This document shows, in pieces, positions 1-64,000 of a stretch of DNA of 64,000 bases (position 1 is the stretch's first letter; each line of letters opens with the position of its first letter). The notes below the pieces were generated by a model, which searched no databases, had not been told where the DNA came from, and worked only from the letters and a program-made list of their open reading frames with translations. The translations under genes were made by a program, and so were the position numbers. This DNA comes from Pseudomonas sp. SCB32 (GTDB taxonomy: Bacteria; Pseudomonadota; Gammaproteobacteria; Pseudomonadales; Pseudomonadaceae). The DNA lies in the NCBI RefSeq assembly GCF_009189165.1, contig NZ_CP045118.1, positions 4,650,001 through 4,714,000 of the forward strand, in the 5' to 3' direction.

Positions 1-148
1 GAGCGAGGGGGACGCCTAGTTCTTGCTCGCGAACAAATTTCCCGGCTGCATCGGCGTTGGGCGATTCGCGAGCAGCCCGTAGGGCGAATAACGCGCAGCG
101 TTATCCGCCACGATGGGTATCGCTTCGCTCCACGCCATCCTACGTTCG
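1..148. repeat. Composite of repeat-family arms at the left edge
   Basis: There is no gene before position 189. Bases 9-23 match part of the long repeat seen again near 19646. Bases 24-75 carry a degraded 'gctcgcgaa...ttcgcgagc' pair (family C). Bases 79-110 are a family D hairpin with AATAACG/CGTTATC arms. Bases 111-144 are one arm of family A (gatgggtatcgcttcgctcc). Three or four repeat families are therefore packed side by side. Confidence 0.6.
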
Positions 149-188
149 AGGCTCCCGGTGCGGCAGGAGCGGGCCGACGGATAAGCCC

Positions 189-698
189 TCAGCCCAACAG
201 CCGCCGGTACAACTCCGCCATCTCGGTCGAGAACGCCACCAGCACCATCTCCCTCAGCGAACTCCCCTGCCCGCGCGGACGTCGCAACTCATCGACAGCG
301 ATCTGCGCCGCCGCTTCGGCGGGAAAGCCATAGATACCGGTACTGATGGCCGGGAAGGCGATGCTGGCCAGGCCGCTGTTCTCGGCCAGTTGCAGGCTGT
401 TGCGGTAGCACTGGGCGAGCAGCGCCGCCTCACCATGCCCACCGCCGTGCCAGACCGGCCCGACGGTGTGGATGACGAAGCGCGCCGGTAAACGAAAACC
501 GGGGGTGATTTTCGCGTCGCCGGTCTTGCAGCCGCCCAGCGGACGGCAGGCGGCGAGCAGTTCCGGGCCGGCGGCCCGGTGGATGGCGCCGTCGACACCG
601 CCACCGCCCAGCAGCGAGCTGTTGGCGGCGTTGACGATGACATCGAGGTCGAGGCGGGTGATGTCGCCCTGCCAGACGCGGATTTCGGGGTGGCTCAT
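189..698 (-). CDS. Macro-domain O-acetyl-ADP-ribose deacetylase (YmdB type)
   Basis: This 169-residue protein is essentially one macro domain. Visible motifs are [19 protein letters not shown], the ADP-ribose-binding N-terminal signature, and STGIYGFP, the second phosphate-binding loop. Family members hydrolyse O-acetyl-ADP-ribose or remove mono-ADP-ribose from targets in the cytoplasm. The frame stays open to 857, but the ATG at 698 is preceded by GGGAGGA and begins the conserved domain, so it is the chosen start. It lies 35 bases after the small membrane-protein gene on the same strand and may be co-transcribed with it. The family is secure; the physiological substrate is unknown. Confidence 0.9.
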
Positions 699-733
699 GG
701 TGCTTCCTCCCTTGTCGCGCCAGGGTGCTCCCG

Positions 734-1057
734 TCACTTCACTTGCTGGGGAGTCTCCTGGCCCATGCAGCGTACGGCACGCTTGCGGCCGTCGACCAGT
801 ACGCCAGTCAGGCCCTTCTGGGTCATATCGAACATCACCAGCACACCGTCGATGCACTGCGCCTGCTGGTCGGCCGGGTCCAGCGACAGCTTGGTGTCCT
901 GGCCGGGGATGCTTTTGAGCATGGTGAACTGGCTCAGCTCAAGTGCGTCCTCGGGTTTGGCGAAGTGCAGGTAGCCGTAGTACCAGAGCGTGCCGATCGA
1001 CACGAAGATGGTGGCGATGACGGTGAGGATGTACGAAATCGGATTGCGGTCGTTCAT
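734..1057 (-). CDS. Small membrane-anchored hypothetical protein
   Basis: The 107-residue product has one hydrophobic segment at about residues 7-27, then a polar domain that would be periplasmic if the N terminus stays inside. Two cysteines (in QAQCIDG and VRCMGQ) could form a disulfide. I do not recognise the family. Its start codon overlaps the stop of the upstream lipoprotein hydrolase (ATGA, 1054-1057), so the two are translationally coupled and probably act in the same envelope compartment. Confidence 0.75.
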
Positions 1058-2010
1058 GGCTTGCCTTGTTCTGGGGAGTCCGCCTTGGCGGAGGCTGCTT
1101 TAGCAGGTTCTGGCGTTGACGAGTTCGGGACTTCGGCCAGCCGGCGCAATCCGGTGAAGCGCTGCGGATCGTCGAGGAAGCGCAGCATCACTTCGCGCCA
1201 GACCGGTTCGCCGAAGGTTTCCACATGGTTGCCGCGGGTCAGCTGGAAGACTTTCGGCGGCGGCGCGGCCTTGTACAGGCTCAGGCCGTTGTCCAGGGGC
1301 ACAATGGTATCGTCGATGCTGTGGAAGAACAGCACGGGTGCGCCAGAAAGTCGCGGCATGGAGCGGATCGCGCTGTCACCATCGGGCACCACCCAGGACA
1401 ACGGCACCTGTAACGGCCAGGTCAGCCAGGTCTTGCCCAGGGTGTAGCGCGCCACGTCGCGATAGCTGGCTGGCACGCCATCGAGAACGACCGCCCGCAG
1501 CTGCTTCTGCCGCTCGGGGTGCATTCCCAGGTAGTGCACCGCCATGGCGCCGCCCAGGCTCTGGCCGAGCAGTACCACCGGCTTGCCCTGCACCTCGGGC
1601 GCCTGGTCCAGCCAGGCGAAGGCGGCGTCGATGTCCCGGTAGACCGCCGGCAGGCTCGGCGCGCCCTCGGAGTGTCCGTAGCCGCGGTAATCGACCATCA
1701 GCACCTGGTAGCCCTGCTCCGGCAGCCAGTAAGTGCCCCCCAGGTGCCAGGCCATGTTGCCGCCGTTGCCGTGCAGCTGCAGCACGGTGCCCTTCACCGC
1801 TACGCCGGCCTTGGCTGGCAGCCACCAGCCGGCAAGCTTCACGCCGTCGGCGGTGGTCAGGGTGACGTCGCGGTAGTCGAGCTTGGCGCGGGCCGGAGTG
1901 ATGGCGACGTCGTCGCTGGGATAGAACAACAGCGAGCTGCAACCGCCAAGAGCTAGCAGCAGCGAGACGGCAACAGCGCGGAAACAGCGGTTCAGCATGA
2001 GTTCATCCAT
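1054..2010 (-). CDS. Alpha/beta hydrolase, predicted lipoprotein
   Basis: This 318-residue serine hydrolase has an N-terminal lipoprotein signal ending in the lipobox LALGGC, so it should be anchored to a membrane facing the periplasm. The hydrolase core shows the oxyanion segment HGNGGN, the nucleophile elbow GQSLGG, an acid in SIDDT and a histidine in GNHVETF, a full catalytic triad. It resembles the FrsA/YfhR-like group usually annotated as 'alpha/beta hydrolase'; the substrate cannot be told. The tail after about residue 285 is low in complexity (A, K, P, S, E). An ATG at 1998 (residue 5) is an equally good start because neither has a clear Shine-Dalgarno. It overlaps the next gene by four bases. 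Confidence 0.85.
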   Translation of the reverse strand: MDELMLNRCFRAVAVSLLLALGGCSSLLFYPSDDVAITPARAKLDYRDVTLTTADGVKLAGWWLPAKAGVAVKGTVLQLHGNGGNMAWHLGGTYWLPEQGYQVLMVDYRGYGHSEGAPSLPAVYRDIDAAFAWLDQAPEVQGKPVVLLGQSLGGAMAVHYLGMHPERQKQLRAVVLDGVPASYRDVARYTLGKTWLTWPLQVPLSWVVPDGDSAIRSMPRLSGAPVLFFHSIDDTIVPLDNGLSLYKAAPPPKVFQLTRGNHVETFGEPVWREVMLRFLDDPQRFTGLRRLAEVPNSSTPEPAKAASAKADSPEQGKP

Positions 2011-2049
2011 GGCATACGTCGCGCTCTGATTGCAAGGAAGCGCCTCACT

Positions 2050-2132
2050 TAGGATGGGTGGAGCTTGCGATACCCATCACCCTGCAGCGCCGGAATATCG
2101 ATGGGTATCGCTTCGCTCCACGCCATCCTACG
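2050..2132. repeat. Family A inverted repeat (about 80 bp)
   Basis: Two arms of about 30 bases (2050-2078 and 2100-2130) are near-perfect inverted copies that read ggatgggt...gatacccatc and its complement, separated by about 21 bases. The element sits just downstream of the DUF1704 gene on the minus strand and could fold in that transcript. Confidence 0.8.
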
Positions 2133-2157
2133 ACCGAGGTCCATCGCGCACAGGCAG

Positions 2158-3462
2158 TCAGAGGATATTGGCGTAATCTGCCTCGATACGGTCGAGGCTG
2201 AGATGGTTGAGGAAGTTGGAGAAGCACATCCAGGCCGACAGCGCGTTGAGGTCGCGGAACTGCGGCGGCAGATACTTGGGCGGCACCACCAGCCCCTCGT
2301 CCACCAGCTGGCGCAGGGTACGCATGTCTTCCAGGGTGGCCTTGCCGCAGAACAGCAGTGGGATCTGCTCCAGCTTGCCTTTACGCACGGCGAGCTGGAT
2401 GTAGTTGTAGATCAGGATGAAGCCCTTGAGGTACGACAGGTCCTTGGTGAACGGCAGGCCCTCGGGCGTCGAGCCACGGAACACCCGGCTGGAGTTCTGG
2501 TAGCTGCTCTCCATGCTGTAGCCCTGCTCGCGGTAGAAGTGGAAGACCTCGAGGAAGTCCGCGCCCTCCTCCGCCATGTGGATGGCGCGGGTGCGGTTGG
2601 TGAGCTTGCGCAGGCGCGTCGGGTAGGAGGCGAAGGCAATCACTTCCATCAGGATCGCCAGGCCCTCCTGGGTCACGGTGGAGGACGGCGGGCCCTTGGC
2701 GAGGAAGGTGCAGATCGGCTGGTTGAGGCCGTTCAGGGTGGTGCCGACGTGCACCAGGCCCTCGTGGACCTCCAGCGCACGCACGTCGCGCTCGTTGAAC
2801 AGCGCGTCGGCCCGTACCTTGATGTAGTCGGCGCCGGCCGCAGCGTCGGCGACGATGCCGTCGGACTCGAAGACGCGGATGGTGTCTTCGCCGGAGTCGA
2901 ACACTTTGTTCAGGCGCTCCTGCAGCATCGCTACCACTTCCGTGGCGGTCAGTGTCTTGGGTTCGTCCTTGAGGTCGCCGCGGTCGGCGATGTTGTTCAG
3001 GTAGTCCGAGAGCATCAGCCCCAGGTCGGCCAGGGTCGGGTCGCCGGCGTGGAAGGCATCGGACGCCGAGCCGTAGAGTTCCTGGGAGATCAGCCCGAAG
3101 TCCTGGGTGCCGCGCGCTTCGAGCATGCGGATGACCATGCGGTATTCCTTGCACATGCGCCGCATGATCTGCCCGACCGGGTTGAACTGCCCCAGGTGGC
3201 GGGTGATCTCGCGCTCGATGTTCTGGAATTCCTGCTTCTTGGCACTGGCGTCGAAGGCCAGCGGGCGGCCGTCGTAGTAGCTGCGGTCGACCTTGGGCGC
3301 ATGCTTGCCGCGCCCCTTGAGGAAGTCGTCGCGGATGCCGTCGTCCCATTTGATGGCATCGAGCACGCGGATTGGCGTCTGCGCCTCGACGATGCGGTCG
3401 GACAGGCCACGGATGATCTGCTGGTATTCGGTGGGCGAGGTTTGCTTGCGCCGCGGCGTCAT
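2158..3462 (-). CDS. DUF1704 / QEGLA-motif metallopeptidase-like protein
   Basis: The 434-residue protein belongs to the family named for the 'QEGLA' motif, seen here as VTQEGLA, and often annotated 'flavohemoglobin expression-modulating'. An HExxxH motif (EVHEGLVHVG) lies shortly before the QEGLA motif, as expected of a zinc-metallopeptidase core with QEGLA supplying a further acidic ligand. The family (DUF1704) also contains the eukaryotic MATCAP tubulin carboxypeptidases, so protease activity is a reasonable inference; no bacterial substrate is known to me. No signal peptide is seen, so it should be cytoplasmic. Its start overlaps the stop of the upstream lipoprotein gene by four bases (3459-3462), indicating a two-gene operon. 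Confidence 0.85.
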   Translation of the reverse strand: MTPRRKQTSPTEYQQIIRGLSDRIVEAQTPIRVLDAIKWDDGIRDDFLKGRGKHAPKVDRSYYDGRPLAFDASAKKQEFQNIEREITRHLGQFNPVGQIMRRMCKEYRMVIRMLEARGTQDFGLISQELYGSASDAFHAGDPTLADLGLMLSDYLNNIADRGDLKDEPKTLTATEVVAMLQERLNKVFDSGEDTIRVFESDGIVADAAAGADYIKVRADALFNERDVRALEVHEGLVHVGTTLNGLNQPICTFLAKGPPSSTVTQEGLAILMEVIAFASYPTRLRKLTNRTRAIHMAEEGADFLEVFHFYREQGYSMESSYQNSSRVFRGSTPEGLPFTKDLSYLKGFILIYNYIQLAVRKGKLEQIPLLFCGKATLEDMRTLRQLVDEGLVVPPKYLPPQFRDLNALSAWMCFSNFLNHLSLDRIEADYANIL

Positions 3463-4025
3463 TGCCGTTCTCCCGGAGTCAGGCGTGAAAAGCGCAGGGC
3501 TTCGACGAACACGTCCGAATTGGCCGGGTCGTTCAGGTAGGCGATCACCCGGGGCAACGGGCTGGTCACCAGGGCACCCTCGCCCTGCTCGGTGTCCACC
3601 TTCTGCCCTTTCAGGGCGCCTTCACCCATGTCCTGCAGGATGTGCTCGACATCCAGGTTATAGATCACCAGTTCGTCCTTGTCGGTGATCTCGAAGCCGG
3701 CCAGGGCGAAGTTGCCGCCCATGCTCTTCGGCAGCCCGGCGGAGAGATACCACCGCTTGCCGTGGTGGGCGACGGTGAAACCGAAGTCCTCGACGCTGTC
3801 GGTGTTGTCCTTGCTGTCGACGTAGCTGATCGCGCGATAGACATTGGAGCCGGAACGGGTCACCTCGAGGAACTGCTCCTCGCCATACTCGTTCACCCGC
3901 GACCACTGGCCCAGGAGGTGGACAGGCGCAGCCTCGTTGGCCGGAATCGGGTCCTTGAACGTCACCAGGCAGCCACTGAGCAGACATATGCTCAACAGCA
4001 GCAGTGCACGCCAGACTTTCATCAC
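3459..4025 (-). CDS. Hypothetical lipoprotein
   Basis: The 188-residue product begins with a signal of about 20 residues ending in the lipobox LLSGC. The mature part contains GQWSRVNEYGEEQFLEV and a beta-rich pattern but no domain I can name. It heads a two-gene operon with the DUF1704 protein, overlapping it by four bases. A GAGGG-like Shine-Dalgarno lies before the ATG at 4025. Function unknown. Confidence 0.8.
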   Translation of the reverse strand: MMKVWRALLLLSICLLSGCLVTFKDPIPANEAAPVHLLGQWSRVNEYGEEQFLEVTRSGSNVYRAISYVDSKDNTDSVEDFGFTVAHHGKRWYLSAGLPKSMGGNFALAGFEITDKDELVIYNLDVEHILQDMGEGALKGQKVDTEQGEGALVTSPLPRVIAYLNDPANSDVFVEALRFSRLTPGERQ

Positions 4026-4081
4026 GCCCTCCTTAGGTCCCGCCGCCCCTCACGTGGAAGAGAGTTTGGCGTCGGGAGCAG

Positions 4082-4107
4082 AAAACCCCGCCGGACGGCG
4101 GGGTTGC
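4082..4107 (-). terminator. Rho-independent terminator of the TetR gene
   Basis: Read on the minus strand, CCCCGCC-GTCC-GGCGGGG is followed by TTTT. It lies 14 bases after the TetR stop codon. Confidence 0.85.
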
Positions 4108-4120
4108 AATGCTGCTGCGC

Positions 4121-4873
4121 TTACAGGCCCATCACCAGATCGAGGTAGCGGCTAAGGATGCCACGCATTTCCTCCACCTGCAGGTGCTCGGCACCGTCCA
4201 GCAGGCCCTGATACTCCATCTGCAGGATGATGGCCGTCAACACCTTGGCATCCTGCTCCGGCTGCTTTGAACCAAGCACTTCGAAGAAATGCACGACGCC
4301 CAGGGAGAGGATGCGCCGGTGCCGCTGCGCCAGCTCCACCAGGCTCGGGTTGAGCAGCGCCTCCTGGCGGAACGCCTGCTCGGCCAGCAGGTGCTCGCGG
4401 CGCGCGGTGAGCTGCGCCTGCACGTACTTGATCGCCAGCTCGACGATATTGTCGGTCAGCGCGCGGCGCGCCTTCGGGTCGTCCTGGCCGAGGCTCGCGG
4501 CCATCGCCTGCAGATCGCCCTCGACGCTGGCCCAGAAGGCCGCGAGCGCCTCGGCGCTGCGTTCGACGAAGAGCGCGAAGGTGTCGGTGATGAGGTCCTG
4601 GATGTCCTTGAAGTAGTAGGTGGTGGCCGACAACGGCACACCGGCCTCGGCGGCTACGGCGCGGTGACGCACGGCACGCACGCCGTCGCGGACGATGATC
4701 CGCAGCGCAGCGTCGAGGATCGCCTGGCGGCGCTGCTCGCTGCCCTGGCGGCTGGCCTTGCGGCCCTGGTACTGAACACTTTCTGCGATGGCGCTGGCGA
4801 CTTGCGCGGCGCTGTCTCGCGGGGACACTGGGGTCACTGGCATTACCTCCGGCGGCACGGCCTGATGGCGCAT
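4121..4873 (-). CDS. TetR-family transcriptional regulator
   Basis: This 250-residue cytoplasmic regulator has an N-terminal extension of about 45 residues, then a TetR helix-turn-helix (RRQAILDAALRIIVRDGVRAV ... AVAAEAGVPLSATTYYFKD) and an all-helical ligand domain. The usual length is about 200, so the extension is odd and the start uncertain: the ATG at 4873 has a poor Shine-Dalgarno, while an ATG at 4843 has GGAGGT almost touching it. The frame remains open to 5008. The gene has its own terminator and stands between the lipoprotein operon and lysS, the same place as a TetR gene in P. aeruginosa. Ligand and targets are unknown. Confidence 0.85.
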   Translation of the reverse strand: MRHQAVPPEVMPVTPVSPRDSAAQVASAIAESVQYQGRKASRQGSEQRRQAILDAALRIIVRDGVRAVRHRAVAAEAGVPLSATTYYFKDIQDLITDTFALFVERSAEALAAFWASVEGDLQAMAASLGQDDPKARRALTDNIVELAIKYVQAQLTARREHLLAEQAFRQEALLNPSLVELAQRHRRILSLGVVHFFEVLGSKQPEQDAKVLTAIILQMEYQGLLDGAEHLQVEEMRGILSRYLDLVMGL

Positions 4874-5040
4874 TGTTCGAGCTTTTCGATGGGGAATCAA
4901 TTGCCGTTCCGCGCCTGCTTTCTTGCAACAGCATGGAGCGGGTATGGCACGGCGGCGGCAGAAAGTCCGGCCTGGGGTGTATGACGTGCTACATGGCGTC
5001 CGGGCCACCTATGCGAGCGCACAGTTCGTCGGGCGGGGCA

Positions 5041-5158
5041 GCCATAGGCCGTACAACCGTTCGCGGTTGTCCGCCGTTGCACCCGGCCGTCATCGACTCG
5101 CGAGCGACACACGGCCAAGGTGGGACGGCGTATAACGCAGAGCGTTATACGCCCTACG
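5041..5158. repeat. Family D inverted-repeat pair
   Basis: Two hairpins face each other: 5041-5074 (GTACAACCGTTCGCGGTTGT) and 5127-5158 (GTATAACGCAGAGCGTTATAC), with outer ends ccgta.../...ccctacg. About 50 unrelated bases lie between them. This fills much of the gene-free stretch 4874-5283. Confidence 0.75.
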
Positions 5159-5181
5159 TTCCTGAACCATTGTGAAACCCT

Positions 5182-5229
5182 TGTAGGAGCGGGCCATGCC
5201 CGCGATCGCGCGCGTGGCGCGCTCCTACA
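5182..5229. repeat. Family B REP-like palindrome
   Basis: The 48-base imperfect palindrome starts tgtaggagcgggccatg and ends gcgctcctaca. It lies between the family D element and the lysS terminator. Nothing else is seen between 5230 and 5283. Confidence 0.8.
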
Positions 5230-5283
5230 GGCTGGCCTCGGTGCCATCCGGTAGCGCAGGTTGGGTTTCGCCGCCGCGCAGCA

Positions 5284-5312
5284 ACGAAAAAGGCCGCCCG
5301 AAGGCGGCCTCT
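5284..5312 (-). terminator. lysS terminator
   Basis: On the minus strand AGGCCGCC-TTCG-GGCGGCCT is followed by a T run. The UUCG tetraloop and position 19 bases after the lysS stop make this a convincing intrinsic terminator. Confidence 0.9.
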
Positions 5313-5330
5313 TTCACGCAGTTCCTGCGC

Positions 5331-6836
5331 TTACGCCTGCGGGCGCATGTGCGGGAACAGGATCACGTCGCGGATCGACGGCGAGTTGGTCAGCAGCATC
5401 ACCAGGCGGTCGATGCCGATGCCTTCGCCGGCGGTGGGCGGCATGCCGTATTCGAGCGCGTTGACGAAGTCGGCGTCGTAGTGCATCGCCTCGTCGTCAC
5501 CGGCGTCCTTCTCCTTGACCTGCAGCATGAAGCGCTCGGCCTGGTCTTCGGCGTCGTTGAGCTCGGAGTAGGCGTTGGCGATCTCGCGGCCACCGATGAA
5601 CAGCTCGAAGCGGTCGGTGACGCTCGGGTCGTTGTCGTTGCGGCGGGCCAGCGGGGAGACTTCGAACGGGTACTGGGTGATGAAGTGCGGCTGTTCCAGC
5701 TTGTGCTCGACCAGTTCCTCGAAAATCATCACCTGCAGCTTGCCCAGGCCTTCGTGGCCGAGGACCTTGGCGCCGGCCTGCTTGGCGATGGCACGGGCCT
5801 TCTCGATGTCGTTCAGGTCAGCCGCGGTGAGCTCAGGGTTGTACTTGAGGATGGCGTCGAACACGGACAGGCGGGCGAACGGCTCGCCGAAGTGGAAGAC
5901 CTTGTCGCCATAGGGCACGTCGGTGCTGCCGAGCACGGCCAGGGCCAGCTCGCGGAACAGCTCCTCGGTCAGGTCCATGTTGTCTTCGTAGTCGGCGTAG
6001 GCCTGGTAGAACTCGAGCATGGTGAACTCGGGGTTATGCCGGGTCGAAACGCCTTCGTTACGGAAGTTGCGGTTGATCTCGAAGACCTTCTCGAAGCCAC
6101 CGACCACCAGGCGCTTGAGGTACAGCTCCGGGGCGATACGCAGGAACATGGCCATGTCCAGTGCGTTGTGGTGGGTTGCGAAGGGCTTAGCCGCCGCGCC
6201 GCCGGGGATGGTCTGCAGCATCGGGGTTTCCACTTCGAGGAAACCGCGCTCGGACAGGAAGCGGCGGATGTGGGCGATGACCTGGGAACGCACGCGGAAG
6301 GTGTGGCGGGTTTCCTCGTTGACGATCAGGTCGACGTAGCGCTGGCGGTAGCGCTGCTCGGTGTCGGTCAGGCCATGGTGCTTGTCCGGCAGCGGGCGCA
6401 GGGACTTGGTCAGCAGGCGCACGCTGGTCATCTCGACGTACAGGTCGCCCTTGCCGGAACGGGCCAGGGTGCCTTCGGCGCCGATGATGTCGCCCAGGTC
6501 CCAGGTCTTGATTTCGGCCAGGGTCTCTTCGGGCAGGGTCTTGCGGTTCACGTAGGCCTGGAGGCGGCCGCTGCTGTCCTGCAGGACGATGAAGGAGCCG
6601 CGGTTGAGCATGATGCGACCGGCAACCTTGACCGGAATGGCGGCTGCTTCCAGCTCTTCCTTGGTCGCGGTTTCGTACTTTTTCTGCAGGTCCGCGAAGT
6701 AATCGGCGCGGCGGAAGTCATTGGGGAAGGCAATGGCCTGGGCCTCACGCACGGCGGCAAGCTTTTCCTTGCGCTGGGCGATCAGCTTGTTTTCTTCCTG
6801 TTGCAGTTCGTGCTGGTCGAGTTGTTGGTCGCTCAT
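5331..6836 (-). CDS. lysS: Lysyl-tRNA synthetase, class II
   Basis: The 501-residue enzyme charges tRNA-Lys with lysine using ATP in the cytoplasm. An N-terminal OB-fold tRNA-anticodon domain (about residues 65-150) precedes the class II catalytic core. Motif 2 is visible as [18 protein letters not shown] and motif 3 as [12 protein letters not shown] near the C terminus. Length matches the family (about 500). The gene follows prfB in the same direction, the conserved prfB-lysS order, with 93 bases between them holding a family C hairpin; its own terminator follows. Confidence 0.97.
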
Positions 6837-6878
6837 GGTCGTTCTATCTGCCTGGCGTCTATATCAAATGGGGTACGG

Positions 6879-6920
6879 GTAGGAGCGGCCGGCCGGTTCG
6901 CGAGCAAGCTCGCTCCTACA
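6879..6920. repeat. Family C hairpin between prfB and lysS
   Basis: The sequence gtaggagcggccggccggttcgcgagcaagctcgctcctac forms a 42-base imperfect hairpin in the short prfB-lysS gap. It could modulate read-through or mRNA stability between the two genes. Confidence 0.7.
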
Positions 6921-6929
6921 GGGTGCGGT

Positions 6930-8025
6930 TTACAGGCCCTGTTTCAGGCTGGCTTCCAGGTATTCATCCAGGTCGCCGTCGAGAACCTTCTGGCAGTCGC
7001 TACGCTCGACGCCGGTCCGCAGATCCTTGATGCGCGAGTCATCGAGCACGTAGGAGCGGATCTGGTGACCCCAGCCGATATCGGACTTGGTGTCTTCCAG
7101 CGCCTGCGCGGCGGCGTTGCGCTTCATCATCTCCAGCTCGTACAACTTGGCCCGCAGCATCTTCATGGCGGTGTCCTTGTTGGCGTGCTGGGAGCGTTCG
7201 TTCTGGCACGCCACCACGGTGTTGGTCGGCACGTGGGTGATACGCACCGCGGAGTCGGTGGTGTTCACGTGCTGACCGCCGGCGCCGGAGGAACGGTAGG
7301 TGTCGATGCGCAGGTCCGCCGGGTTGATCTCTATCTCGACCTTGTCGTCGATCTCAGGGGACACGAACACCGCCGAGAACGAGGTGTGGCGGCGGGCGCC
7401 GGAGTCAAACGGGCTCTTGCGCACCAGGCGGTGCACGCCGATCTCGGTGCGCAGCCAGCCGAAGACGTACTCGCCCTTGATATGCACGGTGGCGCCCTTG
7501 ATGCCGGCGACCTCACCCTCGGACAGTTCGATGATGGTGGCGTCGAAGCCGCGCTTGTCGGCCCAGCGCAGGTACATGCGCAGCAGGATATTGGCCCAGT
7601 CCTGGGCTTCGGTGCCGCCGGAGCCGGCCTGGATGTCCAGGTAGGCGTTGTTCGGGTCCATCTCGCCGCTGAACATGCGGCGGAACTCGAGCTTCTCGAG
7701 GATCTCGCGCAGGCGCTGGACTTCGGTCTCGACGTCGTTGACGGCGCCTTCGTCATTCTCCTCGACCGCCATGTCGAGCAGGTCGCGGGAGTCGGCCAGA
7801 CCGCCGGTGAGCTCGTCGAGGGTCTCGACGATCTGCGCCAGCATGGCGCGCTCGCGGCCCAGGTTCTGGGCGTATTCGGGCTTGTTCCAGACCGCTGGGT
7901 CTTCCAGCTCGCGGTTTACTTCGACCAGACGATCATGTTTCAGATCGTAGTCAAAGATACCCCCGAATGGACTGGGTACGGTCGGAGAGGTCCTTGATGC
8001 TGTTGAGGATTGGTTGGATTTCCAT
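6930..8025 (-). CDS. prfB: Peptide chain release factor 2, with programmed +1 frameshift
   Basis: RF2 recognises UGA and UAA stop codons and releases the peptide. The gene starts at ATG 8025, reads 24 codons to an in-frame TGA at 7953-7951, then continues in the +1 frame for 340 more codons, 364 residues in all, as in E. coli. The slippery site is CGG GGG TAT CTT TGA C: an internal Shine-Dalgarno-like run, then CTT and the TGA that RF2 itself reads, giving autoregulation. After the shift the SPF anticodon-like tripeptide falls at about residues 204-206 and GGQ at 249-251. An annotation starting at the internal ATG at 7844 would lose the first 60 residues. Confidence 0.96.
7950..7965 (-). promoter_or_regulatory. 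prfB autoregulatory +1 frameshift site
   Basis: The 16 bases CGGGGGTATCTTTGAC match the conserved RF2 recoding signal. The E. coli version begins AGG rather than CGG. Confidence 0.95.
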
Positions 8026-8145
8026 GGCGGGCATCTCTCACGGGTAAAGGGCGTAGAAAAGCCGGCAAGTATACGTGATTTTTCGCAAGCCTTTCAGGCT
8101 TTACGACAAAGCACCGCCGTCGTTTCCACGCCCCTGCGCCGTTGT

Positions 8146-9156
8146 TCAGCCCGCGATTCCCACCTGGTTGCGGCCGCCGTGCTTGGCGTTGTAGAGCGCC
8201 TGGTCGGCCATCTCGATCAGTTGGCGGCAGGGCTGGCCGGCCTGCGGAGTCACCGTGGCGACACCGATGCTGATGGTCAGCGGCGCGCCGGGATGGGGCA
8301 GTTCGTGGGCGATGCCCAGATCCTCCACCGAACGCCGCAGCTTCTCCGCCAGCAGGCGCGCGCCACCCGGCGAGGTGCCCGGCAACACCAGGACGAACTC
8401 CTCGCCGCCGTAGCGCGCCGGCAGGTCCGATGGCCGGCTGCAACTGGCGCGGATCGCCCCCGCCACCTGGCGCAGCGCCTCGTCGCCCTGCACGTGGCCG
8501 AAGGTGTCGTTGTAGATCTTGAAGTGGTCCACGTCGATCAGCAGGATCGACAACTGGGTCTGCTCGCGCTGGGCGCGGCGCCACTCCATCTCCAGGTACT
8601 CGTCGAAATGCCGGCGGTTGGACAGCCCCGTGAGGCCGTCGGAGTTCATCAGCCGCTGCAGCACCAGGTTGGTTTCCAGCAGCTGCTGCTGGCTTTCGCG
8701 CAGGGCACGGTAGGCCTCGTCGCGCTGCAGCAGCGCAAGGTACGAGCGCGAGTGGTAGCGAATGCGCGCCACCAGCTCGATGGCGTCGGGCAGCTTGACC
8801 AGGTAGTCGTTGGCGCCGGCGGAAAACGCCGCGCTCTTCACCGACGGTTCTTCCTTGGTCGACAGCACGATTATCGGGATGTCGCGGGTCGCCACGTTGG
8901 TCCGGTAGTCGCGCACCAGCGCCAGACCGTCGGCGCCGGGCATCACCAGGTCCTGGAGAATCACCGTCGGCTTGATCTGGATCGCCAGGGCGATCGCCTG
9001 CTGCGGATCGGCGCAGAAGTGGAAGTCGATGCTGGGATCGTCCGCCAGTGCGCGGCGCACGGCCTCGCCGATCATCGGCTGGTCGTCGACCAGCAGCACC
9101 ATCACGGCGGAATCGCCTGGAGTGGTCACGGGGTAGTTACTCTGTGTCGGGTTCAT
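8146..9156 (-). CDS. wspR: WspR, response-regulator diguanylate cyclase
   Basis: WspR makes cyclic di-GMP from two GTP when phosphorylated by WspE. The 336-residue protein has an N-terminal receiver domain (phospho-acceptor D69 in ILQDLVMPG), a helical linker and a GGDEF domain with the active motif GGEEF (250-254). An intact inhibitory RxxD site (R241/D244) lies five residues before it, so product feedback is expected. The ATG at 9156 has TAGGAG six bases upstream; an earlier in-frame ATG at 9174 is less likely. It still overlaps the end of wspF by eight or more bases. It is the last gene of the wsp operon; no clear terminator follows. Confidence 0.96.
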
Positions 9157-9164
9157 GAAAGCTC

Positions 9165-10172
9165 CTAGACGCACACGTCGGCGAGACGGCGGGCGATGTC
9201 GCCCAGCGCGCGTATCTCTACGGCGGCGCCGATCGCTGCCGCGGCCTTTGGCATGCCGTAGACGGCACTGCTGCCCTGATCCTGGGCAAGGGTGAGAAAG
9301 CCGCGCTCGCGCATGTGCTTGAGCCCTTCGGCGCCGTCACGGCCCATGCCGGTGAGCAGCACGCCGACGGCGTCACCGTTCCAGTTCTCCACCACGCTGT
9401 CAAAGAACACGTCGATGGACGGACGGTATATGTGGCTGCTCGGTTCGGCGGTGTAGGCCAGCTCGCCGTTGCCGAGCAGTCGGATATGGTGATTGGTGCC
9501 GGCCAGCAGCACGCAGCCGGGCTGTGGCGGCTCGCCCTGGCGGGCCAGGCGCACCGGGATGCTCGCCTGGGTCGCGAGCCAGTCGGCCATGCCGGCGGCG
9601 AATACTTCGTCGACGTGCTGGACCACGACGATGGCGGAGGGAAAGCTCGCCGGCAGGCGGCTGAACAGCTCCGCCAGCGCCGCAGGACCACCGGCGGAAG
9701 AGCCAATGGCCACCAGCTGGCGCGCGCCGCCGCCCTTGCGCAACGGCGCGATGGCGGTCGCCGGGCGCTCGTCGCTCGGCGCATTGAGCCAGGCCAGGTT
9801 CTGCAACTTGCGCAGCAGCGGGCGGGCCGCATCCAGGGGGTCGCCCGTGCCGATGCTCGGGGTGTTCACCGCGTCCACCGCGCCATGGCCCATCGCGTCG
9901 AACACGCGGGTCATGTTCCGTTCCAGGTCGACAGTGACCACGATGATCGCGCAGGGGCTCTGCGCCATGATCCGGCGCGTAGCCTCGACGCCATCCATCA
10001 CCGGCATCAGCAGGTCCATCAGCACCACGTCGGGCTTCTGCGCGGCGCACATCTCGATGGCTTCCGCGCCGTTGGCGGCGACCCAGATCACCCGGTGCGC
10101 CGGCTCGAAGGCCAGCGCGCGGCGCATCGCCTCCACCGCCAGGGGCATATCGTTGACAATCCCTATCCGCAC
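9165..10172 (-). CDS. wspF: WspF, CheB-type methylesterase
   Basis: WspF removes methyl groups from WspA and damps signalling; in P. aeruginosa its loss gives high c-di-GMP and wrinkly colonies. The 335-residue protein has a receiver domain (D53 in LMDLLMP) and a CheB esterase domain with the nucleophile in GSSAGG (S159), a histidine in VVQHVD and an aspartate in [11 protein letters not shown]. The start is GTG at 10172, sharing its G with the wspE TAG stop (TAGTG) and preceded by GGAGG. The frame is intact, so signalling should be under normal control. Confidence 0.95.
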
Positions 10173-12436
10173 TATGCACCTCCGATCAGGTCGACCACCG
10201 CATCCAGCAGGGCCTCATCGTGGAAGCTGGCCTTGGCCAGATAATAGTCGGCGCCGGCATCGAGCCCACGCCGTCGGTCTTCTTCGCGGTCTTTGTACGA
10301 CACCACCATCACCGGCAGCGACTGCAGGCGGGTGTCGCGGCGAATCAGGGTCACCAACTCGATGCCGTCCATGCGCGGCATGTCGATGTCGGTGATGACC
10401 AGGTCGAAATGCTCCGAACGCAGTGCGTTCCAGCCGTCCATGCCATCCACTGCCACCGCGACGTCGTAGCCGCGCCCGAGCAGCAGCTTGCGTTCCAGCT
10501 CACGCACGGTGAGCGAGTCGTCCACCACCAGCACGCGCTTGCGCGCCGGGCCGCTGAGGCGGCCAGTAGGATCGATGCGTTCCAGGCGGCCGGTGGCCAG
10601 CAATTTCTCCACCGAGCGCAGCATGTCCTCGACGTCGAGGATCAGCACCGGCGTGCCGTCGTCCAGCAGCGCTCCGGCGGACACATCCGGTACCTTGCCC
10701 AGGCGCGGGTCGAGCGGCAGCACCACCAAGGTCCGCTCGCCGATGAAACGCTCCACCGCTACGCCGTAGGCCATGTCGCGCTCGCGGATCACCACCACGG
10801 CGATATCGTCGTCACCCGCGCTCCCCTCGGGGCGCTGGAGCAGCTGGCTGGCAGAGACCAGACCGACGTGCCGCCCCTCGTGCCAGAACTGCTGGCGGCC
10901 TTCGAGCTGGACGATCTCGTCCGGCGCCAGTCGACGCATGCGTTCGATATGCGCCAGCGGGAAGGCATAGGCCTCGCCGCCGATGGTGACTACCAGGCTG
11001 CGCACCACCGAGAGGGTCAGCGGCACCTCCAGGTGGAAGCGCGAGCCCTGCCCGCTCACCTGCTCCATGCGAATGCCGCCGCGCAACTGGCGCACCATGT
11101 GCTGCACGGCATCCAGGCCGACACCACGGCCGGAAACCTCGGTGACCTGCTCGCGCATGCTGAAGCCGGGCAGGAACAGGAAAGTCAGCAGCTCGTCCTC
11201 GGTCAGCCGCGCCACGGTCTCTTCGGTGGCCAGATGACGGCGCACGATGGCGCCGCGCAGGCGCTCCAGGTCGACCCCGGCGCCGTCGTCATGCAGTTCC
11301 AGCACCAGCATGCCGGCGTGGTGCCGGGCCAGCAGCTGGATGCAGCCCTCTTCCGGCTTGCCGGACTGACGGCGCACCTCGGGGGACTCGATGCCGTGAT
11401 CGACGGCATTGCGCAGCAGATGGGTGAGCGGCGCTTCGAGCTTCTCCAGCACCTCGCGGTCGACCTGGGTGGAAACGCCCTGCATCTCCAGGCGCACGCT
11501 CTTGCCCAGCGAGCGCCCGAGGTCACGGACCATCCGGGTCTGCCCGCCGAGCACATCGGAGAACGGTCGCATGCGGCAGGCCAGCGCGGTGTCGTAGAGC
11601 GACTGGGCGCGCTGGCCGGCCTTGAAGCTGAATTCATCGAGCTCGGCGATCTGTTCACTGAGCAGTTGCTGACACTCGCCAACCAGCCGCCGCGCATCGG
11701 CCAGGTACGCCTGGGCCTCGGGATCGAGCGTGGCACTGCCAACGGCATCGCGGGCGCCGTCGAGCACGCGGCTGGCACTGGCCTGCACGCGCTTCAAGCG
11801 CTGCAGCGAATCGAGCAGCGGCTTCAGGCGCTGGGACTCCACCAGCGCCTTGCTGGAGTAGTCGAGCAGTTGATTGAGACGCTCGGCGGTCACCCGCAGG
11901 ACGCGGTCGCCAACGTCGTCGCCGTCGCTGGCGCGGCGGCGTGGAGCCGGCTCGGCCGCGACCTCTGCCTCAACTGGAGGCGCGGGCGGGACCGCAGCTG
12001 TCGCTGGCGGCGCCGGCGGCGTGGCACGGACCGGAGTCTGGCCGCTCACCAGCGCCTGCAGATGCTGCACCATCGCCGGGATCGCCTGCTGCGCCTGTTC
12101 GGCGCGCGCGGCCTCGGCATCCACGATGTGCAACAGGATATCGGTACCGGCCAGCAGCGCATCGATATGCTCCGGCGCCAGCAGCAGCCGGCCCTCCTGG
12201 GCACCGACCAGGCAGTCCTCCATCACGTGGGCGACCTGCACGCCGGCATCCAGCCCGACGATCCGTGCCGCGCCCTTGAGCGAATGGGCGGCGCGCATGC
12301 AGGCTTCCAGCTGGTCGGCCTGGGTCGGGTTGCGCTCCAGCGCCAGCAACCCCTGGCTGAGCACCTGCGTCTGGGCCTCCGCCTCCAGGCGGAACAGCTC
12401 CAGCATCGAGGCGTCCTTCATCTGATCCGGCGTCAT
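10172..12436 (-). CDS. wspE: WspE, CheA-type hybrid histidine kinase
   Basis: WspE is the kinase that phosphorylates WspR and WspF. The 754-residue protein runs HPt (phosphorylated H51 in AAHSLKGAARIVG), a proline/alanine linker (about 125-170), dimerisation and HATPase domains (HDDGAGVD), a CheW-like regulatory domain and a C-terminal receiver with D683 (LVITDIDMPRMDG). The start ATG at 12436 overlaps the wspD stop as ATGA; the frame is open further upstream but a longer product would read into wspD. It overlaps wspF by one base. Confidence 0.95.
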   Translation of the reverse strand: MTPDQMKDASMLELFRLEAEAQTQVLSQGLLALERNPTQADQLEACMRAAHSLKGAARIVGLDAGVQVAHVMEDCLVGAQEGRLLLAPEHIDALLAGTDILLHIVDAEAARAEQAQQAIPAMVQHLQALVSGQTPVRATPPAPPATAAVPPAPPVEAEVAAEPAPRRRASDGDDVGDRVLRVTAERLNQLLDYSSKALVESQRLKPLLDSLQRLKRVQASASRVLDGARDAVGSATLDPEAQAYLADARRLVGECQQLLSEQIAELDEFSFKAGQRAQSLYDTALACRMRPFSDVLGGQTRMVRDLGRSLGKSVRLEMQGVSTQVDREVLEKLEAPLTHLLRNAVDHGIESPEVRRQSGKPEEGCIQLLARHHAGMLVLELHDDGAGVDLERLRGAIVRRHLATEETVARLTEDELLTFLFLPGFSMREQVTEVSGRGVGLDAVQHMVRQLRGGIRMEQVSGQGSRFHLEVPLTLSVVRSLVVTIGGEAYAFPLAHIERMRRLAPDEIVQLEGRQQFWHEGRHVGLVSASQLLQRPEGSAGDDDIAVVVIRERDMAYGVAVERFIGERTLVVLPLDPRLGKVPDVSAGALLDDGTPVLILDVEDMLRSVEKLLATGRLERIDPTGRLSGPARKRVLVVDDSLTVRELERKLLLGRGYDVAVAVDGMDGWNALRSEHFDLVITDIDMPRMDGIELVTLIRRDTRLQSLPVMVVSYKDREEDRRRGLDAGADYYLAKASFHDEALLDAVVDLIGGA

Positions 12437-13119
12437 GCGAGGCTCCGGGTGGCGGCTTCGAGCAACGCCTCGGGGTCGAGCAGGCGGACACTGCGGCCGC
12501 TCCACTGCAGCACGCCGTGGGTGAATCGATCATTGGCCGCCAGCGACTGCCCGGAGGCGGCGATCACGGCGGCGCTGTCCAGCTCATGAATGCCGTCCAC
12601 CTCATCCACCGGCGACAGCACCGGGCCGCTGGCGGCCGCGAGGATCAGCATACGCGGCACCACTCGCCGTCCGTCGGTGGCGACCGAGCGGCGGTCGAGG
12701 CCGAGCAGCTCACCCAGCGAGACACAGGCCACCAGCGTCCCGCGCACATTCGCCACGCCCAGCAGAGCCGGCGAGCGCTGGTGCGGCAGGGAGTGCACCG
12801 CCGACTCGGAGGCGACCTCGGCCAGGGCGCGGGTCGGCAGGCCCAGCCATTCATCGCCGAGACGGAAGATCAGGTAGGCACAGCCTTCCTCCGGTGCGAC
12901 CTCGTTGGCCGCCGGCGCCCGCGCGGCGGACTCGTCGCCCAGCGAATAGCGGTCCAGCAGGCGGATCGCCGCTGCCGCGTAGACCGGGCAGTTGCGGCAG
13001 TGGATGTGCTCGACCAGCTTCAGGCAGGACTTGTCACCGCGCACGCCAACGCGGTTCCAGCAGTCGTCCACCGGCTCGGCGTGGGCATCCAGTTGCAGTT
13101 CGTAGTCGTGCTCAGGCAT
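12433..13119 (-). CDS. wspD: WspD, CheW-type coupling protein
   Basis: WspD links the WspA receptor to the WspE kinase. The 228-residue protein has a leader of about 85 residues containing CLKLVEHIHCRNCPVY, then a CheW domain (AYLIFRLGDEWLGLPTRALAEV ... LLGVANVRGTLVACVSLGELLG). The four cysteines/histidine-rich leader is typical of this member and could bind a metal, which is inference. It overlaps wspC by eight bases and wspE by four. Confidence 0.93.
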   Translation of the reverse strand: MPEHDYELQLDAHAEPVDDCWNRVGVRGDKSCLKLVEHIHCRNCPVYAAAAIRLLDRYSLGDESAARAPAANEVAPEEGCAYLIFRLGDEWLGLPTRALAEVASESAVHSLPHQRSPALLGVANVRGTLVACVSLGELLGLDRRSVATDGRRVVPRMLILAAASGPVLSPVDEVDGIHELDSAAVIAASGQSLAANDRFTHGVLQWSGRSVRLLDPEALLEAATRSLA

Positions 13120-14359
13120 CGCGCTTCACTCCTCGCGCGGCGCGTTCCTGCAGGCGCCGGGCTCCCTCCGCGTCGCCCTGGGCGGCGAGCAGCGCGGCCA
13201 GATGCAGGAGGCTTTCCTGATGATCGGGTTGCAAATACAGCGCCTTGCGGTAGTAGCCCTGCGCCTGCGCCGACTGTCCCTGGGCATCGCTGAGCAGGCC
13301 CAGCCAGTAGAAAGCCTCGGCGTTGGGCCCCTGCTCGACGAGCAATGCTTCACAGTGCTCGCGCGCCTCGGCGGTCTGGCCGGAATTGGCCAGCCGGGCG
13401 ATGTCCGCGAGGCCCGCGCTGGCCGGGACGGGCGGCGGAGCTGGCTGCAACACCGGGGCCTGCGGCTTCGCAATGCTCGGGCGGATTGGCGCAACGCTGG
13501 CTCTGGGCGGCGTCCGGACGGGCCGGGGTGACGGCGGAACAAAGGCGGGACGCGCCCCCGGCTCCTGACTGTCCAGCGGAAAGGCAAAGGACTGCGCCAC
13601 GCCCAGCGGGCGCAGCCCCTGGCGGGACAGCAGGCTGGCCTCGGCGGGCCCGATGAACAGCACCCCGTCCTCACGCGCCAGGCGGCGCAGCACCTCGACC
13701 ACCTGCTCCTGGGTGGTGCGGTCGAAATAGATCAGCAGGTTGCGGCAGAACACATAGTCGTAGGGCGCCTCGTCGGCCAGCAGCGCTGGCGTCAGCAGGT
13801 TGCCGACGCGGAATTGCACCTTGGCCTGCACCGTCTCGCTGATCTGGAAATCACCGTCAACGCCGGTGAAATAACGGTCGCGGAAACCCAGGTTGTCGCC
13901 GCGGAAAGAGTTGCGGCCGTATCGACCGGCTTCCGCGCGTTCGAGCACCGAGCGGCTGACGTCCAGCGCGTCGACCTGGAAGGCCGAAGGCGCGAGACCT
14001 GCGTCGAGCAGCGCCATGACCATCGAATAGGGTTCCTCGCCCGACGAGCACGGCAGGCTGAGCAGGCGCAGTGGGCGCGCCCCGGCCATTGCATGCACCC
14101 GGCGACCGGCCAGCTGGGCCAGCGCGGCGAACGACTCCGGATAGCGGAAGAACCAGGTCTCTGGAACGATCACCGCCTCGATCAGCGCCTGCACCTCTTC
14201 GGCGGACGCCTGCAGGCGCTCCCAGTAAAGGCCGGCATCGCCCTCGGCAACCTTGGTGCTGCGCTGGCGCACGGCGCGGCCGATCACCGCATCGCCTACC
14301 GACTCGGCATCCAGGCCGATGCGTTCCTTGAGCAACTGGGCAATGCGCGGATCGGTCAT
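13112..14359 (-). CDS. wspC: WspC, CheR-type methyltransferase with TPR tail
   Basis: WspC methylates glutamates of WspA using S-adenosylmethionine. Residues 1 to about 270 form the CheR domain, with the SAM-binding LPCSSGEEPYSM and the FCRNLLIYFD motif. A proline-rich linker follows (about 285-325), then TPR-like helices (AEAFYWLGLLSDAQGQSAQAQGYYRKAL). Length 415 fits the family. It overlaps wspB by four bases and wspD by eight. Confidence 0.95.
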   Translation of the reverse strand: MTDPRIAQLLKERIGLDAESVGDAVIGRAVRQRSTKVAEGDAGLYWERLQASAEEVQALIEAVIVPETWFFRYPESFAALAQLAGRRVHAMAGARPLRLLSLPCSSGEEPYSMVMALLDAGLAPSAFQVDALDVSRSVLERAEAGRYGRNSFRGDNLGFRDRYFTGVDGDFQISETVQAKVQFRVGNLLTPALLADEAPYDYVFCRNLLIYFDRTTQEQVVEVLRRLAREDGVLFIGPAEASLLSRQGLRPLGVAQSFAFPLDSQEPGARPAFVPPSPRPVRTPPRASVAPIRPSIAKPQAPVLQPAPPPVPASAGLADIARLANSGQTAEAREHCEALLVEQGPNAEAFYWLGLLSDAQGQSAQAQGYYRKALYLQPDHQESLLHLAALLAAQGDAEGARRLQERAARGVKRDA

Positions 14360-14865
14360 AGCGCATTCCCCGCATCACGCAGCAGACGCTCACGCGCCTC
14401 ATCGGTCAGCAACTGGTCGACCCGCACGCGCTGCAACAACCCCTGCTCGTCTTCCAGCACCGGGCCAAGGTAGCGGGCGCTGCCGTTGTCCAGTTCATAG
14501 TTGCGGAAGGCCGCCGGATCGCGACGCAGGGTGTGGGTGGCCTGCTCGAGGATCAGCCCGAGAGACTGTTCCCTCGCCTGTGCGTCCACGCGATAGCGCA
14601 CCAGCACCAGGCGCGTACTGGTGCGCCGGGGCGCGCTGTGGCCGAAGGCGAGCTGGCTGAGGTCGAGCACCGGCAGCAGCTCACCCCGGTGAGCGTACAG
14701 CCCGGCGACCCAGGCCGGCGCTTCGGGCAGGCGCTTGAGCGCCGGCAACGGCAGCACTTCGATGACGTCGTGCACGTCCAGCGCATAGCGGTCCGCGCCG
14801 AGGCGGAACTGCAGGTAGAGCCTGCCGGCCACCGCAGCGTCAGACCTTGAAGCGGGAGACGCCAT
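14356..14865 (-). CDS. wspB: WspB, CheW-type coupling protein
   Basis: The 169-residue second CheW-like protein of the system shows [25 protein letters not shown] and [20 protein letters not shown], a single CheW domain with almost no extension. It bridges WspA and WspE. It overlaps the end of wspA by 26 bases and the start of wspC by four, so translation is tightly coupled. Confidence 0.95.
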
Positions 14866-16459
14866 TGCGCAGTCCGTTGGCGACCAGGTTCAATTCATCG
14901 ATGGCGAAGCTGGCCTGGCGCAGCGATTCCACGGTCTGCCCGGTGGCCTCGCCGAGCTGCACCAGCGCCTGGTTGATCTGCTCGGCACCGGTAGCCTGGG
15001 CCTGCATGCCCTCGTTGACCATCTGCACCCGCGGCGCCAGCGCCTGTACCTGCTGGATGATCTGCGAGAGCTGCTCGCCGACTTGGCCGACTTCGGAGAT
15101 GCCGCGACGCACTTCCTCGGAGAACTTGTCCATGCCCATCACGCCGGCGGACACGGCGGACTGGATCTCGCGAACCATCTGTTCGATGTCGTAGGTGGCC
15201 ACGGCGGTCTGGTCGGCCAGGCGGCGCACCTCGGTGGCCACCACGGCGAAGCCGCGACCGTACTCGCCGGCCTTCTCGGCCTCGATGGCGGCGTTGAGCG
15301 AGAGCAGGTTGGTCTGGTCGGCGACCTTCACGATGGTGGTGACCACCTGGTTGATGTTGCCGGCGCGCTCGTTGAGGATCGCCAGCTTGGCGTTGACCAA
15401 CTCGGCGGCGCCCATCACGTGATGCATGGTTTCTTCCATGCGCGCCAGGCCCAGCTGGCCGGAGCCGGCCAGGGTGGAAGTCTGCTCGGCGGCCGAGGAC
15501 ACCTCGGTCATGGTGCGCACCAGGTCGCGCGAGGTCGCGGCGATCTCCCGCGAGGTGGCGCCGATCTCGGTGGTGGTCGCGGCCGTCTCGGTGGCGGTGG
15601 CCTGCTGCTGCTTGGAGGTGGCGGCGATCTCGGTGACCGAGGTGGTGACCTGGATGGCCGAGCGCTGGGCCTGGGATACCAGGGTCTTGAGCTCCTCGGC
15701 CATGCCGTTGAAGCCGGTTTCGATCACGCCGAACTCGTCGTTGCGCTCCAGCGCCAGGCGGGTGGTGAGGTCACCGCCGCCCATCGACCCCAGGCCGCGC
15801 ACCACCTGGCGTACCGGCTGGGTGATGGCGCGCATCAGCAGGAAGCCGCAGATCGACGCCACCACCAGGGCCAGCAGCATCGACACCAGCATGATCAGCT
15901 TGGCCCGCTGCACTTCGACGACGATGGCGGCAGCCGCGGCGTCGGCGATCTGCTTGTTCAGGTCGATCAGGTCGTTGAGCGTCCGGCGGCCTTTCTCCCA
16001 CGTCGGGTCCAGCGTCTCCACCAGCATCTTGCGCGTGGCGACGCGGTCCTTGCCGTACAGGTCCAGCACCTGCGCCAGTTGCTCCTCGTATTCCTGCGCC
16101 TCTAGCTTGAAGCGCTCCAGCATCTGCCGGTCGCGCTCCTCATGGATGGTCAGCTCGTACTTGGCGATGCGATCGAAGAGCACGTCATGGTTGGCGTTGA
16201 ACGCCTGGCGGTCGGTCGCGTCGAGCGGCTTGTCGTCGTTCAGGCCGACCAGCATCTGCACCATCAGGATGCTATCGGTCCAGGCTGAGCGCACGGTGGT
16301 CAGGGCGTAGGTGCCCGGCATGGCGTCGTGGCTGACCCGTTCCGTGCTGGCTTCCACGTCCAGCAGGCGGATATAGGAGATCACCACCATGAGCAGCATG
16401 ATCGCGATGACGACAGCAAAGCTGGCCAGGATGCGTTGGCGTAGAGTCCAGTTCTTCAC
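14840..16459 (-). CDS. wspA: WspA, membrane chemoreceptor of the surface-sensing system
   Basis: WspA responds to surface contact and activates WspE. The 539-residue receptor has a first membrane helix (about 10-30), a four-helix periplasmic domain, a second helix (about 190-210, [22 protein letters not shown]), a HAMP domain and the cytoplasmic coiled-coil hairpin whose tip reads [20 protein letters not shown]. It is first in the operon. The 190-base gap before it is the divergent promoter region shared with the gene at 16650 and is notably AT-rich near 16530-16620. Confidence 0.96.
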
Positions 16460-16649
16460 AGCGTTCCCCAGAGATGATCGAGACGAGCTGACGGAAGTGC
16501 ATGCGAAAGAGCTTAGGCTCGCAAATGCAAATTCCTACTAATTCCTCAGCAAGATAGGACATATAGTATCTGGACACGCCTAAAGCTCGCCTCTTTATTC
16601 CAAAAAACCAGCACTTTTTTCTGTCCCGGAAAGTCGACGAATTTCCCCC

Positions 16650-17087
16650 ATGCTGCCTCTCGCCCTGGCCGCCCACGCCGGCCTGTTCCTCTCGGCCTTC
16701 GGCGCCGCCACCCTGCTGCCCCTGCAATCGGAAGCCGTGCTGGTCGGCCTGCTGCTTGGCGGGCAATACCCGCTGTGGTCGCTGCTGCTGACCGCGAGCC
16801 TGGGCAACGTGCTCGGCTCGCTGGTGAACTGGGTGCTGGGGCGCGGCATCGAGCGCTGGCATGACAAGCGCTGGTTTCCGGTCAGCCGGCAAGCGCTGGA
16901 AAAAGCCCAGGCGCGTTACCGGCGCCTGGGTTGCTGGTCGCTGCTGCTGAGCTGGGCGCCACTGATCGGTGATCCGCTGACCCTGATCGCCGGCGTGATG
17001 CGTGAGCCGCTCTGGCGCTTCCTACTGCTGGTGACGCTGGCCAAGGTCGGGCGCTACGCGGTGCTGGCCTGGCTGACGCTAGGCTGA
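16650..17087 (+). CDS. YqaA-like VTT-domain membrane protein
   Basis: The 145-residue protein is hydrophobic, with segments at about residues 5-30, 40-62 and 95-143. The middle [15 protein letters not shown] and the later [18 protein letters not shown] are typical of the YqaA branch of the DedA/VTT ('SNARE-associated') superfamily, thought to act in lipid scrambling or proton-coupled transport. It is divergent from wspA. The ATG lies after an AT-rich leader with no strong Shine-Dalgarno. Role in this organism unknown. Confidence 0.85.
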
Positions 17088-17163
17088 AGTGCCCGCCCCA
17101 CAAGAGCTTGCAGGGCTTCCTGGCCGTTCGTCTTGTTGTGTCGCCGCCCCAATGAAAGGCGTC

Positions 17164-17186
17164 AATAATGTCACTGCGCCATTATT
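17164..17186. promoter_or_regulatory. Inverted repeat upstream of chemoreceptor gene
   Basis: AATAATG and CATTATT form a 7-bp inverted repeat spaced by nine bases, about 56 bases before the chemoreceptor start. It looks like an operator half-site pair; no regulator can be named. Confidence 0.35.
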
Positions 17187-17241
17187 TTGTGCCAGAAGGC
17201 ACGTCGGGCCGCAGACCACGAATGACAGAAAGGACGTCACT

Positions 17242-18864
17242 ATGTACAGAAGCATGAGTATCGGCCGCCGCGCCTCCCTGGGGTTTGCCATCATGGGTGT
17301 GTTGCTGGTGTTCCTCGGCGCATTCTCACTGCTCAAGCTTTCCACCCTGCGCGCCGCCTCGGAAGAGATCGACAGCAACTGGCTGCTGAGCCTCAACCAC
17401 ATGACCGAGCTGTCCAACGACATCGCCCGTATCCGCCTGGAGTCGATGCGCCTGCTGGTCAACCGGGATGCCGCCACCCGCCAGCGCAGCCTCGACCTGA
17501 TCGCCGACGCCCGGCGGAACAAGGAAAACGTACTGCGTGACTACAAACGCCTGATCCTCAGTGCGGAAGAGCAACAGCACACCGACGCGCTGACCCGCTC
17601 CCTGGATACCTACCTCAGTCACGTTGACGAACTGCTGGAAAAGATTCGCCAGAACGACCACGAAGGCGCATTGCAGAAGCTCAACGGCGACATCGCCCAG
17701 CAAGGAAAAGACCTCAACCAGCGCCTGACCACGCTGATCGAATTCAACCGCCACGGCGCCGCCGCAGCCGCCGAACGTGCGGTGGAGCAGTACCAGAACG
17801 GCCGCCTGGTGGTCGCCGGGGTACTGATCCTCAGCATCGCGCTGACCGTGCTGCTGGCCTGGCAGCTCACCCGCAGCATCGTCCTCCCGCTCAATCAGGC
17901 GGTGCGCGTGGCCCAGACCATCGCCAGCGGCGACCTCAGCCAGCGCTTCAGCGTCGAAGGCCGCGACGAGCCGGCGCAACTGCTCAACGCGCTGGCCGAC
18001 ATGCAGGGGCAGTTGCGCGAAACCATTCGCGGTATCGGCAACTCAGCCAGCCAACTCGCCTCCGCCGCCGAAGAGATGAACAGCGTGATGGAGCAGAGCA
18101 GCCGAGCGCTGCAGCAGCAGAGCGACCAGATCGAGATGGCCGCCACGGCGGTCAACCAGATGACCAGTGCCGTCGAGGAAGTGGCCAACAACGCCGCCTC
18201 GACCTCCGCCGCCTCCCGCGACGCCATCGAGGCCGCCCGCTCCGGCCAGGGCCGGGTATATGAAACCTCCAGCTCCATCGGCGCACTGGCCGGCGAGGTC
18301 GGCAGCGCCTCGCAGCAGGCCGAGGCACTGGCCAACCAGGCGCAGGACATCGGCAAGGTACTGGAAGTGATCCGCAACGTCGCCGAGCAGACCAACCTGC
18401 TGGCGCTCAACGCCGCCATCGAAGCGGCGCGGGCCGGCGAGGCCGGACGCGGTTTCGCGGTGGTCGCCGACGAAGTCCGCTCGCTGGCGCAGCGCACCCA
18501 GAGCTCCACCCGCGAGATCGAGGAACTGGTGTCGGCCATCCAGACCGGCAGCGACCAGACCGTGGCCGCCCTGCTCAGCAGCAGCGCCCACGCCGAACGC
18601 ACCGTGGCCCGCACCAGCGAAGCCAGCGCGGCGCTGGAGGTGATCCTGGAGCGCATGTCGCTGATCAACGAGCGCAACCTGGTGATCGCCAGCGCCACCG
18701 AGGAACAGGCGCAGGTCGCCCGCGAAGTGGACCGCAACCTGCTAGCGATCCGCGACCTGGCCACCCAGACGTCCGCCGGCGCCACCCAGACCAGCGCGGC
18801 AAGCCAGGAGCTGTCCCGCCTGGCCGTGGACCTGAACGGCATGGTGGCGCGTTTTATCGTTTAA
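17242..18864 (+). CDS. Methyl-accepting chemotaxis protein with 4-helix-bundle sensor
   Basis: The 540-residue receptor has a first membrane helix (about 13-33), a periplasmic helical domain of about 150 residues, a second helix (about 190-210), HAMP, and a signalling hairpin with the tip [21 protein letters not shown]. The helical, roughly 150-residue sensor fits the 4HB_MCP class. The ATG at 17242 is preceded by AAAGGA; upstream in-frame codons at 17089 do not look coding. No C-terminal CheR-docking pentapeptide is seen. Ligand unknown. Confidence 0.92.
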
Positions 18865-18927
18865 TCAGGGAATTTTTCCTACGCTGACGTATCCAATGGC
18901 CATCATGGAACGCCACGGGGTGGATAG

Positions 18928-19320
18928 ATGAACGTATTGAAACTGTCGGCCGTGCTGGCTGCCGCTGCGCTGCTGAGCGCTTGCGGTGGCGGCAATCAGG
19001 CCAAGGTCTGCGGGTCGGATGACGTGAAGAACCAGTTGGTGAAGATCTTCCTCAGCGGCTCACTGTCCAGCCAGGCCGATGCGCTGACCAAGGCCGAGCT
19101 GAAGGACGTGGCCATCATCGAGAAGGACCCGGACAGCGGCGTACTGGAATGCGTCGGTACGCTGTCGGTGCCGGTGGTTGGGCAGGTGGCGTCCGGCACC
19201 CTGAAATACCGCATCGCCCCGGCGGCCAAGTCGGACCACGACTACCTGCTGCTGCTCGCCGACGGCGACCTGGCGAATGCCTTCGCCAAGCGCATCGAGA
19301 ACATGGTTCCGCGGCAGTAA
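18928..19320 (+). CDS. Small hypothetical lipoprotein
   Basis: The 130-residue product has a lipoprotein signal ending LLSAC, then a soluble domain with two cysteines (KVCGS and LECVG) that could form a disulfide. No family is recognised. A GGGGTGG Shine-Dalgarno precedes the ATG and an intrinsic terminator follows, so it is a single-gene unit. Confidence 0.82.
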   Translation: MNVLKLSAVLAAAALLSACGGGNQAKVCGSDDVKNQLVKIFLSGSLSSQADALTKAELKDVAIIEKDPDSGVLECVGTLSVPVVGQVASGTLKYRIAPAAKSDHDYLLLLADGDLANAFAKRIENMVPRQ

Positions 19321-19339
19321 GGTTACCCACAGGCAATGA

Positions 19340-19366
19340 AAAACCGGCCCCTGTGGCCGGTTTTTT
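19340..19366 (+). terminator. Terminator after lipoprotein gene
   Basis: AAACCGGCC-CCTGT-GGCCGGTTT is followed by a run of T, a standard intrinsic terminator. Confidence 0.9.
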
Positions 19367-19589
19367 ATTGGGTGCGTTTTGCCGTTATCGATCGCGGAAG
19401 AGCACCGCGGGCGCATGACGCCGGCGTTCACATAGAGCACCGAGTCGGCCGCGATGGATTTCGCGGACAAGGTCCGCTCCTACGAAGAGCCCCTCTCCGT
19501 TCCCAGCCTTGGCTCTTAAAAGACTTCCAGAGAAACCTCCGCACACTCCGGAGCGCCCCTTCAGGAGGCCGAGTGGAATAGGAGTTTCA

Positions 19590-19900
19590 GGGGTTGAGCG
19601 GCATGGATGCCGCGAGAGCGTCGCTGGGCCAGGGATGGCCCTTCGACGGGGGACGCCTAGTTCGGGCCCCTGAAACTTCGATGGAGCGAGGGAAACGGAG
19701 CGCAGCGAAGTAACAGCCGAAGGCTGGCCCGTAGGGTGAGCGAAGCGAATCAGTCCCGCGAAGCGGGACCCGGATGCAGGGGCAAGACTTTTTGGTTCCT
19801 TTTGTGAGGGCGGCTATCCGACGTTTGGCAAAAGGGACTCGCCCGAGGGGGCGAAACCAAAAAACACCAGCACACGCCGAAGCGGCGCAGAACACCCAAA
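19590..19900 (-). repeat. Long dispersed repeat, copy 1
   Basis: About 310 bases align in inverted orientation with copy 2 at about 31975-32200. Shared blocks are the GCTTCGGCGTG segment, GTTTCGCCCCCTCGGGC, CCAAACGTCGGA and CATCCGGGTC. Its far end also holds ggggacgcctagttc, found again at the left edge of the window. Short open frames across it are by-products. The stretch 19367-19957 has no gene I can support. Confidence 0.65.
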
Positions 19901-19957
19901 GCAGAAGCATCGCGGACAGAGTCCGCTCCTACGGGAACGGAGACGGCGGAGTCAGTC

Positions 19958-20005
19958 TGTAGGAGCGGGCCATGCGCGCGATCGCGGGCATGGCCCGCTC
20001 CTACA
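19958..20005. repeat. Family B REP-like palindrome
   Basis: A 48-base palindrome, tgtaggagcgggccatg ... catggcccgctcctaca, sits 15 bases after the stop of the minus-strand small gene and could protect that transcript's 3' end. Confidence 0.85.
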
Positions 20006-20019
20006 GGAAAATTACGAAC

Positions 20020-20304
20020 TCAGAACCCATCCAGATCGATCAGCTCTCCCTCAAAGAGAATCGACCCACCCTCCTCGTTCGCCTCGCCGCCCTTGATCTC
20101 ACCGTAATAGGACAGCCCATTCTCCAGCGTCACGCAGACATGGGTCGGCTCATCCGGCGCATCCAGCTGGCCCTTGAAGCGCAGCTCGATCACCCCCTCC
20201 TCCGGAGCACTGAGGCTGATGGTGACCCGGGCGTTGTCCACCGCTTCGGCTTCGCGGCCCCAGTGCTCGGCGCTGACGGTCACGGTGGCGATTTCCTGTT
20301 TCAT
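20020..20304 (-). CDS. Hypothetical 94-residue acidic protein
   Basis: The predicted protein is acidic and beta-rich (RVTISLSAPEEGVIELRFKGQL, GGSILFEGELIDLDGF), has no signal or membrane segment and matches no family I know. The frame is open to 20556, but the ATG at 20304 has GGAGA about ten bases upstream and starts the ordered part. It is divergent from the DUF1185 gene. Confidence 0.6.
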   Translation of the reverse strand: MKQEIATVTVSAEHWGREAEAVDNARVTISLSAPEEGVIELRFKGQLDAPDEPTHVCVTLENGLSYYGEIKGGEANEEGGSILFEGELIDLDGF

Positions 20305-20504
20305 GCTCGATGGCTCTCCAGACGGCTCCGACGCCATGCGCGCCGGGAAGTGACAACAAGGATACCGCGCCTCGCCACAGCGCCGAAACGCCGGTTTCCC
20401 CCGCCTACCGCTTGTCGCCTGCCCCTCCCCCATCCATACGAACCGCCCGCCAGCGCTGGCTCGGGACACTTCCACCCCAGGGTAATCAGGTCTTGCACAA
20501 AGCG

Positions 20505-20520
20505 TATTATGGTATACCAT
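20505..20520. promoter_or_regulatory. Operator site 1 (TATTATGGTATACCAT)
   Basis: A perfect 12-bp palindrome ATGGTATACCAT lies 51 bases before the DUF1185 gene. It is the first of five copies of the same motif in this locus. The short symmetric form suits a FadR/FCD-type GntR protein such as the one encoded at 24643. Confidence 0.75.
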
Positions 20521-20570
20521 GATACCGAATCCCTTCCCCAACCCAGCCGAAGTCACAACTGGAGCGACCC

Positions 20571-21161
20571 ATGAGTTTCGAGATTCGCAAGATCGTCACC
20601 TACAGCGAGCAGACCTTCATCGAAGCCGGCAAGGCCACCGATACCCCGGTGACCATGGTCGGCCTGGCCGTGGTGATCAAGAACCCCTGGGCCGGTCGCG
20701 GCTTCGTCGAAGACCTCAAGCCCGAGATCAAGGCCAACTGCTCCGACCTGGGCGCGCTGATGGTCGAGCGCCTGACCGCCGCCATCGGTGGCGCTGACAA
20801 GATCCAGGCCTACGGCAAGGCCGCCGTGGTCGGCGCCGATGGCGAGATCGAGCACGCCTCCGCCGTCATCCACACCCTGCGTTTCGGCAACCACTACCGC
20901 AAGGCGGTCGATGCCAAGAGCTACCTGAGCTTCACCAACAAGCGCGGCGGCCCGGGCACCTCGATCCAGATCCCGATGATGCACAAGGACGACGAAGGCC
21001 TGCGTTCGCACTACATCACCCTGGAAATGCAGATCGAAGACGCCCCGCGCGCCGATGAAATCGTGGTGGTACTGGGTGCCGCCGACGGTGGCCGCCTGCA
21101 CCCGCGCATTGGCAACCGTTACATCGACCTGGAAGAGCTGGCTGCCGAACAGGCTCAGTGA
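20571..21161 (+). CDS. DUF1185 (PF06684) 'amino acid synthesis' family protein
   Basis: The 196-residue protein matches the DUF1185 family by its length and by the conserved tail RSHYITLEMQIEDAPRADEIVVVLGAADGGRLHPRIGNRY. Structures of this family show a variant of the chorismate-mutase/YjgF-like fold, and a role in amino-acid metabolism was only suggested; the real reaction is unknown. It is the first gene behind operator site 1 and is followed after 23 bases by the hydrolase gene. In this setting I infer a step comparable to the deamination or hydrolysis done by YjgF-fold proteins in ring-opening pathways. Confidence 0.85.
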   Translation: MSFEIRKIVTYSEQTFIEAGKATDTPVTMVGLAVVIKNPWAGRGFVEDLKPEIKANCSDLGALMVERLTAAIGGADKIQAYGKAAVVGADGEIEHASAVIHTLRFGNHYRKAVDAKSYLSFTNKRGGPGTSIQIPMMHKDDEGLRSHYITLEMQIEDAPRADEIVVVLGAADGGRLHPRIGNRYIDLEELAAEQAQ

Positions 21162-21184
21162 TCCACACCGTGCAGGAGCGCTCC

Positions 21185-22018
21185 ATGATTCGGCTCACCG
21201 CTGAACGCACACCGGCCGGCACCAGTTACCTGGCGACCGGCCAGGGCCACCCCGTGGTACTGATCCACGGCGTCGGCCTGAACAAGGAAATGTGGGGAGG
21301 CCAGATCGTCGGCCTGGCGCCGCAATTCCAGGTCATCGCCTACGACATGCTTGGCCATGGCGCGAGTCAGCGTCCGCAGCCGGACTGTGGGCTGGTCGGC
21401 TATGCCGACCAGCTGCGCGAGCTGCTCGACCACCTCGGTGTGTCCCGCGCGACGGTCATCGGCTTCTCCATGGGCGGTCTGGTGGCGCGGGCATTCGCCC
21501 TGCACTGTCCCGAGCGCCTCGAAGGCCTGGTGATCCTCAACAGCGTGTTCAACCGCAGCGCCGAACAGCGCGCCGGCGTGATCGAACGGACCCGCCAGGC
21601 CGCCGAGCACGGCCCGGACGCCAACGCCGAGGCGGCCCTGTCGCGCTGGTTCAGCCGCGAGTACCAGGCCGCCAACCCGGCGCAGATCGCCGCGATCCGC
21701 CAGACGCTTGCGAGCAATGACCCGCAGGGCTATCTGACGACCTACACCCTGTTCGCCACGCAGGACATGTACCGCGTCGACGACCTGGGCAACATCAAGG
21801 TGCCGACCCTGGTCGCCACCGGCGAGCTGGACCCCGGTTCGACGCCGAAGATGGCCACGGAGCTCGCCGAACGCATTCCGGGCGCCAAGGTCAGGGTGCT
21901 CGAAGAACAGCGCCACATGATGCCGGTGGAGTCGCCGCGCCTGGTCAACCAGATGCTGCTCGACTTCCTGCAACAGGCACAGGTTTCCAAGAATCACGTA
22001 CAGGGGAATGTCGCATGA
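21185..22018 (+). CDS. Alpha/beta hydrolase (RutD/PcaD-like)
   Basis: The 277-residue cytoplasmic hydrolase has LIHGVGLNKEMW (oxyanion region), the nucleophile elbow GFSMGG (S95), an acid in GELDPG (D216) and the histidine in EQRHMMP (H244). It looks like RutD, 3-oxoadipate enol-lactonase and related carboxylesterases, so an ester, lactone or carbamate/amide-like intermediate is the likely substrate. The ATG at 21185 has AGGAG at good spacing; its stop overlaps the next start as ATGA. Second gene of the operon. Confidence 0.88.
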   Translation: MIRLTAERTPAGTSYLATGQGHPVVLIHGVGLNKEMWGGQIVGLAPQFQVIAYDMLGHGASQRPQPDCGLVGYADQLRELLDHLGVSRATVIGFSMGGLVARAFALHCPERLEGLVILNSVFNRSAEQRAGVIERTRQAAEHGPDANAEAALSRWFSREYQAANPAQIAAIRQTLASNDPQGYLTTYTLFATQDMYRVDDLGNIKVPTLVATGELDPGSTPKMATELAERIPGAKVRVLEEQRHMMPVESPRLVNQMLLDFLQQAQVSKNHVQGNVA

Positions 22019-23496
22019 CCCTCGCACGCTTCCAGATGTTCATCGATGGCCAGTGGGTCGACGCCATTTCCGGCAAGACCTTCGAGAGCCTCAACCCCGC
22101 CCTGGCACAGCCCTGGGCCGAACTGCCCGATGCCGATGAAGCCGACGTCGAGCGCGCCGTGCAGGCCGCCCAGCGCGCCTTCAACGACCCGGCCTGGCGT
22201 GGCCTCACCGCCACCGCGCGCGGCAAGCTGCTGCGTCGCCTGGGCGACCTGATCGCCGAGAACAAGGAACACCTGGCGCAGCTGGAAAGCCGCGACAACG
22301 GCAAACTGATCCGCGAGACCCGTGGTCAGGTCGGCTACCTGCCGGAGTTCTTCCATTACACCGCCGGTCTTGCGGACAAGCTCGAAGGCGGCACTCTGCC
22401 GCTGGATAAGCCGGACCTGTTCGCCTACACCGTGCACGAGCCGCTAGGCGTGGTCGCTGGGATCATCCCGTGGAACAGCCCGCTGTACCTGACCGCGATC
22501 AAGCTGGCCCCGGCCCTGGCCGCCGGCAACACCATAGTGCTCAAGCCTTCGGAACACGCCTCGGCGACCATCCTCGAACTGGCCCGCCTGGCTACTGAGG
22601 CCGGCTTCCCGGCTGGCGTAGTCAACGTGGTCACCGGCTTCGGCCCGAGCACCGGCGCGGCACTGACCCGCCACCCGCTGGTGCGCAAGATCGCCTTCAC
22701 CGGCGGCGCCGCCACCGCGCGGCACGTGGTGCGCAGCAGCGCGGAGAACTTCGCCAAACTGTCGCTCGAACTGGGCGGCAAGTCGCCCAACATCATCTTC
22801 GCCGACGCCGACCTGGACAGCGCCATCAACGGCGCCGTGGCCGGCATCTACGCCGCCTCAGGGCAGAGCTGCGTCGCCGGTTCGCGCCTGCTGGTGCAGG
22901 ACGAGATCTACGACGAGTTCGTCGCCCGCCTGGTGGAACGCGCCCAACGCATCCGCATCGGCAACCCGCAGGACGAGCAGAGCGAGATGGGCCCCATGGC
23001 CACCGCGCAGCAGCTCGCCGTGGTCGAAGGCCTGGTCGCCGACGCCCTCGCCGAAGGCGCCCGCCTGCGCCTGGGCGGCAAGCGTCCGGACATCGATTCC
23101 GCAGGCTGGTTCTACGAGCCGACCCTGTTCGAGTGCGACAGCAACTCGATGAAGATCATGCAGGAAGAAGTCTTCGGCCCGGTGGCCTCGGTGATTCGTT
23201 TCAAGGACGAAGCCGAAGCGCTCGCCATGGCCAACGACTCGCAGTTCGGCCTTGCCGCCGGCATCTGGACCCGCGACCTGGGTCGCGCCCATCGCATGGC
23301 CCGTGGCGTGCGCAGCGGGATCATCTGGGTCAACACCTACCGCGCGGTGTCCGCCATGGCGCCCATCGGCGGCTTCCACAACAGCGGCTACGGCCGCGAG
23401 AGCGGCATCGATTCGGTGCTGGCCTACACCGAGCTGAAGACGGTGTGGATCAACCTCTCGCAAGCGCCCATGCCCGATCCCTTCGTGATGCGCTAA
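22015..23496 (+). CDS. NAD(P)-dependent aldehyde dehydrogenase
   Basis: The 493-residue enzyme has the general-base glutamate E252 in LELGGKSPN and the nucleophile C286 in SGQSCVAG, with IPWNSPLY, GNTIVLKPSE and the late EVFGPV motif all intact. It oxidises an aldehyde to the acid in the cytoplasm. Its substrate is not fixed by sequence; the neighbours suggest a semialdehyde released after ring or amide cleavage. It overlaps the hydrolase gene by four bases and is 13 bases from the flavin reductase. Confidence 0.9.
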   Translation: MTLARFQMFIDGQWVDAISGKTFESLNPALAQPWAELPDADEADVERAVQAAQRAFNDPAWRGLTATARGKLLRRLGDLIAENKEHLAQLESRDNGKLIRETRGQVGYLPEFFHYTAGLADKLEGGTLPLDKPDLFAYTVHEPLGVVAGIIPWNSPLYLTAIKLAPALAAGNTIVLKPSEHASATILELARLATEAGFPAGVVNVVTGFGPSTGAALTRHPLVRKIAFTGGAATARHVVRSSAENFAKLSLELGGKSPNIIFADADLDSAINGAVAGIYAASGQSCVAGSRLLVQDEIYDEFVARLVERAQRIRIGNPQDEQSEMGPMATAQQLAVVEGLVADALAEGARLRLGGKRPDIDSAGWFYEPTLFECDSNSMKIMQEEVFGPVASVIRFKDEAEALAMANDSQFGLAAGIWTRDLGRAHRMARGVRSGIIWVNTYRAVSAMAPIGGFHNSGYGRESGIDSVLAYTELKTVWINLSQAPMPDPFVMR

Positions 23497-23509
23497 AAGG
23501 AGCGACGAG

Positions 23510-23998
23510 ATGATCGAACCCGGCATCTACAAAGAAGTGATGGGCTCCTTCCCGTCCGGTGTCACCGTGGTCACCACCCTGGACACCAACGGCGAGATCG
23601 TCGGCATCACCGCCAGCGCGTTCAGCGCGCTGTCGATCGAGCCGGCGCTGGTGCTGTTCTGCCCCAACTACGCCTCGGACACCTACCCGATCCTGCGCGA
23701 CAGCAAGCAGTTCGCCATCCACCTGCTGTGTTCCGACCAACAGGCGGAGGCCTACGCCTTCGCCAAAAAGGGCAAGGATAAGGCCAAGGGCATCGAGTGG
23801 CATCTGAGCGAACTGGGCAACCCGCTGCTGAGCAAGGCCACCGCGATCATCGAATGCGAGCTGTGGCGCGAGTACGACGGCGGCGACCACGCGATCATCG
23901 TCGGCGCGGTGAAGAACCTGATCCTGCCGGAGCAGGAGGTCACCCCGATGGTCTATCACCGCGGCAAGCTCGGCGCACTGCCGGTGATAGCCGGATAG
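23510..23998 (+). CDS. Flavin reductase (FMN-binding split-barrel), copy 1
   Basis: The 162-residue protein fits the HpaC/RutF-type flavin reductases that give FMNH2 to a partner monooxygenase. Typical features are MGSFPSGVTVVTT, GITASAFSALS and the C-terminal GAV..L. It is closely similar in nearly every segment to the protein at 34245, showing a duplication within the locus. No monooxygenase is adjacent here; the obvious partner is the luciferase-like protein at 34830. It is followed by a terminator. Confidence 0.9.
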   Translation: MIEPGIYKEVMGSFPSGVTVVTTLDTNGEIVGITASAFSALSIEPALVLFCPNYASDTYPILRDSKQFAIHLLCSDQQAEAYAFAKKGKDKAKGIEWHLSELGNPLLSKATAIIECELWREYDGGDHAIIVGAVKNLILPEQEVTPMVYHRGKLGALPVIAG

Positions 23999-24006
23999 AG
24001 CTTTGC

Positions 24007-24044
24007 AAGGCCGCTCGCCATCACCCTCGGCAGCGGCCTTTTTT
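24007..24044 (+). terminator. Terminator after flavin reductase 1
   Basis: AAGGCCGCT and AGCGGCCTT pair around a 16-base loop and are followed by a T run, ending the first transcription unit of the locus. Confidence 0.8.
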
Positions 24045-24070
24045 ATTCCAGCCTGCGGGCTGATGCTTTT

Positions 24071-24150
24071 CGTAGGAGCGAGCTTGCTCGCGAACGGATT
24101 TCCCGGCGACACCGATGCTGGACGGGTTCGCGAGCAAGCTCGCTCCTACA
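24071..24150. repeat. Family C inverted repeat (80 bp)
   Basis: The arms cgtaggagcgagcttgctcg and its complement lie at 24071-24095 and 24126-24150. Each arm is itself palindromic at gagcttgctc. It separates the terminator from the next gene's Shine-Dalgarno. Confidence 0.85.
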
Positions 24151-24170
24151 GGGATAGAAAGGAGCGACCG

Positions 24171-24560
24171 ATGAGCAACGAGAAATACGAAAAAGGCCTG
24201 GCGATCCGCACCCAGGTGCTGGGCGAGGCCTACGTGAACAAGTCGATCCAGAACGCCGACGACTTCACCCGCCCCCTGCAGGAGCTGGTCACCGAGTACT
24301 GCTGGGGCCACGTCTGGGGCCGGGAGGGCTTATCGCTCAAGGAACGCAGCATGATAAACTTGGCGATGATTTCGGCACTCAACCGCCCTCACGAACTCAA
24401 GCTGCACGTACGCGGGGCCCTGCGCAACGGCCTGTCCCGAGAGCAGATCCGCGAGATCCTCCTGCAGGTCGGCATCTATTGCGGAGTGCCCGCGGCAGTG
24501 GACAGTTTCCGCCTCGCCCGCGAAGCCTTCGCCGAGGCCGACGCCGAGGAACGTGGTTGA
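24171..24560 (+). CDS. Carboxymuconolactone-decarboxylase-family protein (PcaC-like)
   Basis: The 129-residue helical protein carries the PcaC-type core GLSLKERSMINLAMISALNRPHELKLHVRGALRNGLS followed by REILLQVGIYCGVPAA. PcaC decarboxylates gamma-carboxymuconolactone, but the family also holds isomerases, hydrolases and peroxidases. There is no CxxC pair, so it is not AhpD-like. ATG 24171 is preceded by GGAGCG; the frame extends upstream through the repeat but that part is not coding. It sits 82 bases before the regulator. Confidence 0.85.
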   Translation: MSNEKYEKGLAIRTQVLGEAYVNKSIQNADDFTRPLQELVTEYCWGHVWGREGLSLKERSMINLAMISALNRPHELKLHVRGALRNGLSREQIREILLQVGIYCGVPAAVDSFRLAREAFAEADAEERG

Positions 24561-24642
24561 TTGCTGACCCTACTTGACGAGGGAGCCCCTGAGCGTGCTC
24601 CATCGTTCCTCCTACGGACAGCCAGTACACAGAGCGGACCCC

Positions 24643-25395
24643 ATGAAACGCTTGCCACTCGACGATAGCTTCAAGGTCAATCGCAACCCCGTCACACTGC
24701 GCGAAATCGTCCTCGACAAGCTGCGCGGCGCCATCCTGAATTTCCAGCTGCTGCCGGGTGACCGCCTGGTGGAGCGCGACCTGTGCGACCGCCTGGGCGT
24801 GAGCCGCACCTCCGTGCGCGAAGCACTTCGCCACCTGGAGTCCGAGGGCCTGGTGGAGTTCGCCGACGCCAAGGGTCCGCGCGTCGCCATCATCACCCTG
24901 GAAGACGCCGTCGACATCTACGAGCTGCGCTGCGTGCTCGAAGGCCTGATCGTCCAGCTCTTCACCCTCAACGCCAAGGCCCGCGACATCCGCAACCTGG
25001 AGCGCGCGCTGGAGGAAAACCGCAAGGCCCTGGAAGATGGCGAACTGCAACAGGTGATCGAGTCGGTGCAAGGCTTCTACGACGTGCTGCTCGAAGGCTC
25101 GGGCAACCGCACCGCCGCCACCCAGCTGCGCCAGCTGCAGGCGCGCATCAGCTACCTGCGCGCCACCTCCGTATCCCAGGAGAACCGCCGCAGCGCCAGC
25201 AATCAGGAAATGGAACGCATGGTCGAGGCGATCAAGAGCGGCGATCCGGTCGCGGCTCACCAGGCCTCGGTCGATCACGTCCGCGCCGCCGCCAAGGTCG
25301 CCCTGGATTACCTGCGTTCCAAGCAGGATGGCGAAGGCAACGTCCGCGACATCGCCACCCCCATCGCGCTCAAAGAGCCGCGCATCGGACGCTGA
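24643..25395 (+). CDS. GntR/FCD-family transcriptional regulator
   Basis: The 250-residue regulator has an N-terminal winged helix (LCDRLGVSRTSVREALRHLESEGLVEF, about residues 47-73) and a C-terminal all-helical FCD effector domain. It is the only local DNA-binding protein in the locus and is the natural candidate for the five TGGTATACCA-type operators. The start is uncertain: ATG 24643 is used, but GTG 24595 or TTG 24574 behind GAGGGA would add 16-23 residues. It follows the decarboxylase-like gene and precedes the NUDIX gene by four bases. Metabolites of the pathway are the likely inducer. Confidence 0.9.
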   Translation: MKRLPLDDSFKVNRNPVTLREIVLDKLRGAILNFQLLPGDRLVERDLCDRLGVSRTSVREALRHLESEGLVEFADAKGPRVAIITLEDAVDIYELRCVLEGLIVQLFTLNAKARDIRNLERALEENRKALEDGELQQVIESVQGFYDVLLEGSGNRTAATQLRQLQARISYLRATSVSQENRRSASNQEMERMVEAIKSGDPVAAHQASVDHVRAAAKVALDYLRSKQDGEGNVRDIATPIALKEPRIGR

Positions 25396-25399
25396 CGCC

Positions 25400-25963
25400 A
25401 TGACCGCCCCGCGCTTCTGTCCCGCTTGCGGCAGTGGTGGCCTGAGCCGCCAGTGCCCGCCGGGGGATACCCATGAGCGCCTCATCTGCGCGGGCTGCGG
25501 CTACATCCACTACGAGAACCCCAAGGTCATCGCTGGCTGCATCGTCGAGCGCGACGGCAAGTACCTCCTCTGCCAGCGCGCCATCCCGCCGCGCCCCGGC
25601 ACCTGGACCCTGCCGGCCGGCTTCATGGAAAACGGCGAGACCACCGAGCAGGCCGCCCTGCGCGAAGTCTGGGAAGAGACCGGAGTGCGCGCCGACATCG
25701 TTTCGCCCTACTCCATCTTCAGCGTGCCGAAGATCAGCGAGGTCTACATCATCTTCCGCGCCACCGTGATCGAGGAAACCGGCGAGCATGGGCCGGAGTC
25801 CCTGCAGGTGAAATTCTTCGCGCCGGAAGAGATTCCCTGGGACTGCATCTACTACCCGGCGATCCGGCAGATTCTCGAGCGTTACATCGAGGAGCGGCAG
25901 GCGGGGGTGTATGGGATCTACATGGGTAACGATGACACCGGGAAGGTGCATTTCATTCGGTAG
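25400..25963 (+). CDS. Zinc-ribbon NUDIX hydrolase
   Basis: The 187-residue protein starts with a four-cysteine zinc ribbon (CPAC ... CAGC, about residues 7-35) and continues with a NUDIX domain whose box GX5EX7REUXEEXGU is complete (GFMENGETTEQAALREVWEETGV is the region). Such proteins cleave nucleoside-diphosphate-X compounds such as NADH, FAD or ADP-ribose. Placement in a flavin-rich locus makes a flavin or pyridine nucleotide a reasonable but unproven substrate. It starts four bases after the regulator stop and is probably co-translated. Confidence 0.88.
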   Translation: MTAPRFCPACGSGGLSRQCPPGDTHERLICAGCGYIHYENPKVIAGCIVERDGKYLLCQRAIPPRPGTWTLPAGFMENGETTEQAALREVWEETGVRADIVSPYSIFSVPKISEVYIIFRATVIEETGEHGPESLQVKFFAPEEIPWDCIYYPAIRQILERYIEERQAGVYGIYMGNDDTGKVHFIR

Positions 25964-25968
25964 TCTCC

Positions 25969-26017
25969 TGTAGGAGCGCGCCATGCGCGCGATTCGCGGG
26001 CGTGGCCCGCTCCTACG
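25969..26017. repeat. Family B REP-like palindrome
   Basis: A 49-base palindrome (tgtaggagcgcgccatg ... gtggcccgctcctacg) fills the convergent gap between the NUDIX and DUF1330 genes, a typical REP position. Confidence 0.85.
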
Positions 26018-26026
26018 AGGAGCCAG

Positions 26027-26320
26027 TCAGCCCTCGATCCCCTCCACGATGACAATCTCCGCCTTCGCCACGCCCTGCCGGTGCGCGCAGGCCTCCTGGT
26101 ATTCCGCCGAGCGGTAGCAGGCCACCGCCTGCTCGAAGGAATTGAACTCGATCACCACGCTACGCTGAGGAGTAGCCCTGCCCTCCAGCGCTTCGGCGCG
26201 CCCGCCGCGGGCGAGGAATTTGCCGCCGTAGCGGGCGAAGGCCGCCGGGGCACGGCGGGTGTATTCGCTGTACTGCTCGGGATCGGTGATGTCGACGTGG
26301 GCGATCCAGTAAGCCTTCAT
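26027..26320 (-). CDS. DUF1330-family protein
   Basis: The 97-residue protein has the family's shape: MKAYWIAHVDITDPEQYSEY, KFLARGG, and VVIEFNSFEQAVACYRSAEYQ, a dimeric alpha/beta-barrel (ferredoxin-like) fold. No enzymatic activity is assigned to the family. It is divergent from the ribBX gene and shares the gap with operator site 2, so it is probably part of the same regulon. Confidence 0.88.
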   Translation of the reverse strand: MKAYWIAHVDITDPEQYSEYTRRAPAAFARYGGKFLARGGRAEALEGRATPQRSVVIEFNSFEQAVACYRSAEYQEACAHRQGVAKAEIVIVEGIEG

Positions 26321-26373
26321 GCTGACCTCTGCGGTTCTGGTTGCTATGGCGAGTTCTGTTTGGACAATAAAGG

Positions 26374-26388
26374 TATTATGGTATACCA
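26374..26388. promoter_or_regulatory. Operator site 2 (TATTATGGTATACCA)
   Basis: The 15-base motif includes the perfect palindrome TGGTATACCA. It lies 36 bases before ribBX and 53 bases before the divergent DUF1330 start, able to control both. Confidence 0.8.
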
Positions 26389-26424
26389 GATTACCCCTCC
26401 ATTGATCCAGCCGAGTACCGCACC

Positions 26425-27534
26425 ATGCCGTTCGACCGCATCGAAGACATCATCGAAGACTACCGCCAGGGCAAGATGGTGCTCCTGGTCGACGACGAAG
26501 ACCGCGAAAACGAAGGCGACCTGCTGCTCGCCGCCGAGCGCTGCACGCCGGACGCGATCAACTTCATGGCTCGCGAGGCGCGTGGGCTGATCTGCCTGAC
26601 CCTGACCGACGAGCACTGCGACCGCCTGGGCCTGGAGCAGATGGTGCCGGCCAACGGCAGCGTCTATTCCACTGCCTTCACCGTTTCCATCGAGGCCGCC
26701 ACCGGGGTCTCCACCGGCATTTCCGCCGCCGACCGCTCGCACACCGTGCTCACCGCCGTGGCGCCGAATGCGCGCGTCGAAGACCTGGTGCAGCCCGGCC
26801 ACATCTTCCCCCTGCGCGCCCGCGAAGGCGGCGTGCTGACCCGCGCCGGGCATACCGAGGCGGGCTGCGACCTGGCGCGCCTGGCCGGGATGACGCCGGC
26901 CTCGGTCATCGTCGAAGTGATGAACGACGACGGCAGCATGGCCCGGCGACCGGACCTGGAAGTCTTCGCCAAGCGCCACGGCATCCGCATCGGCACCATC
27001 GCCGACCTGATCCACTACCGCCTGAGCAACGAGCACACCGTCGCGCGTATCGGCGAGAGCGAATTGCCGACCGTGCACGGCACCTTCCGCCTGGTCACCT
27101 ACGAGGACCGCATCGAAGGCGGCGTGCACATGGCCATGGTGATGGGCGACATCAAGCGCGAAGACCCGACCCTGGTGCGCGTGCACGTGATCGACCCGCT
27201 GCGCGACCTGGTCGGCGCCGAGTACACCGGGCCGAAGAACTGGACGCTCTGGGCCGCCCTGCAGAAGGTCGCCGAAGTCGGCCACGGCGTGGTGGTGGTA
27301 CTGGCCAACAACGAATCTTCCCAGGCGCTGCTGGCCCGCGTGCCGCAGCTGACCCAGGCGCCACGGCAGTTCACCCGCTCGCAGTCGCGCATCTACTCCG
27401 AGGTCGGCACTGGCGCGCAGATCCTCCAGGACCTCGGCGTCGGCAAGATCCGCCACCTGGGTGCGCCGCTGAAATACGCCGGCCTCACCGGCTACGACCT
27501 GGAAGTGGTGGAAACCCTGCCTTTCGAAGGCTGA
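26425..27534 (+). CDS. ribB: RibBX-type 3,4-dihydroxy-2-butanone-4-phosphate synthase
   Basis: Residues 1 to about 205 form a complete RibB domain ([27 protein letters not shown]), which converts ribulose 5-phosphate to the four-carbon riboflavin precursor. The C-terminal half aligns in position with GTP cyclohydrolase II, but the zinc-cysteine signature (ECLTGD...CDCG) is absent and replaced by [19 protein letters not shown]. Such RibBX hybrids are known to lack GTP cyclohydrolase activity. It stands alone behind operator site 2, away from any rib operon, suggesting that flavin supply is raised when the flavin-dependent pathway is switched on. Confidence 0.9.
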
Positions 27535-27550
27535 TCCGTTCGTCCGCTCG

Positions 27551-27585
27551 CCGTGCTGGCGCTTCGCCAGAAATTTCCAGCACGG
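27551..27585 (+). terminator. Hairpin after ribBX
   Basis: CCGTGCTGG and CCAGCACGG form a 9-bp stem 14 bases after the stop, with no U run directly after it. It may be a weak terminator or stabilising hairpin. Confidence 0.45.
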
Positions 27586-27705
27586 TCAGCCCAGGAAAAC
27601 TTTTCCTTTTTCAATCAACAACCTGAGCAATACGAGGAGAGACGCGGGTTTCACCCAGTCTTCGCTGCCACGATGGCCGGTGTCGCCGAGGACTTGCGGA
27701 AAGTT

Positions 27706-27720
27706 TGGAATACCATAATA
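27706..27720 (-). promoter_or_regulatory. Operator site 3 (TATTATGGTATTCCA, reverse)
   Basis: On the minus strand the sequence reads TATTATGGTATTCCA, one base from the other copies. It lies in the 322-base gap between ribBX and the ABC importer, about 137 bases before the binding-protein gene. Nothing else is recognised in this gap apart from the hairpin above. Confidence 0.75.
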
Positions 27721-27856
27721 TGACATTCCGTAGGCCTTACTTTTTCCACCAGTCAGCGCGCCTCACCGACGCTGCCTGAAACGCTACGGCTACCTGCTCC
27801 AGACAAGCGGTCCACGAAGTCCGCTGTTAACAAACACAACAACGAGGGCAAGCAAG

Positions 27857-28882
27857 ATGGTGTTCAAGAAACGTGTGATCGCGGTCCTGGCCGCTGCAGT
27901 CCTGGGCGCAACCGGCACCGCTGCCTTCGGCGCCGACAGCCTCAGTTTCGTCAGCTGGGGTGGCACTACCCAGGATGCACAGAAGCAGGCCTGGGCCGAT
28001 TCCTTCAGCAAATCCACCGGCGTCCAGGTGGTCCAGGACGGCCCCACCGACTACGGCAAGCTCAAGGCCATGGTCGAGAGCGGCAACGTCCAGTGGGACG
28101 TGGTCGACGTCGAAGCCGACTTCGCCCTGCGCGCCGCCGCCGAAGGCCTGCTGGAGCCCCTGGACTTCAACACCATCAAGCGCGACCGCATCGACCCGCG
28201 CTTCGTCTCCGACCACGGCGTCGGCTCGTTCTATTTCTCCTTCGTGCTCGGCTACAACCAGGGCAAGGTCGGCGGCAAGCAGCCACAGGACTGGACCGCC
28301 CTGTTCGACACCGCCACCTATCCGGGCAAGCGCGCGCTATACAAATGGCCAAGCCCCGGCGTGCTGGAACTGGCCCTGCTGGCCGACGGCGTGCCCAAGG
28401 ACAAGCTCTACCCACTGGATCTGGAGCGCGCCTTCAAGAAACTCGACACCATCAAGAAGGACATCGTCTGGTGGGGCGGCGGCGCTCAGTCGCAGCAACT
28501 GCTGGCTTCCGGCGAAGCAACCCTCGGCCAGTTCTGGAACGGCCGCATCTACGCCCTGCAGCAGGACGGCGCGCCGGTGGGCGTGAGCTGGAAGCAGAAC
28601 CTGGTCATGGCTGATTTCCTCGTGGTGCCCAAGGGCTCCAAGAACAAGGACGCGGCGATGAAGTTCCTGGCCAATGCCAGCAGCGCAAAGGGCCAGGCCG
28701 ACTTCGCCAACCTGACCGCCTACGCTCCGGTGAACCTGGACAGCGTCGGCCAGCTCAAGTCTGACCTCGCGCCGAACCTGCCCACCGCCTACGCGCAGGA
28801 GCAGATCACCCTCGACTACGCCTACTGGGCGAAGAACGGCCCGGCGATCGCCGCACGGTGGAACGAATGGCTGGTCAAGTGA
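27857..28882 (+). CDS. ABC importer substrate-binding protein (PotD/SBP family)
   Basis: The 341-residue periplasmic protein has a Sec signal peptide cleaved near AFG-ADS (about residue 25). Conserved features include LSFVSWGGTTQDAQ and the tryptophan-rich KDIVWWGGGAQSQQLLASGE. It belongs to the spermidine/putrescine-type binding-protein family, whose members also carry other cations and aromatic amines, so polyamine is not assured. It opens a four-gene operon behind operator site 3. Confidence 0.88.
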   Translation: MVFKKRVIAVLAAAVLGATGTAAFGADSLSFVSWGGTTQDAQKQAWADSFSKSTGVQVVQDGPTDYGKLKAMVESGNVQWDVVDVEADFALRAAAEGLLEPLDFNTIKRDRIDPRFVSDHGVGSFYFSFVLGYNQGKVGGKQPQDWTALFDTATYPGKRALYKWPSPGVLELALLADGVPKDKLYPLDLERAFKKLDTIKKDIVWWGGGAQSQQLLASGEATLGQFWNGRIYALQQDGAPVGVSWKQNLVMADFLVVPKGSKNKDAAMKFLANASSAKGQADFANLTAYAPVNLDSVGQLKSDLAPNLPTAYAQEQITLDYAYWAKNGPAIAARWNEWLVK

Positions 28883-28884
28883 AA

Positions 28885-29817
28885 ATGGCTGTGATGCAGC
28901 CGGGCCAGGCAGCCGGAGGCGCATCCAGCGCCGCCGGCGCCACCGCCCCGAAGGCAGAACCCATGCGACAGGATGAAGCTCTCACACACCGTTGGCGCGG
29001 TTTCCGCAACCTGCTGCCGGCGTTGCTGTTCCTCGGTCTGTTCTTCCTCGCCCCGCTGATCGGGCTGCTGCTGCGCGGCGTGCTCGAACCCACGCCGGGC
29101 CTGGAGAACTACGCCCAGCTGTTCGCCAACTCGGCGTACACCCGGGTGCTGTTCAACACCTTCGCCGTCGGCGCGCTGGTCACGATTATCAGCCTGCTGC
29201 TGGGCTTCCCGCTGGCCTGGGCGATCACCCTGGTGCCGCGCGGCTGGGGTCGCTGGCTGCTGAACATCGTGCTGCTGTCGATGTGGACCAGCCTGCTGGC
29301 GCGCACCTACTCCTGGCTGGTGCTGCTGCAGGCCTCGGGGGTGATCAACAAGACCCTGATGGCGCTGGGCATCATCGACCAGCCGCTGGAGATGGTGCAC
29401 AACCTCACCGGCGTGGTGATCGGCATGAGCTACATCATGATCCCGTTCATCGTGCTGCCGCTGCAGGCCACCATGGCGGCCATCGACCCGATGGTGCTGC
29501 AGGCCGGCTCGATCTGCGGCGCCAGCCCCTGGACCAATTTCTTCCGGGTGTTCATCCCGCTGTGCCGGCCGGGGCTGTTCTCCGGTGGCCTGATGGTCTT
29601 CGTCATGTCCCTGGGCTACTACGTCACCCCGGCGCTGCTGGGCGGGGCGCAGAACATGATGCTGCCGGAGTTCATCGTCCAGCAGGTGCAATCCTTCCTC
29701 AACTGGGGCCTGGCCAGCGCCGCCGCCGCGTTGCTGATCGTCATCACCCTGGTGCTGTTCTACCTCTACCTGAAGCTGCAACCGGAATCCCCGGTGGCTT
29801 CCAGTAGCGCGAGGTAA
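28885..29817 (+). CDS. ABC importer permease, PotB type
   Basis: The 310-residue inner-membrane protein has six predicted membrane segments beginning at about residue 43 (LLPALLFLGLFFLAPLIGLLL) and the cytoplasmic EAA-type loop around QAGSICGASPWTNFFRVFIPL. The start is uncertain: ATG 28885 lies just after the binding-protein stop, GTG 28858 and ATG 28867 overlap it, and ATG 28963 would remove an unusual Ala/Gly-rich leader. It pairs with the next permease. Confidence 0.85.
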   Translation: MAVMQPGQAAGGASSAAGATAPKAEPMRQDEALTHRWRGFRNLLPALLFLGLFFLAPLIGLLLRGVLEPTPGLENYAQLFANSAYTRVLFNTFAVGALVTIISLLLGFPLAWAITLVPRGWGRWLLNIVLLSMWTSLLARTYSWLVLLQASGVINKTLMALGIIDQPLEMVHNLTGVVIGMSYIMIPFIVLPLQATMAAIDPMVLQAGSICGASPWTNFFRVFIPLCRPGLFSGGLMVFVMSLGYYVTPALLGGAQNMMLPEFIVQQVQSFLNWGLASAAAALLIVITLVLFYLYLKLQPESPVASSSAR

Positions 29818-29820
29818 GCC

Positions 29821-30630
29821 ATGCTGCTCTCACCCAATGCCATGAGCCGGAGCATGCGCGTCGGCCTCTACCTCACGACCGGGACCATCGCGGCCTTCCT
29901 GCTGCTGCCCATTGTGTTCATCGTGCTGCTGTCCTTCGGCTCCTCGCAGTGGCTGGTGTTCCCGCCGCCGGGCTGGACGCTGAAGTGGTACACGCAGTTC
30001 TTCTCCAACCCCGAGTGGATGAGCGCAGCGTTCACCAGCCTGAAGGTGGCGATCCTCACCACCCTCTGCTCGGTGGCCCTGGGCCTGCCCACCGCGTTTG
30101 CCCTGGTGCGCGGCAAGTTCCCCGGCCGCGAGATGCTCTACGGGCTGTTCACCCTGCCGATGATCGTGCCGCTGGTGATCATCGCGGTGGCGGTGTACGC
30201 GCTGTTCCTCAAGCTCGGCTACACCGGCACGCTGTTCTCCTTCGTGGTCAGCCACGTCATCGTCGCGCTGCCCTTCACCATCATCTCGATCATCAACTCG
30301 CTGAAGCTGTTCGATCAGTCCATCGAGGACGCCGCGGTGATCTGCGGTGCCTCGCGCCTGCAGGCGGTGATGAAGGTGACCTTCCCGGCGATCCGCCCCG
30401 GCATGGTGGCCGGCGCGCTGTTCGCCTTCCTGGTCTCCTGGGATGAAGTGGTGCTGAGCGTGATGATGGCCAGCCCGACCCTGCAGACCCTGCCCGTGAA
30501 AATGTGGACCACCCTGCGCCAGGACCTGACCCCGGTGATCGCCGTCGCTTCGACGCTGCTGATCGGCCTGTCCGTCCTTGTGATGGTGATCGCCGCCGCC
30601 CTGCGCCGGCGCAACGAAATCAGCGCCTGA
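29821..30630 (+). CDS. ABC importer permease, PotC type
   Basis: The 269-residue second permease has six membrane segments and the loop EDAAVICGASRLQAVMKVTFPAI typical of the family. It starts three bases after the first permease gene ends. Together the two form the membrane channel of the importer. Confidence 0.88.
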   Translation: MLLSPNAMSRSMRVGLYLTTGTIAAFLLLPIVFIVLLSFGSSQWLVFPPPGWTLKWYTQFFSNPEWMSAAFTSLKVAILTTLCSVALGLPTAFALVRGKFPGREMLYGLFTLPMIVPLVIIAVAVYALFLKLGYTGTLFSFVVSHVIVALPFTIISIINSLKLFDQSIEDAAVICGASRLQAVMKVTFPAIRPGMVAGALFAFLVSWDEVVLSVMMASPTLQTLPVKMWTTLRQDLTPVIAVASTLLIGLSVLVMVIAAALRRRNEISA

Positions 30631-30647
30631 GCGCCGAGGTAAATGCC

Positions 30648-31790
30648 ATGAGTGCCGTGATCCAAGAATCCCGCGAGCAGAAGACCCTGGTCAGCCTGCG
30701 CAACCTGAACAAGTTCTATGGCGACTTCACCGCCGTGGACAACATCTCCCTCGACATCCAGGACGGCGAGTTCCTCACCTTCCTGGGCTCCAGCGGCTCG
30801 GGCAAGAGCACCACGCTGTCCATGCTGGCCGGCTTCGAGACACCCAGCAGCGGCGAGATCCTGGTCGAAGGCCAATCCCTGGTGAACGTGCCGCCGCACA
30901 AGCGCGACATCGGCATGGTGTTCCAGCGCTACTCGCTGTTCCCGCACCTGTCGGTGCGCGACAACATCGGCTTCCCGCTGGACATCCGCAAGCAGAAGGG
31001 CGCCGAGCGCGACCGTCGCGTCGACGCCATGCTCAAGCTGGTGCAGCTGGACAAGTTCGCCCACCGTCGCCCGGCGCAGCTCTCCGGTGGCCAGCAGCAG
31101 CGCGTCGCCATCGCCCGCGCGCTGGTCTATGAGCCGCGCATCCTGCTGATGGACGAGCCCCTCGGCGCGCTGGACAAGAAACTGCGCGAGGACCTGCAGG
31201 ACGAACTGCGCCACCTGCACCGCCGCCTGGGCATCACCATCGTCTACGTGACCCACGACCAGGAAGAAGCCATGCGCCTGTCCCAGCGCATCGCCATCTT
31301 CAGCCACGGCAAGATCGTCGGCCTGGGCAGCGGCTATGACCTCTACCAGAACCCGCCGAATGCCTTCGTCGCATCCTTCCTCGGCAACTCCAACTTCCTT
31401 CGCGCCCGCGCCCACGGCAACGCCGCGGCGGAGTTCGAAGGCCGCGTACTGTCGATCAGACCGACCGCAAACCTGTGCGAAGGCCAGGACATCCTGCTGA
31501 TGGTGCGCCCGGAGAAGGCCCAGGTGCTGAGCCCGGCCCAGGCGTCTGCCACTCCCCTGGCGGCTGGCTGGAACGAGATCCCGGCGCGCGTGGCCGAAAC
31601 GGTGTTCCTCGGCGAGAGCCTGACCTGCAGCGTGGTGACCGCCAGCGGCGCGAACCTGACGCTCAAGGAATTGTCCGGCAACACCCAGCCACTGGCTCCC
31701 GGCAGCGAAGTGCGTGTGCGCTGGGCGGCTGCCGATGCGTGCGTGTATGACCAATGGAACGAGAGCGACCTGACCAAGGGCGCGCACTGA
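30648..31790 (+). CDS. ABC importer ATP-binding protein, PotA type
   Basis: The 380-residue ATPase has Walker A (GSSGSGKST), signature LSGGQQQR, Walker B with ILLMDEPLGALD, the switch histidine in VTHDQEEA and a C-terminal TOBE domain (about 290-375). ATG 30648 has GAGGT upstream; the frame is open earlier inside the permease gene but out of conserved sequence. Last gene of the importer operon, followed by a strong terminator. Confidence 0.93.
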   Translation: MSAVIQESREQKTLVSLRNLNKFYGDFTAVDNISLDIQDGEFLTFLGSSGSGKSTTLSMLAGFETPSSGEILVEGQSLVNVPPHKRDIGMVFQRYSLFPHLSVRDNIGFPLDIRKQKGAERDRRVDAMLKLVQLDKFAHRRPAQLSGGQQQRVAIARALVYEPRILLMDEPLGALDKKLREDLQDELRHLHRRLGITIVYVTHDQEEAMRLSQRIAIFSHGKIVGLGSGYDLYQNPPNAFVASFLGNSNFLRARAHGNAAAEFEGRVLSIRPTANLCEGQDILLMVRPEKAQVLSPAQASATPLAAGWNEIPARVAETVFLGESLTCSVVTASGANLTLKELSGNTQPLAPGSEVRVRWAAADACVYDQWNESDLTKGAH

Positions 31791-31817
31791 TCCACGACTG
31801 AAGAGTTGTCCCTTGAA

Positions 31818-31853
31818 CCCCCGGTTTGCTTCTTGGAGCCGGGGGATTTTTTT
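31818..31853 (+). terminator. Terminator of the ABC importer operon
   Basis: CCCCCGG and CCGGGGG enclose a 14-base loop and are followed by seven T. Confidence 0.9.
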
Positions 31854-31933
31854 GGCTGGTGTTTTTTAGCTTGCTGCCGTGCTCACACGTCGAGCCTGTA
31901 GGAGCGGACTCCTTCCGCGATGCTTTTGCTCTT

Positions 31934-31968
31934 CGTAGGGCACATAACGCCTCTGGCGTTATCCGCCG
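31934..31968. repeat. Family D single hairpin
   Basis: One arm of family D, cgtagggcacataacgcc...ggcgttatccgccg, without the facing partner. It opens a gene-free stretch (31854-32454) filled with repeats. Confidence 0.7.
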
Positions 31969-31974
31969 TTCGGG

Positions 31975-32200
31975 TATTGGTGTTTCTGCGCTGCTTCGGC
32001 GTGCTCGGATGTTTCTTGTTTCGCCCCCTCGGGCACGTCACTTCTTCCAAACGTCGGAAGGCCGCCCCCAAAGAAGTAACCAAGAAGGCTCGTCCCGACA
32101 TCCGGGTCTTCGCTTCGCTCAGACTCCCCTCCTTCCGGTATCGCTCCGAGGGTCGGCGTCCATGCCGCTCGCCCCTCTGCGCAATACCTCCACTCGGCCT
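31975..32200 (+). repeat. Long dispersed repeat, copy 2
   Basis: This is the opposite-orientation counterpart of 19590-19900. Matching blocks are ctgcgctgcttcggcgtg, gtttcgccccctcgggc, ccaaacgtcgga and catccgggtc. The copies have diverged enough that no frame is shared, arguing against a protein. Confidence 0.6.
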
Positions 32201-32268
32201 CCTGACCGGACTCTGCGCGCGCCTGATGCATGGGCAGTACCTGAGTGGCTCGTGTGTGAACGCTCTTC

Positions 32269-32420
32269 GTAGGATGGCGTGGAGCGAAGCGATACCCATC
32301 AGGGCGTACCTGTCTGCGACTCTGGTTGCCCTTCGTAGGAGCGAGCTTGCTCGCGAACCGCCCCTCCATCGCTGTTTCGGCGTTGCCTGCAACGCTGATC
32401 GCGGGCATGGCCCGCTCCTA
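32269..32420. repeat. Tandem single arms of families A, C and B
   Basis: Family A arm at 32269-32300 (gtaggatggcgtggagcgaag), family C arm at 32334-32358 (cgtaggagcgagcttgctcg) and family B half at 32397-32420 (atcgcgggcatggcccgctc) follow one another. Each lacks its partner. Confidence 0.65.
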
Positions 32421-32454
32421 CAAGAGATGCATCGCCCTCGCCCATCCCACAGGC

Positions 32455-32485
32455 AAAAAAAAGCCCCACCAAATCCCGGCAGGGC
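32455..32485 (-). terminator. Terminator of the NCS1 permease gene
   Basis: On the minus strand GCCCTGCC and GGTGGGGC pair (two G-U) around GGGATTT and are followed by eight T, 28 bases after the stop. Confidence 0.8.
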
Positions 32486-32512
32486 AGAGAGTGTAACGAC
32501 GAAAACGAAAGC

Positions 32513-33910
32513 TTATTCCGCGATCCCCAGCCCCACCGGCTGGCCCATCTCGCGCGCCTGGCCGCGAGTCGCCAGGCAGTAGTAAAGCGGGCAGGTCACC
32601 AGCAGGCCGAACAGCCACGACAGGTCCACCCCATCGATGTAATTGGCATATGGCCCGACAAACAGCGCCGTATTGGCAAACGGCAACTGCACGACGATGC
32701 CCAGGAAGTACGCAATGATCGCGTGCGGATTGAAGCGCCCGTACACCCCACCGTCACGACTGAAGATCGACTGGATGTCATAGCGGCCACGCTTTATCAG
32801 GTAGAAGTCGACCAGGTTGATCGAGGCCCAGGGCACCAGAACCACCAGCATCGCCAGGATCAGGCCGATGAAGTGGGAGATGAAGTCGGCCGAGGCGCCC
32901 AGCGCCATCACGCAGCTGCCCGCCAGCACCGCCGAGGACAGGACCACGCGCACGCGCACGCTGGGTGTCCAGCTGCCGGCGAAGGTCTGGATCGAGGTGA
33001 CGATGGAGAGCACCGCGCCGTACAGGTTCAGCGCGTTATGGCTAACGATGTTGAGCAGGAACAGCAGCATCAGCACTGGGCCGAACATCCCGGTGGCCTG
33101 CTTCACCGCGAGCATCGCGTCGGTGCCTTCCGGGGTCGCCAGTACGGCGACGGCGCCGAAGCTGAACGACAGGCTGGTACCCGCCACCGCGCCGGCGAAA
33201 GTCGCCAGGAACGGTTTACCGATACCCACGCTGGCCGGCAGGTAACGCGAGTAGTCCGAGGTGTAGGGGGCGAAGCTGATCTGCCAGATGATGCCCAGGC
33301 ACAAGGTGGCCAGGAAGCCCGACAGGTTGAAAGCGCCGCGGGAGAAGAAGTCCGCCGGCAGCTCGCCGCCGAACATGATGACGAAGCCCGCCAGCAGCGC
33401 GCCGCCCATCACCCAGGTGCCGATGCGGTTGAGGGTGTGGATGAAGCGGTAGCCGATCACGCCGATGGCGGTGGCGCCCAGCGCGCCGAGAATGATCGCC
33501 ACCGGCGTCGGGGTCGCCGGCACCAGGCCCTGGATCGACTTGCCCGCCAGAACGATGTTGGAAATGAAGAAGCCGACGTAGATCAGTGTGGTGAAGAACA
33601 CGATCAGCAAGGCGCCGTAGCGGCCGAACTGGCCCCGGCTCTGGACCATCTGCGGGATGCCCATCTGCGGCCCCTGCGCCGATGCCAGGGCGAGGAACAC
33701 GCCACCGAACAGATGGCCGAGAACGATGGCGATCAGCCCCCAGAGCAGGTCGAGGTGGAATACCTGGACCGCCATCGCGCCGGTGACCACCGGCAATGGT
33801 GCGATGTTGGTGCTGAACCACAGCGTGAAGAGATCGCGGGACCGCCCATGGCGCTCGGCCGGCGGCACGTAATCGACGGTATGGTTCTCGATCAGCGGAG
33901 TCTCGGACAT
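32513..33910 (-). CDS. NCS1-family permease (cytosine/purine/allantoin type)
   Basis: The 465-residue inner-membrane protein has about twelve membrane segments. The family start is clear: LFTLWFSTNIAPLPVVTGAMAV and LGHLFGGVFLALASAQGPQMGIPQMVQSRGQFG. NCS1 proteins import nucleobases and related heterocycles (cytosine, uracil, allantoin, hydantoin, nicotinamide riboside, thiamine) with Na+ or H+. It is divergent from flavin reductase 2, with operator sites 4 and 5 between them, so it is probably induced with the pathway. It is the strongest hint that the substrate is an N-heterocycle. Confidence 0.92.
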   Translation of the reverse strand: MSETPLIENHTVDYVPPAERHGRSRDLFTLWFSTNIAPLPVVTGAMAVQVFHLDLLWGLIAIVLGHLFGGVFLALASAQGPQMGIPQMVQSRGQFGRYGALLIVFFTTLIYVGFFISNIVLAGKSIQGLVPATPTPVAIILGALGATAIGVIGYRFIHTLNRIGTWVMGGALLAGFVIMFGGELPADFFSRGAFNLSGFLATLCLGIIWQISFAPYTSDYSRYLPASVGIGKPFLATFAGAVAGTSLSFSFGAVAVLATPEGTDAMLAVKQATGMFGPVLMLLFLLNIVSHNALNLYGAVLSIVTSIQTFAGSWTPSVRVRVVLSSAVLAGSCVMALGASADFISHFIGLILAMLVVLVPWASINLVDFYLIKRGRYDIQSIFSRDGGVYGRFNPHAIIAYFLGIVVQLPFANTALFVGPYANYIDGVDLSWLFGLLVTCPLYYCLATRGQAREMGQPVGLGIAE

Positions 33911-33997
33911 CGTTGTTTGCCTTGCTTATTGTCTTTGTAGGTCTGGTCATCCGGCGCCTTGAAACGGGCAGAATCGGTGCTTCGGCGACAGCGGCAA

Positions 33998-34012
33998 TAT
34001 TATGGTATTCCA
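33998..34012 (+). promoter_or_regulatory. Operator site 4 (TATTATGGTATTCCA)
   Basis: The motif is identical to site 3. It lies 88 bases from the NCS1 permease start and on its side of the 334-base divergent gap. Confidence 0.8.
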
Positions 34013-34178
34013 AATACCAGGCAAGGGGTTTCTGCCTAACCGTTGGTCGAATGGCCGTCGACCGGGTACCCGCCGGCAACCTTCAGCCACGCTGGAAGCC
34101 CCGTAGTCAGCAGCCTCCAGCCGATCATCGAGAAACCTCCATCCATCCATCGGGAAAAGAAAGGGCTTGCTTTCGAAG

Positions 34179-34193
34179 TATTACGGTATACCA
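34179..34193 (+). promoter_or_regulatory. Operator site 5 (TATTACGGTATACCA)
   Basis: This copy differs by one base (C for T) from sites 1 and 2. It lies 52 bases before the flavin reductase 2 start, the same spacing as site 1 to its gene. Between sites 4 and 5 nothing else is recognised. Confidence 0.8.
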
Positions 34194-34244
34194 TCAGACG
34201 AAACGGTCACCCCCGATGACCGGATCACAAGACAGGTACTCGCA

Positions 34245-34730
34245 ATGATCGACAACGCTGCCTACAAACAAGTCATGGGTTCCTTCCCGTCCGGCGTCAC
34301 TGTCATCACCACCATGGACGACGACGGCCAGGTGGTCGGTCTCACCGCGAGTGCCTTCAGCTCCCTGTCCATGGACCCGGCGCTGGTACTGTTCTGCCCC
34401 AACTACAGCTCCGACTCCTACCCGGTGCTGATCCGCCGCAAGCACTTCGCCATCCACCTGCTCTCCGCCGACCAGCGCGGCGAGGCCTATGCCTTCGCCA
34501 GCAAGGGCAAGGACAAGGCCCAGGGCATCAGCTGGACCCTGAGCGAACGCGGCAACCCGTTGCTGGACAACGCCACCGCCATCATCGAGTGCGAGCTGTG
34601 GCGTGAATACGAAGGTGGCGACCACGCCATCCTGGTCGGCGCTGTGAAGAACCTTATCGTCCCCGAGCAGGAGGTCATCCCGATGATCTACTGCCGCGGC
34701 AAGATGGGTGCCTTGCAGGCCTTCGCCTGA
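34245..34730 (+). CDS. Flavin reductase (FMN-binding split-barrel), copy 2
   Basis: The 161-residue protein is a close paralogue of the one at 23510 (shared KQVMGSFPSGVTV/KEVMGSFPSGVTV, PALVLFCPNY, AIIECELWREY). It should reduce FMN or FAD with NAD(P)H and hand it to the luciferase-like monooxygenase encoded 99 bases downstream. ATG 34245 starts the conserved domain; the frame is open to 34167 but that would read across the operator. Confidence 0.9.
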   Translation: MIDNAAYKQVMGSFPSGVTVITTMDDDGQVVGLTASAFSSLSMDPALVLFCPNYSSDSYPVLIRRKHFAIHLLSADQRGEAYAFASKGKDKAQGISWTLSERGNPLLDNATAIIECELWREYEGGDHAILVGAVKNLIVPEQEVIPMIYCRGKMGALQAFA

Positions 34731-34829
34731 AACCTTGCGTGAGACCCGCCGGCGGGCAGGTTCCCGGCCAGGCGGCCATTATTGAAATATCCGGCCCGAC
34801 GGCCGCAGTAATCGCCCCGAGGTAACGCC

Positions 34830-35873
34830 ATGAAATTCTCCTTGTTCGTACACATGGAGCGCTATGACGAGCAAACCAGCCAGCGCCAGCTCTTCGAGGA
34901 CCTGACCGAGCTGACGCTGATGGCCGAGGCCGGTGGCTTCAGCACCGTGTGGATCGGTGAACACCATGCGATGGAGTACACCATCTCGCCCAGCCCGATG
35001 CCGCTGCTGGCCTACCTGGCCGCTCGCACCGAGACCATCCGCCTGGGTGCCGGCACCATCATCGCGCCGTTCTGGAACCCCATCCGCGTCGCCGGTGAAT
35101 GCGCGCTGCTCGACGTGATCAGCAACGGCCGCATGGAAGTGGGCCTGGCGCGCGGCGCCTACCAGTACGAGTTCGACCGCATGGCCAATGGCATGCCCGC
35201 CTCCGAAGGCGGCAAGTACCTGCGCGAGATGGTCCCGGTGGTGCAGGCGCTGTGGCAGGGCGATGTCGCCCACGAAGGCGAAATCTGGAAGTTCCCCACC
35301 TCCACCTCCTCGCCGCGCCCGATCCAGAAGCCGACCCCGCCGATGTGGATCGCCGCCCGCGATCCGGACTCGCACAACTTCGCTGTGGCCAACGGCTGCA
35401 ACGTGATGGTCACCCCGCTGATGAAGGGCGACGAGGAAGTCCTCGACCTGAGGAACAAGTTCGAAGCCGCCCTGGCCAACAACCCCGGCATCCCGCGTCC
35501 GCAACTGATGGTGCTGCGCCACACCCACGTGCACAACGCGGACGATCCGGAAGGCTGGAAGGTCGGCGCGCAGGCCATCTCGCGCTTCTACCGCACCTTC
35601 GACGCCTGGTTCGGCAACAAGCAGGTACCGGTCAACGGCATCCTGCCGCCCAGCCCCGAGGAGAAGTTCAAGGACCGTCCGGAGTTCGAACTGGAGAACA
35701 TCCGCAAGAACACCATGATCGGCACCCCGGAAGAAATCATCGCGCGCATCCGTTACTACCAGGAACTGGGCGTCGACGAATTCAGCTTCTGGGCGGACAA
35801 CAGCCTGTCCCACGCCGAGAAGAAGAAGTCGCTGGAGCTGTTCATCCAACATGTGATTCCGGCGTTCCGCTGA
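34830..35873 (+). CDS. LLM-class flavin-dependent monooxygenase
   Basis: The 347-residue protein is a luciferase-like TIM-barrel oxygenase: KFSLFVHMERYDE, AEAGGFSTVWIGEHHAMEYTISPSP, RLGAGTIIAPFWNPIRVAGE, SNGRMEVGLARGAYQYEFDRM. Relatives use reduced FMN and O2 to oxidise alkanals, sulfonates or, in RutA, to open the uracil ring. It has GAGGT before its ATG, follows flavin reductase 2 and ends at a strong terminator. I take it as the oxygenase that begins the pathway; the substrate is not known. Confidence 0.92.
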   Translation: MKFSLFVHMERYDEQTSQRQLFEDLTELTLMAEAGGFSTVWIGEHHAMEYTISPSPMPLLAYLAARTETIRLGAGTIIAPFWNPIRVAGECALLDVISNGRMEVGLARGAYQYEFDRMANGMPASEGGKYLREMVPVVQALWQGDVAHEGEIWKFPTSTSSPRPIQKPTPPMWIAARDPDSHNFAVANGCNVMVTPLMKGDEEVLDLRNKFEAALANNPGIPRPQLMVLRHTHVHNADDPEGWKVGAQAISRFYRTFDAWFGNKQVPVNGILPPSPEEKFKDRPEFELENIRKNTMIGTPEEIIARIRYYQELGVDEFSFWADNSLSHAEKKKSLELFIQHVIPAFR

Positions 35874-35888
35874 TCATTGCTGCCACAT

Positions 35889-35918
35889 GCAAAGGGCGCC
35901 TTTGGGCGCCCTTTGCTT
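35889..35918 (+). terminator. Terminator after LLM monooxygenase
   Basis: AAAGGGCGCC-TTTG-GGCGCCCTTT followed by GCTTTT. Confidence 0.9.
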
Positions 35919-35941
35919 TTGTGGCGAGCACAAAGCCCCCA

Positions 35942-36085
35942 CGTAGGATGGGTGGCGCTTGCGATATCCATCGAATGCCTCCTGGGACTCTGGCAATGGG
36001 TATCGCTTCGCTCCACCCATCCTACGGTCGTGCCCAAAGATAGGCGCGGACTCCGCCCGCGATCGCGCCCATGGGGCGCTCCTGC
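35942..36085. repeat. Family A inverted repeat plus REP variant
   Basis: Family A arms lie at 35942-35971 and 35996-36026. A degenerate family B palindrome (ataggcgcggactccg ... atggggcgctcctgc) follows at 36042-36085. They fill the convergent gap between the monooxygenase and the transporter. Confidence 0.75.
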
Positions 36086-36103
36086 AAAAACACCGCACAA
36101 ACG

Positions 36104-36130
36104 AAAAGGCCCGGCATCACGCCGGGCCTT
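36104..36130 (-). terminator. Terminator of MHS transporter gene
   Basis: On the minus strand AAGGCCCGGC and GCCGGGCCTT pair around GTGAT and are followed by a short T run, 18 bases after the stop. Confidence 0.88.
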
Positions 36131-36147
36131 CTCACATCAACAACCGA

Positions 36148-37785
36148 TCAATCCGCATGAATATCGTTGTGCCGCGTCTCACCCAGGAACAGCAGCGCGC
36201 ACACCAGGCTCACCGCCGCGATCAGCACCGGGTACCACAGGCCGTAGAAGATATCCCCGGTGTACACCACCAGCGCGAACGACAGGGTCGGCAGCAAACC
36301 GCCGAACCAGCCATTGCCGATGTGGTACGGCAGCGACAGCGAGGTATAGCGGATGCGGGTCGGGAACAGTTCCACCATCAGCGCCGCGAGCGGGCCGTAG
36401 CAGAGGCAGGAGATCAGCACCAGCGCCACCAGGATGGTGATCACCATGCCCTTGTTGACCAGAGCCGAATCCGCCTTGGCCGGGTAGCCCGCCGCCTTCA
36501 CCGCCGCGCTCAGGGCAACGGCGTCGAAGCCTTCGAGGCGCGTCTCGCCCACGGTCACCACCACGCCACTGCCGACCGGCGCCGCCTGCGTGCTATAGGG
36601 CACACCGCTCTTCACCAGCAACGTTTTCACCTGGTCGCAAGGGCTGTCGAATTTGGCCTTGCCCACCGGGTCGAACTGGAAGGTGCAGGTCGCCGGGTCC
36701 GCCATCACGGTGATCGGCGCACTGCGCGTGGCCTGGTCGATCTGCGGGTTGGCGTAATGCGTCAGCGCCTGGAACAACGGGAAGTAACCCACCGCCGCCA
36801 GCGCCAGCCCCGCCAGCAGCACCGGCTTGCGGCCGATCTTGTCGGAAAGCCAGCCGGCCACCACGAAGAACGGCGCACCGATCACCAGCGCGACGATCAG
36901 CAGTTCGTTGGCCAGCGCGCCATCCACCTTCAGCACCTGGGTGAGGAAGAACAGCACGTAGAACTGCGCGGTGTAGAAGGTTACCGCCTGGCCTGCGTTG
37001 ATGCTGAACAGCGCGGTGAGGACGATGCGCAGGTTCTTCCAGTTGGTGAAGGACTCCTTGAGCGGCGACTTGCTGGTCTTGCCCTCGGCCTTCATCTTCA
37101 GGAACGCCGGCGACTCCTGCATCGACAGGCGAATCCAGGTGGAAATACCCAGCAGCACGATCGACAGCAGGAACGGCAGGCGCCAGCCCCAGGTCTCGAA
37201 CTCATCGCCGGTCAGCTGGCGGCAGGCGAGGATCACCAGCAGCGACAACAGCAGGCCGCCGGTGGCGGTGGACTGGATCCAGCTGGTGTAGCTGCCGCGC
37301 TTGTTCGCCGGGGCGTGCTCGGCCACGTATATCGCCGCGCCGCCATACTCGCCGCCCAGCGCCAGGCCCTGGAGCATGCGCAGGGCGATGAGGATGATCG
37401 GCGCGGCCACGCCGATGGTGGCGTAGGACGGCAGCAGGCCGACGGCGAAGGTCGACAGGCCCATCAGCAGGATGGTGGCGAGGAAGGTGTACTTGCGCCC
37501 GATCATGTCGCCCAGGCGGCCGAACACCAGTGCGCCGAAGGGCCGGACCAGGAAGCCGGCGGCGAAGGCCAGCAGGGCGAAGATGAAGGCGGTGGTGTCG
37601 TTCACCCCGGCGAAGAACTGCTTGCTGATGACCGCCGCCAGGGCGCCGTAGAGGAAGAAGTCGTACCACTCGAACACCGTGCCGAGCGACGAGGCGAAGA
37701 TCACCTTGCGCTCTTCGCGGCGGGACGGCACGTGCCGCTCGAAGGACCTGCTCTGTGTCGCGTTCGTCACTGCTGGATCAGACAT
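36148..37785 (-). CDS. MHS-type major facilitator superfamily transporter
   Basis: The 545-residue protein is a metabolite:H+ symporter of the MHS branch: FASSLGTVFEWYDFFLYGALA at the N terminus, RPFGALVFGRLGDMIGRK in loop 2-3, RMLQGLALGGEYGGAAIYVAE. MHS members are usually 430-450 residues. The extra length is a polar insert of about 100 residues at roughly 325-430, predicted outside, with two cysteines (ATCTFQF, SPCDQV). Substrates of the family include osmolytes and dicarboxylates. It is followed upstream by the GMC oxidoreductase gene in the same direction, 278 bases away. Confidence 0.9.
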   Translation of the reverse strand: MSDPAVTNATQSRSFERHVPSRREERKVIFASSLGTVFEWYDFFLYGALAAVISKQFFAGVNDTTAFIFALLAFAAGFLVRPFGALVFGRLGDMIGRKYTFLATILLMGLSTFAVGLLPSYATIGVAAPIILIALRMLQGLALGGEYGGAAIYVAEHAPANKRGSYTSWIQSTATGGLLLSLLVILACRQLTGDEFETWGWRLPFLLSIVLLGISTWIRLSMQESPAFLKMKAEGKTSKSPLKESFTNWKNLRIVLTALFSINAGQAVTFYTAQFYVLFFLTQVLKVDGALANELLIVALVIGAPFFVVAGWLSDKIGRKPVLLAGLALAAVGYFPLFQALTHYANPQIDQATRSAPITVMADPATCTFQFDPVGKAKFDSPCDQVKTLLVKSGVPYSTQAAPVGSGVVVTVGETRLEGFDAVALSAAVKAAGYPAKADSALVNKGMVITILVALVLISCLCYGPLAALMVELFPTRIRYTSLSLPYHIGNGWFGGLLPTLSFALVVYTGDIFYGLWYPVLIAAVSLVCALLFLGETRHNDIHAD

Positions 37786-37956
37786 TGCGGGCTCTCCTGC
37801 CCCTTCCCGGGGCTCTTATTGTTGTTTCAGCGTCGACTACCGCGGGTGACGTACCGCGCGATAGTGGTTTCTGAGGCTCCTGTTCGAGCGACTGTCTTCG
37901 ACGGAACCTGCGAAACAAGGCCCGCCCATACTGAAAATTCGGCCTACGCACGGCCC

Positions 37957-38039
37957 CGTAGGATGGTGTGGAGCGAAGCGATACCCATCAATTCAGTGCA
38001 CCGACAGCATGGGTATCGCTTCGCTCCACCCATCCTACA
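37957..38039. repeat. Family A inverted repeat
   Basis: Arms at 37957-37989 and 38009-38039 are near-perfect complements. The loop (caattcagtgcaccgacag) is almost identical to that of the copy at 43562, so these two copies share a recent origin. Confidence 0.85.
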
Positions 38040-38063
38040 AAGCGTTCGCCAACGAACCTCCAC

Positions 38064-39728
38064 TCACGCAACGGGAGCTTGCTGCTGCGCTTGCGCAGTA
38101 GAGGGGATGACCTCCGGTTTGCGCATGGGTTCGCTCAAAATCATCTGCGCCGCCTTCTCGGCGATCACCAGCACCGGCGAGCAACTGTTGCCGGAGGTCA
38201 GGCTGGGCATGATCGAGGCATCGGCGATGCGCAGGCCGGGAATGCCGTGCACACGCAACTGGCTGTCCACCACCGCCCCCGTGCCCTGCCCCATGCGGCA
38301 GGTGCCGGCCGGGTGGAAGATGGTGGTGCCGACCTCGGCGGCGGCGCGGTGCAAATCCTCCTCGGTCTGGTAGTCCGGGCCGGGCTTGAACTCTTCCGGG
38401 CGGAAGCGCGCCAGCGCGGGAGCGGCGGCGATACGACGGGTCAGGCGGATGGCATCGGCGGCCACGCGCAGGTCTTCCGGATGGCTCAGGTAATTGGGCT
38501 GGATGATCGGCTTGTCGCTTGGGTCGAGCGAGCGCAGCGTCACCCAGCCCCGGCTCAGCGGGCGCAGGTCGCAGACCGATGCGGTGAAGGCCGGGAAGCT
38601 GTGCAGTGGCTCGCCGAAGCGCTCCAGCGAGAGCGGCTGCACGTGGTATTCGAGGTTGGCCGAGCGCTGGTTCGGGTCCGACTTGGCGAAAGCGCCGAGC
38701 TGGCTGGGCGCCATCGACAGCGGGCCGCTGCGTTTGAACAGGTACTCCAGGCCCATGCCCATCTTGCCCCAGATCGTGGAGGCGATCTGGTTCAGCGAGG
38801 GCGCGCCGCTCATGCGATAGATCAGGCGCAACTGCAGGTGGTCCTGCAGGTTCCCGCCCACGCCGGACAGCTCATGGCGCACGCCGATGCCGTGTTTCTC
38901 CAGCAGGTCGCGCGGGCCGATGCCGGAGCGTTGCAGCAGCACCGGCGAGTTGATCGCGCCCGCACAGAGGATCACCTCACGCCTCGCCCGCAGCTCACGG
39001 CGCGCACCCTGCCAGTTCACTTCCAGCCCGCTGGCGCGGCCGTTTTCCAGCAGCACGCGCTGGGCTTCCACGTTGGTCAGTACGGTGAGGTTGGACCGGT
39101 TGGCGATGGGCCGCAGGAAGGCCTTCGACGCATTCCAGCGCACGCCCGAACGCTGGTTCACCTGGAAATAGCCGCAGCCTTCGTTGTCGCCACCATTGAA
39201 GTCCTCGACGAAGGGGATGCCCGACTGCGCCGCCGCCTCGCGGAAAGCATCGAGGATCGCCCACGACAGCCGCTGCTTCTCCACCCGCCACTCGCCGCCG
39301 GCGCCATGCAGCTCACTGGTGCCGGCGAAGTGGTCTTCCATCCGGATGAACAGCGGCAGCAGATCGCTCCAGCCCCAGCCGGGATTGCCCTCGGCAGCCC
39401 AGCCGTCGTAGTCCAGCGCCTGGCCACGCATGTAAATCATGCCGTTGATCGAGGAACAGCCACCCAGCGTGCGCCCGCGCGGGTACTTGATGGCGCGGCC
39501 ATTTAGCCCCGGCACCTGCTCGGTGTCGAAGCACCAATCGGTGCGTGGATTGCCGATGCAGTAGAGGTAACCGACGGGGATGTGAATCCAGGGGTAGTTG
39601 TCCGGGCCGCCGGCTTCGAGCAGCAGCACGCGGTTGGCGGGATCGGCGGACAGACGATTGGCCAGCAGGCACCCGGCGGGGCCCGCGCCGACGATCAGGT
39701 AGTCATACACATCCAGTGCCTGGTGCAT
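38064..39728 (-). CDS. GMC-family FAD-dependent alcohol/choline dehydrogenase-like enzyme
   Basis: The 554-residue enzyme has the FAD dinucleotide motif (YLIVGAGPAGCLLANRLS, about residues 9-26), the GMC signature 1 region GGCSSINGMIYMRG and signature 2 (ILCAGAINSPVLLQRSGIGP). The catalytic pair is HPAGTCRMG and the asparagine of TSGNSCSPV near the C terminus. Automated pipelines often call such proteins choline dehydrogenase, but no betaine genes are near and alcohol dehydrogenases of the AlkJ type look the same. It is divergent from a LysR gene. Confidence 0.88.
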   Translation of the reverse strand: MHQALDVYDYLIVGAGPAGCLLANRLSADPANRVLLLEAGGPDNYPWIHIPVGYLYCIGNPRTDWCFDTEQVPGLNGRAIKYPRGRTLGGCSSINGMIYMRGQALDYDGWAAEGNPGWGWSDLLPLFIRMEDHFAGTSELHGAGGEWRVEKQRLSWAILDAFREAAAQSGIPFVEDFNGGDNEGCGYFQVNQRSGVRWNASKAFLRPIANRSNLTVLTNVEAQRVLLENGRASGLEVNWQGARRELRARREVILCAGAINSPVLLQRSGIGPRDLLEKHGIGVRHELSGVGGNLQDHLQLRLIYRMSGAPSLNQIASTIWGKMGMGLEYLFKRSGPLSMAPSQLGAFAKSDPNQRSANLEYHVQPLSLERFGEPLHSFPAFTASVCDLRPLSRGWVTLRSLDPSDKPIIQPNYLSHPEDLRVAADAIRLTRRIAAAPALARFRPEEFKPGPDYQTEEDLHRAAAEVGTTIFHPAGTCRMGQGTGAVVDSQLRVHGIPGLRIADASIMPSLTSGNSCSPVLVIAEKAAQMILSEPMRKPEVIPSTAQAQQQAPVA

Positions 39729-39942
39729 CGAAAGTCCCTCGTCGTGCTTGTTCTTTTTGTATGACGACCGAGCCGAGGCTCAGTTCGACAGTCGTCGAGC
39801 GAAGGTCAGGCGAGGCAAAAATCGGTGAGGACACGGAGTTAACACGCAGTTAATGAGCAGTCCGAACCGACTTTTAACGAAGCATCACCGATGCGTAGAC
39901 ACTGTCGGGCTGAGCCTAGTCGTTCGTTCGTGATAAAAGAAC

Positions 39943-39955
39943 ACTCGTTTCGAGT
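39943..39955. promoter_or_regulatory. LysR-type box in divergent gap
   Basis: The palindrome ACTCGTTTCGAGT lies 39 bases before the LysR start and 215 bases from the GMC start. The gap 39729-39993 holds no gene; this is the best operator candidate in it. Confidence 0.45.
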
Positions 39956-39993
39956 CAGCTGCTGTGCGTTTTCTAACAACAAGGGCCGCCGAG

Positions 39994-40899
39994 ATGTTCG
40001 ACTGGAATGACCTGCGCTACTTCCTGGAACTGCACCGCAGCGGCCGCCTGCTGACCACTGCCAAGCGCCTCAGCACCACCCATGCGACCGTGGCGCGGCA
40101 CATCGATAACATCGAGCGCGACCTCGGCACCCAGCTCTTCGCCCAGCACACCGGCGGCTACCAGCTCACCCCGGCCGGACAGGCGCTGCTCAAGCACGCC
40201 GAGGCCATGGAGAACGCTGCCCTCCTCGCCCAGGAGGAAATGAGCCAGGCCATCTCGCCGCTGGGGCAGATCCGCATCGGCGTCACCGAAGGCCTGGGCA
40301 GCATGTTCCTCGCCTCGCGCATGGGCGAGCTGATGCGCCGCTATCCGGGGCTGGAAGTGGAACTGGTGTCGGTGCCGCGCTTCGTCAGCATCACCAACCG
40401 CGAGGCGGACATCGCCATCACCCTGGAGCGCCCCAGCGCCGACCTGGTGATCAGCCGCCGCCTCACCCGCTACCGCCTGAGCCTGTTCGCCAGCCCGGCC
40501 TACCTCGAATCCGCCCCGCCTCTGCGCGACCGCGAAGACCTGTGCAAACACCCCTGGATCGGCTACGTCGACGACCTGCTTTTCAGCCAGGAACTGCTGT
40601 TCCACCACAGCTTCTGCCGCCACCCGCAGGTGGTGTTCCGCAGCACCAGCGTGGTCGCCCAGCAGCAGGCCGCCCAGGCCGGCATCGGCATCGCCATCCT
40701 CCCGCAGTACATGGGCCTGCACGATCCGCTGCTGGTGCCGGTGCTGCCGGAGGAGTTCATCGAGCGGGAATACTGGATGTGCACGCGACGGGAACTGCAC
40801 CGGTCGGTACGGCTGAGATTGGTGTGGGATTTTCTGCTGGACTTGTGCGAACGCGAGCAGCAGATGCTGGTCGGTGGCAAGACCGCCGCGCTGACGTAG
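39994..40899 (+). CDS. LysR-family transcriptional regulator
   Basis: The 301-residue regulator has an N-terminal winged helix (FLELHRSGRLLTTAKRLSTTHATVARHIDNIERDLGTQLF) and a periplasmic-binding-like effector domain from about residue 90. Its short first helix (MFDWNDLRYFLELHR) is typical of the subgroup that controls dehydrogenase or transporter genes. It is divergent from the GMC oxidoreductase, its most likely target. An earlier in-frame start at 39964 would add ten residues. Confidence 0.9.
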   Translation: MFDWNDLRYFLELHRSGRLLTTAKRLSTTHATVARHIDNIERDLGTQLFAQHTGGYQLTPAGQALLKHAEAMENAALLAQEEMSQAISPLGQIRIGVTEGLGSMFLASRMGELMRRYPGLEVELVSVPRFVSITNREADIAITLERPSADLVISRRLTRYRLSLFASPAYLESAPPLRDREDLCKHPWIGYVDDLLFSQELLFHHSFCRHPQVVFRSTSVVAQQQAAQAGIGIAILPQYMGLHDPLLVPVLPEEFIEREYWMCTRRELHRSVRLRLVWDFLLDLCEREQQMLVGGKTAALT

Positions 40900-41024
40900 G
40901 GCGTACAACCGTTCGCGGTTGTACGCCGATATACCTCGGCGTGTCGTCGGCGTCAGGGTGACGTCCGGAGTGCCCTGAAGCCAAGGTCAAGCGGCGGATA
41001 ACGTCGAACGTTATCCGCCCTACG
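40895..41024. repeat. Family D inverted-repeat pair
   Basis: Facing hairpins at 40895-40929 (GTACAACCGTTCGCGGTTGTAC) and about 40994-41024 (GGATAACGTCGAACGTTATCC) are separated by about 65 bases. The element marks the GC-content border to the AT-rich gene that follows. Confidence 0.8.
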
Positions 41025-41052
41025 CGTTCAAGACATTAAAATAATACAGAGA

Positions 41053-41853
41053 TTAATATACTTTCTTTTTATTCAAACAAAAATAGCGACCATCCAACTC
41101 AACATCAAATATCTTTATAGCCACACCAGTAGACCTAACCAGCCTCACAATCTCTGCGCGAACATCTGGACTCATCCTTGCCCCAAGGAAAACACTTCGA
41201 ATCGCCGCCACTGGGAAATCATAAACCCCGGGACCACCATTACTTGAAATCAACTCAGAGATTTCATCAAGGCATGCTTCCCCATTTTGATATCGCTCAA
41301 AATAAAAATCCCGCTCATCTTCTTCAATTGTGCGTCTTATCACTCGCCACTCACCCTCATACTCCCAGTGAATGGATTTTTTCAAGAATACATTCTCCAA
41401 AAGCTCATCAGACGAAGAGCCAATAGTCACACAAGGTCGATCAGGACTGTACAAGACCTTTATTGCATCATGAAACGGCGGATAACCAGTATCAAACCCA
41501 ACACAAATACCGGAATGATCAAATGCATAATGAGACCACATCAATATGCTCAAAGGATATTCTGAAAGGCATAATATCCCTATTTTACCCTTCCAATCAT
41601 TCGAAACAGCGTCCGGATTGGCCAATCTAAACAATCTATTTACTTCACCCGCCTGCCGCCTGGAGAGCCCATACATAAGTGGCGACCTAGATATATCAAT
41701 CTTTGCCGAAAGCTCAAATGGGTCATTAAATCTCAGCGGCGAAGAAAAATAGATATTCCCCTCCAGCAGCCTCTTAAATCTGCGGACATTCTCAGGAGAG
41801 CTAACAGAGCAATATTTGTAAAGAGTCCTTTTCAATTTTATCCTCAAACTCAT
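41053..41853 (-). CDS. DUF2971-family protein, AT-rich and probably acquired
   Basis: The 266-residue protein has the DUF2971 marks: LYKYCS, the segment NIYFSSPLRFNDPFE, ILCLSEYPLSILMWSHYAFDHSGICVGFD and HWEYEGEWRVIR. No biochemical function is established; the family is scattered in accessory DNA. Codon use differs sharply from neighbours (many AAA, AAT, ATA and TTA codons in a genome that avoids them), showing horizontal transfer. It is transcribed away from the antirepressor module starting near 41924 and may be cargo of the same import event. Confidence 0.85.
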   Translation of the reverse strand: MSLRIKLKRTLYKYCSVSSPENVRRFKRLLEGNIYFSSPLRFNDPFELSAKIDISRSPLMYGLSRRQAGEVNRLFRLANPDAVSNDWKGKIGILCLSEYPLSILMWSHYAFDHSGICVGFDTGYPPFHDAIKVLYSPDRPCVTIGSSSDELLENVFLKKSIHWEYEGEWRVIRRTIEEDERDFYFERYQNGEACLDEISELISSNGGPGVYDFPVAAIRSVFLGARMSPDVRAEIVRLVRSTGVAIKIFDVELDGRYFCLNKKKVY

Positions 41854-41923
41854 AGCTCGAATACATAGCCAAACAGGTCAGTAATTTAGCACCAGGCCAT
41901 CGTTTAGCCCTCATCCGCGACTA

Positions 41924-41957
41924 GGTGGTTGACCACCCTCTATCAACCGTCTAGATT
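41924..41957 (+). promoter_or_regulatory. Sigma-70 promoter overlapped by a palindromic operator
   Basis: TTGACC (41929-41934) and TAGATT (41952-41957) are spaced by 17 bases, a good sigma-70 promoter. The -35 box lies inside the 14-bp perfect palindrome GGTGGTTGACCACC (41924-41937), so a dimeric repressor bound there would block transcription. The predicted start is about 41964, just before the structured leader. Confidence 0.65.
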
Positions 41958-41964
41958 CCGCCCC

Positions 41965-42110
41965 GGTGCTGAACACACCTCTCACGACGTCCCACCGCTC
42001 CGAAATGGCGGCCTAAGCGGCTATAGCTCTTGCTATGGCCGGGTAGCGCGCAGCCATACAAAACCCGAAAGGGGAAAACTGCGGGCGGTTCGTGAGCCGT
42101 GTTCAAGTAC
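41965..42110 (+). ncRNA. Structured leader RNA, candidate C4-type antisense RNA
   Basis: The region folds into one closed domain: GAACAC (41971-41976) pairs with GTGTTC (42099-42104), CTCACGA (41981-41987) with TCGTGAG (42090-42096), and ATGGC (42005-42009) with GCCAT (42053-42057). Inside are a 10-bp hairpin (42018-42041) with a UCUU loop and a CCC-GAAA-GGG tetraloop hairpin (42064-42073). Placement between a repressible promoter and an antirepressor gene is that of the C4 RNA of phages P1/P7, which base-pairs near the ant ribosome site. The exposed CCCACC at 41991 could pair with GGTGG at 42133. The family assignment is from memory of the architecture and needs a covariance search. Confidence 0.6.
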
Positions 42111-42115
42111 CCGGT

Positions 42116-42136
42116 CACCCCTCTGAACAAGGGGTG
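42116..42136 (+). promoter_or_regulatory. Hairpin hiding the antirepressor ribosome-binding site
   Basis: CACCCC (42116-42121) and GGGGTG (42131-42136) form a stem that ends two bases before the ATG at 42139. The only Shine-Dalgarno (AAGGGG) is in the stem, so translation should be low unless the hairpin opens. Confidence 0.65.
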
Positions 42137-42138
42137 GA

Positions 42139-42651
42139 ATGAACAAATCTCACGAGTTAATCATCATGACCACGGACGTCATCACTGCCTCCGGGCAGCC
42201 ATCTTCACCTCTTTTCCCCACCCTCTTCTTCCGCCACAAACGCCGCATGCGCGCCCTGTTGATCGAGGGCCAGCCCTGGTTCGTCGTGCAGGATCTGGCC
42301 AAGCTGATGAACGCCTTTCTGGAAGACCGCGTCGGGCGCAATCTCGATGCGGATCAGGTGTGCCGCCTGATGGTCCAGGGCGACCACGGGCTGGCCGAAG
42401 AAATGGAGCTGATCAGCGAGTCGGGCCTGTATGCCTCGCTGATCTACTTCCACCATCCGGAGAACCGCTGCATTCGCCAGTGGATCACCCACACCGTGGT
42501 GCCGAGCCTGCGGGCGGAGACACAGACGCCGGATGAGCGGCCGCAGCGTCGCTTGCTGCGCTGGGAGCGCCAGCAGTTGAGTGTGCTGGATTGGCAGGGG
42601 CAGGTCTGGGTGCCGTTGCCGGACCTGTCGCAGGTGTTGCCGCCGAGTTGA
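42139..42651 (+). CDS. BRO-N domain antirepressor-like protein
   Basis: The 170-residue protein has a phage BRO-N/antirepressor domain at about residues 25-130 (WFVVQDLAKLMNAFL ... GLYASLIYFHHPENRCIRQWITHTVVPSLR). In phages such proteins inactivate the lysogeny repressor or bind DNA. The C-terminal tail (DWQGQVWVPLPDLSQV) resembles an incomplete second copy of the first strand pattern. No other phage gene is nearby, so it is an orphan. ATG 42139 is chosen for its Shine-Dalgarno; ATG 42166 has none. Confidence 0.85.
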   Translation: MNKSHELIIMTTDVITASGQPSSPLFPTLFFRHKRRMRALLIEGQPWFVVQDLAKLMNAFLEDRVGRNLDADQVCRLMVQGDHGLAEEMELISESGLYASLIYFHHPENRCIRQWITHTVVPSLRAETQTPDERPQRRLLRWERQQLSVLDWQGQVWVPLPDLSQVLPPS

Positions 42652-42659
42652 GGTCGGGC

Positions 42660-42683
42660 GCCCCGCAGCTAGTGCTGCGGGGC
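42660..42683. terminator. Hairpin after BRO-N gene
   Basis: GCCCCGCAGC-TAGT-GCTGCGGGGC is a 10-bp stem in the 55-base convergent gap; a second stem CCGCC-GTAG-CGGCGG follows at 42691-42705. No U run is present, so these may be bidirectional, Rho-assisted ends. Confidence 0.55.
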
Positions 42684-42706
42684 ACTTCAGCCGCCGTAGC
42701 GGCGGA

Positions 42707-43372
42707 TCATGCGGCGGCTTTCACGGTGGGAACGTTGTTGCCGGCGGCGTGCAGGACGTTCGGGTGCTCGTCGAGATACGCCTTGATGCGCCTGGCGCTG
42801 CGCATTGCCTCGTAGGTCTTGCCGACCCACCCCGCCACCAGCACGGAAAGCAGGAAGCCGGCGGCGCCCAGGAGGAATCCATAGATCGGCATTTTCACGA
42901 TCAGTGCCGCCCAGACCAGTGCGCCGCTCAGGGTGAGTGCGATGCTGACGATCAAGGCGCTCCAGGCTTCGAGGATGTCTATCGGCTCGAAGTGAATCCG
43001 GGGGTATTGCCCGAGCGGCAGCATCTTCAGGTACCTGGCCGCGGCGCGAACCTCTTCCGGCGCCCAGATACCGGCCCGGAACAATTTGATGAGCACCAGC
43101 ATCTGCTTGCGGTTGGCCCGTACGCCGGAAACCGCGCGGAATTTCGCCAGCTCCATTTCGCTGTCGAGGTAGTTTGCCAACTCACCCTCCGTTCGAGCGT
43201 CGGCGCACACTTCCGTCAGGGTTTTCAGTTGTCCTCTGGCGAAGTACCCAAGCTCGAAATCGGACGCTCTCCACAGCATGATCAGGGCTCTGACCAGCGC
43301 AGCCGCCACGCCGACGAAAGCCGACACGCCCGCCAGCCCGGTCAAGAGTAAATCCCACCAATTGGCCGCCAT
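42707..43372 (-). CDS. Hypothetical membrane protein
   Basis: The 221-residue protein has an N-terminal membrane helix (about 5-28), a polar middle of about 95 residues, then two adjacent helices (about 131-150 and 153-175) and a short cytoplasmic tail. No family is recognised. The frame stays open to 43615, but ATG 43372 is preceded by AGGAGGAG and begins with the membrane helix. Codon use is that of the host, unlike DUF2971. Confidence 0.75.
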   Translation of the reverse strand: MAANWWDLLLTGLAGVSAFVGVAAALVRALIMLWRASDFELGYFARGQLKTLTEVCADARTEGELANYLDSEMELAKFRAVSGVRANRKQMLVLIKLFRAGIWAPEEVRAAARYLKMLPLGQYPRIHFEPIDILEAWSALIVSIALTLSGALVWAALIVKMPIYGFLLGAAGFLLSVLVAGWVGKTYEAMRSARRIKAYLDEHPNVLHAAGNNVPTVKAAA

Positions 43373-43561
43373 TTCCGCTCCTCCTACGACAAGAAAGGAC
43401 GCACCCTGCCACGGCGGAAGTTGCGGTCTCCATAGGCGACCCTGCGGATAGGAAAGTCCGCTATGAACTACGGAAATGGCACACACGCGGGTCAGCGAAA
43501 TGCCAACTTTCTGAGACGCGCACGGGGGAGCTTTTGTAGGGGGAACTGCCATTTGCGTACT

Positions 43562-43643
43562 TGTAGGATGGCGTAGAGCGAAGCGAAACCCATCAATTCC
43601 GTGCACCGACAGCATGGGTATCGCTTCGCTCCACCCATCCTAC
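43562..43643. repeat. Family A inverted repeat
   Basis: Arms at 43562-43594 and about 43613-43643 pair around a loop almost identical to that of the copy at 37957. A family C fragment (ttcgcgagcaggctcgcccc) follows at 43684. The stretch 43373-43720 holds no gene. Confidence 0.85.
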
Positions 43644-43720
43644 GAACTGCGGCAACGCGAGACTGGGGCCTTCAGGAAGAATGTTCGCGAGCAGGCTCGC
43701 CCCACGAAGAGTACTCGGCG

Positions 43721-44266
43721 TCAGACCCGCAACACTCCACGGAACCCGCGCGCGGCGTAATAGGACTGCGCGCCATTGTGGTAGACGAACACAGTGTCGT
43801 AGCGGCGGTCGCAGAACAGCGACCCGCCGAGCTTGCGAATGGCCGGCGGCGTCTGCACCCAACTGGAAGTCTTGGCGTCGAACTCGCCAAGCTTCTGCAG
43901 TTCGCGGTACTGCGCTTCGCTGAGCAGTTCGATGCCCATGGCCTGGGCCTGCTCCAGCGCGCTGCCGGCGGGTTTGTTCTCTTTCCTGGCGTCCAGCGCC
44001 TCGCGGTCGAAGCAGAGGCTGCGGCGGCCGGCGGGGCTTTCGGTAGAGCAGTCGACGAAAAGGTATTCGTCGGTGGCGTCATCCTGGCCGATGACATCCG
44101 GTTCGCCCCCTGTGCTTTCCATGGCCTGCAATGAACGCAGCTTCTCCGGCCTGGACTCCAGCCGGGCCCGGACCCGGGCCCAGTCGATGCCCGGGTGACG
44201 GCTGGCATGCTTGTCGAAACGTGCTTGCAGCAGGCCCAGCAGCTCTGCTTGTTGCTTGGCGTTCAT
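43721..44266 (-). CDS. DUF4256-family protein
   Basis: The 181-residue protein matches the DUF4256 pattern: LLGLLQARFDKHASRHPGIDWARVRARL at the start, GGEPDVIGQD, YLFVDCSTESPAGRRSLCFDREALDARKENKP and the end RYDTVFVYHNGAQSYYAARGFRGVLRV. No activity is known for the family. It is soluble and cytoplasmic by sequence and is a single-gene unit 93 bases after ecotin on the same strand. Confidence 0.85.
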   Translation of the reverse strand: MNAKQQAELLGLLQARFDKHASRHPGIDWARVRARLESRPEKLRSLQAMESTGGEPDVIGQDDATDEYLFVDCSTESPAGRRSLCFDREALDARKENKPAGSALEQAQAMGIELLSEAQYRELQKLGEFDAKTSSWVQTPPAIRKLGGSLFCDRRYDTVFVYHNGAQSYYAARGFRGVLRV

Positions 44267-44359
44267 CGGGTTCTCCAGTCGGTCCTTCGAGTGCGTCGAT
44301 CGAGCGTAGCGGCAACGCTCTCTCGGCGCACGTGGGTGGAAGCCCGATAGAAGGCGGGA

Positions 44360-44842
44360 TTATTCCGCGCGGGCGTGTTCGACCTTCTCGGACGCCGACC
44401 AGATGCGATAGCGCACTTCGACATCCTTCGGTGCATAGATCACGATCGGCAGCTTGCTGTTGTAACGCAGCACGAAGCCATCGCCGACCACCGGCACGAA
44501 GTCCTTGCGGGTCTTGCCGTCCGGGCAGGCCATCAGGGTGCTGGCCGGGCCGCTGACCTTGTCCAGGCGATAGTAGGAGTAACCCCAGCCTTCCAGGGTC
44601 TTCTCTTCCAGGGAACCGCCCAGGCGCTGGCGATTGCAGTCGACGGCCAAGGTCTTGCCGGCCAAGACCTCGACCTTGAGGTCGTCTTCGCGAGCCTGCT
44701 TGGGCAGGTGGATGACCTGACGGACGAAGCCGTCCTCGGCCTTGGGATAAGGCGCGACGTCTTCGAGCTTGGCGGCATTGGCCAGGGTGGCGGTGACGCT
44801 GAGCAGCAACGCGGTGGGGAGGGTGAAACGAACGAACGGCAT
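44360..44842 (-). CDS. eco: Ecotin, periplasmic serine-protease inhibitor
   Basis: The 160-residue protein has a cleaved signal peptide (ANA-AKL, residue 23) and the ecotin fold markers [22 protein letters not shown] and [14 protein letters not shown]. Ecotin dimers inhibit trypsin-fold proteases, including host neutrophil elastase. The reactive loop is [11 protein letters not shown]; the aligned E. coli P1 residue is methionine and here it is leucine. The two cysteines of the conserved disulfide (VDC and MAC) are present. Confidence 0.93.
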
Positions 44843-44952
44843 GAAGCCTCCTTGCAGAATTGAAGAACGAACGCACCACGTGGGTGCGCTCGTCTGAATT
44901 CCTTTGACCTCAAAGTTGTACGAACGCTCCTACAGCCGGACTTGAAGTTGTA

Positions 44953-45663
44953 TCAAGCTGCTTCACCACCGGCCTTGGCCTGCTGCTCCAGGTGAGCCTG
45001 CAGTTCCGGGGCGAGGTTGAGGTTGTAGGCGAGTTCGTCCAGGTAGGTGCGCTCGGTGCCCTGCTGGTCGTCCACCAGCATCACGCTGACCAGGTACATC
45101 TCGGCGGCCACGGCCGGGTCGCCCTGGGCGGATTCGGCGACTTCGGCGGCGTCCAGCGGTTTGCGCACCTCGGCGTCGAGCCAGTCCTGCAGTTCCGGCT
45201 CATCGGTGTGGCGGGCAATCTCCGCCTGGATGGCAGCCTTCTCCCTTTCATCGATGCGGCCGTCCGCCTTGGCGGCGGCGATCATCGCGCGCAGGATCGC
45301 GTGGCTGTGGGCTTCGGCCTCGGGGCCGGAAAGCTGGTCCACGGTCATCAGTGACTGCTGCTGCGAGGGATTGGCGTTCTGCTGGCGCTGCCAATTCTCG
45401 TAGGCCTGGAAGGCCATCATGCCCAGCGAGGCGAGCATGGCGTAATTGACTCCGCCGCTGCTGCCAGTACGGCTCTGGGGCGCGCCGCCGCCGAGCATGC
45501 TGCCCAGCACATCGCCCAGCCCGCCGCCGGCACCGCCAGAGGAGCCGCCGAGCAAACCACCCAGTAACCCGCCAAGGCCGCCCAGGCCTCCCGCGCCACC
45601 TTGTTGCACCGACGTGCCTTGACCGGCGCGCAGCAATTGTTCCAGTAGATCCGAAGTGTTCAT
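44953..45663 (-). CDS. DUF533-family protein with TerB-like C terminus (copy 1)
   Basis: The 236-residue protein has a short amphipathic start (NTSDLLEQLLRAGQG), a Gly/Ser-rich stretch with GGLGGLLGGLLGG, a hydrophobic segment and a C-terminal helical domain (HAILRAMIAAAKADGRIDEREKAAIQAEI) of the TerB-like kind. E. coli YebE is the model; function unknown. ATG 45663 has GAGGG at good spacing. The frame continues to ATG 45774, which would add MNAGSLFEQLLKAGQ..., a near-repeat of the same start, so a longer product is possible. Confidence 0.82.
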   Translation of the reverse strand: MNTSDLLEQLLRAGQGTSVQQGGAGGLGGLGGLLGGLLGGSSGGAGGGLGDVLGSMLGGGAPQSRTGSSGGVNYAMLASLGMMAFQAYENWQRQQNANPSQQQSLMTVDQLSGPEAEAHSHAILRAMIAAAKADGRIDEREKAAIQAEIARHTDEPELQDWLDAEVRKPLDAAEVAESAQGDPAVAAEMYLVSVMLVDDQQGTERTYLDELAYNLNLAPELQAHLEQQAKAGGEAA

Positions 45664-46106
45664 GGAGTGACCCTCGCCGGCTTGCGTGACGCGCTTTGCC
45701 GCGTCGCCAACCTGTTGCAGCAATGAACTCTGACCTGCCTTGAGCAGTTGTTCGAAAAGAGAACCAGCATTCATGAGATGACAACTCTCGCTATGCGTTG
45801 GGCAACGATAGTCCCGCCTCGCCGATGCGCCAGCGCCGTTCGCCGGCCTGTGCAACGTGGCGGAACGCCTGGCGGCGGAGACTAGCGCTGACAGGAACGA
45901 CGCACCGGCCGGGCGCTGCCCGAGTGGGTCATTTCATGCGGATTGCGAGGGGTGTCACGCTGAGCTTCCGGCACTTCGCGACCCCCTCGTCCCGGCGCCC
46001 ACTCGTGCGCCGCAACCAAACCTTCAGCGATATCTGACAGCCGTTTCCGAATCATCCATGAGCCCTTTTGCAGAAGATATCCGGCATCCCCTCCCGGAGA
46101 AAATTC

Positions 46107-48101
46107 ATGCGCCAGCGCCAACCCAGCCTGTCATTGCAGACCATCATCGATGCACTCAAAAGCGGCGCCCTCGCCCGTGGCGAAACCCTGGCGCGACAGC
46201 TCCTGCGCACGCAGCCGCGCAATGCCGACGCGCTGCATCTCTGCGGTGCCGCCTGCCTGATGCAGGAGAAGGCAGCCCAGGCGCGGGACCTGTTCAAGCG
46301 GGCCCTGAGCGTTCGCCGGGACGGCACCTTCTACCTGAATCTGGCCCTGGCCGAGCGCGCGTTGGGGAACGATCACGCGGCGGAAGCGGAGTTCCGCAAT
46401 TGCCTGCAACTGCAACCGGGAAATGCCAAGGCAGCCAACAATCTGGCGAATATCCTCAATCACCAGCGCCGTTACGCCGAGGCCGAACAGCTCTACCGCC
46501 AGGCGATCGCCAGCAATCCCGGCTATGTACTGGCCTACAGGAATCTGGCCAATCATCTGCGTGAACGTGGCTACAGCGAGGCGGCCATCCCATTGATCAA
46601 CCAGGCGCTACGGATCAGCCCCGACGACCGGGAACTGCAACTGGAGCTGGCGCGGGCCCTGGAGAAGCGAAAGCGCTATGTCGAGGCGGCCCAATGGTTC
46701 AACAGAACCCGCCATTGGGGCGACTTGCAGTTCGTCCTGCGCAACCTCGGCGACTGGTCACGGTTGGCAGAGGTGGACTCGGCGCTACTGCAGCAGCTGC
46801 AAGATCCCGCGCAGGAACGCACCACGCCCTGGAGCCTGATCAACCTACCTGAGCTCTCCCCGCAGCTGCACTGCGACGCCGCCAGACACTACGCCGAATC
46901 CTGCTGGCCCGGAGAGCTGGCCGCCGCAGCGCTGGCCGGCGAACCGGCACCGGGTGAACGCCTGCGCATCGGCTACCTCTCCAGCGACTTCTACGGCCAT
47001 GCGACCATGCACCTGATGATGGGCGTGCTGGAGGCCCACGACAGCGTCAAGGTGGACATCCATCTCTTCGACTACAGTCCGGAGCGCGAGGACTACTTCA
47101 CCCACCGCATCGCCGCGACCGGACTGCCCCGCCACAACCTGCGCGAGCTGTCCGACGAGGCGGCGGCCAAGCTGATCGCCGAGCAGCGCCTGCATATCCT
47201 GGTGGACCTGAAGGGCTACACCACCGGCGCGCGCCAGGGCATAACCGCCCTGCGCCCGGCGCCGGTGATCGTCAACTGGCTGGGCTACCCGGGCAGCCTG
47301 GGGCATCCGCGCCTGGCCGACTATCTGATTGGCGATCCAACCGTAACGCCCGCCGGGCACGCCGAACATTTCAGCGAAACCCTGGCGCTGATGCCGCACT
47401 GCTACCAGCCCAATGATCGCGATCGGCCATTGAGTCCGCCACCCGGCCGCATCGAAGCGGGACTGCCGGAGCAAGGCGTGGTGTTCTGCAGCTTCAACCA
47501 ATTACTCAAGCTCAACCCGAGTGAGTTCGATCTGTGGTGCCGTCTGCTGCGCGAGGTGCCCGGCAGCGTGCTCTGGCTGCTCGAACCTGAGGTGAAGGAA
47601 GCCCGCGACAATCTCCGGCGCGAGGCGCTGCAACGGGGAGTCGCGCCCGAGCGCCTGGTGTTCGCGCCGCGCCTCAAGCAGGCGGAGCACCTGGCCCGGC
47701 TGGCGCTGGCCGACCTGGCCCTCGACAGCTTCCCCTGTACGTCGCACACCACCGCCAGCGACGCGCTCTGGGCTGGAGTGCCGCTGGTGACACGGCTGGG
47801 CCGGACCTTCACCAGCCGCGTGGCCGGCAGCCTGCTCCAGGCGCACGGGTTCGAGGAGCTGGTGGCAGAGGATGCGCAGGACTACTTCGAGCGTTTGAAA
47901 GCACTGGCTCTCGACGGCCTCATGCGCGATGACCTGCGCCTGCGACTGGGCGCGGCAAGACTGAACTCGCCGCTATTCGACACGGCCCGCTTCACCCGCG
48001 ATCTGGAAGCGCTGTACCGAGCCATCTGGGAGCACCACCGTTGCGAGCCGGAGGAGCGCACGGCGGTGGTCACGATCAGTGAGAAACGGCCCGAGCACTG
48101 A
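46107..48101 (+). CDS. TPR protein with O-GlcNAc-transferase-like catalytic domain
   Basis: The 664-residue protein has about five tetratricopeptide repeats in residues 10-190 (NAKAANNLANILNHQRRYAEAEQLYRQAI is one) and a C-terminal GT41-type domain: RIGYLSSDFYGHATMHLMMGVL, DLKGYTTGAR, VNWLGYPGSLG, FCSFNQLLKLNPSEFDLWCRLL and LDSFPCTSHTTASDALWAGVPLVT. GT41 enzymes transfer a sugar from a UDP-sugar to Ser/Thr of proteins. No signal peptide, so cytoplasmic. ATG 46107 has GGAGA upstream. Target protein unknown; flagellin or other surface proteins are possibilities. Its stop abuts the stop of the convergent DUF533 gene. Confidence 0.9.
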   Translation: MRQRQPSLSLQTIIDALKSGALARGETLARQLLRTQPRNADALHLCGAACLMQEKAAQARDLFKRALSVRRDGTFYLNLALAERALGNDHAAEAEFRNCLQLQPGNAKAANNLANILNHQRRYAEAEQLYRQAIASNPGYVLAYRNLANHLRERGYSEAAIPLINQALRISPDDRELQLELARALEKRKRYVEAAQWFNRTRHWGDLQFVLRNLGDWSRLAEVDSALLQQLQDPAQERTTPWSLINLPELSPQLHCDAARHYAESCWPGELAAAALAGEPAPGERLRIGYLSSDFYGHATMHLMMGVLEAHDSVKVDIHLFDYSPEREDYFTHRIAATGLPRHNLRELSDEAAAKLIAEQRLHILVDLKGYTTGARQGITALRPAPVIVNWLGYPGSLGHPRLADYLIGDPTVTPAGHAEHFSETLALMPHCYQPNDRDRPLSPPPGRIEAGLPEQGVVFCSFNQLLKLNPSEFDLWCRLLREVPGSVLWLLEPEVKEARDNLRREALQRGVAPERLVFAPRLKQAEHLARLALADLALDSFPCTSHTTASDALWAGVPLVTRLGRTFTSRVAGSLLQAHGFEELVAEDAQDYFERLKALALDGLMRDDLRLRLGAARLNSPLFDTARFTRDLEALYRAIWEHHRCEPEERTAVVTISEKRPEH

Positions 48102-48809
48102 TCAGGCTGGCACTGCATCCAGCGCCTTGCGCGCCTGGGTTTCCAGCTCCACCTTGAGGCCGGCGTCGAGGCTCAGCTGGCGGGCCAGCTCATCGAGGTA
48201 GGCGCGCTCCATGAAGTTGGTCTCGTCGATCATCAGCAAGCTGGCCAGGTACATCTCGGCGGCCATTTCCTCGCTGGTGGCGGCGCGGGCGACTTCGGCC
48301 GGGTCCAGCGGCTTGGCCAGCTCGCCGTCGAGCCAGCCCTGCAGTTCCACGTCGCCGGTGAGCTTGGCGATCTCGCCGTCAATCATCTGGCGTTCGCGAT
48401 CATCGATGTACCCGTCGGCCTTGGCCGCCGCAACAATGGCCCGCAGGATAGCGTGGCTGTGCTGTTCGGCCTGCGCCGGAGGCAGGCGGTCGACGGTCTG
48501 CGGCTCGCCGCGCGGGGCGCTGGCCTGCTTCTGCTGCCAGTCGCCGTAGGCCTTGTAGGCGAGCACGCCGAGCGCTGCGAGGCCGCCGTAGGTGACGACC
48601 TTGCCGCCGACCTTGCGTGCCTTCTTGCTGCCCATCAGCAAGCCCAGCGCGCCCGCAGCCAGGGCGCCACCACCGGCGCCGGAGAGCAGGCTGCCCAGGT
48701 CCAGGCCGCCCGCCTTGCCAGAGGAAGAGGATGGCTGACCGCCACCCTTGTTCTGCAGGAGGTCCTGGCCGGATTTGAGCAACTGGTCGAGCAGGTCGCG
48801 CGTGTTCAT
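48102..48809 (-). CDS. DUF533-family protein with TerB-like C terminus (copy 2)
   Basis: The 235-residue protein shares the start NTRDLLDQLLKSGQ with copy 1 and the C-terminal pattern HSHAILRAIVAAAKADGYIDDRERQMIDGEI. Between them is a Gly/Ala segment (about 45-62) and a hydrophobic stretch (VVTYGGLAALGVLAYKAYG) that may enter the membrane. ATG 48809 has GGAGA at good spacing. It points toward the transferase gene and the two stop codons form TGATCA. Confidence 0.88.
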   Translation of the reverse strand: MNTRDLLDQLLKSGQDLLQNKGGGQPSSSSGKAGGLDLGSLLSGAGGGALAAGALGLLMGSKKARKVGGKVVTYGGLAALGVLAYKAYGDWQQKQASAPRGEPQTVDRLPPAQAEQHSHAILRAIVAAAKADGYIDDRERQMIDGEIAKLTGDVELQGWLDGELAKPLDPAEVARAATSEEMAAEMYLASLLMIDETNFMERAYLDELARQLSLDAGLKVELETQARKALDAVPA

Positions 48810-48941
48810 GGCGTTCTCCACTGTCTATCGATAAATGTGGATTCCGACTCTAGCCCGGAGCTCGATTCAGACGGAGCGGCAGTGTGCATCCGGATATTGC
48901 GAGCCTCTGCCAGCGGACCCGCAGGGCAATAAGCCGCTTTC

Positions 48942-48958
48942 ATTCGATAAAAAAGAAT
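48942..48958 (+). promoter_or_regulatory. LysR-type box 1 (ATTCGATAAAAAAGAAT)
   Basis: This 17-base site lies 100 bases before the LysR gene. It shares ATTCGAT and GAAT at identical spacing with the perfect palindrome at 50109 and fits T-N11-A. Autoregulation is inferred. Confidence 0.5.
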
Positions 48959-49057
48959 GGTCCTATAGATTTTCGATAATCAACAATGAAAAGCGCTGGA
49001 GTGCCGTCCTAGACGCCTGCACTCTGCCATCACCGATTCGCAAGCGGCCCACCGCCC

Positions 49058-49969
49058 ATGATGACGCTCCGTCAGATCCGCCATTTCATCGCCGTCGCCG
49101 AGACCGGTTCGATCTCCGCCGCCGCCCAGGCTGTGTTCATCTCCCAGTCGACCCTGACCCTGGCCATCCAGCAGCTGGAGGAGGAAATCGGCGTGCGCCT
49201 GTTCGACCGCCACGCCAAGGGCATGACCCTGACCCACCAGGGTCACCAGTTCCTGCGCCAGGCGCACCTGATCCTGGCCACGGTGGAGAACGCCAAGCGC
49301 AGCCTGCAGCAGAGCACCGACCAAGTAGCCGGCAGCCTGACCATCGGGGTGACCAGCCTGGTAGCCGGTTATTACCTCGCTGACCTGATCAACCGCTTCC
49401 AGCGCGCCTACCCCAACGTGCAGACCCGCGTGGTGGAGGACGAACGCCCTTATATCGAACACCTGCTGGTGAGCGGCGAGATCGACGTGGGCGTGCTGAT
49501 CCTCTCCAACCTGGAAGACCGCCACGCCCTGCAGACCGAGGTACTGACCCACTCGCCGCACCGCCTCTGGCTGCCGGCGCAGCACCCGCTGCTGGAGCGC
49601 GACAGCATCGGCCTGGCCGATGTGGCCGGCGAGCCCCTGATCCAGCTGAACGCCGACGAGATGGGCCTGCACACCCAGCGCATCTGGTCGCGCGCCGGGC
49701 TGGTGCCGCAGGTGACGTTGCGCACGGCGTCCGTGGAAGCGGTGCGAAGCCTGGTAGCGGCCGGCCTGGGCCTGTCGATCCAGCCGGATATGACCTACCG
49801 CCCCTGGTCACTGGAAGGCGACATCATCGAAGCGCGGCCGCTGGTGGACCTCTCCGAGCCGCTGGACGTGGGTCTGGCCTGGCGCCGTGGCACCGCGCGA
49901 CCGGCACTGGTGGACCCGTTCCTCACCGTGGCCCGCGAGCAGCCCAACGCGAAGAAGCTGTCGATCTGA
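49058..49969 (+). CDS. LysR-family regulator of the polyamine locus
   Basis: The 303-residue regulator has the winged helix RHFIAVAETGSISAAAQAVFISQSTLTLAIQQLEEEIGVRLFDRH and an effector-binding domain from about residue 90. It is directly upstream of the PatD-like gene and flanked on each side by matching boxes (48942 and 50109), so it probably controls itself and the catabolic genes in answer to a polyamine or its product. Start may be either of two adjacent ATG codons (49058 or 49061). Confidence 0.9.
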   Translation: MMTLRQIRHFIAVAETGSISAAAQAVFISQSTLTLAIQQLEEEIGVRLFDRHAKGMTLTHQGHQFLRQAHLILATVENAKRSLQQSTDQVAGSLTIGVTSLVAGYYLADLINRFQRAYPNVQTRVVEDERPYIEHLLVSGEIDVGVLILSNLEDRHALQTEVLTHSPHRLWLPAQHPLLERDSIGLADVAGEPLIQLNADEMGLHTQRIWSRAGLVPQVTLRTASVEAVRSLVAAGLGLSIQPDMTYRPWSLEGDIIEARPLVDLSEPLDVGLAWRRGTARPALVDPFLTVAREQPNAKKLSI

Positions 49970-49994
49970 GGAGGGCCAGACGACTCCGAGCCAA

Positions 49995-50085
49995 CGTAGG
50001 GCGCATAACCGCTTGCGGTTATCCGCCGAAAGGGATCACGGAGGCACCAACGGCGGATAACGCTTGTGGCGTTATCCACCCTACG
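49995..50085. repeat. Family D inverted-repeat pair
   Basis: Facing hairpins (GCATAACCGCTTGCGGTTATCCGC and GGATAACGCTTGTGGCGTTATCC) span 91 bases between the LysR stop and box 2. Confidence 0.85.
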
Positions 50086-50108
50086 ACTCTGGCACGAAGG
50101 AACCAGTC

Positions 50109-50125
50109 ATTCGATTTAATCGAAT
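50109..50125 (+). promoter_or_regulatory. LysR-type box 2 (ATTCGATTTAATCGAAT)
   Basis: A perfect 17-bp palindrome with an internal T-N11-A (TCGATTTAATCGA), 147 bases before the PatD-like gene. It is the strongest operator candidate in the polyamine region. A half site AATCGAAT recurs at 56093 before the second dehydrogenase. Confidence 0.6.
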
Positions 50126-50271
50126 GCCACTTTCAGTAATTAGAATTTGTCGACCCCACGCCCGGACTCTAGTCTCTGCCTCCATACAAAGGACCAGTTT
50201 CGGGTATCGCCCCCACCCGGAGCACGCACATGGTCCCCGAAAACAAGACAGATAAAAGACGAGCTTCGAAG

Positions 50272-51726
50272 ATGACCGGCGCAACCCTGCACACCGCCTT
50301 GCTGATCGACGGCCAACTGGTCGCCGGCGAAGGCATTGCCGAGCCGATCATCAACCCGACCACGGGCGAGACCCTCATCAGCATCGCCGACGGCTCCCTG
50401 GACCAGGTCGAGCAGGCCATCGCTGCCGCGCACCACGCCTTCCCCGCCTGGGCCCGCACCACGCCCGCCCAGCGCGCCACCGCCCTGCTCGCCATCGCCG
50501 ACGCCATCGACAAGCGTGCGAACGACCTCGCCCAGCTGGAATCGCTGAACTGCGGCAAGCCGCTGCACCTCGCCCGCCAGGACGACATCCCGGCCACCGC
50601 CGACGTGTTCCGCTTCTTCGCCGGCGCCGTGCGCTGCCAGCAAGGCCAGCTCGCCGGCGAATACGTACCCGGCCACACCAGCATGGTGCGCCGCGACCCG
50701 GTGGGCGTGGTCGCCTCGATTGCGCCGTGGAACTACCCGCTGATGATGGCCGCCTGGAAGATCGCCCCAGCCCTGGCCGCCGGCAACACACTGGTGTTCA
50801 AGCCGTCCGAACACACCCCGCTGAGCATCCTGGCGCTGGCCCCGGCACTGGCGGAAATCCTCCCCGCCGGTGTGATCAACATCGTCTGCGGCGGCGGCGA
50901 AGGCGTCGGCAGCCACCTGGTCAGCCACCCGAAGGTGCGCATGGTGTCCCTCACCGGCGACATCGTCACCGGGCAGAAGATTCTCCAGGCCGCCGCGCGC
51001 ACCCTCAAACGCACCCACCTGGAACTGGGCGGCAAGGCGCCGGTGATCGTCTGCAACGACGCCGACCTCGACGCCGTGGTCCAGGGCGTCCGTACCCACG
51101 GTTACTACAACGCAGGGCAGGACTGCACCGCCGCCTGCCGCATCTATGCGCAGGCCGGTATCCATGACCGCCTCGTCGCCGAACTGGGCGACGCCGTGTC
51201 GAGCATCCGCTTCGCCCGCAAGCGCGACGCCGACAACGAGATCAGCCCGCTGATCAGTGCCCGCCAGCGCGACCGCGTGGCCAGCTTCGTCGAACGCGCC
51301 CTCGGCCAGCCGCACATCGAGCGCGTCACCGGCGCCGCCGTGCATTCGGGCCCCGGTTTCTACTACCAGCCGACCCTGCTGGCCGGTTGCAAGCAGCAGG
51401 ACGAGATCGTCCAGCGCGAAGTGTTCGGCCCGGTGGTCACCGTGACCCGCTTCGACCAGCTGGAGCAGGCGGTGGACTGGGCCAACGACTCCGAATACGG
51501 CCTGGCCTCCTCGGTGTGGACGCAGAACCTGGACAAGGCCTTCCAGATCGCCAACCGCCTGCAGTACGGCTGCACCTGGATCAACACGCATTTCATGCTC
51601 GCCAGCGAGATGCCCCACGGCGGGCTCAAGCGCTCGGGCTACGGCAAGGACCTGTCCAGCGACTCGCTGCAGGACTACAGCGTGGTGCGCCACATCATGG
51701 CGCGCCACGGCCAGCAACTGGATTGA
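50272..51726 (+). CDS. Aminoaldehyde (gamma-aminobutyraldehyde) dehydrogenase, PatD-like, copy 1
   Basis: The 484-residue enzyme oxidises aminoaldehydes from polyamine breakdown to amino acids with NAD+. It has [11 protein letters not shown], the general base in LELGGKAPV, the nucleophile in [10 protein letters not shown] and the diagnostic tail [33 protein letters not shown] shared with E. coli PatD. ATG 50272 starts the conserved part; an earlier start at 50230 adds 14 residues. It is a paralogue of the enzyme at 56134 and precedes the importer genes. Confidence 0.9.
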
Positions 51727-51855
51727 ACCATCCGGCGGGCCACCCGCCGGCACACAAGAAAGTCCCCGACGGTTCGGCACGCCCGCCCGTACAGAGGGAC
51801 GTTGCTCGATTGAACTGCCCCACCAATAGAGACAACAACGAGAGGGAGACACCCG

Positions 51856-53001
51856 ATGCGCAAGACCGCACTGCTCAGTGCCATCACCACCGCCCTGCTG
51901 GCCAGCGCCGGCGTCCAGGCCGCCGAGGCCCTGAAGGAAGTCGGCAAAGGCGAAGGCCGCCTGGACATCATCGCCTGGCCCGGCTACATCGAACGCGGCC
52001 AGTCCGACAAGAACTACGACTGGGTGACCCAGTTCGAGAAGGACACCGGCTGCCAGGTCAACGTGAAGACTGCCGCCACCTCCGACGAGATGGTCAGCCT
52101 GATGGCCAAGGGCGGCTACGACCTGGTCACCGCCTCGGGCGACGCCTCCCTGCGCCTGATCTACGGCAAGCGCGTGCAGCCGATCGATCCGTCGCTGATC
52201 CCCAACTGGAAGAACATCGACCCGCGCCTGAAGGACGCCGCCTGGTACGTGGTCAACGGCAAGACCTACGGCGCACCGTACCAGTGGGGCCCGAACCTGC
52301 TGATGTACAACACCAAGGTCTTCCCCACCGCGCCGGACAGCTGGAAGGTCGTCTTCAACGCCGAGAACCTGCCCGACGGCAAGCCGAACAAGGGCCGCGT
52401 GCAGGCCTACGACGGCCCGATCTATGTCGCCGACGCCGCGCTGTACCTGAAGGCCACCCAGCCGGAACTGGGCATCACCGATCCGTACCAGCTCGACGAG
52501 AAGCAGTACGCCGCCGTGGTCGAGCTGCTGCGCAAGCAGCATGAGCTGATCCACCGCTACTGGCACGACACCACCGTGCAGATGAGCGACTTCAAGAACG
52601 AAGGTGTCGCCGCTTCCAGCGCCTGGCCGTACCAGGCCAACGCCCTGAAGGGCGAAGGTCAGCCGATCGCCACCGTGTTCCCGAAAGAAGGCGTCACCGG
52701 CTGGGCCGACACCACCATGCTGCACGCCGAGGCCCAGCACCCGAGCTGCGCCTACAAGTGGCTGAACTGGTCGCTGGAACCCAAGGTCCAGGGTGACGTC
52801 GCCGCCTGGTTCGGCTCCGTGCCGGCCGTGCCCGAAGGCTGCAAGGCCAGCACCCTGCTGGGTGCCGAAGGCTGCGCCACCAACGGCTACAACCAGTTCG
52901 ACAAGATCGCGTTCTGGAAGACCCCGGTGGCCGAGGGCGGCAAGTTCGTCCCGTACAGCCGCTGGACCCAGGACTACATCGGGATCATGGGCGGCCGTTA
53001 A
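51856..53001 (+). CDS. ydcS: Polyamine-type ABC binding protein, YdcS-like
   Basis: The 381-residue periplasmic protein has a signal peptide cleaved at VQA-AEA (about residue 22). Typical segments are LDIIAWPGYIERGQSDKNYDWVTQFEKDTGC, VSLMAKGGYDLVTASGDASLRLI and GADTTMLH-like WADTTMLHAEAQHPSC. It resembles E. coli YdcS, whose operon ydcSTUV-patD this region mirrors. The gene is separated from the ATPase by a 250-base gap with a large inverted repeat. Confidence 0.9.
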   Translation: MRKTALLSAITTALLASAGVQAAEALKEVGKGEGRLDIIAWPGYIERGQSDKNYDWVTQFEKDTGCQVNVKTAATSDEMVSLMAKGGYDLVTASGDASLRLIYGKRVQPIDPSLIPNWKNIDPRLKDAAWYVVNGKTYGAPYQWGPNLLMYNTKVFPTAPDSWKVVFNAENLPDGKPNKGRVQAYDGPIYVADAALYLKATQPELGITDPYQLDEKQYAAVVELLRKQHELIHRYWHDTTVQMSDFKNEGVAASSAWPYQANALKGEGQPIATVFPKEGVTGWADTTMLHAEAQHPSCAYKWLNWSLEPKVQGDVAAWFGSVPAVPEGCKASTLLGAEGCATNGYNQFDKIAFWKTPVAEGGKFVPYSRWTQDYIGIMGGR

Positions 53002-53013
53002 GCCGCTGTTTAT

Positions 53014-53160
53014 TGGGTCCCCGCGTTCGCGGGGATGACGGGTCCGCGCTTCGCCGCCGGTACTGAGCAGGCCCCACCACGACTCCGCCAGGACATCGAC
53101 GCCTGGCGGACGTGGCAGGGCCCCACAAACCCAGGTCATCCCCGCGAACGCGGGCACCCA
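53014..53160. repeat. 150-bp inverted repeat within the ydc operon
   Basis: Outer arms tgggtccccgcgttcgcggg (53014) and cccgcgaacgcgggcaccca (53141) are complementary, and each arm is itself palindromic (CCCCGCGTTCGCGGGG). Between them TCCGCCAGG and CCTGGCGGA (53085-53109) form a second stem. It may act as a processing or attenuation point so that the binding protein is made in excess over the ATPase and permeases. Confidence 0.75.
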
Positions 53161-53254
53161 GCAAACCCATCTCGAATAACACCGTATCACCCGTATCTCA
53201 GATTCACGGGCAGGGCTTCCCTACGCCGGATTCCTGCCCCTTGGAGCGTGCACC

Positions 53255-54283
53255 ATGACCACTCCCGCTGTTCAATTCACCCAGGTCTCCCGCCAGTTCG
53301 GCGAGGTGAAAGCCGTTGACCGGGTGTCCATCGACATCAAGGACGGCGAGTTCTTCTCCATGCTCGGCCCGTCGGGTTCGGGCAAGACCACCTGCCTGCG
53401 CCTGATCGCCGGCTTCGAGCAACCCACCGCAGGCTCCATCCGCATCCATGGCGAGGAGGCCGCGGGCCTGCCACCCTACCAGCGTGACGTCAACACGGTG
53501 TTCCAGGACTACGCGCTGTTCCCGCACATGAGCGTGCTGGAGAACGTCGCCTACGGCCTGAAGGTGAAAGGCATCGCCAAGGCCGAGCGCCTGAAGCGCG
53601 CCGAAGAAGCCCTGGCCATGGTCGCCCTGGGCGGCTACGGCGTGCGCAAGCCAGTGCAGCTTTCCGGCGGCCAGCGCCAGCGCGTCGCGTTAGCGCGAGC
53701 CCTGGTCAACCGCCCGCGCGTACTGCTGCTGGACGAACCCCTCGGCGCGCTCGACCTCAAGCTGCGCGAGCAGATGCAGAGCGAGCTGAAGAAGCTGCAG
53801 CGCCAGCTGGGCATCACCTTCATCTTCGTCACCCACGACCAGAGCGAAGCGCTGTCCATGTCCGACCGCGTGGCGGTGTTCAACAAGGGCCGCATCGAGC
53901 AGGTGGATACCCCGCGCAACCTCTACATGAAGCCGGCTACCCCGTTCGTGGCCGAGTTCGTCGGCACCTCCAACGTGCTGCGCGGCGACATCGCCCAGGG
54001 CCTGACCGGCAACACCCAGCCGTTCTCCATCCGCCCGGAGCACATCCGCTTCGCCAACGGCGAACGCGCCGCCTCGGACATCGAGATCAGCGGCCTGCTG
54101 CACGACATACAGTACCAGGGTGCGGCGACCCGCTACGAAATCCGTCTCGACAACGGCCAGAACCTCTGCCTCAGCCAGGCCAACAGCCAGTGGGCCGACA
54201 TCGACCTCGCCCACCAGCCGGGCCAGCGCGTGACCGCCCGCTGGGCGCGCGAGGCGATGGTGGTGCTGAACGAGGGCGCGTGA
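53255..54283 (+). CDS. ydcT: Polyamine-type ABC ATPase, YdcT-like
   Basis: The 342-residue ATPase has Walker A (GPSGSGKTT), signature LSGGQRQR, Walker B with LLLDEPLGALD, the switch histidine in VTHDQSEA and a C-terminal TOBE segment. It energises the importer with the two permeases that follow, the first starting two bases after its stop. Confidence 0.93.
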   Translation: MTTPAVQFTQVSRQFGEVKAVDRVSIDIKDGEFFSMLGPSGSGKTTCLRLIAGFEQPTAGSIRIHGEEAAGLPPYQRDVNTVFQDYALFPHMSVLENVAYGLKVKGIAKAERLKRAEEALAMVALGGYGVRKPVQLSGGQRQRVALARALVNRPRVLLLDEPLGALDLKLREQMQSELKKLQRQLGITFIFVTHDQSEALSMSDRVAVFNKGRIEQVDTPRNLYMKPATPFVAEFVGTSNVLRGDIAQGLTGNTQPFSIRPEHIRFANGERAASDIEISGLLHDIQYQGAATRYEIRLDNGQNLCLSQANSQWADIDLAHQPGQRVTARWAREAMVVLNEGA

Positions 54284-54284
54284 G

Positions 54285-55235
54285 ATGGAACTGACGATGA
54301 ATGCAGCGCTGCCGGCGGCCAGCAATGGCCCGCTGCGGCGCCTGTCCAACCTGCTCTACCGCAAGCCGACGCTGTACCTCTCGCTGCTGCTGGTACCGCC
54401 GCTGCTGTGGTTCGGCGCGATCTACCTGGGCTCGCTACTGACGCTGCTGTGGCAGGGTTTCTACACCTTCGACGACTTCACCATGACGGTGACGCCGGAC
54501 CTGACCTGGGCCAACTTCGGCTCGCTGTTCAGTGGCTCCAACTTCGACATCATCCAGCGCACGGTGCTGATGGCCGTGGCGGTGTCCATCGCCAGTGGCG
54601 CGGTGGCCTTCCCCATCGCCTACTACATGGCGCGCTACACCACCGGCAAGACCAAGGCGTTCTTCTACATCGCCGTAATGATGCCGATGTGGGCCAGCTA
54701 CATCGTCAAGGCCTACGCCTGGACCCTGCTGCTGGCCAAGGGCGGCGTCGCCATGTGGTTCGTCCAGCATCTGGGCCTGGAGCCCGTGCTGAACCTGCTG
54801 CTGGGCATTCCGGGCGTCGGTGGCAACACCCTGTCCACCTCCAGCTTCGGGCGCTTCCTGGTGTTCGTGTACATCTGGCTGCCGTTCATGATCCTGCCGA
54901 TCCAGGCCTCCCTGGAACGCCTGCCGCCGTCGCTGCTGCAAGCCTCGGCCGACCTCGGCGCGCACCCGCGGCAGACCTTCCTGCAGGTGATCCTGCCGTT
55001 GTCGATCCCCGGCATCGCCGCCGGCTCGATCTTCACCTTCAGCCTGACCCTGGGCGACTTCATCGTGCCGCAACTGGTGGGCCCGCCCGGCTACTTCATC
55101 GGCAGCATGGTCTACGCCCAGCAGGGCGCGATCGGCAACATGCCGATGGCCGCCGCCTTCACTCTCGTGCCGATCGTGCTGATCGCCGTGTACCTGTCCA
55201 TCGTCAAACGTCTGGGGGCTTTCGATGCACTCTGA
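54285..55235 (+). CDS. ydcU: Polyamine-type ABC permease, YdcU-like
   Basis: The 316-residue inner-membrane protein has six predicted helices from about residue 28 ([23 protein letters not shown]) and an EAA loop around [25 protein letters not shown]. Start ATG 54285 is two bases after the ATPase stop, with GAGGGCG upstream. It overlaps the second permease by 11 bases. Confidence 0.92.
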
Positions 55236-56031
55236 GAAAGCGTCTTTCGGCCTCAAGGCCGCCGCCTGGGGCGGGCTGGTGTTCCTGCACTTCCCGATCC
55301 TGATCATCTTCATGTACGCCTTCAACACCGAGGACGCGGCCTTCAGCTTCCCGCCCAAGGGCTTCACCCTGCACTGGTTCAGCGTCGCCTTCGCGCGCCA
55401 GGACGTGCTCGAAGCCATCGAGCTGTCGGTGAAGATCGCCAGCGTCGCCACGCTGATCGCCATGTGCCTGGGCACCCTGGCCGCGGCCGCGCTGTACCGC
55501 CGCGACTTCTTCGGCAAGGAAGGCATCTCGCTGATGCTGATCCTGCCGATCGCCCTGCCCGGCATCATCACCGGCATCGCACTGCTGTCGGCGTTCAAGA
55601 CCCTGGGCATCGAGCCGGGCTTCCTGACCATCGTCATCGGCCACGCCACCTTCTGCGTGGTGATCGTCTACAACAACGTCATCGCGCGCTTCCGCCGCAC
55701 CTCCCACAGCCTCATCGAAGCCTCGATGGACCTGGGCGCCGACGGCTGGCAGACCTTCCGCTACGTGATCCTGCCCAACCTCGGCTCGGCGCTGCTGGCC
55801 GGCGGCATGCTGGCGTTCGCGCTGTCCTTCGACGAGATCATCGTCACCACCTTCACCGCCGGCCATGAACGCACCCTGCCGATCTGGCTGCTGAACCAGC
55901 TGGGCCGCCCGCGCGACGTGCCGGTGACCAACGTGGTGGCGATGCTGGTGATGATCGTGACCATGCTGCCGATCCTCGGCGCCTACTACCTGACCAAGGG
56001 TGGCGAAGGCGTGGCGGGCAGCGGCAAGTAA
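55225..56031 (+). CDS. ydcV: Polyamine-type ABC permease, YdcV-like
   Basis: The 268-residue second permease has six helices and the loop [23 protein letters not shown]. It overlaps ydcU by 11 bases, so translation is coupled. The next gene, a PatD-like dehydrogenase, follows as in the E. coli ydcSTUV-patD operon. Confidence 0.92.
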
Positions 56032-56133
56032 GGCAACAGAACCCCTCAGGCCCGCCGGCCCAAACCGGCAGGCCCCCAAGAAGAAACACCCGAATCGAAT
56101 TTGCACCACGCTCCTGAACTAGAGGACTCAACC

Positions 56134-57558
56134 ATGCAAACCAAACTGCTGATCAACGGCCAACTGGTCGCTGGCGAAGGCGAGAAGCTCGCCGTCCTGA
56201 ACCCATCCCAAGGCACCACCCTGGTGGAAATCGCCGAGGCCACCCCGGCCCAGGTCGACGCCGCCGTGCTGGCCGCCGACGCCGCCTTCGACAGCTGGTC
56301 GCAGACCGCGCCGAAAGACCGCGCCCTGCTCCTGCTGCAACTGGCCGACGCTATCGACGCCAACGCCGAGGAACTGGCCCGCCTGGAATCCAATAACTGC
56401 GGCAAGCCCTTCTCCGCCGCGCTGAATGACGAACTGCCGGCCGTGGCCGACGTGTTCCGCTTCTTCGCCGGCGCCTGCCGCGTGATGCAAGGCTCCGCCG
56501 CTGGCGAATACCTGCCGGGGCATACCTCGATGATCCGTCGCGACCCGGTGGGCGTGGTCGCCTCCATCGCGCCGTGGAACTACCCGTTGATGATGGTCGC
56601 GTGGAAACTCGGCCCGGCCCTGGCCGCCGGCAACACCGTGGTGCTCAAGCCCTCCGAGCAGACCCCGCTGACCGCCCTGCGCCTGGCCGAACTGATGGCC
56701 GGCATCTTCCCCGCCGGCGTGGTCAACCTGGTCTTCGGCCGTGGCCCGAGCGTCGGCGAGCCGCTGACCACCCACCCGAAAGTACGCATGGTGTCCCTGA
56801 CCGGCTCGGTCGCCACCGGCAGCCGCATCATCGCCGGCACCGCCGACACCGTGAAGCGCATGCACATGGAACTGGGCGGCAAGGCCCCGGTGCTGATCTT
56901 CGACGACGCCGACATCGACGCCGCCGTGGAAGGCATCCGCACCTTCGGCTTCTACAACGCCGGCCAGGACTGCACCGCCGCCTGCCGCATCTACGCGCAG
57001 AAAGGTATCTACGCCAAGTTCGTCCAGAAGCTCGGCGAAGCCGTCGGCAGTATCCAGTACGGCGAGCAGGACGACCCGAATACCGAGCTGGGCCCGGTCA
57101 TCACCGAGCAGCATCTGGAGCGCGTCATCGGCTTCGTCGAGCGTGCCCGCCAGGTGCCGCACATCGAAGTGGTCACCGGCGGCAAGCGTGCCGACCGTCC
57201 GGGCTTCTTCTTCGAGCCGACCGTGCTCGCTGGCGCCCGCCAGGACGACGAAGTGGTCCGCCGCGAAATCTTCGGCCCGGTGGTTTCGGTCACCGAGTTC
57301 GACGACGAAGCACAGGCGCTGGCCTGGGCGAATGACTCCGACTACGGCCTGGCCTCCTCGGTCTGGACCAGCGACATCGGCCGCGCCCATCGCCTGTCCG
57401 CCCGCCTGCAGTACGGCTGCACCTGGGTCAACACCCACTTCATGCTGACCACCGAAATGCCCCACGGCGGCATGAAGCTGTCGGGCTACGGCAAGGATAT
57501 GTCCATGTACGGTCTCGAGGACTACACAGCGATCCGCCACGTAATGATCAAGCACTAA
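56134..57558 (+). CDS. patD: Gamma-aminobutyraldehyde dehydrogenase, PatD
   Basis: The 474-residue enzyme matches PatD in length and motifs: [20 protein letters not shown], general base in [10 protein letters not shown], nucleophile in [13 protein letters not shown] and the end [33 protein letters not shown]. It converts 4-aminobutanal (from putrescine) or 3-aminopropanal-type products to the amino acids. ATG 56134 has AGAGGA upstream. Two PatD-like enzymes in one locus suggest different chain lengths, for example aldehydes from SpdH and from transamination. Confidence 0.93.
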
Positions 57559-57590
57559 AACGACCGGCTGCGCGTCGGCAGTACAGCGTT

Positions 57591-57651
57591 GGATACGGGG
57601 ACGGGCCCAGTCATTTACTACTCGTAAACTCCTGGGCCCGTCCCCGTATCC
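57591..57651. terminator. 20-bp perfect stem-loop between patD and spdH
   Basis: ggatacggggacgggcccag (57591-57610) pairs completely with 57632-57651; the 21-base loop contains a further TTTAC/GTAAA pairing. No U run follows, so this is an unusually long hairpin that may end or process the operon transcript. Apart from it, 57652-57836 shows nothing. Confidence 0.6.
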
Positions 57652-57836
57652 GCCTCGTCCTGCTCTAGCTCGCGCGGTCGTTGGCTCCTCGCAACACCGT
57701 AAAGATCAAAAGCTTCAGATCGGCGCCCCGCTCGACCGGGACCGCCGCGCGGCCACGCATGCCGCCCCCCCTTCCGGAGCGAAGGGCAAAACCATGACAG
57801 CCCCTGCCCCGGGCCATCACCTTGCAAGGATTTCCC

Positions 57837-59699
57837 ATGAGCATCACCCGCCGCGACTTCCTCAACGGCGTTGCCCTCACCATCGGCGCGGGCCTGACCC
57901 CGCTGCAGCTTCTCCAGGCCGCACCCTCCGGCCGCTACTACCCGCCCGCCCTCACCGGCCTGCGCGGCAGCCATCCCGGCGCGTTCGAGGTCGCGCACCA
58001 GATGGGCTGGGAGAAGAAGGTGTTCGACACCGATGGCCTGAAGATCGAGGAGCAGTACGACCTGGTGGTGGTCGGCGGCGGCATCAGTGGCCTCTCCGCG
58101 GCCTGGTTCTACCGGCAGAAGCACCCCAAGGCGCGCGTGCTGATCATCGAGAACCACGACGACTTCGGCGGCCACGCCAAGCGCAACGAATTCCAGGCCG
58201 GCGGCCGGGTGATCCTCGGCTACGGCGGCAGCGAAGCCTTCCAGTCGCCCAAACACCTGTACAGCGACACGGTCAACAGCTTGCTCAAGCAGCTCAACGT
58301 CGACGTGGACCGTTTCGAAACCGCCTTCGACCGTGATTTCTATCCGAACCTGGGCCTGTCGCGCGGCGTGTTCTTCGACAAGGCCGGCTTCGGCGAAGCG
58401 AAGCTCGTGACCGGCGACCCGACGCCCATGGTGGCCGACGACATCGCCCCGGAAAAACTCAACGCCCGCAGCTGGCGCGCGTTCATCTCCGACTTCCCGC
58501 TGCCCGAGGCCGACCGCCAGGCGCTGATCGACCTGCACGAAGCGCCCAGGGACTACCTCGCCGGAAAGACCCGTGAGGAGAAGGAAGCGCACCTCGCCAA
58601 GACCAGCTACCAGGACTTCCTGCGCAAGGACGTGGGCCTGAGCGAAGCCGCCACCCGCTACTTCCTGAGCCGCACCAACGACTTCTCCGCGCTGAGCATC
58701 GACGCCGTCCCGGCTGACTCCGCCTACTCCGTGGGCTTCCCCGGCTTCGCCGCGCTGGACCTCTCGCCCATCAGCGAGGAAGCCAAGGCCGAGATGGAAG
58801 AGCCGTACATCTACCACTTCCCCGACGGCAATGCCTCCCTGGCGCGCCTGCTGGTGCGCGGCCTGATTCCGGGCGTGGCGCCGGGCAAGGACATGAACGA
58901 CGTCGTCCTCGCGACCTTCGACTACTCCAAACTGGACCAGCCGAAGAACGCCGTGCGCCTGCGCCTGAACAGCACCGCGGTGAGCGTGAAGAACCGCGAC
59001 GGCGGCGTGGACGTCGGCTACAGCCGCGCCGGCGCCCTGCATCGCGTGCGTGCCAAGCACTGCGTGCTGGCCTGTTACAACATGATCATCCCCTACATCC
59101 TGCGCGACCTCTCCGCCGAGCAGAGCCACGCCCTGGCGCAGAACGTGAAGTTTCCGCTGGTGTACACCAAGGTGGTGATCCGCAACTGGCAGAGCTTCAT
59201 GAAGCTGGGCGTGCACGAGATCTACGCGCCGAGCCAGCCGTACAGCCGCGTGAAGCTGGACTACCCGGTGGACATCGGCGGCTACAGCCACCCGCGCGAT
59301 CCGAACCAGCCCATCGGCCTGCACATGGTCTACGTGCCCACCAGCCCCAACGCCGGCATGGACGCGCGCACCCAGGCCCGCGTCGGCCGCGGGAAGCTCT
59401 ACGCCATGAGCTTCGAGCAGATGGAAGGCATGATCCGCGACCAGTTGCAGGCCATGCTCGGCCCGGCCGGCTTCGATCATCAGAAGGATATCCAGGCGAT
59501 CACCATCAACCGTTGGTCGCACGGCTATTCGTACTTCTCCAACAGCCTCTTCGATGATGAGCAGGAGAGCGAAAAACTGATGAACCTGGCTCGTACCAAG
59601 GTCGGCAACGTCACCATCGCCAACTCCGATGCCGCCTGGGACGCCTACGCCCACGCGGCCATCGACCAGGCCTGGCGCGCGGTGGGCGAACTGGCCTGA
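57837..59699 (+). CDS. spdH: Spermidine dehydrogenase SpdH, Tat-exported flavoprotein
   Basis: The 620-residue enzyme closely resembles P. aeruginosa SpdH, which oxidatively cleaves spermidine and spermine. It starts with a twin-arginine signal (ITRRDFLNGVALTIGAG), so it is exported folded with its cofactor to the periplasm. The FAD-binding motif VVVGGGISGLSAAWFYR begins near residue 76; GYSRAGALHRVRAKH and HGYSYFSNSLFDDE are in the C-terminal part. ATG 57837 has AAGGA upstream. With the importer and PatD enzymes it completes a route from spermidine to amino acids. Confidence 0.95.
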   Translation: MSITRRDFLNGVALTIGAGLTPLQLLQAAPSGRYYPPALTGLRGSHPGAFEVAHQMGWEKKVFDTDGLKIEEQYDLVVVGGGISGLSAAWFYRQKHPKARVLIIENHDDFGGHAKRNEFQAGGRVILGYGGSEAFQSPKHLYSDTVNSLLKQLNVDVDRFETAFDRDFYPNLGLSRGVFFDKAGFGEAKLVTGDPTPMVADDIAPEKLNARSWRAFISDFPLPEADRQALIDLHEAPRDYLAGKTREEKEAHLAKTSYQDFLRKDVGLSEAATRYFLSRTNDFSALSIDAVPADSAYSVGFPGFAALDLSPISEEAKAEMEEPYIYHFPDGNASLARLLVRGLIPGVAPGKDMNDVVLATFDYSKLDQPKNAVRLRLNSTAVSVKNRDGGVDVGYSRAGALHRVRAKHCVLACYNMIIPYILRDLSAEQSHALAQNVKFPLVYTKVVIRNWQSFMKLGVHEIYAPSQPYSRVKLDYPVDIGGYSHPRDPNQPIGLHMVYVPTSPNAGMDARTQARVGRGKLYAMSFEQMEGMIRDQLQAMLGPAGFDHQKDIQAITINRWSHGYSYFSNSLFDDEQESEKLMNLARTKVGNVTIANSDAAWDAYAHAAIDQAWRAVGELA

Positions 59700-59706
59700 T
59701 GTATCC

Positions 59707-59729
59707 GGCGCCACGCTGTGCGTGGCGCC
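59707..59729. terminator. Hairpin after spdH
   Basis: GGCGCCACGC-TGT-GCGTGGCGCC is a perfect 10-bp stem seven bases after the spdH stop, without a U run. Confidence 0.5.
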
Positions 59730-59785
59730 GTACTCAACGGCCGTCCGGCCGACAACCCGCGGGTACGCCCGCAACGGAGGCAAGC

Positions 59786-60262
59786 ATGCGTCACCTCGTC
59801 AGAGCGTTTTACCTGCTGTCGCTGTTCACCTTTGCTGGTCTTGTCCAGGCCGCAGAGTCGCCAAAACAGATCGTCGATGCCTACATGGCCGCGTGGAACG
59901 CCCACGATGCCGAGAAGGCCGCCAGCTACCTGGCCAAGGACGCGGAGTACTTCGACGTCACCGTCGGCACCCCGCAGAAGGGTCGCGAAGCCGCGCGCGA
60001 CAATGTGATCAAGGTGTTCGTAGGTGCCGTTCCGGACCTGAAGTGGAAGATGAATGGCAAGCCGATCGTCGACAAGGATGGCATTGCCTTCCAGTGGACC
60101 TTCAGCGGCACCAACACCGGCGCCTGGGATGCCCAGACCCCGGCGACCAACAAGCCGCTGTCGTTCGACGGTGTGAGCTACGTGAAGGTGAAGAACGGCA
60201 AGATCGTTTACCAGGGCGACTATTACGATGCCCTCGGCCTGCACAAGCAGCTCGGCTGGTAA
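59786..60262 (+). CDS. Exported SnoaL/NTF2-like protein
   Basis: The 158-residue protein has a signal peptide cleaved at VQA-AES (about residue 23) and a single SnoaL-like domain: QIVDAYMAAWNAHDAEKAASYLAKDAEYFDV ... GREAARDNVIKVFVGAVPDLKW. The fold often binds small molecules or catalyses isomerisations. ATG 59786 has GGAGG upstream. Lying 87 bases after spdH with a periplasmic signal, it may assist with SpdH products, which is inference. Confidence 0.85.
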   Translation: MRHLVRAFYLLSLFTFAGLVQAAESPKQIVDAYMAAWNAHDAEKAASYLAKDAEYFDVTVGTPQKGREAARDNVIKVFVGAVPDLKWKMNGKPIVDKDGIAFQWTFSGTNTGAWDAQTPATNKPLSFDGVSYVKVKNGKIVYQGDYYDALGLHKQLGW

Positions 60263-60270
60263 GCGGCTCT

Positions 60271-60352
60271 CGTAGGATGGGTAGAGCGCAGCGAAACCCA
60301 TGCGATTCGCGCCAAGCACGATGGGTATCGCTTCGCTCCACGCCATCCTACA
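60271..60352. repeat. Family A inverted repeat
   Basis: Arms at 60271-60300 and 60320-60352 complement each other around a loop of about 20 bases. Confidence 0.85.
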
Positions 60353-60445
60353 ACCCGCATGACCGCGCCCCAGGGCGCGGCTGACCCAAGAAGAATCGAG
60401 GCCCTCGTCTTGATCTGCCCTCACCCGACACAGCAGTCCCACGTC

Positions 60446-61603
60446 ATGCCAACCACACTCGAAAAACGGCCCGCCAAGGCCGGAGACAGCTCCAGCACCC
60501 GCTCCACCATTGACCAGGTCAAGCAACTGATCGCCGACCTCAACGTGCGCTGGACAGAGATCAGCAAGGTCTCGGAAGTCATCAAGCAGATCGCCAAGAA
60601 CACCAACCTGGTGGCCCTCAACGCCGCCATCGAAGCCGCCCGCGCCGGGGAAAGCGGGCGCGGCTTCGCGGTGGTCGCCGACGAGGTGCGCCGCCTGGCC
60701 ACCCAGTCGGCCAACGCCACCGCCGACATCGGCAACGTCGTCGCCTCGATCAAGAGCGAAAGCGCCCGCGCCCTGGCCGACGTCGAGCAGGCCGAGCACT
60801 CCAGTCTGCTGGACACCGCCCGCGTGGTGCTCGCCAGCGAGACCCAGCGCCTGGAAGCACGCTTCGCCGTGATGGCCACCGCGCTCTACGGCCTGAAGAA
60901 CTTCATCCTCGGCATGAAGGCCCGCAACCTCGGCCCACAGCGTGAGCAGATCGATGCGGTGATGCACGAATACCTGACCCGCAACCCGGAGTTGCTGGCC
61001 TTCGCCTGCGGTTGCGAGCCCAACGCCTTCGACGGTCGCGACGCCGAGTTCGCCAGCGCCTCGGGGCACGACGCCAGCGGCCGCCTCATGGCCTACTGGC
61101 ACCGCGGCAGCGGCGTGGCCCAGCGCGAATGCCTGGTGGGCTACGACAAAGCCGACGGCAGCGGCGACTGGTACCAGATTCCCCGCGACAAGGGCCGCGA
61201 CGTATTCATGGAACCCTACGAATACAGCGTTGGCGGCAGCACCGTGCTGATGACTTCGTTCATGTCACCGATGTTCGCCAACGGCCGCTTCCTCGGCATC
61301 CTCGGCGCCGACTACACCCTGCACCAGTTGCAGGAGAGCCTCGGCAAGCTCACGCCCATGGGCAACGGACAGTACGCGCTGATCTCCAACGCCGGCGTCT
61401 ACGTCACCCACCCCGACGCCCGCCGCCTGGGCGACAAGGCCAGCGAACTGCCGCAGGAGGCGCGCAATGCCATCGCCCTGGGCAAGAGCTGGGAACAGGT
61501 GAAGGGCCGCCGGGTTGAGCTGCTGCAACCGATCCGCGTCGGCGACAGCGATGCGCCCTGGGCATTGATGATGAGCTTCGAGCTGGCGCAGGCCGGGGAG
61601 TGA
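60446..61603 (+). CDS. Soluble chemoreceptor-like protein with C-terminal Cache domain
   Basis: The 385-residue protein begins with a shortened MCP signalling hairpin (about 20-110) whose tip is [34 protein letters not shown]. The remainder (about 130-380) resembles a double-Cache/PAS-like sensor: [73 protein letters not shown]. There is no membrane helix and no HAMP, so both parts are cytoplasmic, and the order is reversed from normal receptors. Start uncertain: ATG 60446 lacks a clear Shine-Dalgarno and ATG 60359 is possible. Confidence 0.8.
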
Positions 61604-61652
61604 TTTCGTCTCTCTGACCGGGCGCCCTTCCAGACGTACGCGACCGCATGAC

Positions 61653-61700
61653 TGTAGGAGCGCGCCATGCGCGCGATCGCGGGCATGGCCCGCTCCTACA
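61653..61700. repeat. Family B REP-like palindrome
   Basis: A 48-base palindrome (tgtaggagcgcgccatg ... catggcccgctcctaca) in a convergent gap, the usual REP site. Confidence 0.85.
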
Positions 61701-61713
61701 GGGGGTGCACGAA

Positions 61714-62043
61714 CTAACCCCGGTCGGGCAATTCGGTGATATGGATTTCCGTCACCAGCGTCGGCTTCACCAGCGGCGTGCGTGACAGCAGCGGACAAAA
61801 GCGCGCCAGGGCGCCGATCAGCTCCCACTGGGTATCCAGCGATTTCGACAGCACGTCCACATCCGCCAGCACCCGCTGCCCCACGCGCTGCAGGTGCGGG
61901 TCCGGACTATGGCCGAGTTCCACCGACAGCTGGGTGATAAGCGCGCTGAGATTGCTCATGTTGCGAGTCGCGAGCGCAAGGATATTCGCCAGCAGGGCGA
62001 TTTCGGATTGCGGGATCGCGGAGGGCGTTGCAGAGGCGTCCAT
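61714..62043 (-). CDS. Hypothetical 109-residue helical protein
   Basis: The product is mostly helical (SEIALLANILALATRNMSNLSALITQLSVELG ... VGQRVLADVDVLSKSLDTQWELIGALARF) with no signal or membrane helix. No family is recognised. It converges on the chemoreceptor-like gene. Codon use is normal for the genome, favouring a real gene. Confidence 0.6.
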   Translation of the reverse strand: MDASATPSAIPQSEIALLANILALATRNMSNLSALITQLSVELGHSPDPHLQRVGQRVLADVDVLSKSLDTQWELIGALARFCPLLSRTPLVKPTLVTEIHITELPDRG

Positions 62044-62585
62044 GCGTGCTCCGGTGGGAAATGCGCAGTCCTTGCGCGAGCAGGGGCAAGCCTAGCATCA
62101 GAATGGAATTTTGCGACAGCTGTCACATTTCAATTTTTGTCCTGACACACGCTCACATCGGATTGACCAATCCCGACCTGGTGGCCATGCGGCAGTGCCA
62201 CGGGTCATTCCACCCTACCCCGCCCGCGCAGGGTGAACAGTGTCTGGTAGACCGGGAACATCTGATTGGCCATCGGCTGAGAGCGTCCAGTCCACAACTC
62301 AAAAATCACGCCAAGATCGTCGATAAGAGCGTAAACACAGCCACTAAGCGCCCATCCCAGTCGCTGAACTCCCGGCACAAAGCGCGACCCACCGCTCAAT
62401 TCGCCCTTTCAGCGGCAGGAAGGCCTACAAGCGTTGGAGCGTAAGAAATCGAACACCTACGATTCACCACTGAATTGTCAGAACTTTGAATTCTTTCTTT
62501 TCGTGATGAACAGCGGCTTGTCCATATCCTTCACGCGCGAGAACAAGGAAGTTCCCTGTTTCAACGTCTCGAAGATACAGCCCCA
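62044..62585. other. Gene-free stretch
   Basis: I see no supported gene, hairpin or repeat in these 542 bases. The part from about 62440 to 62570 is AT-richer than its surroundings, consistent with promoter and leader DNA for the gene at 62586. A short open frame at 62434-62637 lacks a ribosome site and conserved features. Confidence 0.5.
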
Positions 62586-63791
62586 ATGGAATCGACCGCG
62601 AACACCACTCGAAACACCAACGCTCGGACACCTCTGAATAGTTCAGCCCCGGTAGCGGTCCCTCACCAGCCCCATGCCTCCCCGTATAGTCCGTACCGCA
62701 CGGCGGACAATGAATACAGGTCCACCGCTTTCACCCAGCGCGATGCCGATACCAGGGACCAACGTCATTCCGAGCGATATTCCCTGATCATGGCTCCCGG
62801 CATGCACAGCTCCGTTGGAGAGGCCCGCGTGCCCAACCAGCCCACGCAGTCGGCCCATGAGGTAGAACCTGACGCCTGGGAGGTCGGCGGTACCGCCTAC
62901 GACGTGACGCCGCTCCCCGAGGTTCGTTCGCCAGTATCTGCTCAGGAATCACTCCAGGCCGAGAGGACGCTGGACGACGCGCTGCTGCCCGGTATCTCCG
63001 GCTTGCCGGCGCCCGCGTCACGCCTTCTTGAACCGACACCCAGGCCGGCATTGAACTGGGCGCTGATCGGTGGCATCGCCCTGGGCACGCTGCTCACTGC
63101 AGTGGTTATAACGCAATGGCGACCATGGGCAATCGATAGCACTGTCAGTGGCCCGCTCGATCACGATGCAGGCACCAGCACCTCGCTGACAGATGCCGAA
63201 AGCCACCACGAGGCCACTGTTGCCGCAACGCTGGAGCCCTCGGACAGCGGACATCTTTTCATCCCACCGTCCGAGCCCGTGCCGGAAGATTCACCCCCGG
63301 TGCATCCCGAACCCGAGTGGTCCGCCAGCCCGCCCTCGCCCGCCTCGGAAGCGGATGGCCAGATACAACCGGCCCAGCCGAGTCCCCTGGCTCAGGTGCC
63401 ATCGGCGTCCTTGGCGCCCGTCCCCCCGGATACGTCCGCACCGGGACAATCAGAATCCGCGCCACCTGCCAGTGGGGAGCAGAAAGCACGCCCTGCGCCT
63501 TTGCCAGCCATGACCATCACGGCGGCCAAGCCCGCACGTGTCACCAGGCCGCAACATCCTGACAGCGCGCATCCGCAGGCCAAGGTCGGCACGCTGATCG
63601 TCGCGATCAAGCCCTGGGGGGAGGTGTGGATCGACGGCCAGAAGCACGGCATCAGCCCGCCGCTACTCAAGCTGCAACTGCGCCCCGGAACCTACCTGAT
63701 AGAGCTTCGCAACCCGGGCCTGCCCAGCGTCAGCCAGAGGCTGCAGATCTCCGCCGGCCAGGCAACGACGCTGCAGCACAGCTTCCAGTGA
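62586..63791 (+). CDS. Single-pass membrane protein with PEGA-like C-terminal domain
   Basis: The 401-residue protein has a disordered, presumably cytoplasmic N terminus of about 150 residues, one membrane helix (WALIGGIALGTLLTAVVIT, about 159-177), a Pro/Ser-rich periplasmic stalk of about 150 residues and a C-terminal PEGA-like domain (GTLIVAIKPWGEVWIDGQKHG ... YLIELRNPGLPSVSQRL). PEGA domains occur in surface and Ser/Thr-kinase proteins; here no kinase catalytic domain exists. Start at 62586 lacks a clear Shine-Dalgarno, so the true start may differ. The following lipoprotein gene is 38 bases away and likely in the same operon. Confidence 0.75.
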   Translation: MESTANTTRNTNARTPLNSSAPVAVPHQPHASPYSPYRTADNEYRSTAFTQRDADTRDQRHSERYSLIMAPGMHSSVGEARVPNQPTQSAHEVEPDAWEVGGTAYDVTPLPEVRSPVSAQESLQAERTLDDALLPGISGLPAPASRLLEPTPRPALNWALIGGIALGTLLTAVVITQWRPWAIDSTVSGPLDHDAGTSTSLTDAESHHEATVAATLEPSDSGHLFIPPSEPVPEDSPPVHPEPEWSASPPSPASEADGQIQPAQPSPLAQVPSASLAPVPPDTSAPGQSESAPPASGEQKARPAPLPAMTITAAKPARVTRPQHPDSAHPQAKVGTLIVAIKPWGEVWIDGQKHGISPPLLKLQLRPGTYLIELRNPGLPSVSQRLQISAGQATTLQHSFQ

Positions 63792-63829
63792 ACCGCCGGC
63801 AAGACCACTTTCAGTAAACGGACAGCAGC

Positions 63830-64000
63830 ATGAAAACTAACCGCCTTTGGCCGACGTCGCTCCTGATCGCCTGCATGGCGGCGACGTCAGGTTGCAAAAA
63901 CCGGATCGAAGCGCCACCCGCACCCGCGCCAAACGAGACACAAGTGCGCGCCGAGAACACCTTCAATGAAGGGATGCGCCTGTACGAGGGTGGCCATTAC
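63830..64000 (+). CDS. Lipoprotein, cut by the right edge
   Basis: Only 57 codons are in the window. They encode a lipoprotein signal (MKTNRLWPTSLLIACMAA then the lipobox TSGC), a Pro/Ala-rich spacer and the beginning of a helix (AENTFNEGMRLYEGGHY) that looks like a first TPR helix. ACGGA precedes the ATG. With the PEGA-like protein it may form an envelope-assembly unit; the rest of the gene is needed. Confidence 0.75.
   Translation, partial: MKTNRLWPTSLLIACMAATSGCKNRIEAPPAPAPNETQVRAENTFNEGMRLYEGGHY

Follow-up and report, generated by a model that had tools for sequence, protein, structure and literature searches.

Sequence comparison points to a tgn-type trigonelline catabolic locus in Pseudomonas sp. 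SCB32

Does the gene cluster at positions 20571-35873 of the Pseudomonas sp. SCB32 window (the whole 64,000-nucleotide stretch of DNA that was analysed) encode a new oxidative pathway for an N-heterocycle, modelled on the Rut route for uracil, or a version of a pathway that has already been described? A first-pass annotation had favoured the former, calling the pathway undescribed and its substrate unknown. This description has to be given up, because the same gene set is found in the known trigonelline clusters of Acinetobacter sp. PK01 and A. baylyi, and protein comparison matches the locus to the A. baylyi tgn cluster gene for gene. We consider it highly likely that the locus is the Pseudomonas version of the Acinetobacter pathway for catabolism of trigonelline (N-methylnicotinate); the pathway is very probably the one already known as tgn and not a new uracil-like route. 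On this reading, a supposed new pathway is removed from the list, and the known one would extend to about a third of the sampled Pseudomonadaceae species (133 of 398) and to actinobacteria.

The genes of the locus are identified in Table 1, and Pfam searches recovered all the gene families named in the first-pass annotation at or near the places assigned to them. The GntR regulator and the RibB/RibA-type gene, one of three such paralogues in the genome, were missing from that annotation; we take the latter to be RibBX-like. Downstream of the monooxygenase lie an MFS gene (36148-37785) and a GMC oxidoreductase gene (38064-39728), which we exclude from the cluster because they are kept in only 4 of 32 relatives. 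No Rfam family was found at gathering score within the locus, and the sole Rfam match in the window, sRNA-Xcc1 at 42037, lies outside it.

Table 1. Features of the locus, with the comparisons on which each assignment rests (percentages are protein identities)
Feature	Coordinates	Strand	Evidence
DUF1185 / PF06684 "amino acid synthesis" (AA_synth) protein, TgnF-like	20571..21161	+	Pfam, 239 bits; 55% to A. baylyi
Alpha/beta hydrolase, TgnD-like	21158..22018	+	Pfam; 32% to A. baylyi gene
Aldehyde dehydrogenase, TgnC-like	22015..23496	+	Pfam; 54-55% to TgnC, 54% to A. baylyi TgnC
Flavin reductase 1, matching TgnA N-terminal domain	23510..23998	+	Pfam; 37% over 130 aa to A. baylyi TgnA
CMD-family protein	24171..24560 (listed ORF from 24003; likely ATG 24171)	+	Pfam; 80% over 115 aa to A. 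baylyi
GntR/FCD regulator	24574..25395	+	Pfam; 37% to A. baylyi regulator
Free-standing NUDIX hydrolase with Zn-ribbon	25400..25963 (listed ORF from 25328; likely ATG 25400)	+	Nudix box intact; profile match to TgnA C-termini
DUF1330 protein	26027..26320	-	PF07045, 133 bits; 54% to A. baylyi
RibB with cysteine-free RibA-like half	26425..27534	+	Pfam; last Cys residue 148 of 369
ABC importer, solute-binding protein	27857..28882	+	Pfam; 59% to S. meliloti pSymA cluster protein
ABC importer, permease	28858..29817	+	Pfam; 58% to pSymA
ABC importer, permease	29821..30630	+	Pfam; 62% to pSymA
ABC importer, ATPase	30504..31790 (as listed; real start probably internal)	+	Pfam; 50% to pSymA
NCS1 permease	32513..33910	-	PF02133; 56% to A. 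baylyi cluster permease
Flavin reductase 2, adjoining monooxygenase	34167..34730	+	Pfam; 40% over 130 aa to A. baylyi TgnA
Luciferase-like monooxygenase, TgnB-like, clade II	34830..35873	+	Pfam; 50% over 346 aa to A. baylyi TgnB; tree

The main enzymes of the locus are orthologous to those of the A. baylyi cluster. In a whole-genome search, four of five A. baylyi proteins (TgnC, TgnD, CMD and NCS1) found their best match within the window; the fifth, TgnE, matched other parts of the genome. For TgnC, the window aldehyde dehydrogenase was the best of 19 genome matches at E <= 1e-90 (594 versus 365 bits), and for TgnD the window hydrolase was the best of the six own-genome matches listed (132 versus 77 bits). 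The CMD protein scored 213 bits against 134 for the next of four own-genome matches, and the next best of nine NCS1 matches reached only 38% identity, compared with 56% for the window permease. The DUF1185 protein was the sole match to PF06684 in the genome at E <= 0.001. Aligned with TgnD, the window hydrolase has the nucleophile serine, the Asp and the His at corresponding positions, presumably the catalytic triad of this family.

The linkage of these genes is conserved. Among 32 stretches of up to 40 kb each from other Pseudomonadaceae carrying the same type of monooxygenase (clade II, discussed below), 24 have the monooxygenase, DUF1185 and hydrolase together; seven of the remaining eight have DUF1185 on the same contig, 29-48 kb off, and the eighth has an aldehyde dehydrogenase match at its edge, the two genes beyond having probably been cut off. 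The first-pass annotation had named a failure of these three genes to co-occur in other genomes as evidence against its pathway; with the gene set conserved in relatives, no such failure is seen.

The correspondence of domains extends to TgnA, whose C-terminal domain had been puzzling. A profile built from 11 full-length rows of the free-standing NUDIX protein (the window and 10 relatives) matched the profile of TgnA C-termini at 99.74%, whereas a control comparison of the TgnA C-terminus with flavin reductases (profile of rows under 220 aa) gave 0.17%. The Nudix box is present in all 11 full-length NUDIX rows and in 0 of 92 TgnA-type C-termini. Judged from these profiles, the TgnA C-terminal domain is a Nudix fold minus its catalytic box, and the NUDIX protein is its detached counterpart. 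The Nudix-fold domain is fused to the reductase in A. baylyi; in the window lineage it stands alone as a protein that retains the box.

The most likely kind of chemistry for the cluster is oxidative opening of an N-heterocycle by a two-component flavin monooxygenase, after which an aldehyde dehydrogenase and a hydrolase act on the product; importers would bring in the substrate. The type of chemistry proposed in the first-pass annotation, ring opening and then aldehyde oxidation and hydrolysis, is thus retained, but not its novelty or its Rut frame, since the same gene set constitutes the tgn cluster. Breakdown of trigonelline to succinate semialdehyde, methylamine, formate and CO2 was reportedly worked out by Perchat et al. 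2018. By analogy, trigonelline would enter through the NCS1 permease, the ABC importer or both, and a flavin reductase would give reduced FMN to the luciferase-like monooxygenase, which in the role of TgnB would cleave the pyridinium ring open. The aldehyde dehydrogenase, in the TgnC role, may then oxidize the ring-opened hydroxybutyrolactone (the TgnC substrate is named in the Acinetobacter sp. PK01 record), and the hydrolase, in the TgnD role, may cleave the product to succinate semialdehyde, releasing methylamine, formate and CO2. Flavin supply is plausibly tuned by RibB and NUDIX, and putative roles in the locus also fall to the CMD, DUF1185 and DUF1330 proteins. The succinate semialdehyde would be oxidized by a dehydrogenase encoded outside the window in the same genome: a TgnE (succinate-semialdehyde dehydrogenase) gene is missing from the window, a point against trigonelline, and four homologues of 61-63% identity lie elsewhere in the genome. 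A TgnE homologue (63-72% identical to that of A. baylyi) does lie within the cluster in 10 of the 32 clade II relatives, which points to succinate semialdehyde as the product.

The proposed substrate has to be weighed against the monooxygenase tree, in which the window protein sits in a clade of its own (II, from Pseudomonas and actinobacteria), outside the Acinetobacter/rhizobial TgnB clade (I). With identities of 50% for TgnB and only 32% for the hydrolase, low enough to count against trigonelline, a changed substrate is conceivable, and the same chemistry could act on another N-methylpyridinium carboxylate or analogue (e.g. N-methylisonicotinate, or 1-methylnicotinamide after deamidation) in a clade II pocket that differs from that of TgnB. 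Near the flavin/substrate site, as placed by alignment to luciferase, clades I and II show fixed differences at position 50 (F in I, Y in II), position 112 (S and Q) and position 115 (Y and F). Contrary to our reading, the tree groups clade I with a third clade, III, and not with II, albeit weakly (90/64, with a long-branch warning and a sole outgroup of 27.5% identity), so we assign no order to the three clades. The family does duplicate, as 5 of 47 clade I genomes carry two to four copies, and clade II is also present in three of the four Pseudomonadaceae genomes that carry clade III. Against another substrate, tgn clusters have matching accessory genes and matching versions of both transporters, and no genome examined contained clade I together with clade II: a search of 47 clade I genomes, from a set of 80 retrieved clade I loci, gave no case of both, and a survey of 398 Pseudomonadaceae, scoring at most five candidates per genome, found clade II in 133, a clade I gene in one and both in none, although this exclusion could be mere taxonomy. 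Clade-fixed columns (conserved to 90% or more in I and II and to 80% or more in III) number 22 for I and II together against III, compared with 5 for I and III and 4 for II and III, a pattern that shared ancestry could also explain. The automatic JGI name "flavin-dependent trigonelline monooxygenase" is attached to 4 of 120 homologues listed, which are 73-79% identical. Overall, we think it unlikely that the locus acts on such an analogue, and give an equally small chance to the broader proposal that clade II is not isofunctional with TgnB, using another N-methylpyridinium compound, and that clade III uses yet another. Were the clade II substrate different, the tgn module would be a general, substrate-tunable opener of N-alkylated pyridinium rings, and the genes for flavin supply (RibB, NUDIX, riboflavin kinase) would travel with it. 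Clade III, which occurs beside clade II, is a place to seek a new N-methylpyridinium pathway.

Other readings of the cluster fare worse than trigonelline catabolism. The Rut pyrimidine pathway relies on a flavin monooxygenase working with a flavin reductase, and the locus shares this pair, a general analogy of roles that speaks for an undescribed Rut-like pathway for some heterocycle. However, the hydrolase, which had been called RutD-like, scores 89 bits against a RutD cut-off of 238.5 (PcaD is higher at 177, under its own cut-off of 255.85), and the flavin reductases cast in the RutF role reach 58 and 65 bits against 254.75. In line with the earlier remark that RutB is absent, a scan of 30 ORFs, almost all of them between 16650 and 39728, gave no isochorismatase-type match, and this too sets the locus apart from Rut. 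Counterparts of NUDIX and of CMD, which had been presented as extras beside the Rut roles, occur in tgn clusters, and with a named cluster of the same gene set in existence we regard the Rut-like reading as very improbable. Plasmid p2MP of Arthrobacter sp. 68b follows the same logic, with a luciferase-like monooxygenase, flavin reductase, riboflavin kinase and SSADH; we take its genes to be the pyr genes and the luciferase-like protein to be PyrA. Yet the window monooxygenase is only 27.5% identical to that protein, p2MP has an amidohydrolase where the window has an alpha/beta hydrolase, and none of the 17 features annotated on the 17-kb stretch of p2MP is a DUF1185, NCS1 or CMD gene, so that a pyridine-type pathway hardly merits consideration. 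A DUF1330 gene lies at the edge of that stretch. We dropped a riboflavin/lumichrome reading, given that almost the whole tgn set is present alongside the RibB-type gene.

A literature search, which was not exhaustive, found no description of a tgn-type cluster in Pseudomonas. In one study (PMC10890144), all 53 of the 53 P. syringae-group isolates could live on trigonelline as their sole carbon source, which speaks for the trigonelline reading. For actinidiae strains this result differs, by the study's own statement, from that of other authors, and P. viridiflava is the only P. syringae-group species named among clade II carriers. The trigonelline work of Perchat et al. 2018 and Boivin 1990 is mentioned in excerpts from PMC8269262 and PMC7913881.

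Among named systems, the record of Acinetobacter sp. PK01 names tgnA, tgnB and tgnC, which adjoin genes for DUF1330, GntR, DUF1185, hydrolase, cytosine permease, SSADH and CMD. With this cluster and that of A. baylyi, the window has in common the luciferase-like monooxygenase, flavin reductase, TgnC dehydrogenase, hydrolase, DUF1185, GntR, DUF1330, NCS1 and CMD. It differs in splitting the TgnA domains into two short reductases and one NUDIX protein, in adding a RibB-type gene and an ABC importer, in lacking TgnE, and in the separate clade of its monooxygenase. A cluster on pSymA of Sinorhizobium meliloti, adjoining nif genes, shares GntR, DUF1185, hydrolase, a TgnA-type reductase, the luciferase-like monooxygenase, aldehyde dehydrogenase and the ABC importer (50-62% identity); unlike the window, it includes a NIPSNAP protein and SSADH and gives no NCS1, CMD or DUF1330 match in a 25-kb stretch. 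This cluster is probably the trigonelline region that the classical studies of Boivin 1990 and Goldmann 1991 address. Plasmid pDCT5 of Arthrobacter dokdonellae also has SSADH and, unlike the window, riboflavin kinase, a tautomerase and a reductase fused to a SnoaL-like domain; since this clade II cluster fuses its reductase to another domain, we do not take the TgnA fusion as defining. Its NCS1 permease is only 26% identical to that of the window and its NUDIX gene too dissimilar to match, but it shares with the window a clade II monooxygenase (75% identity), GntR, DUF1185, hydrolase and aldehyde dehydrogenase.

The locus, which the first-pass annotation had read as a candidate undescribed Rut-like oxidative pathway acting on an N-heterocycle, very probably handles trigonelline, as orthology, gene context, and one phenotype together suggest. 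That annotation's gene inventory was correct in that all the genes it named are present, but it left the GntR regulator and the RibB-type gene unmentioned. The trigonelline pathway is already known, and automatic JGI annotation already gives some close relatives of the monooxygenase the trigonelline name. As far as we searched, what appears to be new is the division of TgnB-like monooxygenases into clades, the linked flavin gene, and a NUDIX gene that is separate and keeps its box intact; parts of this may already be in print (Perchat et al. 2018).

Features in the window and in two reference loci
Sequence	Position	Strand	Feature	Score
Window	20571-35873	+	DUF1185, alpha/beta hydrolase, aldehyde dehydrogenase (ALDH), flavin reductase, CMD protein, GntR regulator, NUDIX, RibB-type gene, four-gene ABC importer, second flavin reductase, luciferase-like monooxygenase	
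Window	within 20571-35873	-	DUF1330, NCS1 permease	
Window	26425-27534	+	RibB-type gene	
Window	42037-42124		sRNA-Xcc1 match (Rfam)	83 bits (gathering score 53)
Window	46068-48101		O-GlcNAc transferase-like TPR protein carrying a glycosyltransferase family 41 domain	284 bits
Window	53255-57558		Second ABC importer in parts, and aldehyde dehydrogenase; outside the tgn-like cluster	551 bits (dehydrogenase)
L022 (A. baylyi tgn locus)	9066-9998		TgnA (also PDB 3rh7); its C-terminal domain is a Nudix fold without catalytic box	
L010 (Arthrobacter dokdonellae pDCT5 cluster)	8490-9428		Flavin reductase fused to SnoaL-like domain, another reductase arrangement	

When five A. baylyi proteins were searched against the whole SCB32 genome (6.3 Mb, single contig), the window gene was the top match for TgnC (594 bits versus 365 for the next among 19 listed), TgnD (132 versus 77, 6 matches listed), CMD (213 versus 134, 4 matches), and NCS1 (556 versus 344, 9 matches). 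TgnE has four homologues at 61–63%, all outside the window, whereas the window ALDH reaches merely 37%. At the thresholds used, the genome holds one DUF1185 copy and one monooxygenase copy, the latter with its nearest named homologues in Pseudomonas and Metapseudomonas. A monooxygenase match at E <= 1e-60 occurs in 8 of 293 genomes drawn from the order and, with at most five candidates scored per genome, in 136 of 398 Pseudomonadaceae genomes; removing G294 (clade I gene only), G589 (clade III gene only), and G524 (a fragment) leaves 133. Linkage was sampled around 32 clade II genes hand-picked across six genera, taking at most 40 kb for each; the count includes the G668 stretch, which is cut at its edge. 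Monooxygenase, DUF1185, and hydrolase occur together in 24/32 stretches, ALDH, GntR, and NCS1 each in 25, NUDIX in 24, the RibB-type gene and DUF1330 in 23, CMD and the ABC binding protein in 20, a TgnE homologue (63–72%) in 10, and MFS and GMC in 4. For seven of the stretches lacking DUF1185, it was found 29–48 kb off.

Our confidence in trigonelline is slightly reduced because the monooxygenase tree (78 rows) does not join clades I and II. Clade I (23 rows, support 100/98) includes A. baylyi and rhizobia; clade II (45 rows, 95/99) includes the window protein, other Pseudomonas, and actinobacteria; clade III has 7 rows (100/100), and two rows from other families (G197, G131) fall outside all three. 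The tree pairs I with III rather than II, and since this pairing is weak (90/64), carries a long-branch warning, and uses an outgroup at 27.5%, we take the branching order as tentative only. Mean identities are 50.5 (I-II), 41.5 (I-III), and 43.2 (II-III). A search of 47 clade I genomes with the window protein gave no match above 56%, which is below the 69% minimum within clade II, and thus none of them carries clade II. Five of the 47 hold two to four copies, two of these with a 44% match (clade III range), and of the four Pseudomonadaceae genomes carrying clade III, three hold clade II as well. This pattern fits clades I and II sharing one job and III another; taxonomy alone could account for part of it. 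Likewise, clade-fixed columns (minimum 90% for clades I and II, 80% for III) number 22 for I=II, 5 for I=III, 4 for II=III, and 3 different in all, counts that shared ancestry could also produce. By alignment, I-II differences at 50, 112, and 115 adjoin positions of the luciferase active site, so the substrate may have changed.

Trigonelline as sole carbon source was used by 33/33, 2/2, and 18/18 P. syringae-group isolates according to a table in PMC10890144, which itself notes that its trigonelline finding for actinidiae strains is at odds with that of other authors. Clade I was seen in 1/398 genomes of Pseudomonadaceae, the family of that group. The only species here matched by name to a clade II protein is P. 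viridiflava, so the phenotype is circumstantial evidence.

A third tgn-like cluster type, with a clade III monooxygenase (~41–44% to the window), was seen at loci L152-L153, L174-L175, L176-L177, L205, L206, L207, and L208, and co-occurs with a window-type cluster in three Pseudomonas genomes. It comprises a TgnA-type reductase, ALDH, hydrolase, usually DUF1185, and in some CMD or NIPSNAP; its substrate may be another N-methylpyridinium.

A flavin-supply role is plausible for the RibB-type gene, one of three paralogues in its genome and near the monooxygenase in those 23 relatives. Its last cysteine is residue 148 of 369, so its RibA half is without the cysteines by which GTP cyclohydrolase II binds zinc. 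Pfam makes no Nudix call on the TgnA C-terminal domain.

Among known systems, the Acinetobacter sp. PK01 plasmid carries named tgnA, tgnB, and tgnC in the order DUF1330, GntR, DUF1185, hydrolase, tgnA, tgnB, tgnC, cytosine permease, hypothetical (a weak porin match), SSADH, CMD. A paper on coumarin degradation (PMC7913881) describes its DUF1185 protein as a homologue of TgnF from the A. baylyi trigonelline pathway. The Arthrobacter plasmid cluster (monooxygenase 75%) includes a NUDIX gene and one for riboflavin kinase, and the S. meliloti pSymA importer matches the window importer at 59, 58, 62, and 50%. The A. baylyi locus matches the window in DUF1330 (54%), GntR (37%), DUF1185 (55%), hydrolase (32%), reductases (40% and 37%), monooxygenase (50%), dehydrogenase (54%), NCS1 (56%), and CMD (80%), and differs in its SSADH, TgnE, which lacks a window counterpart.
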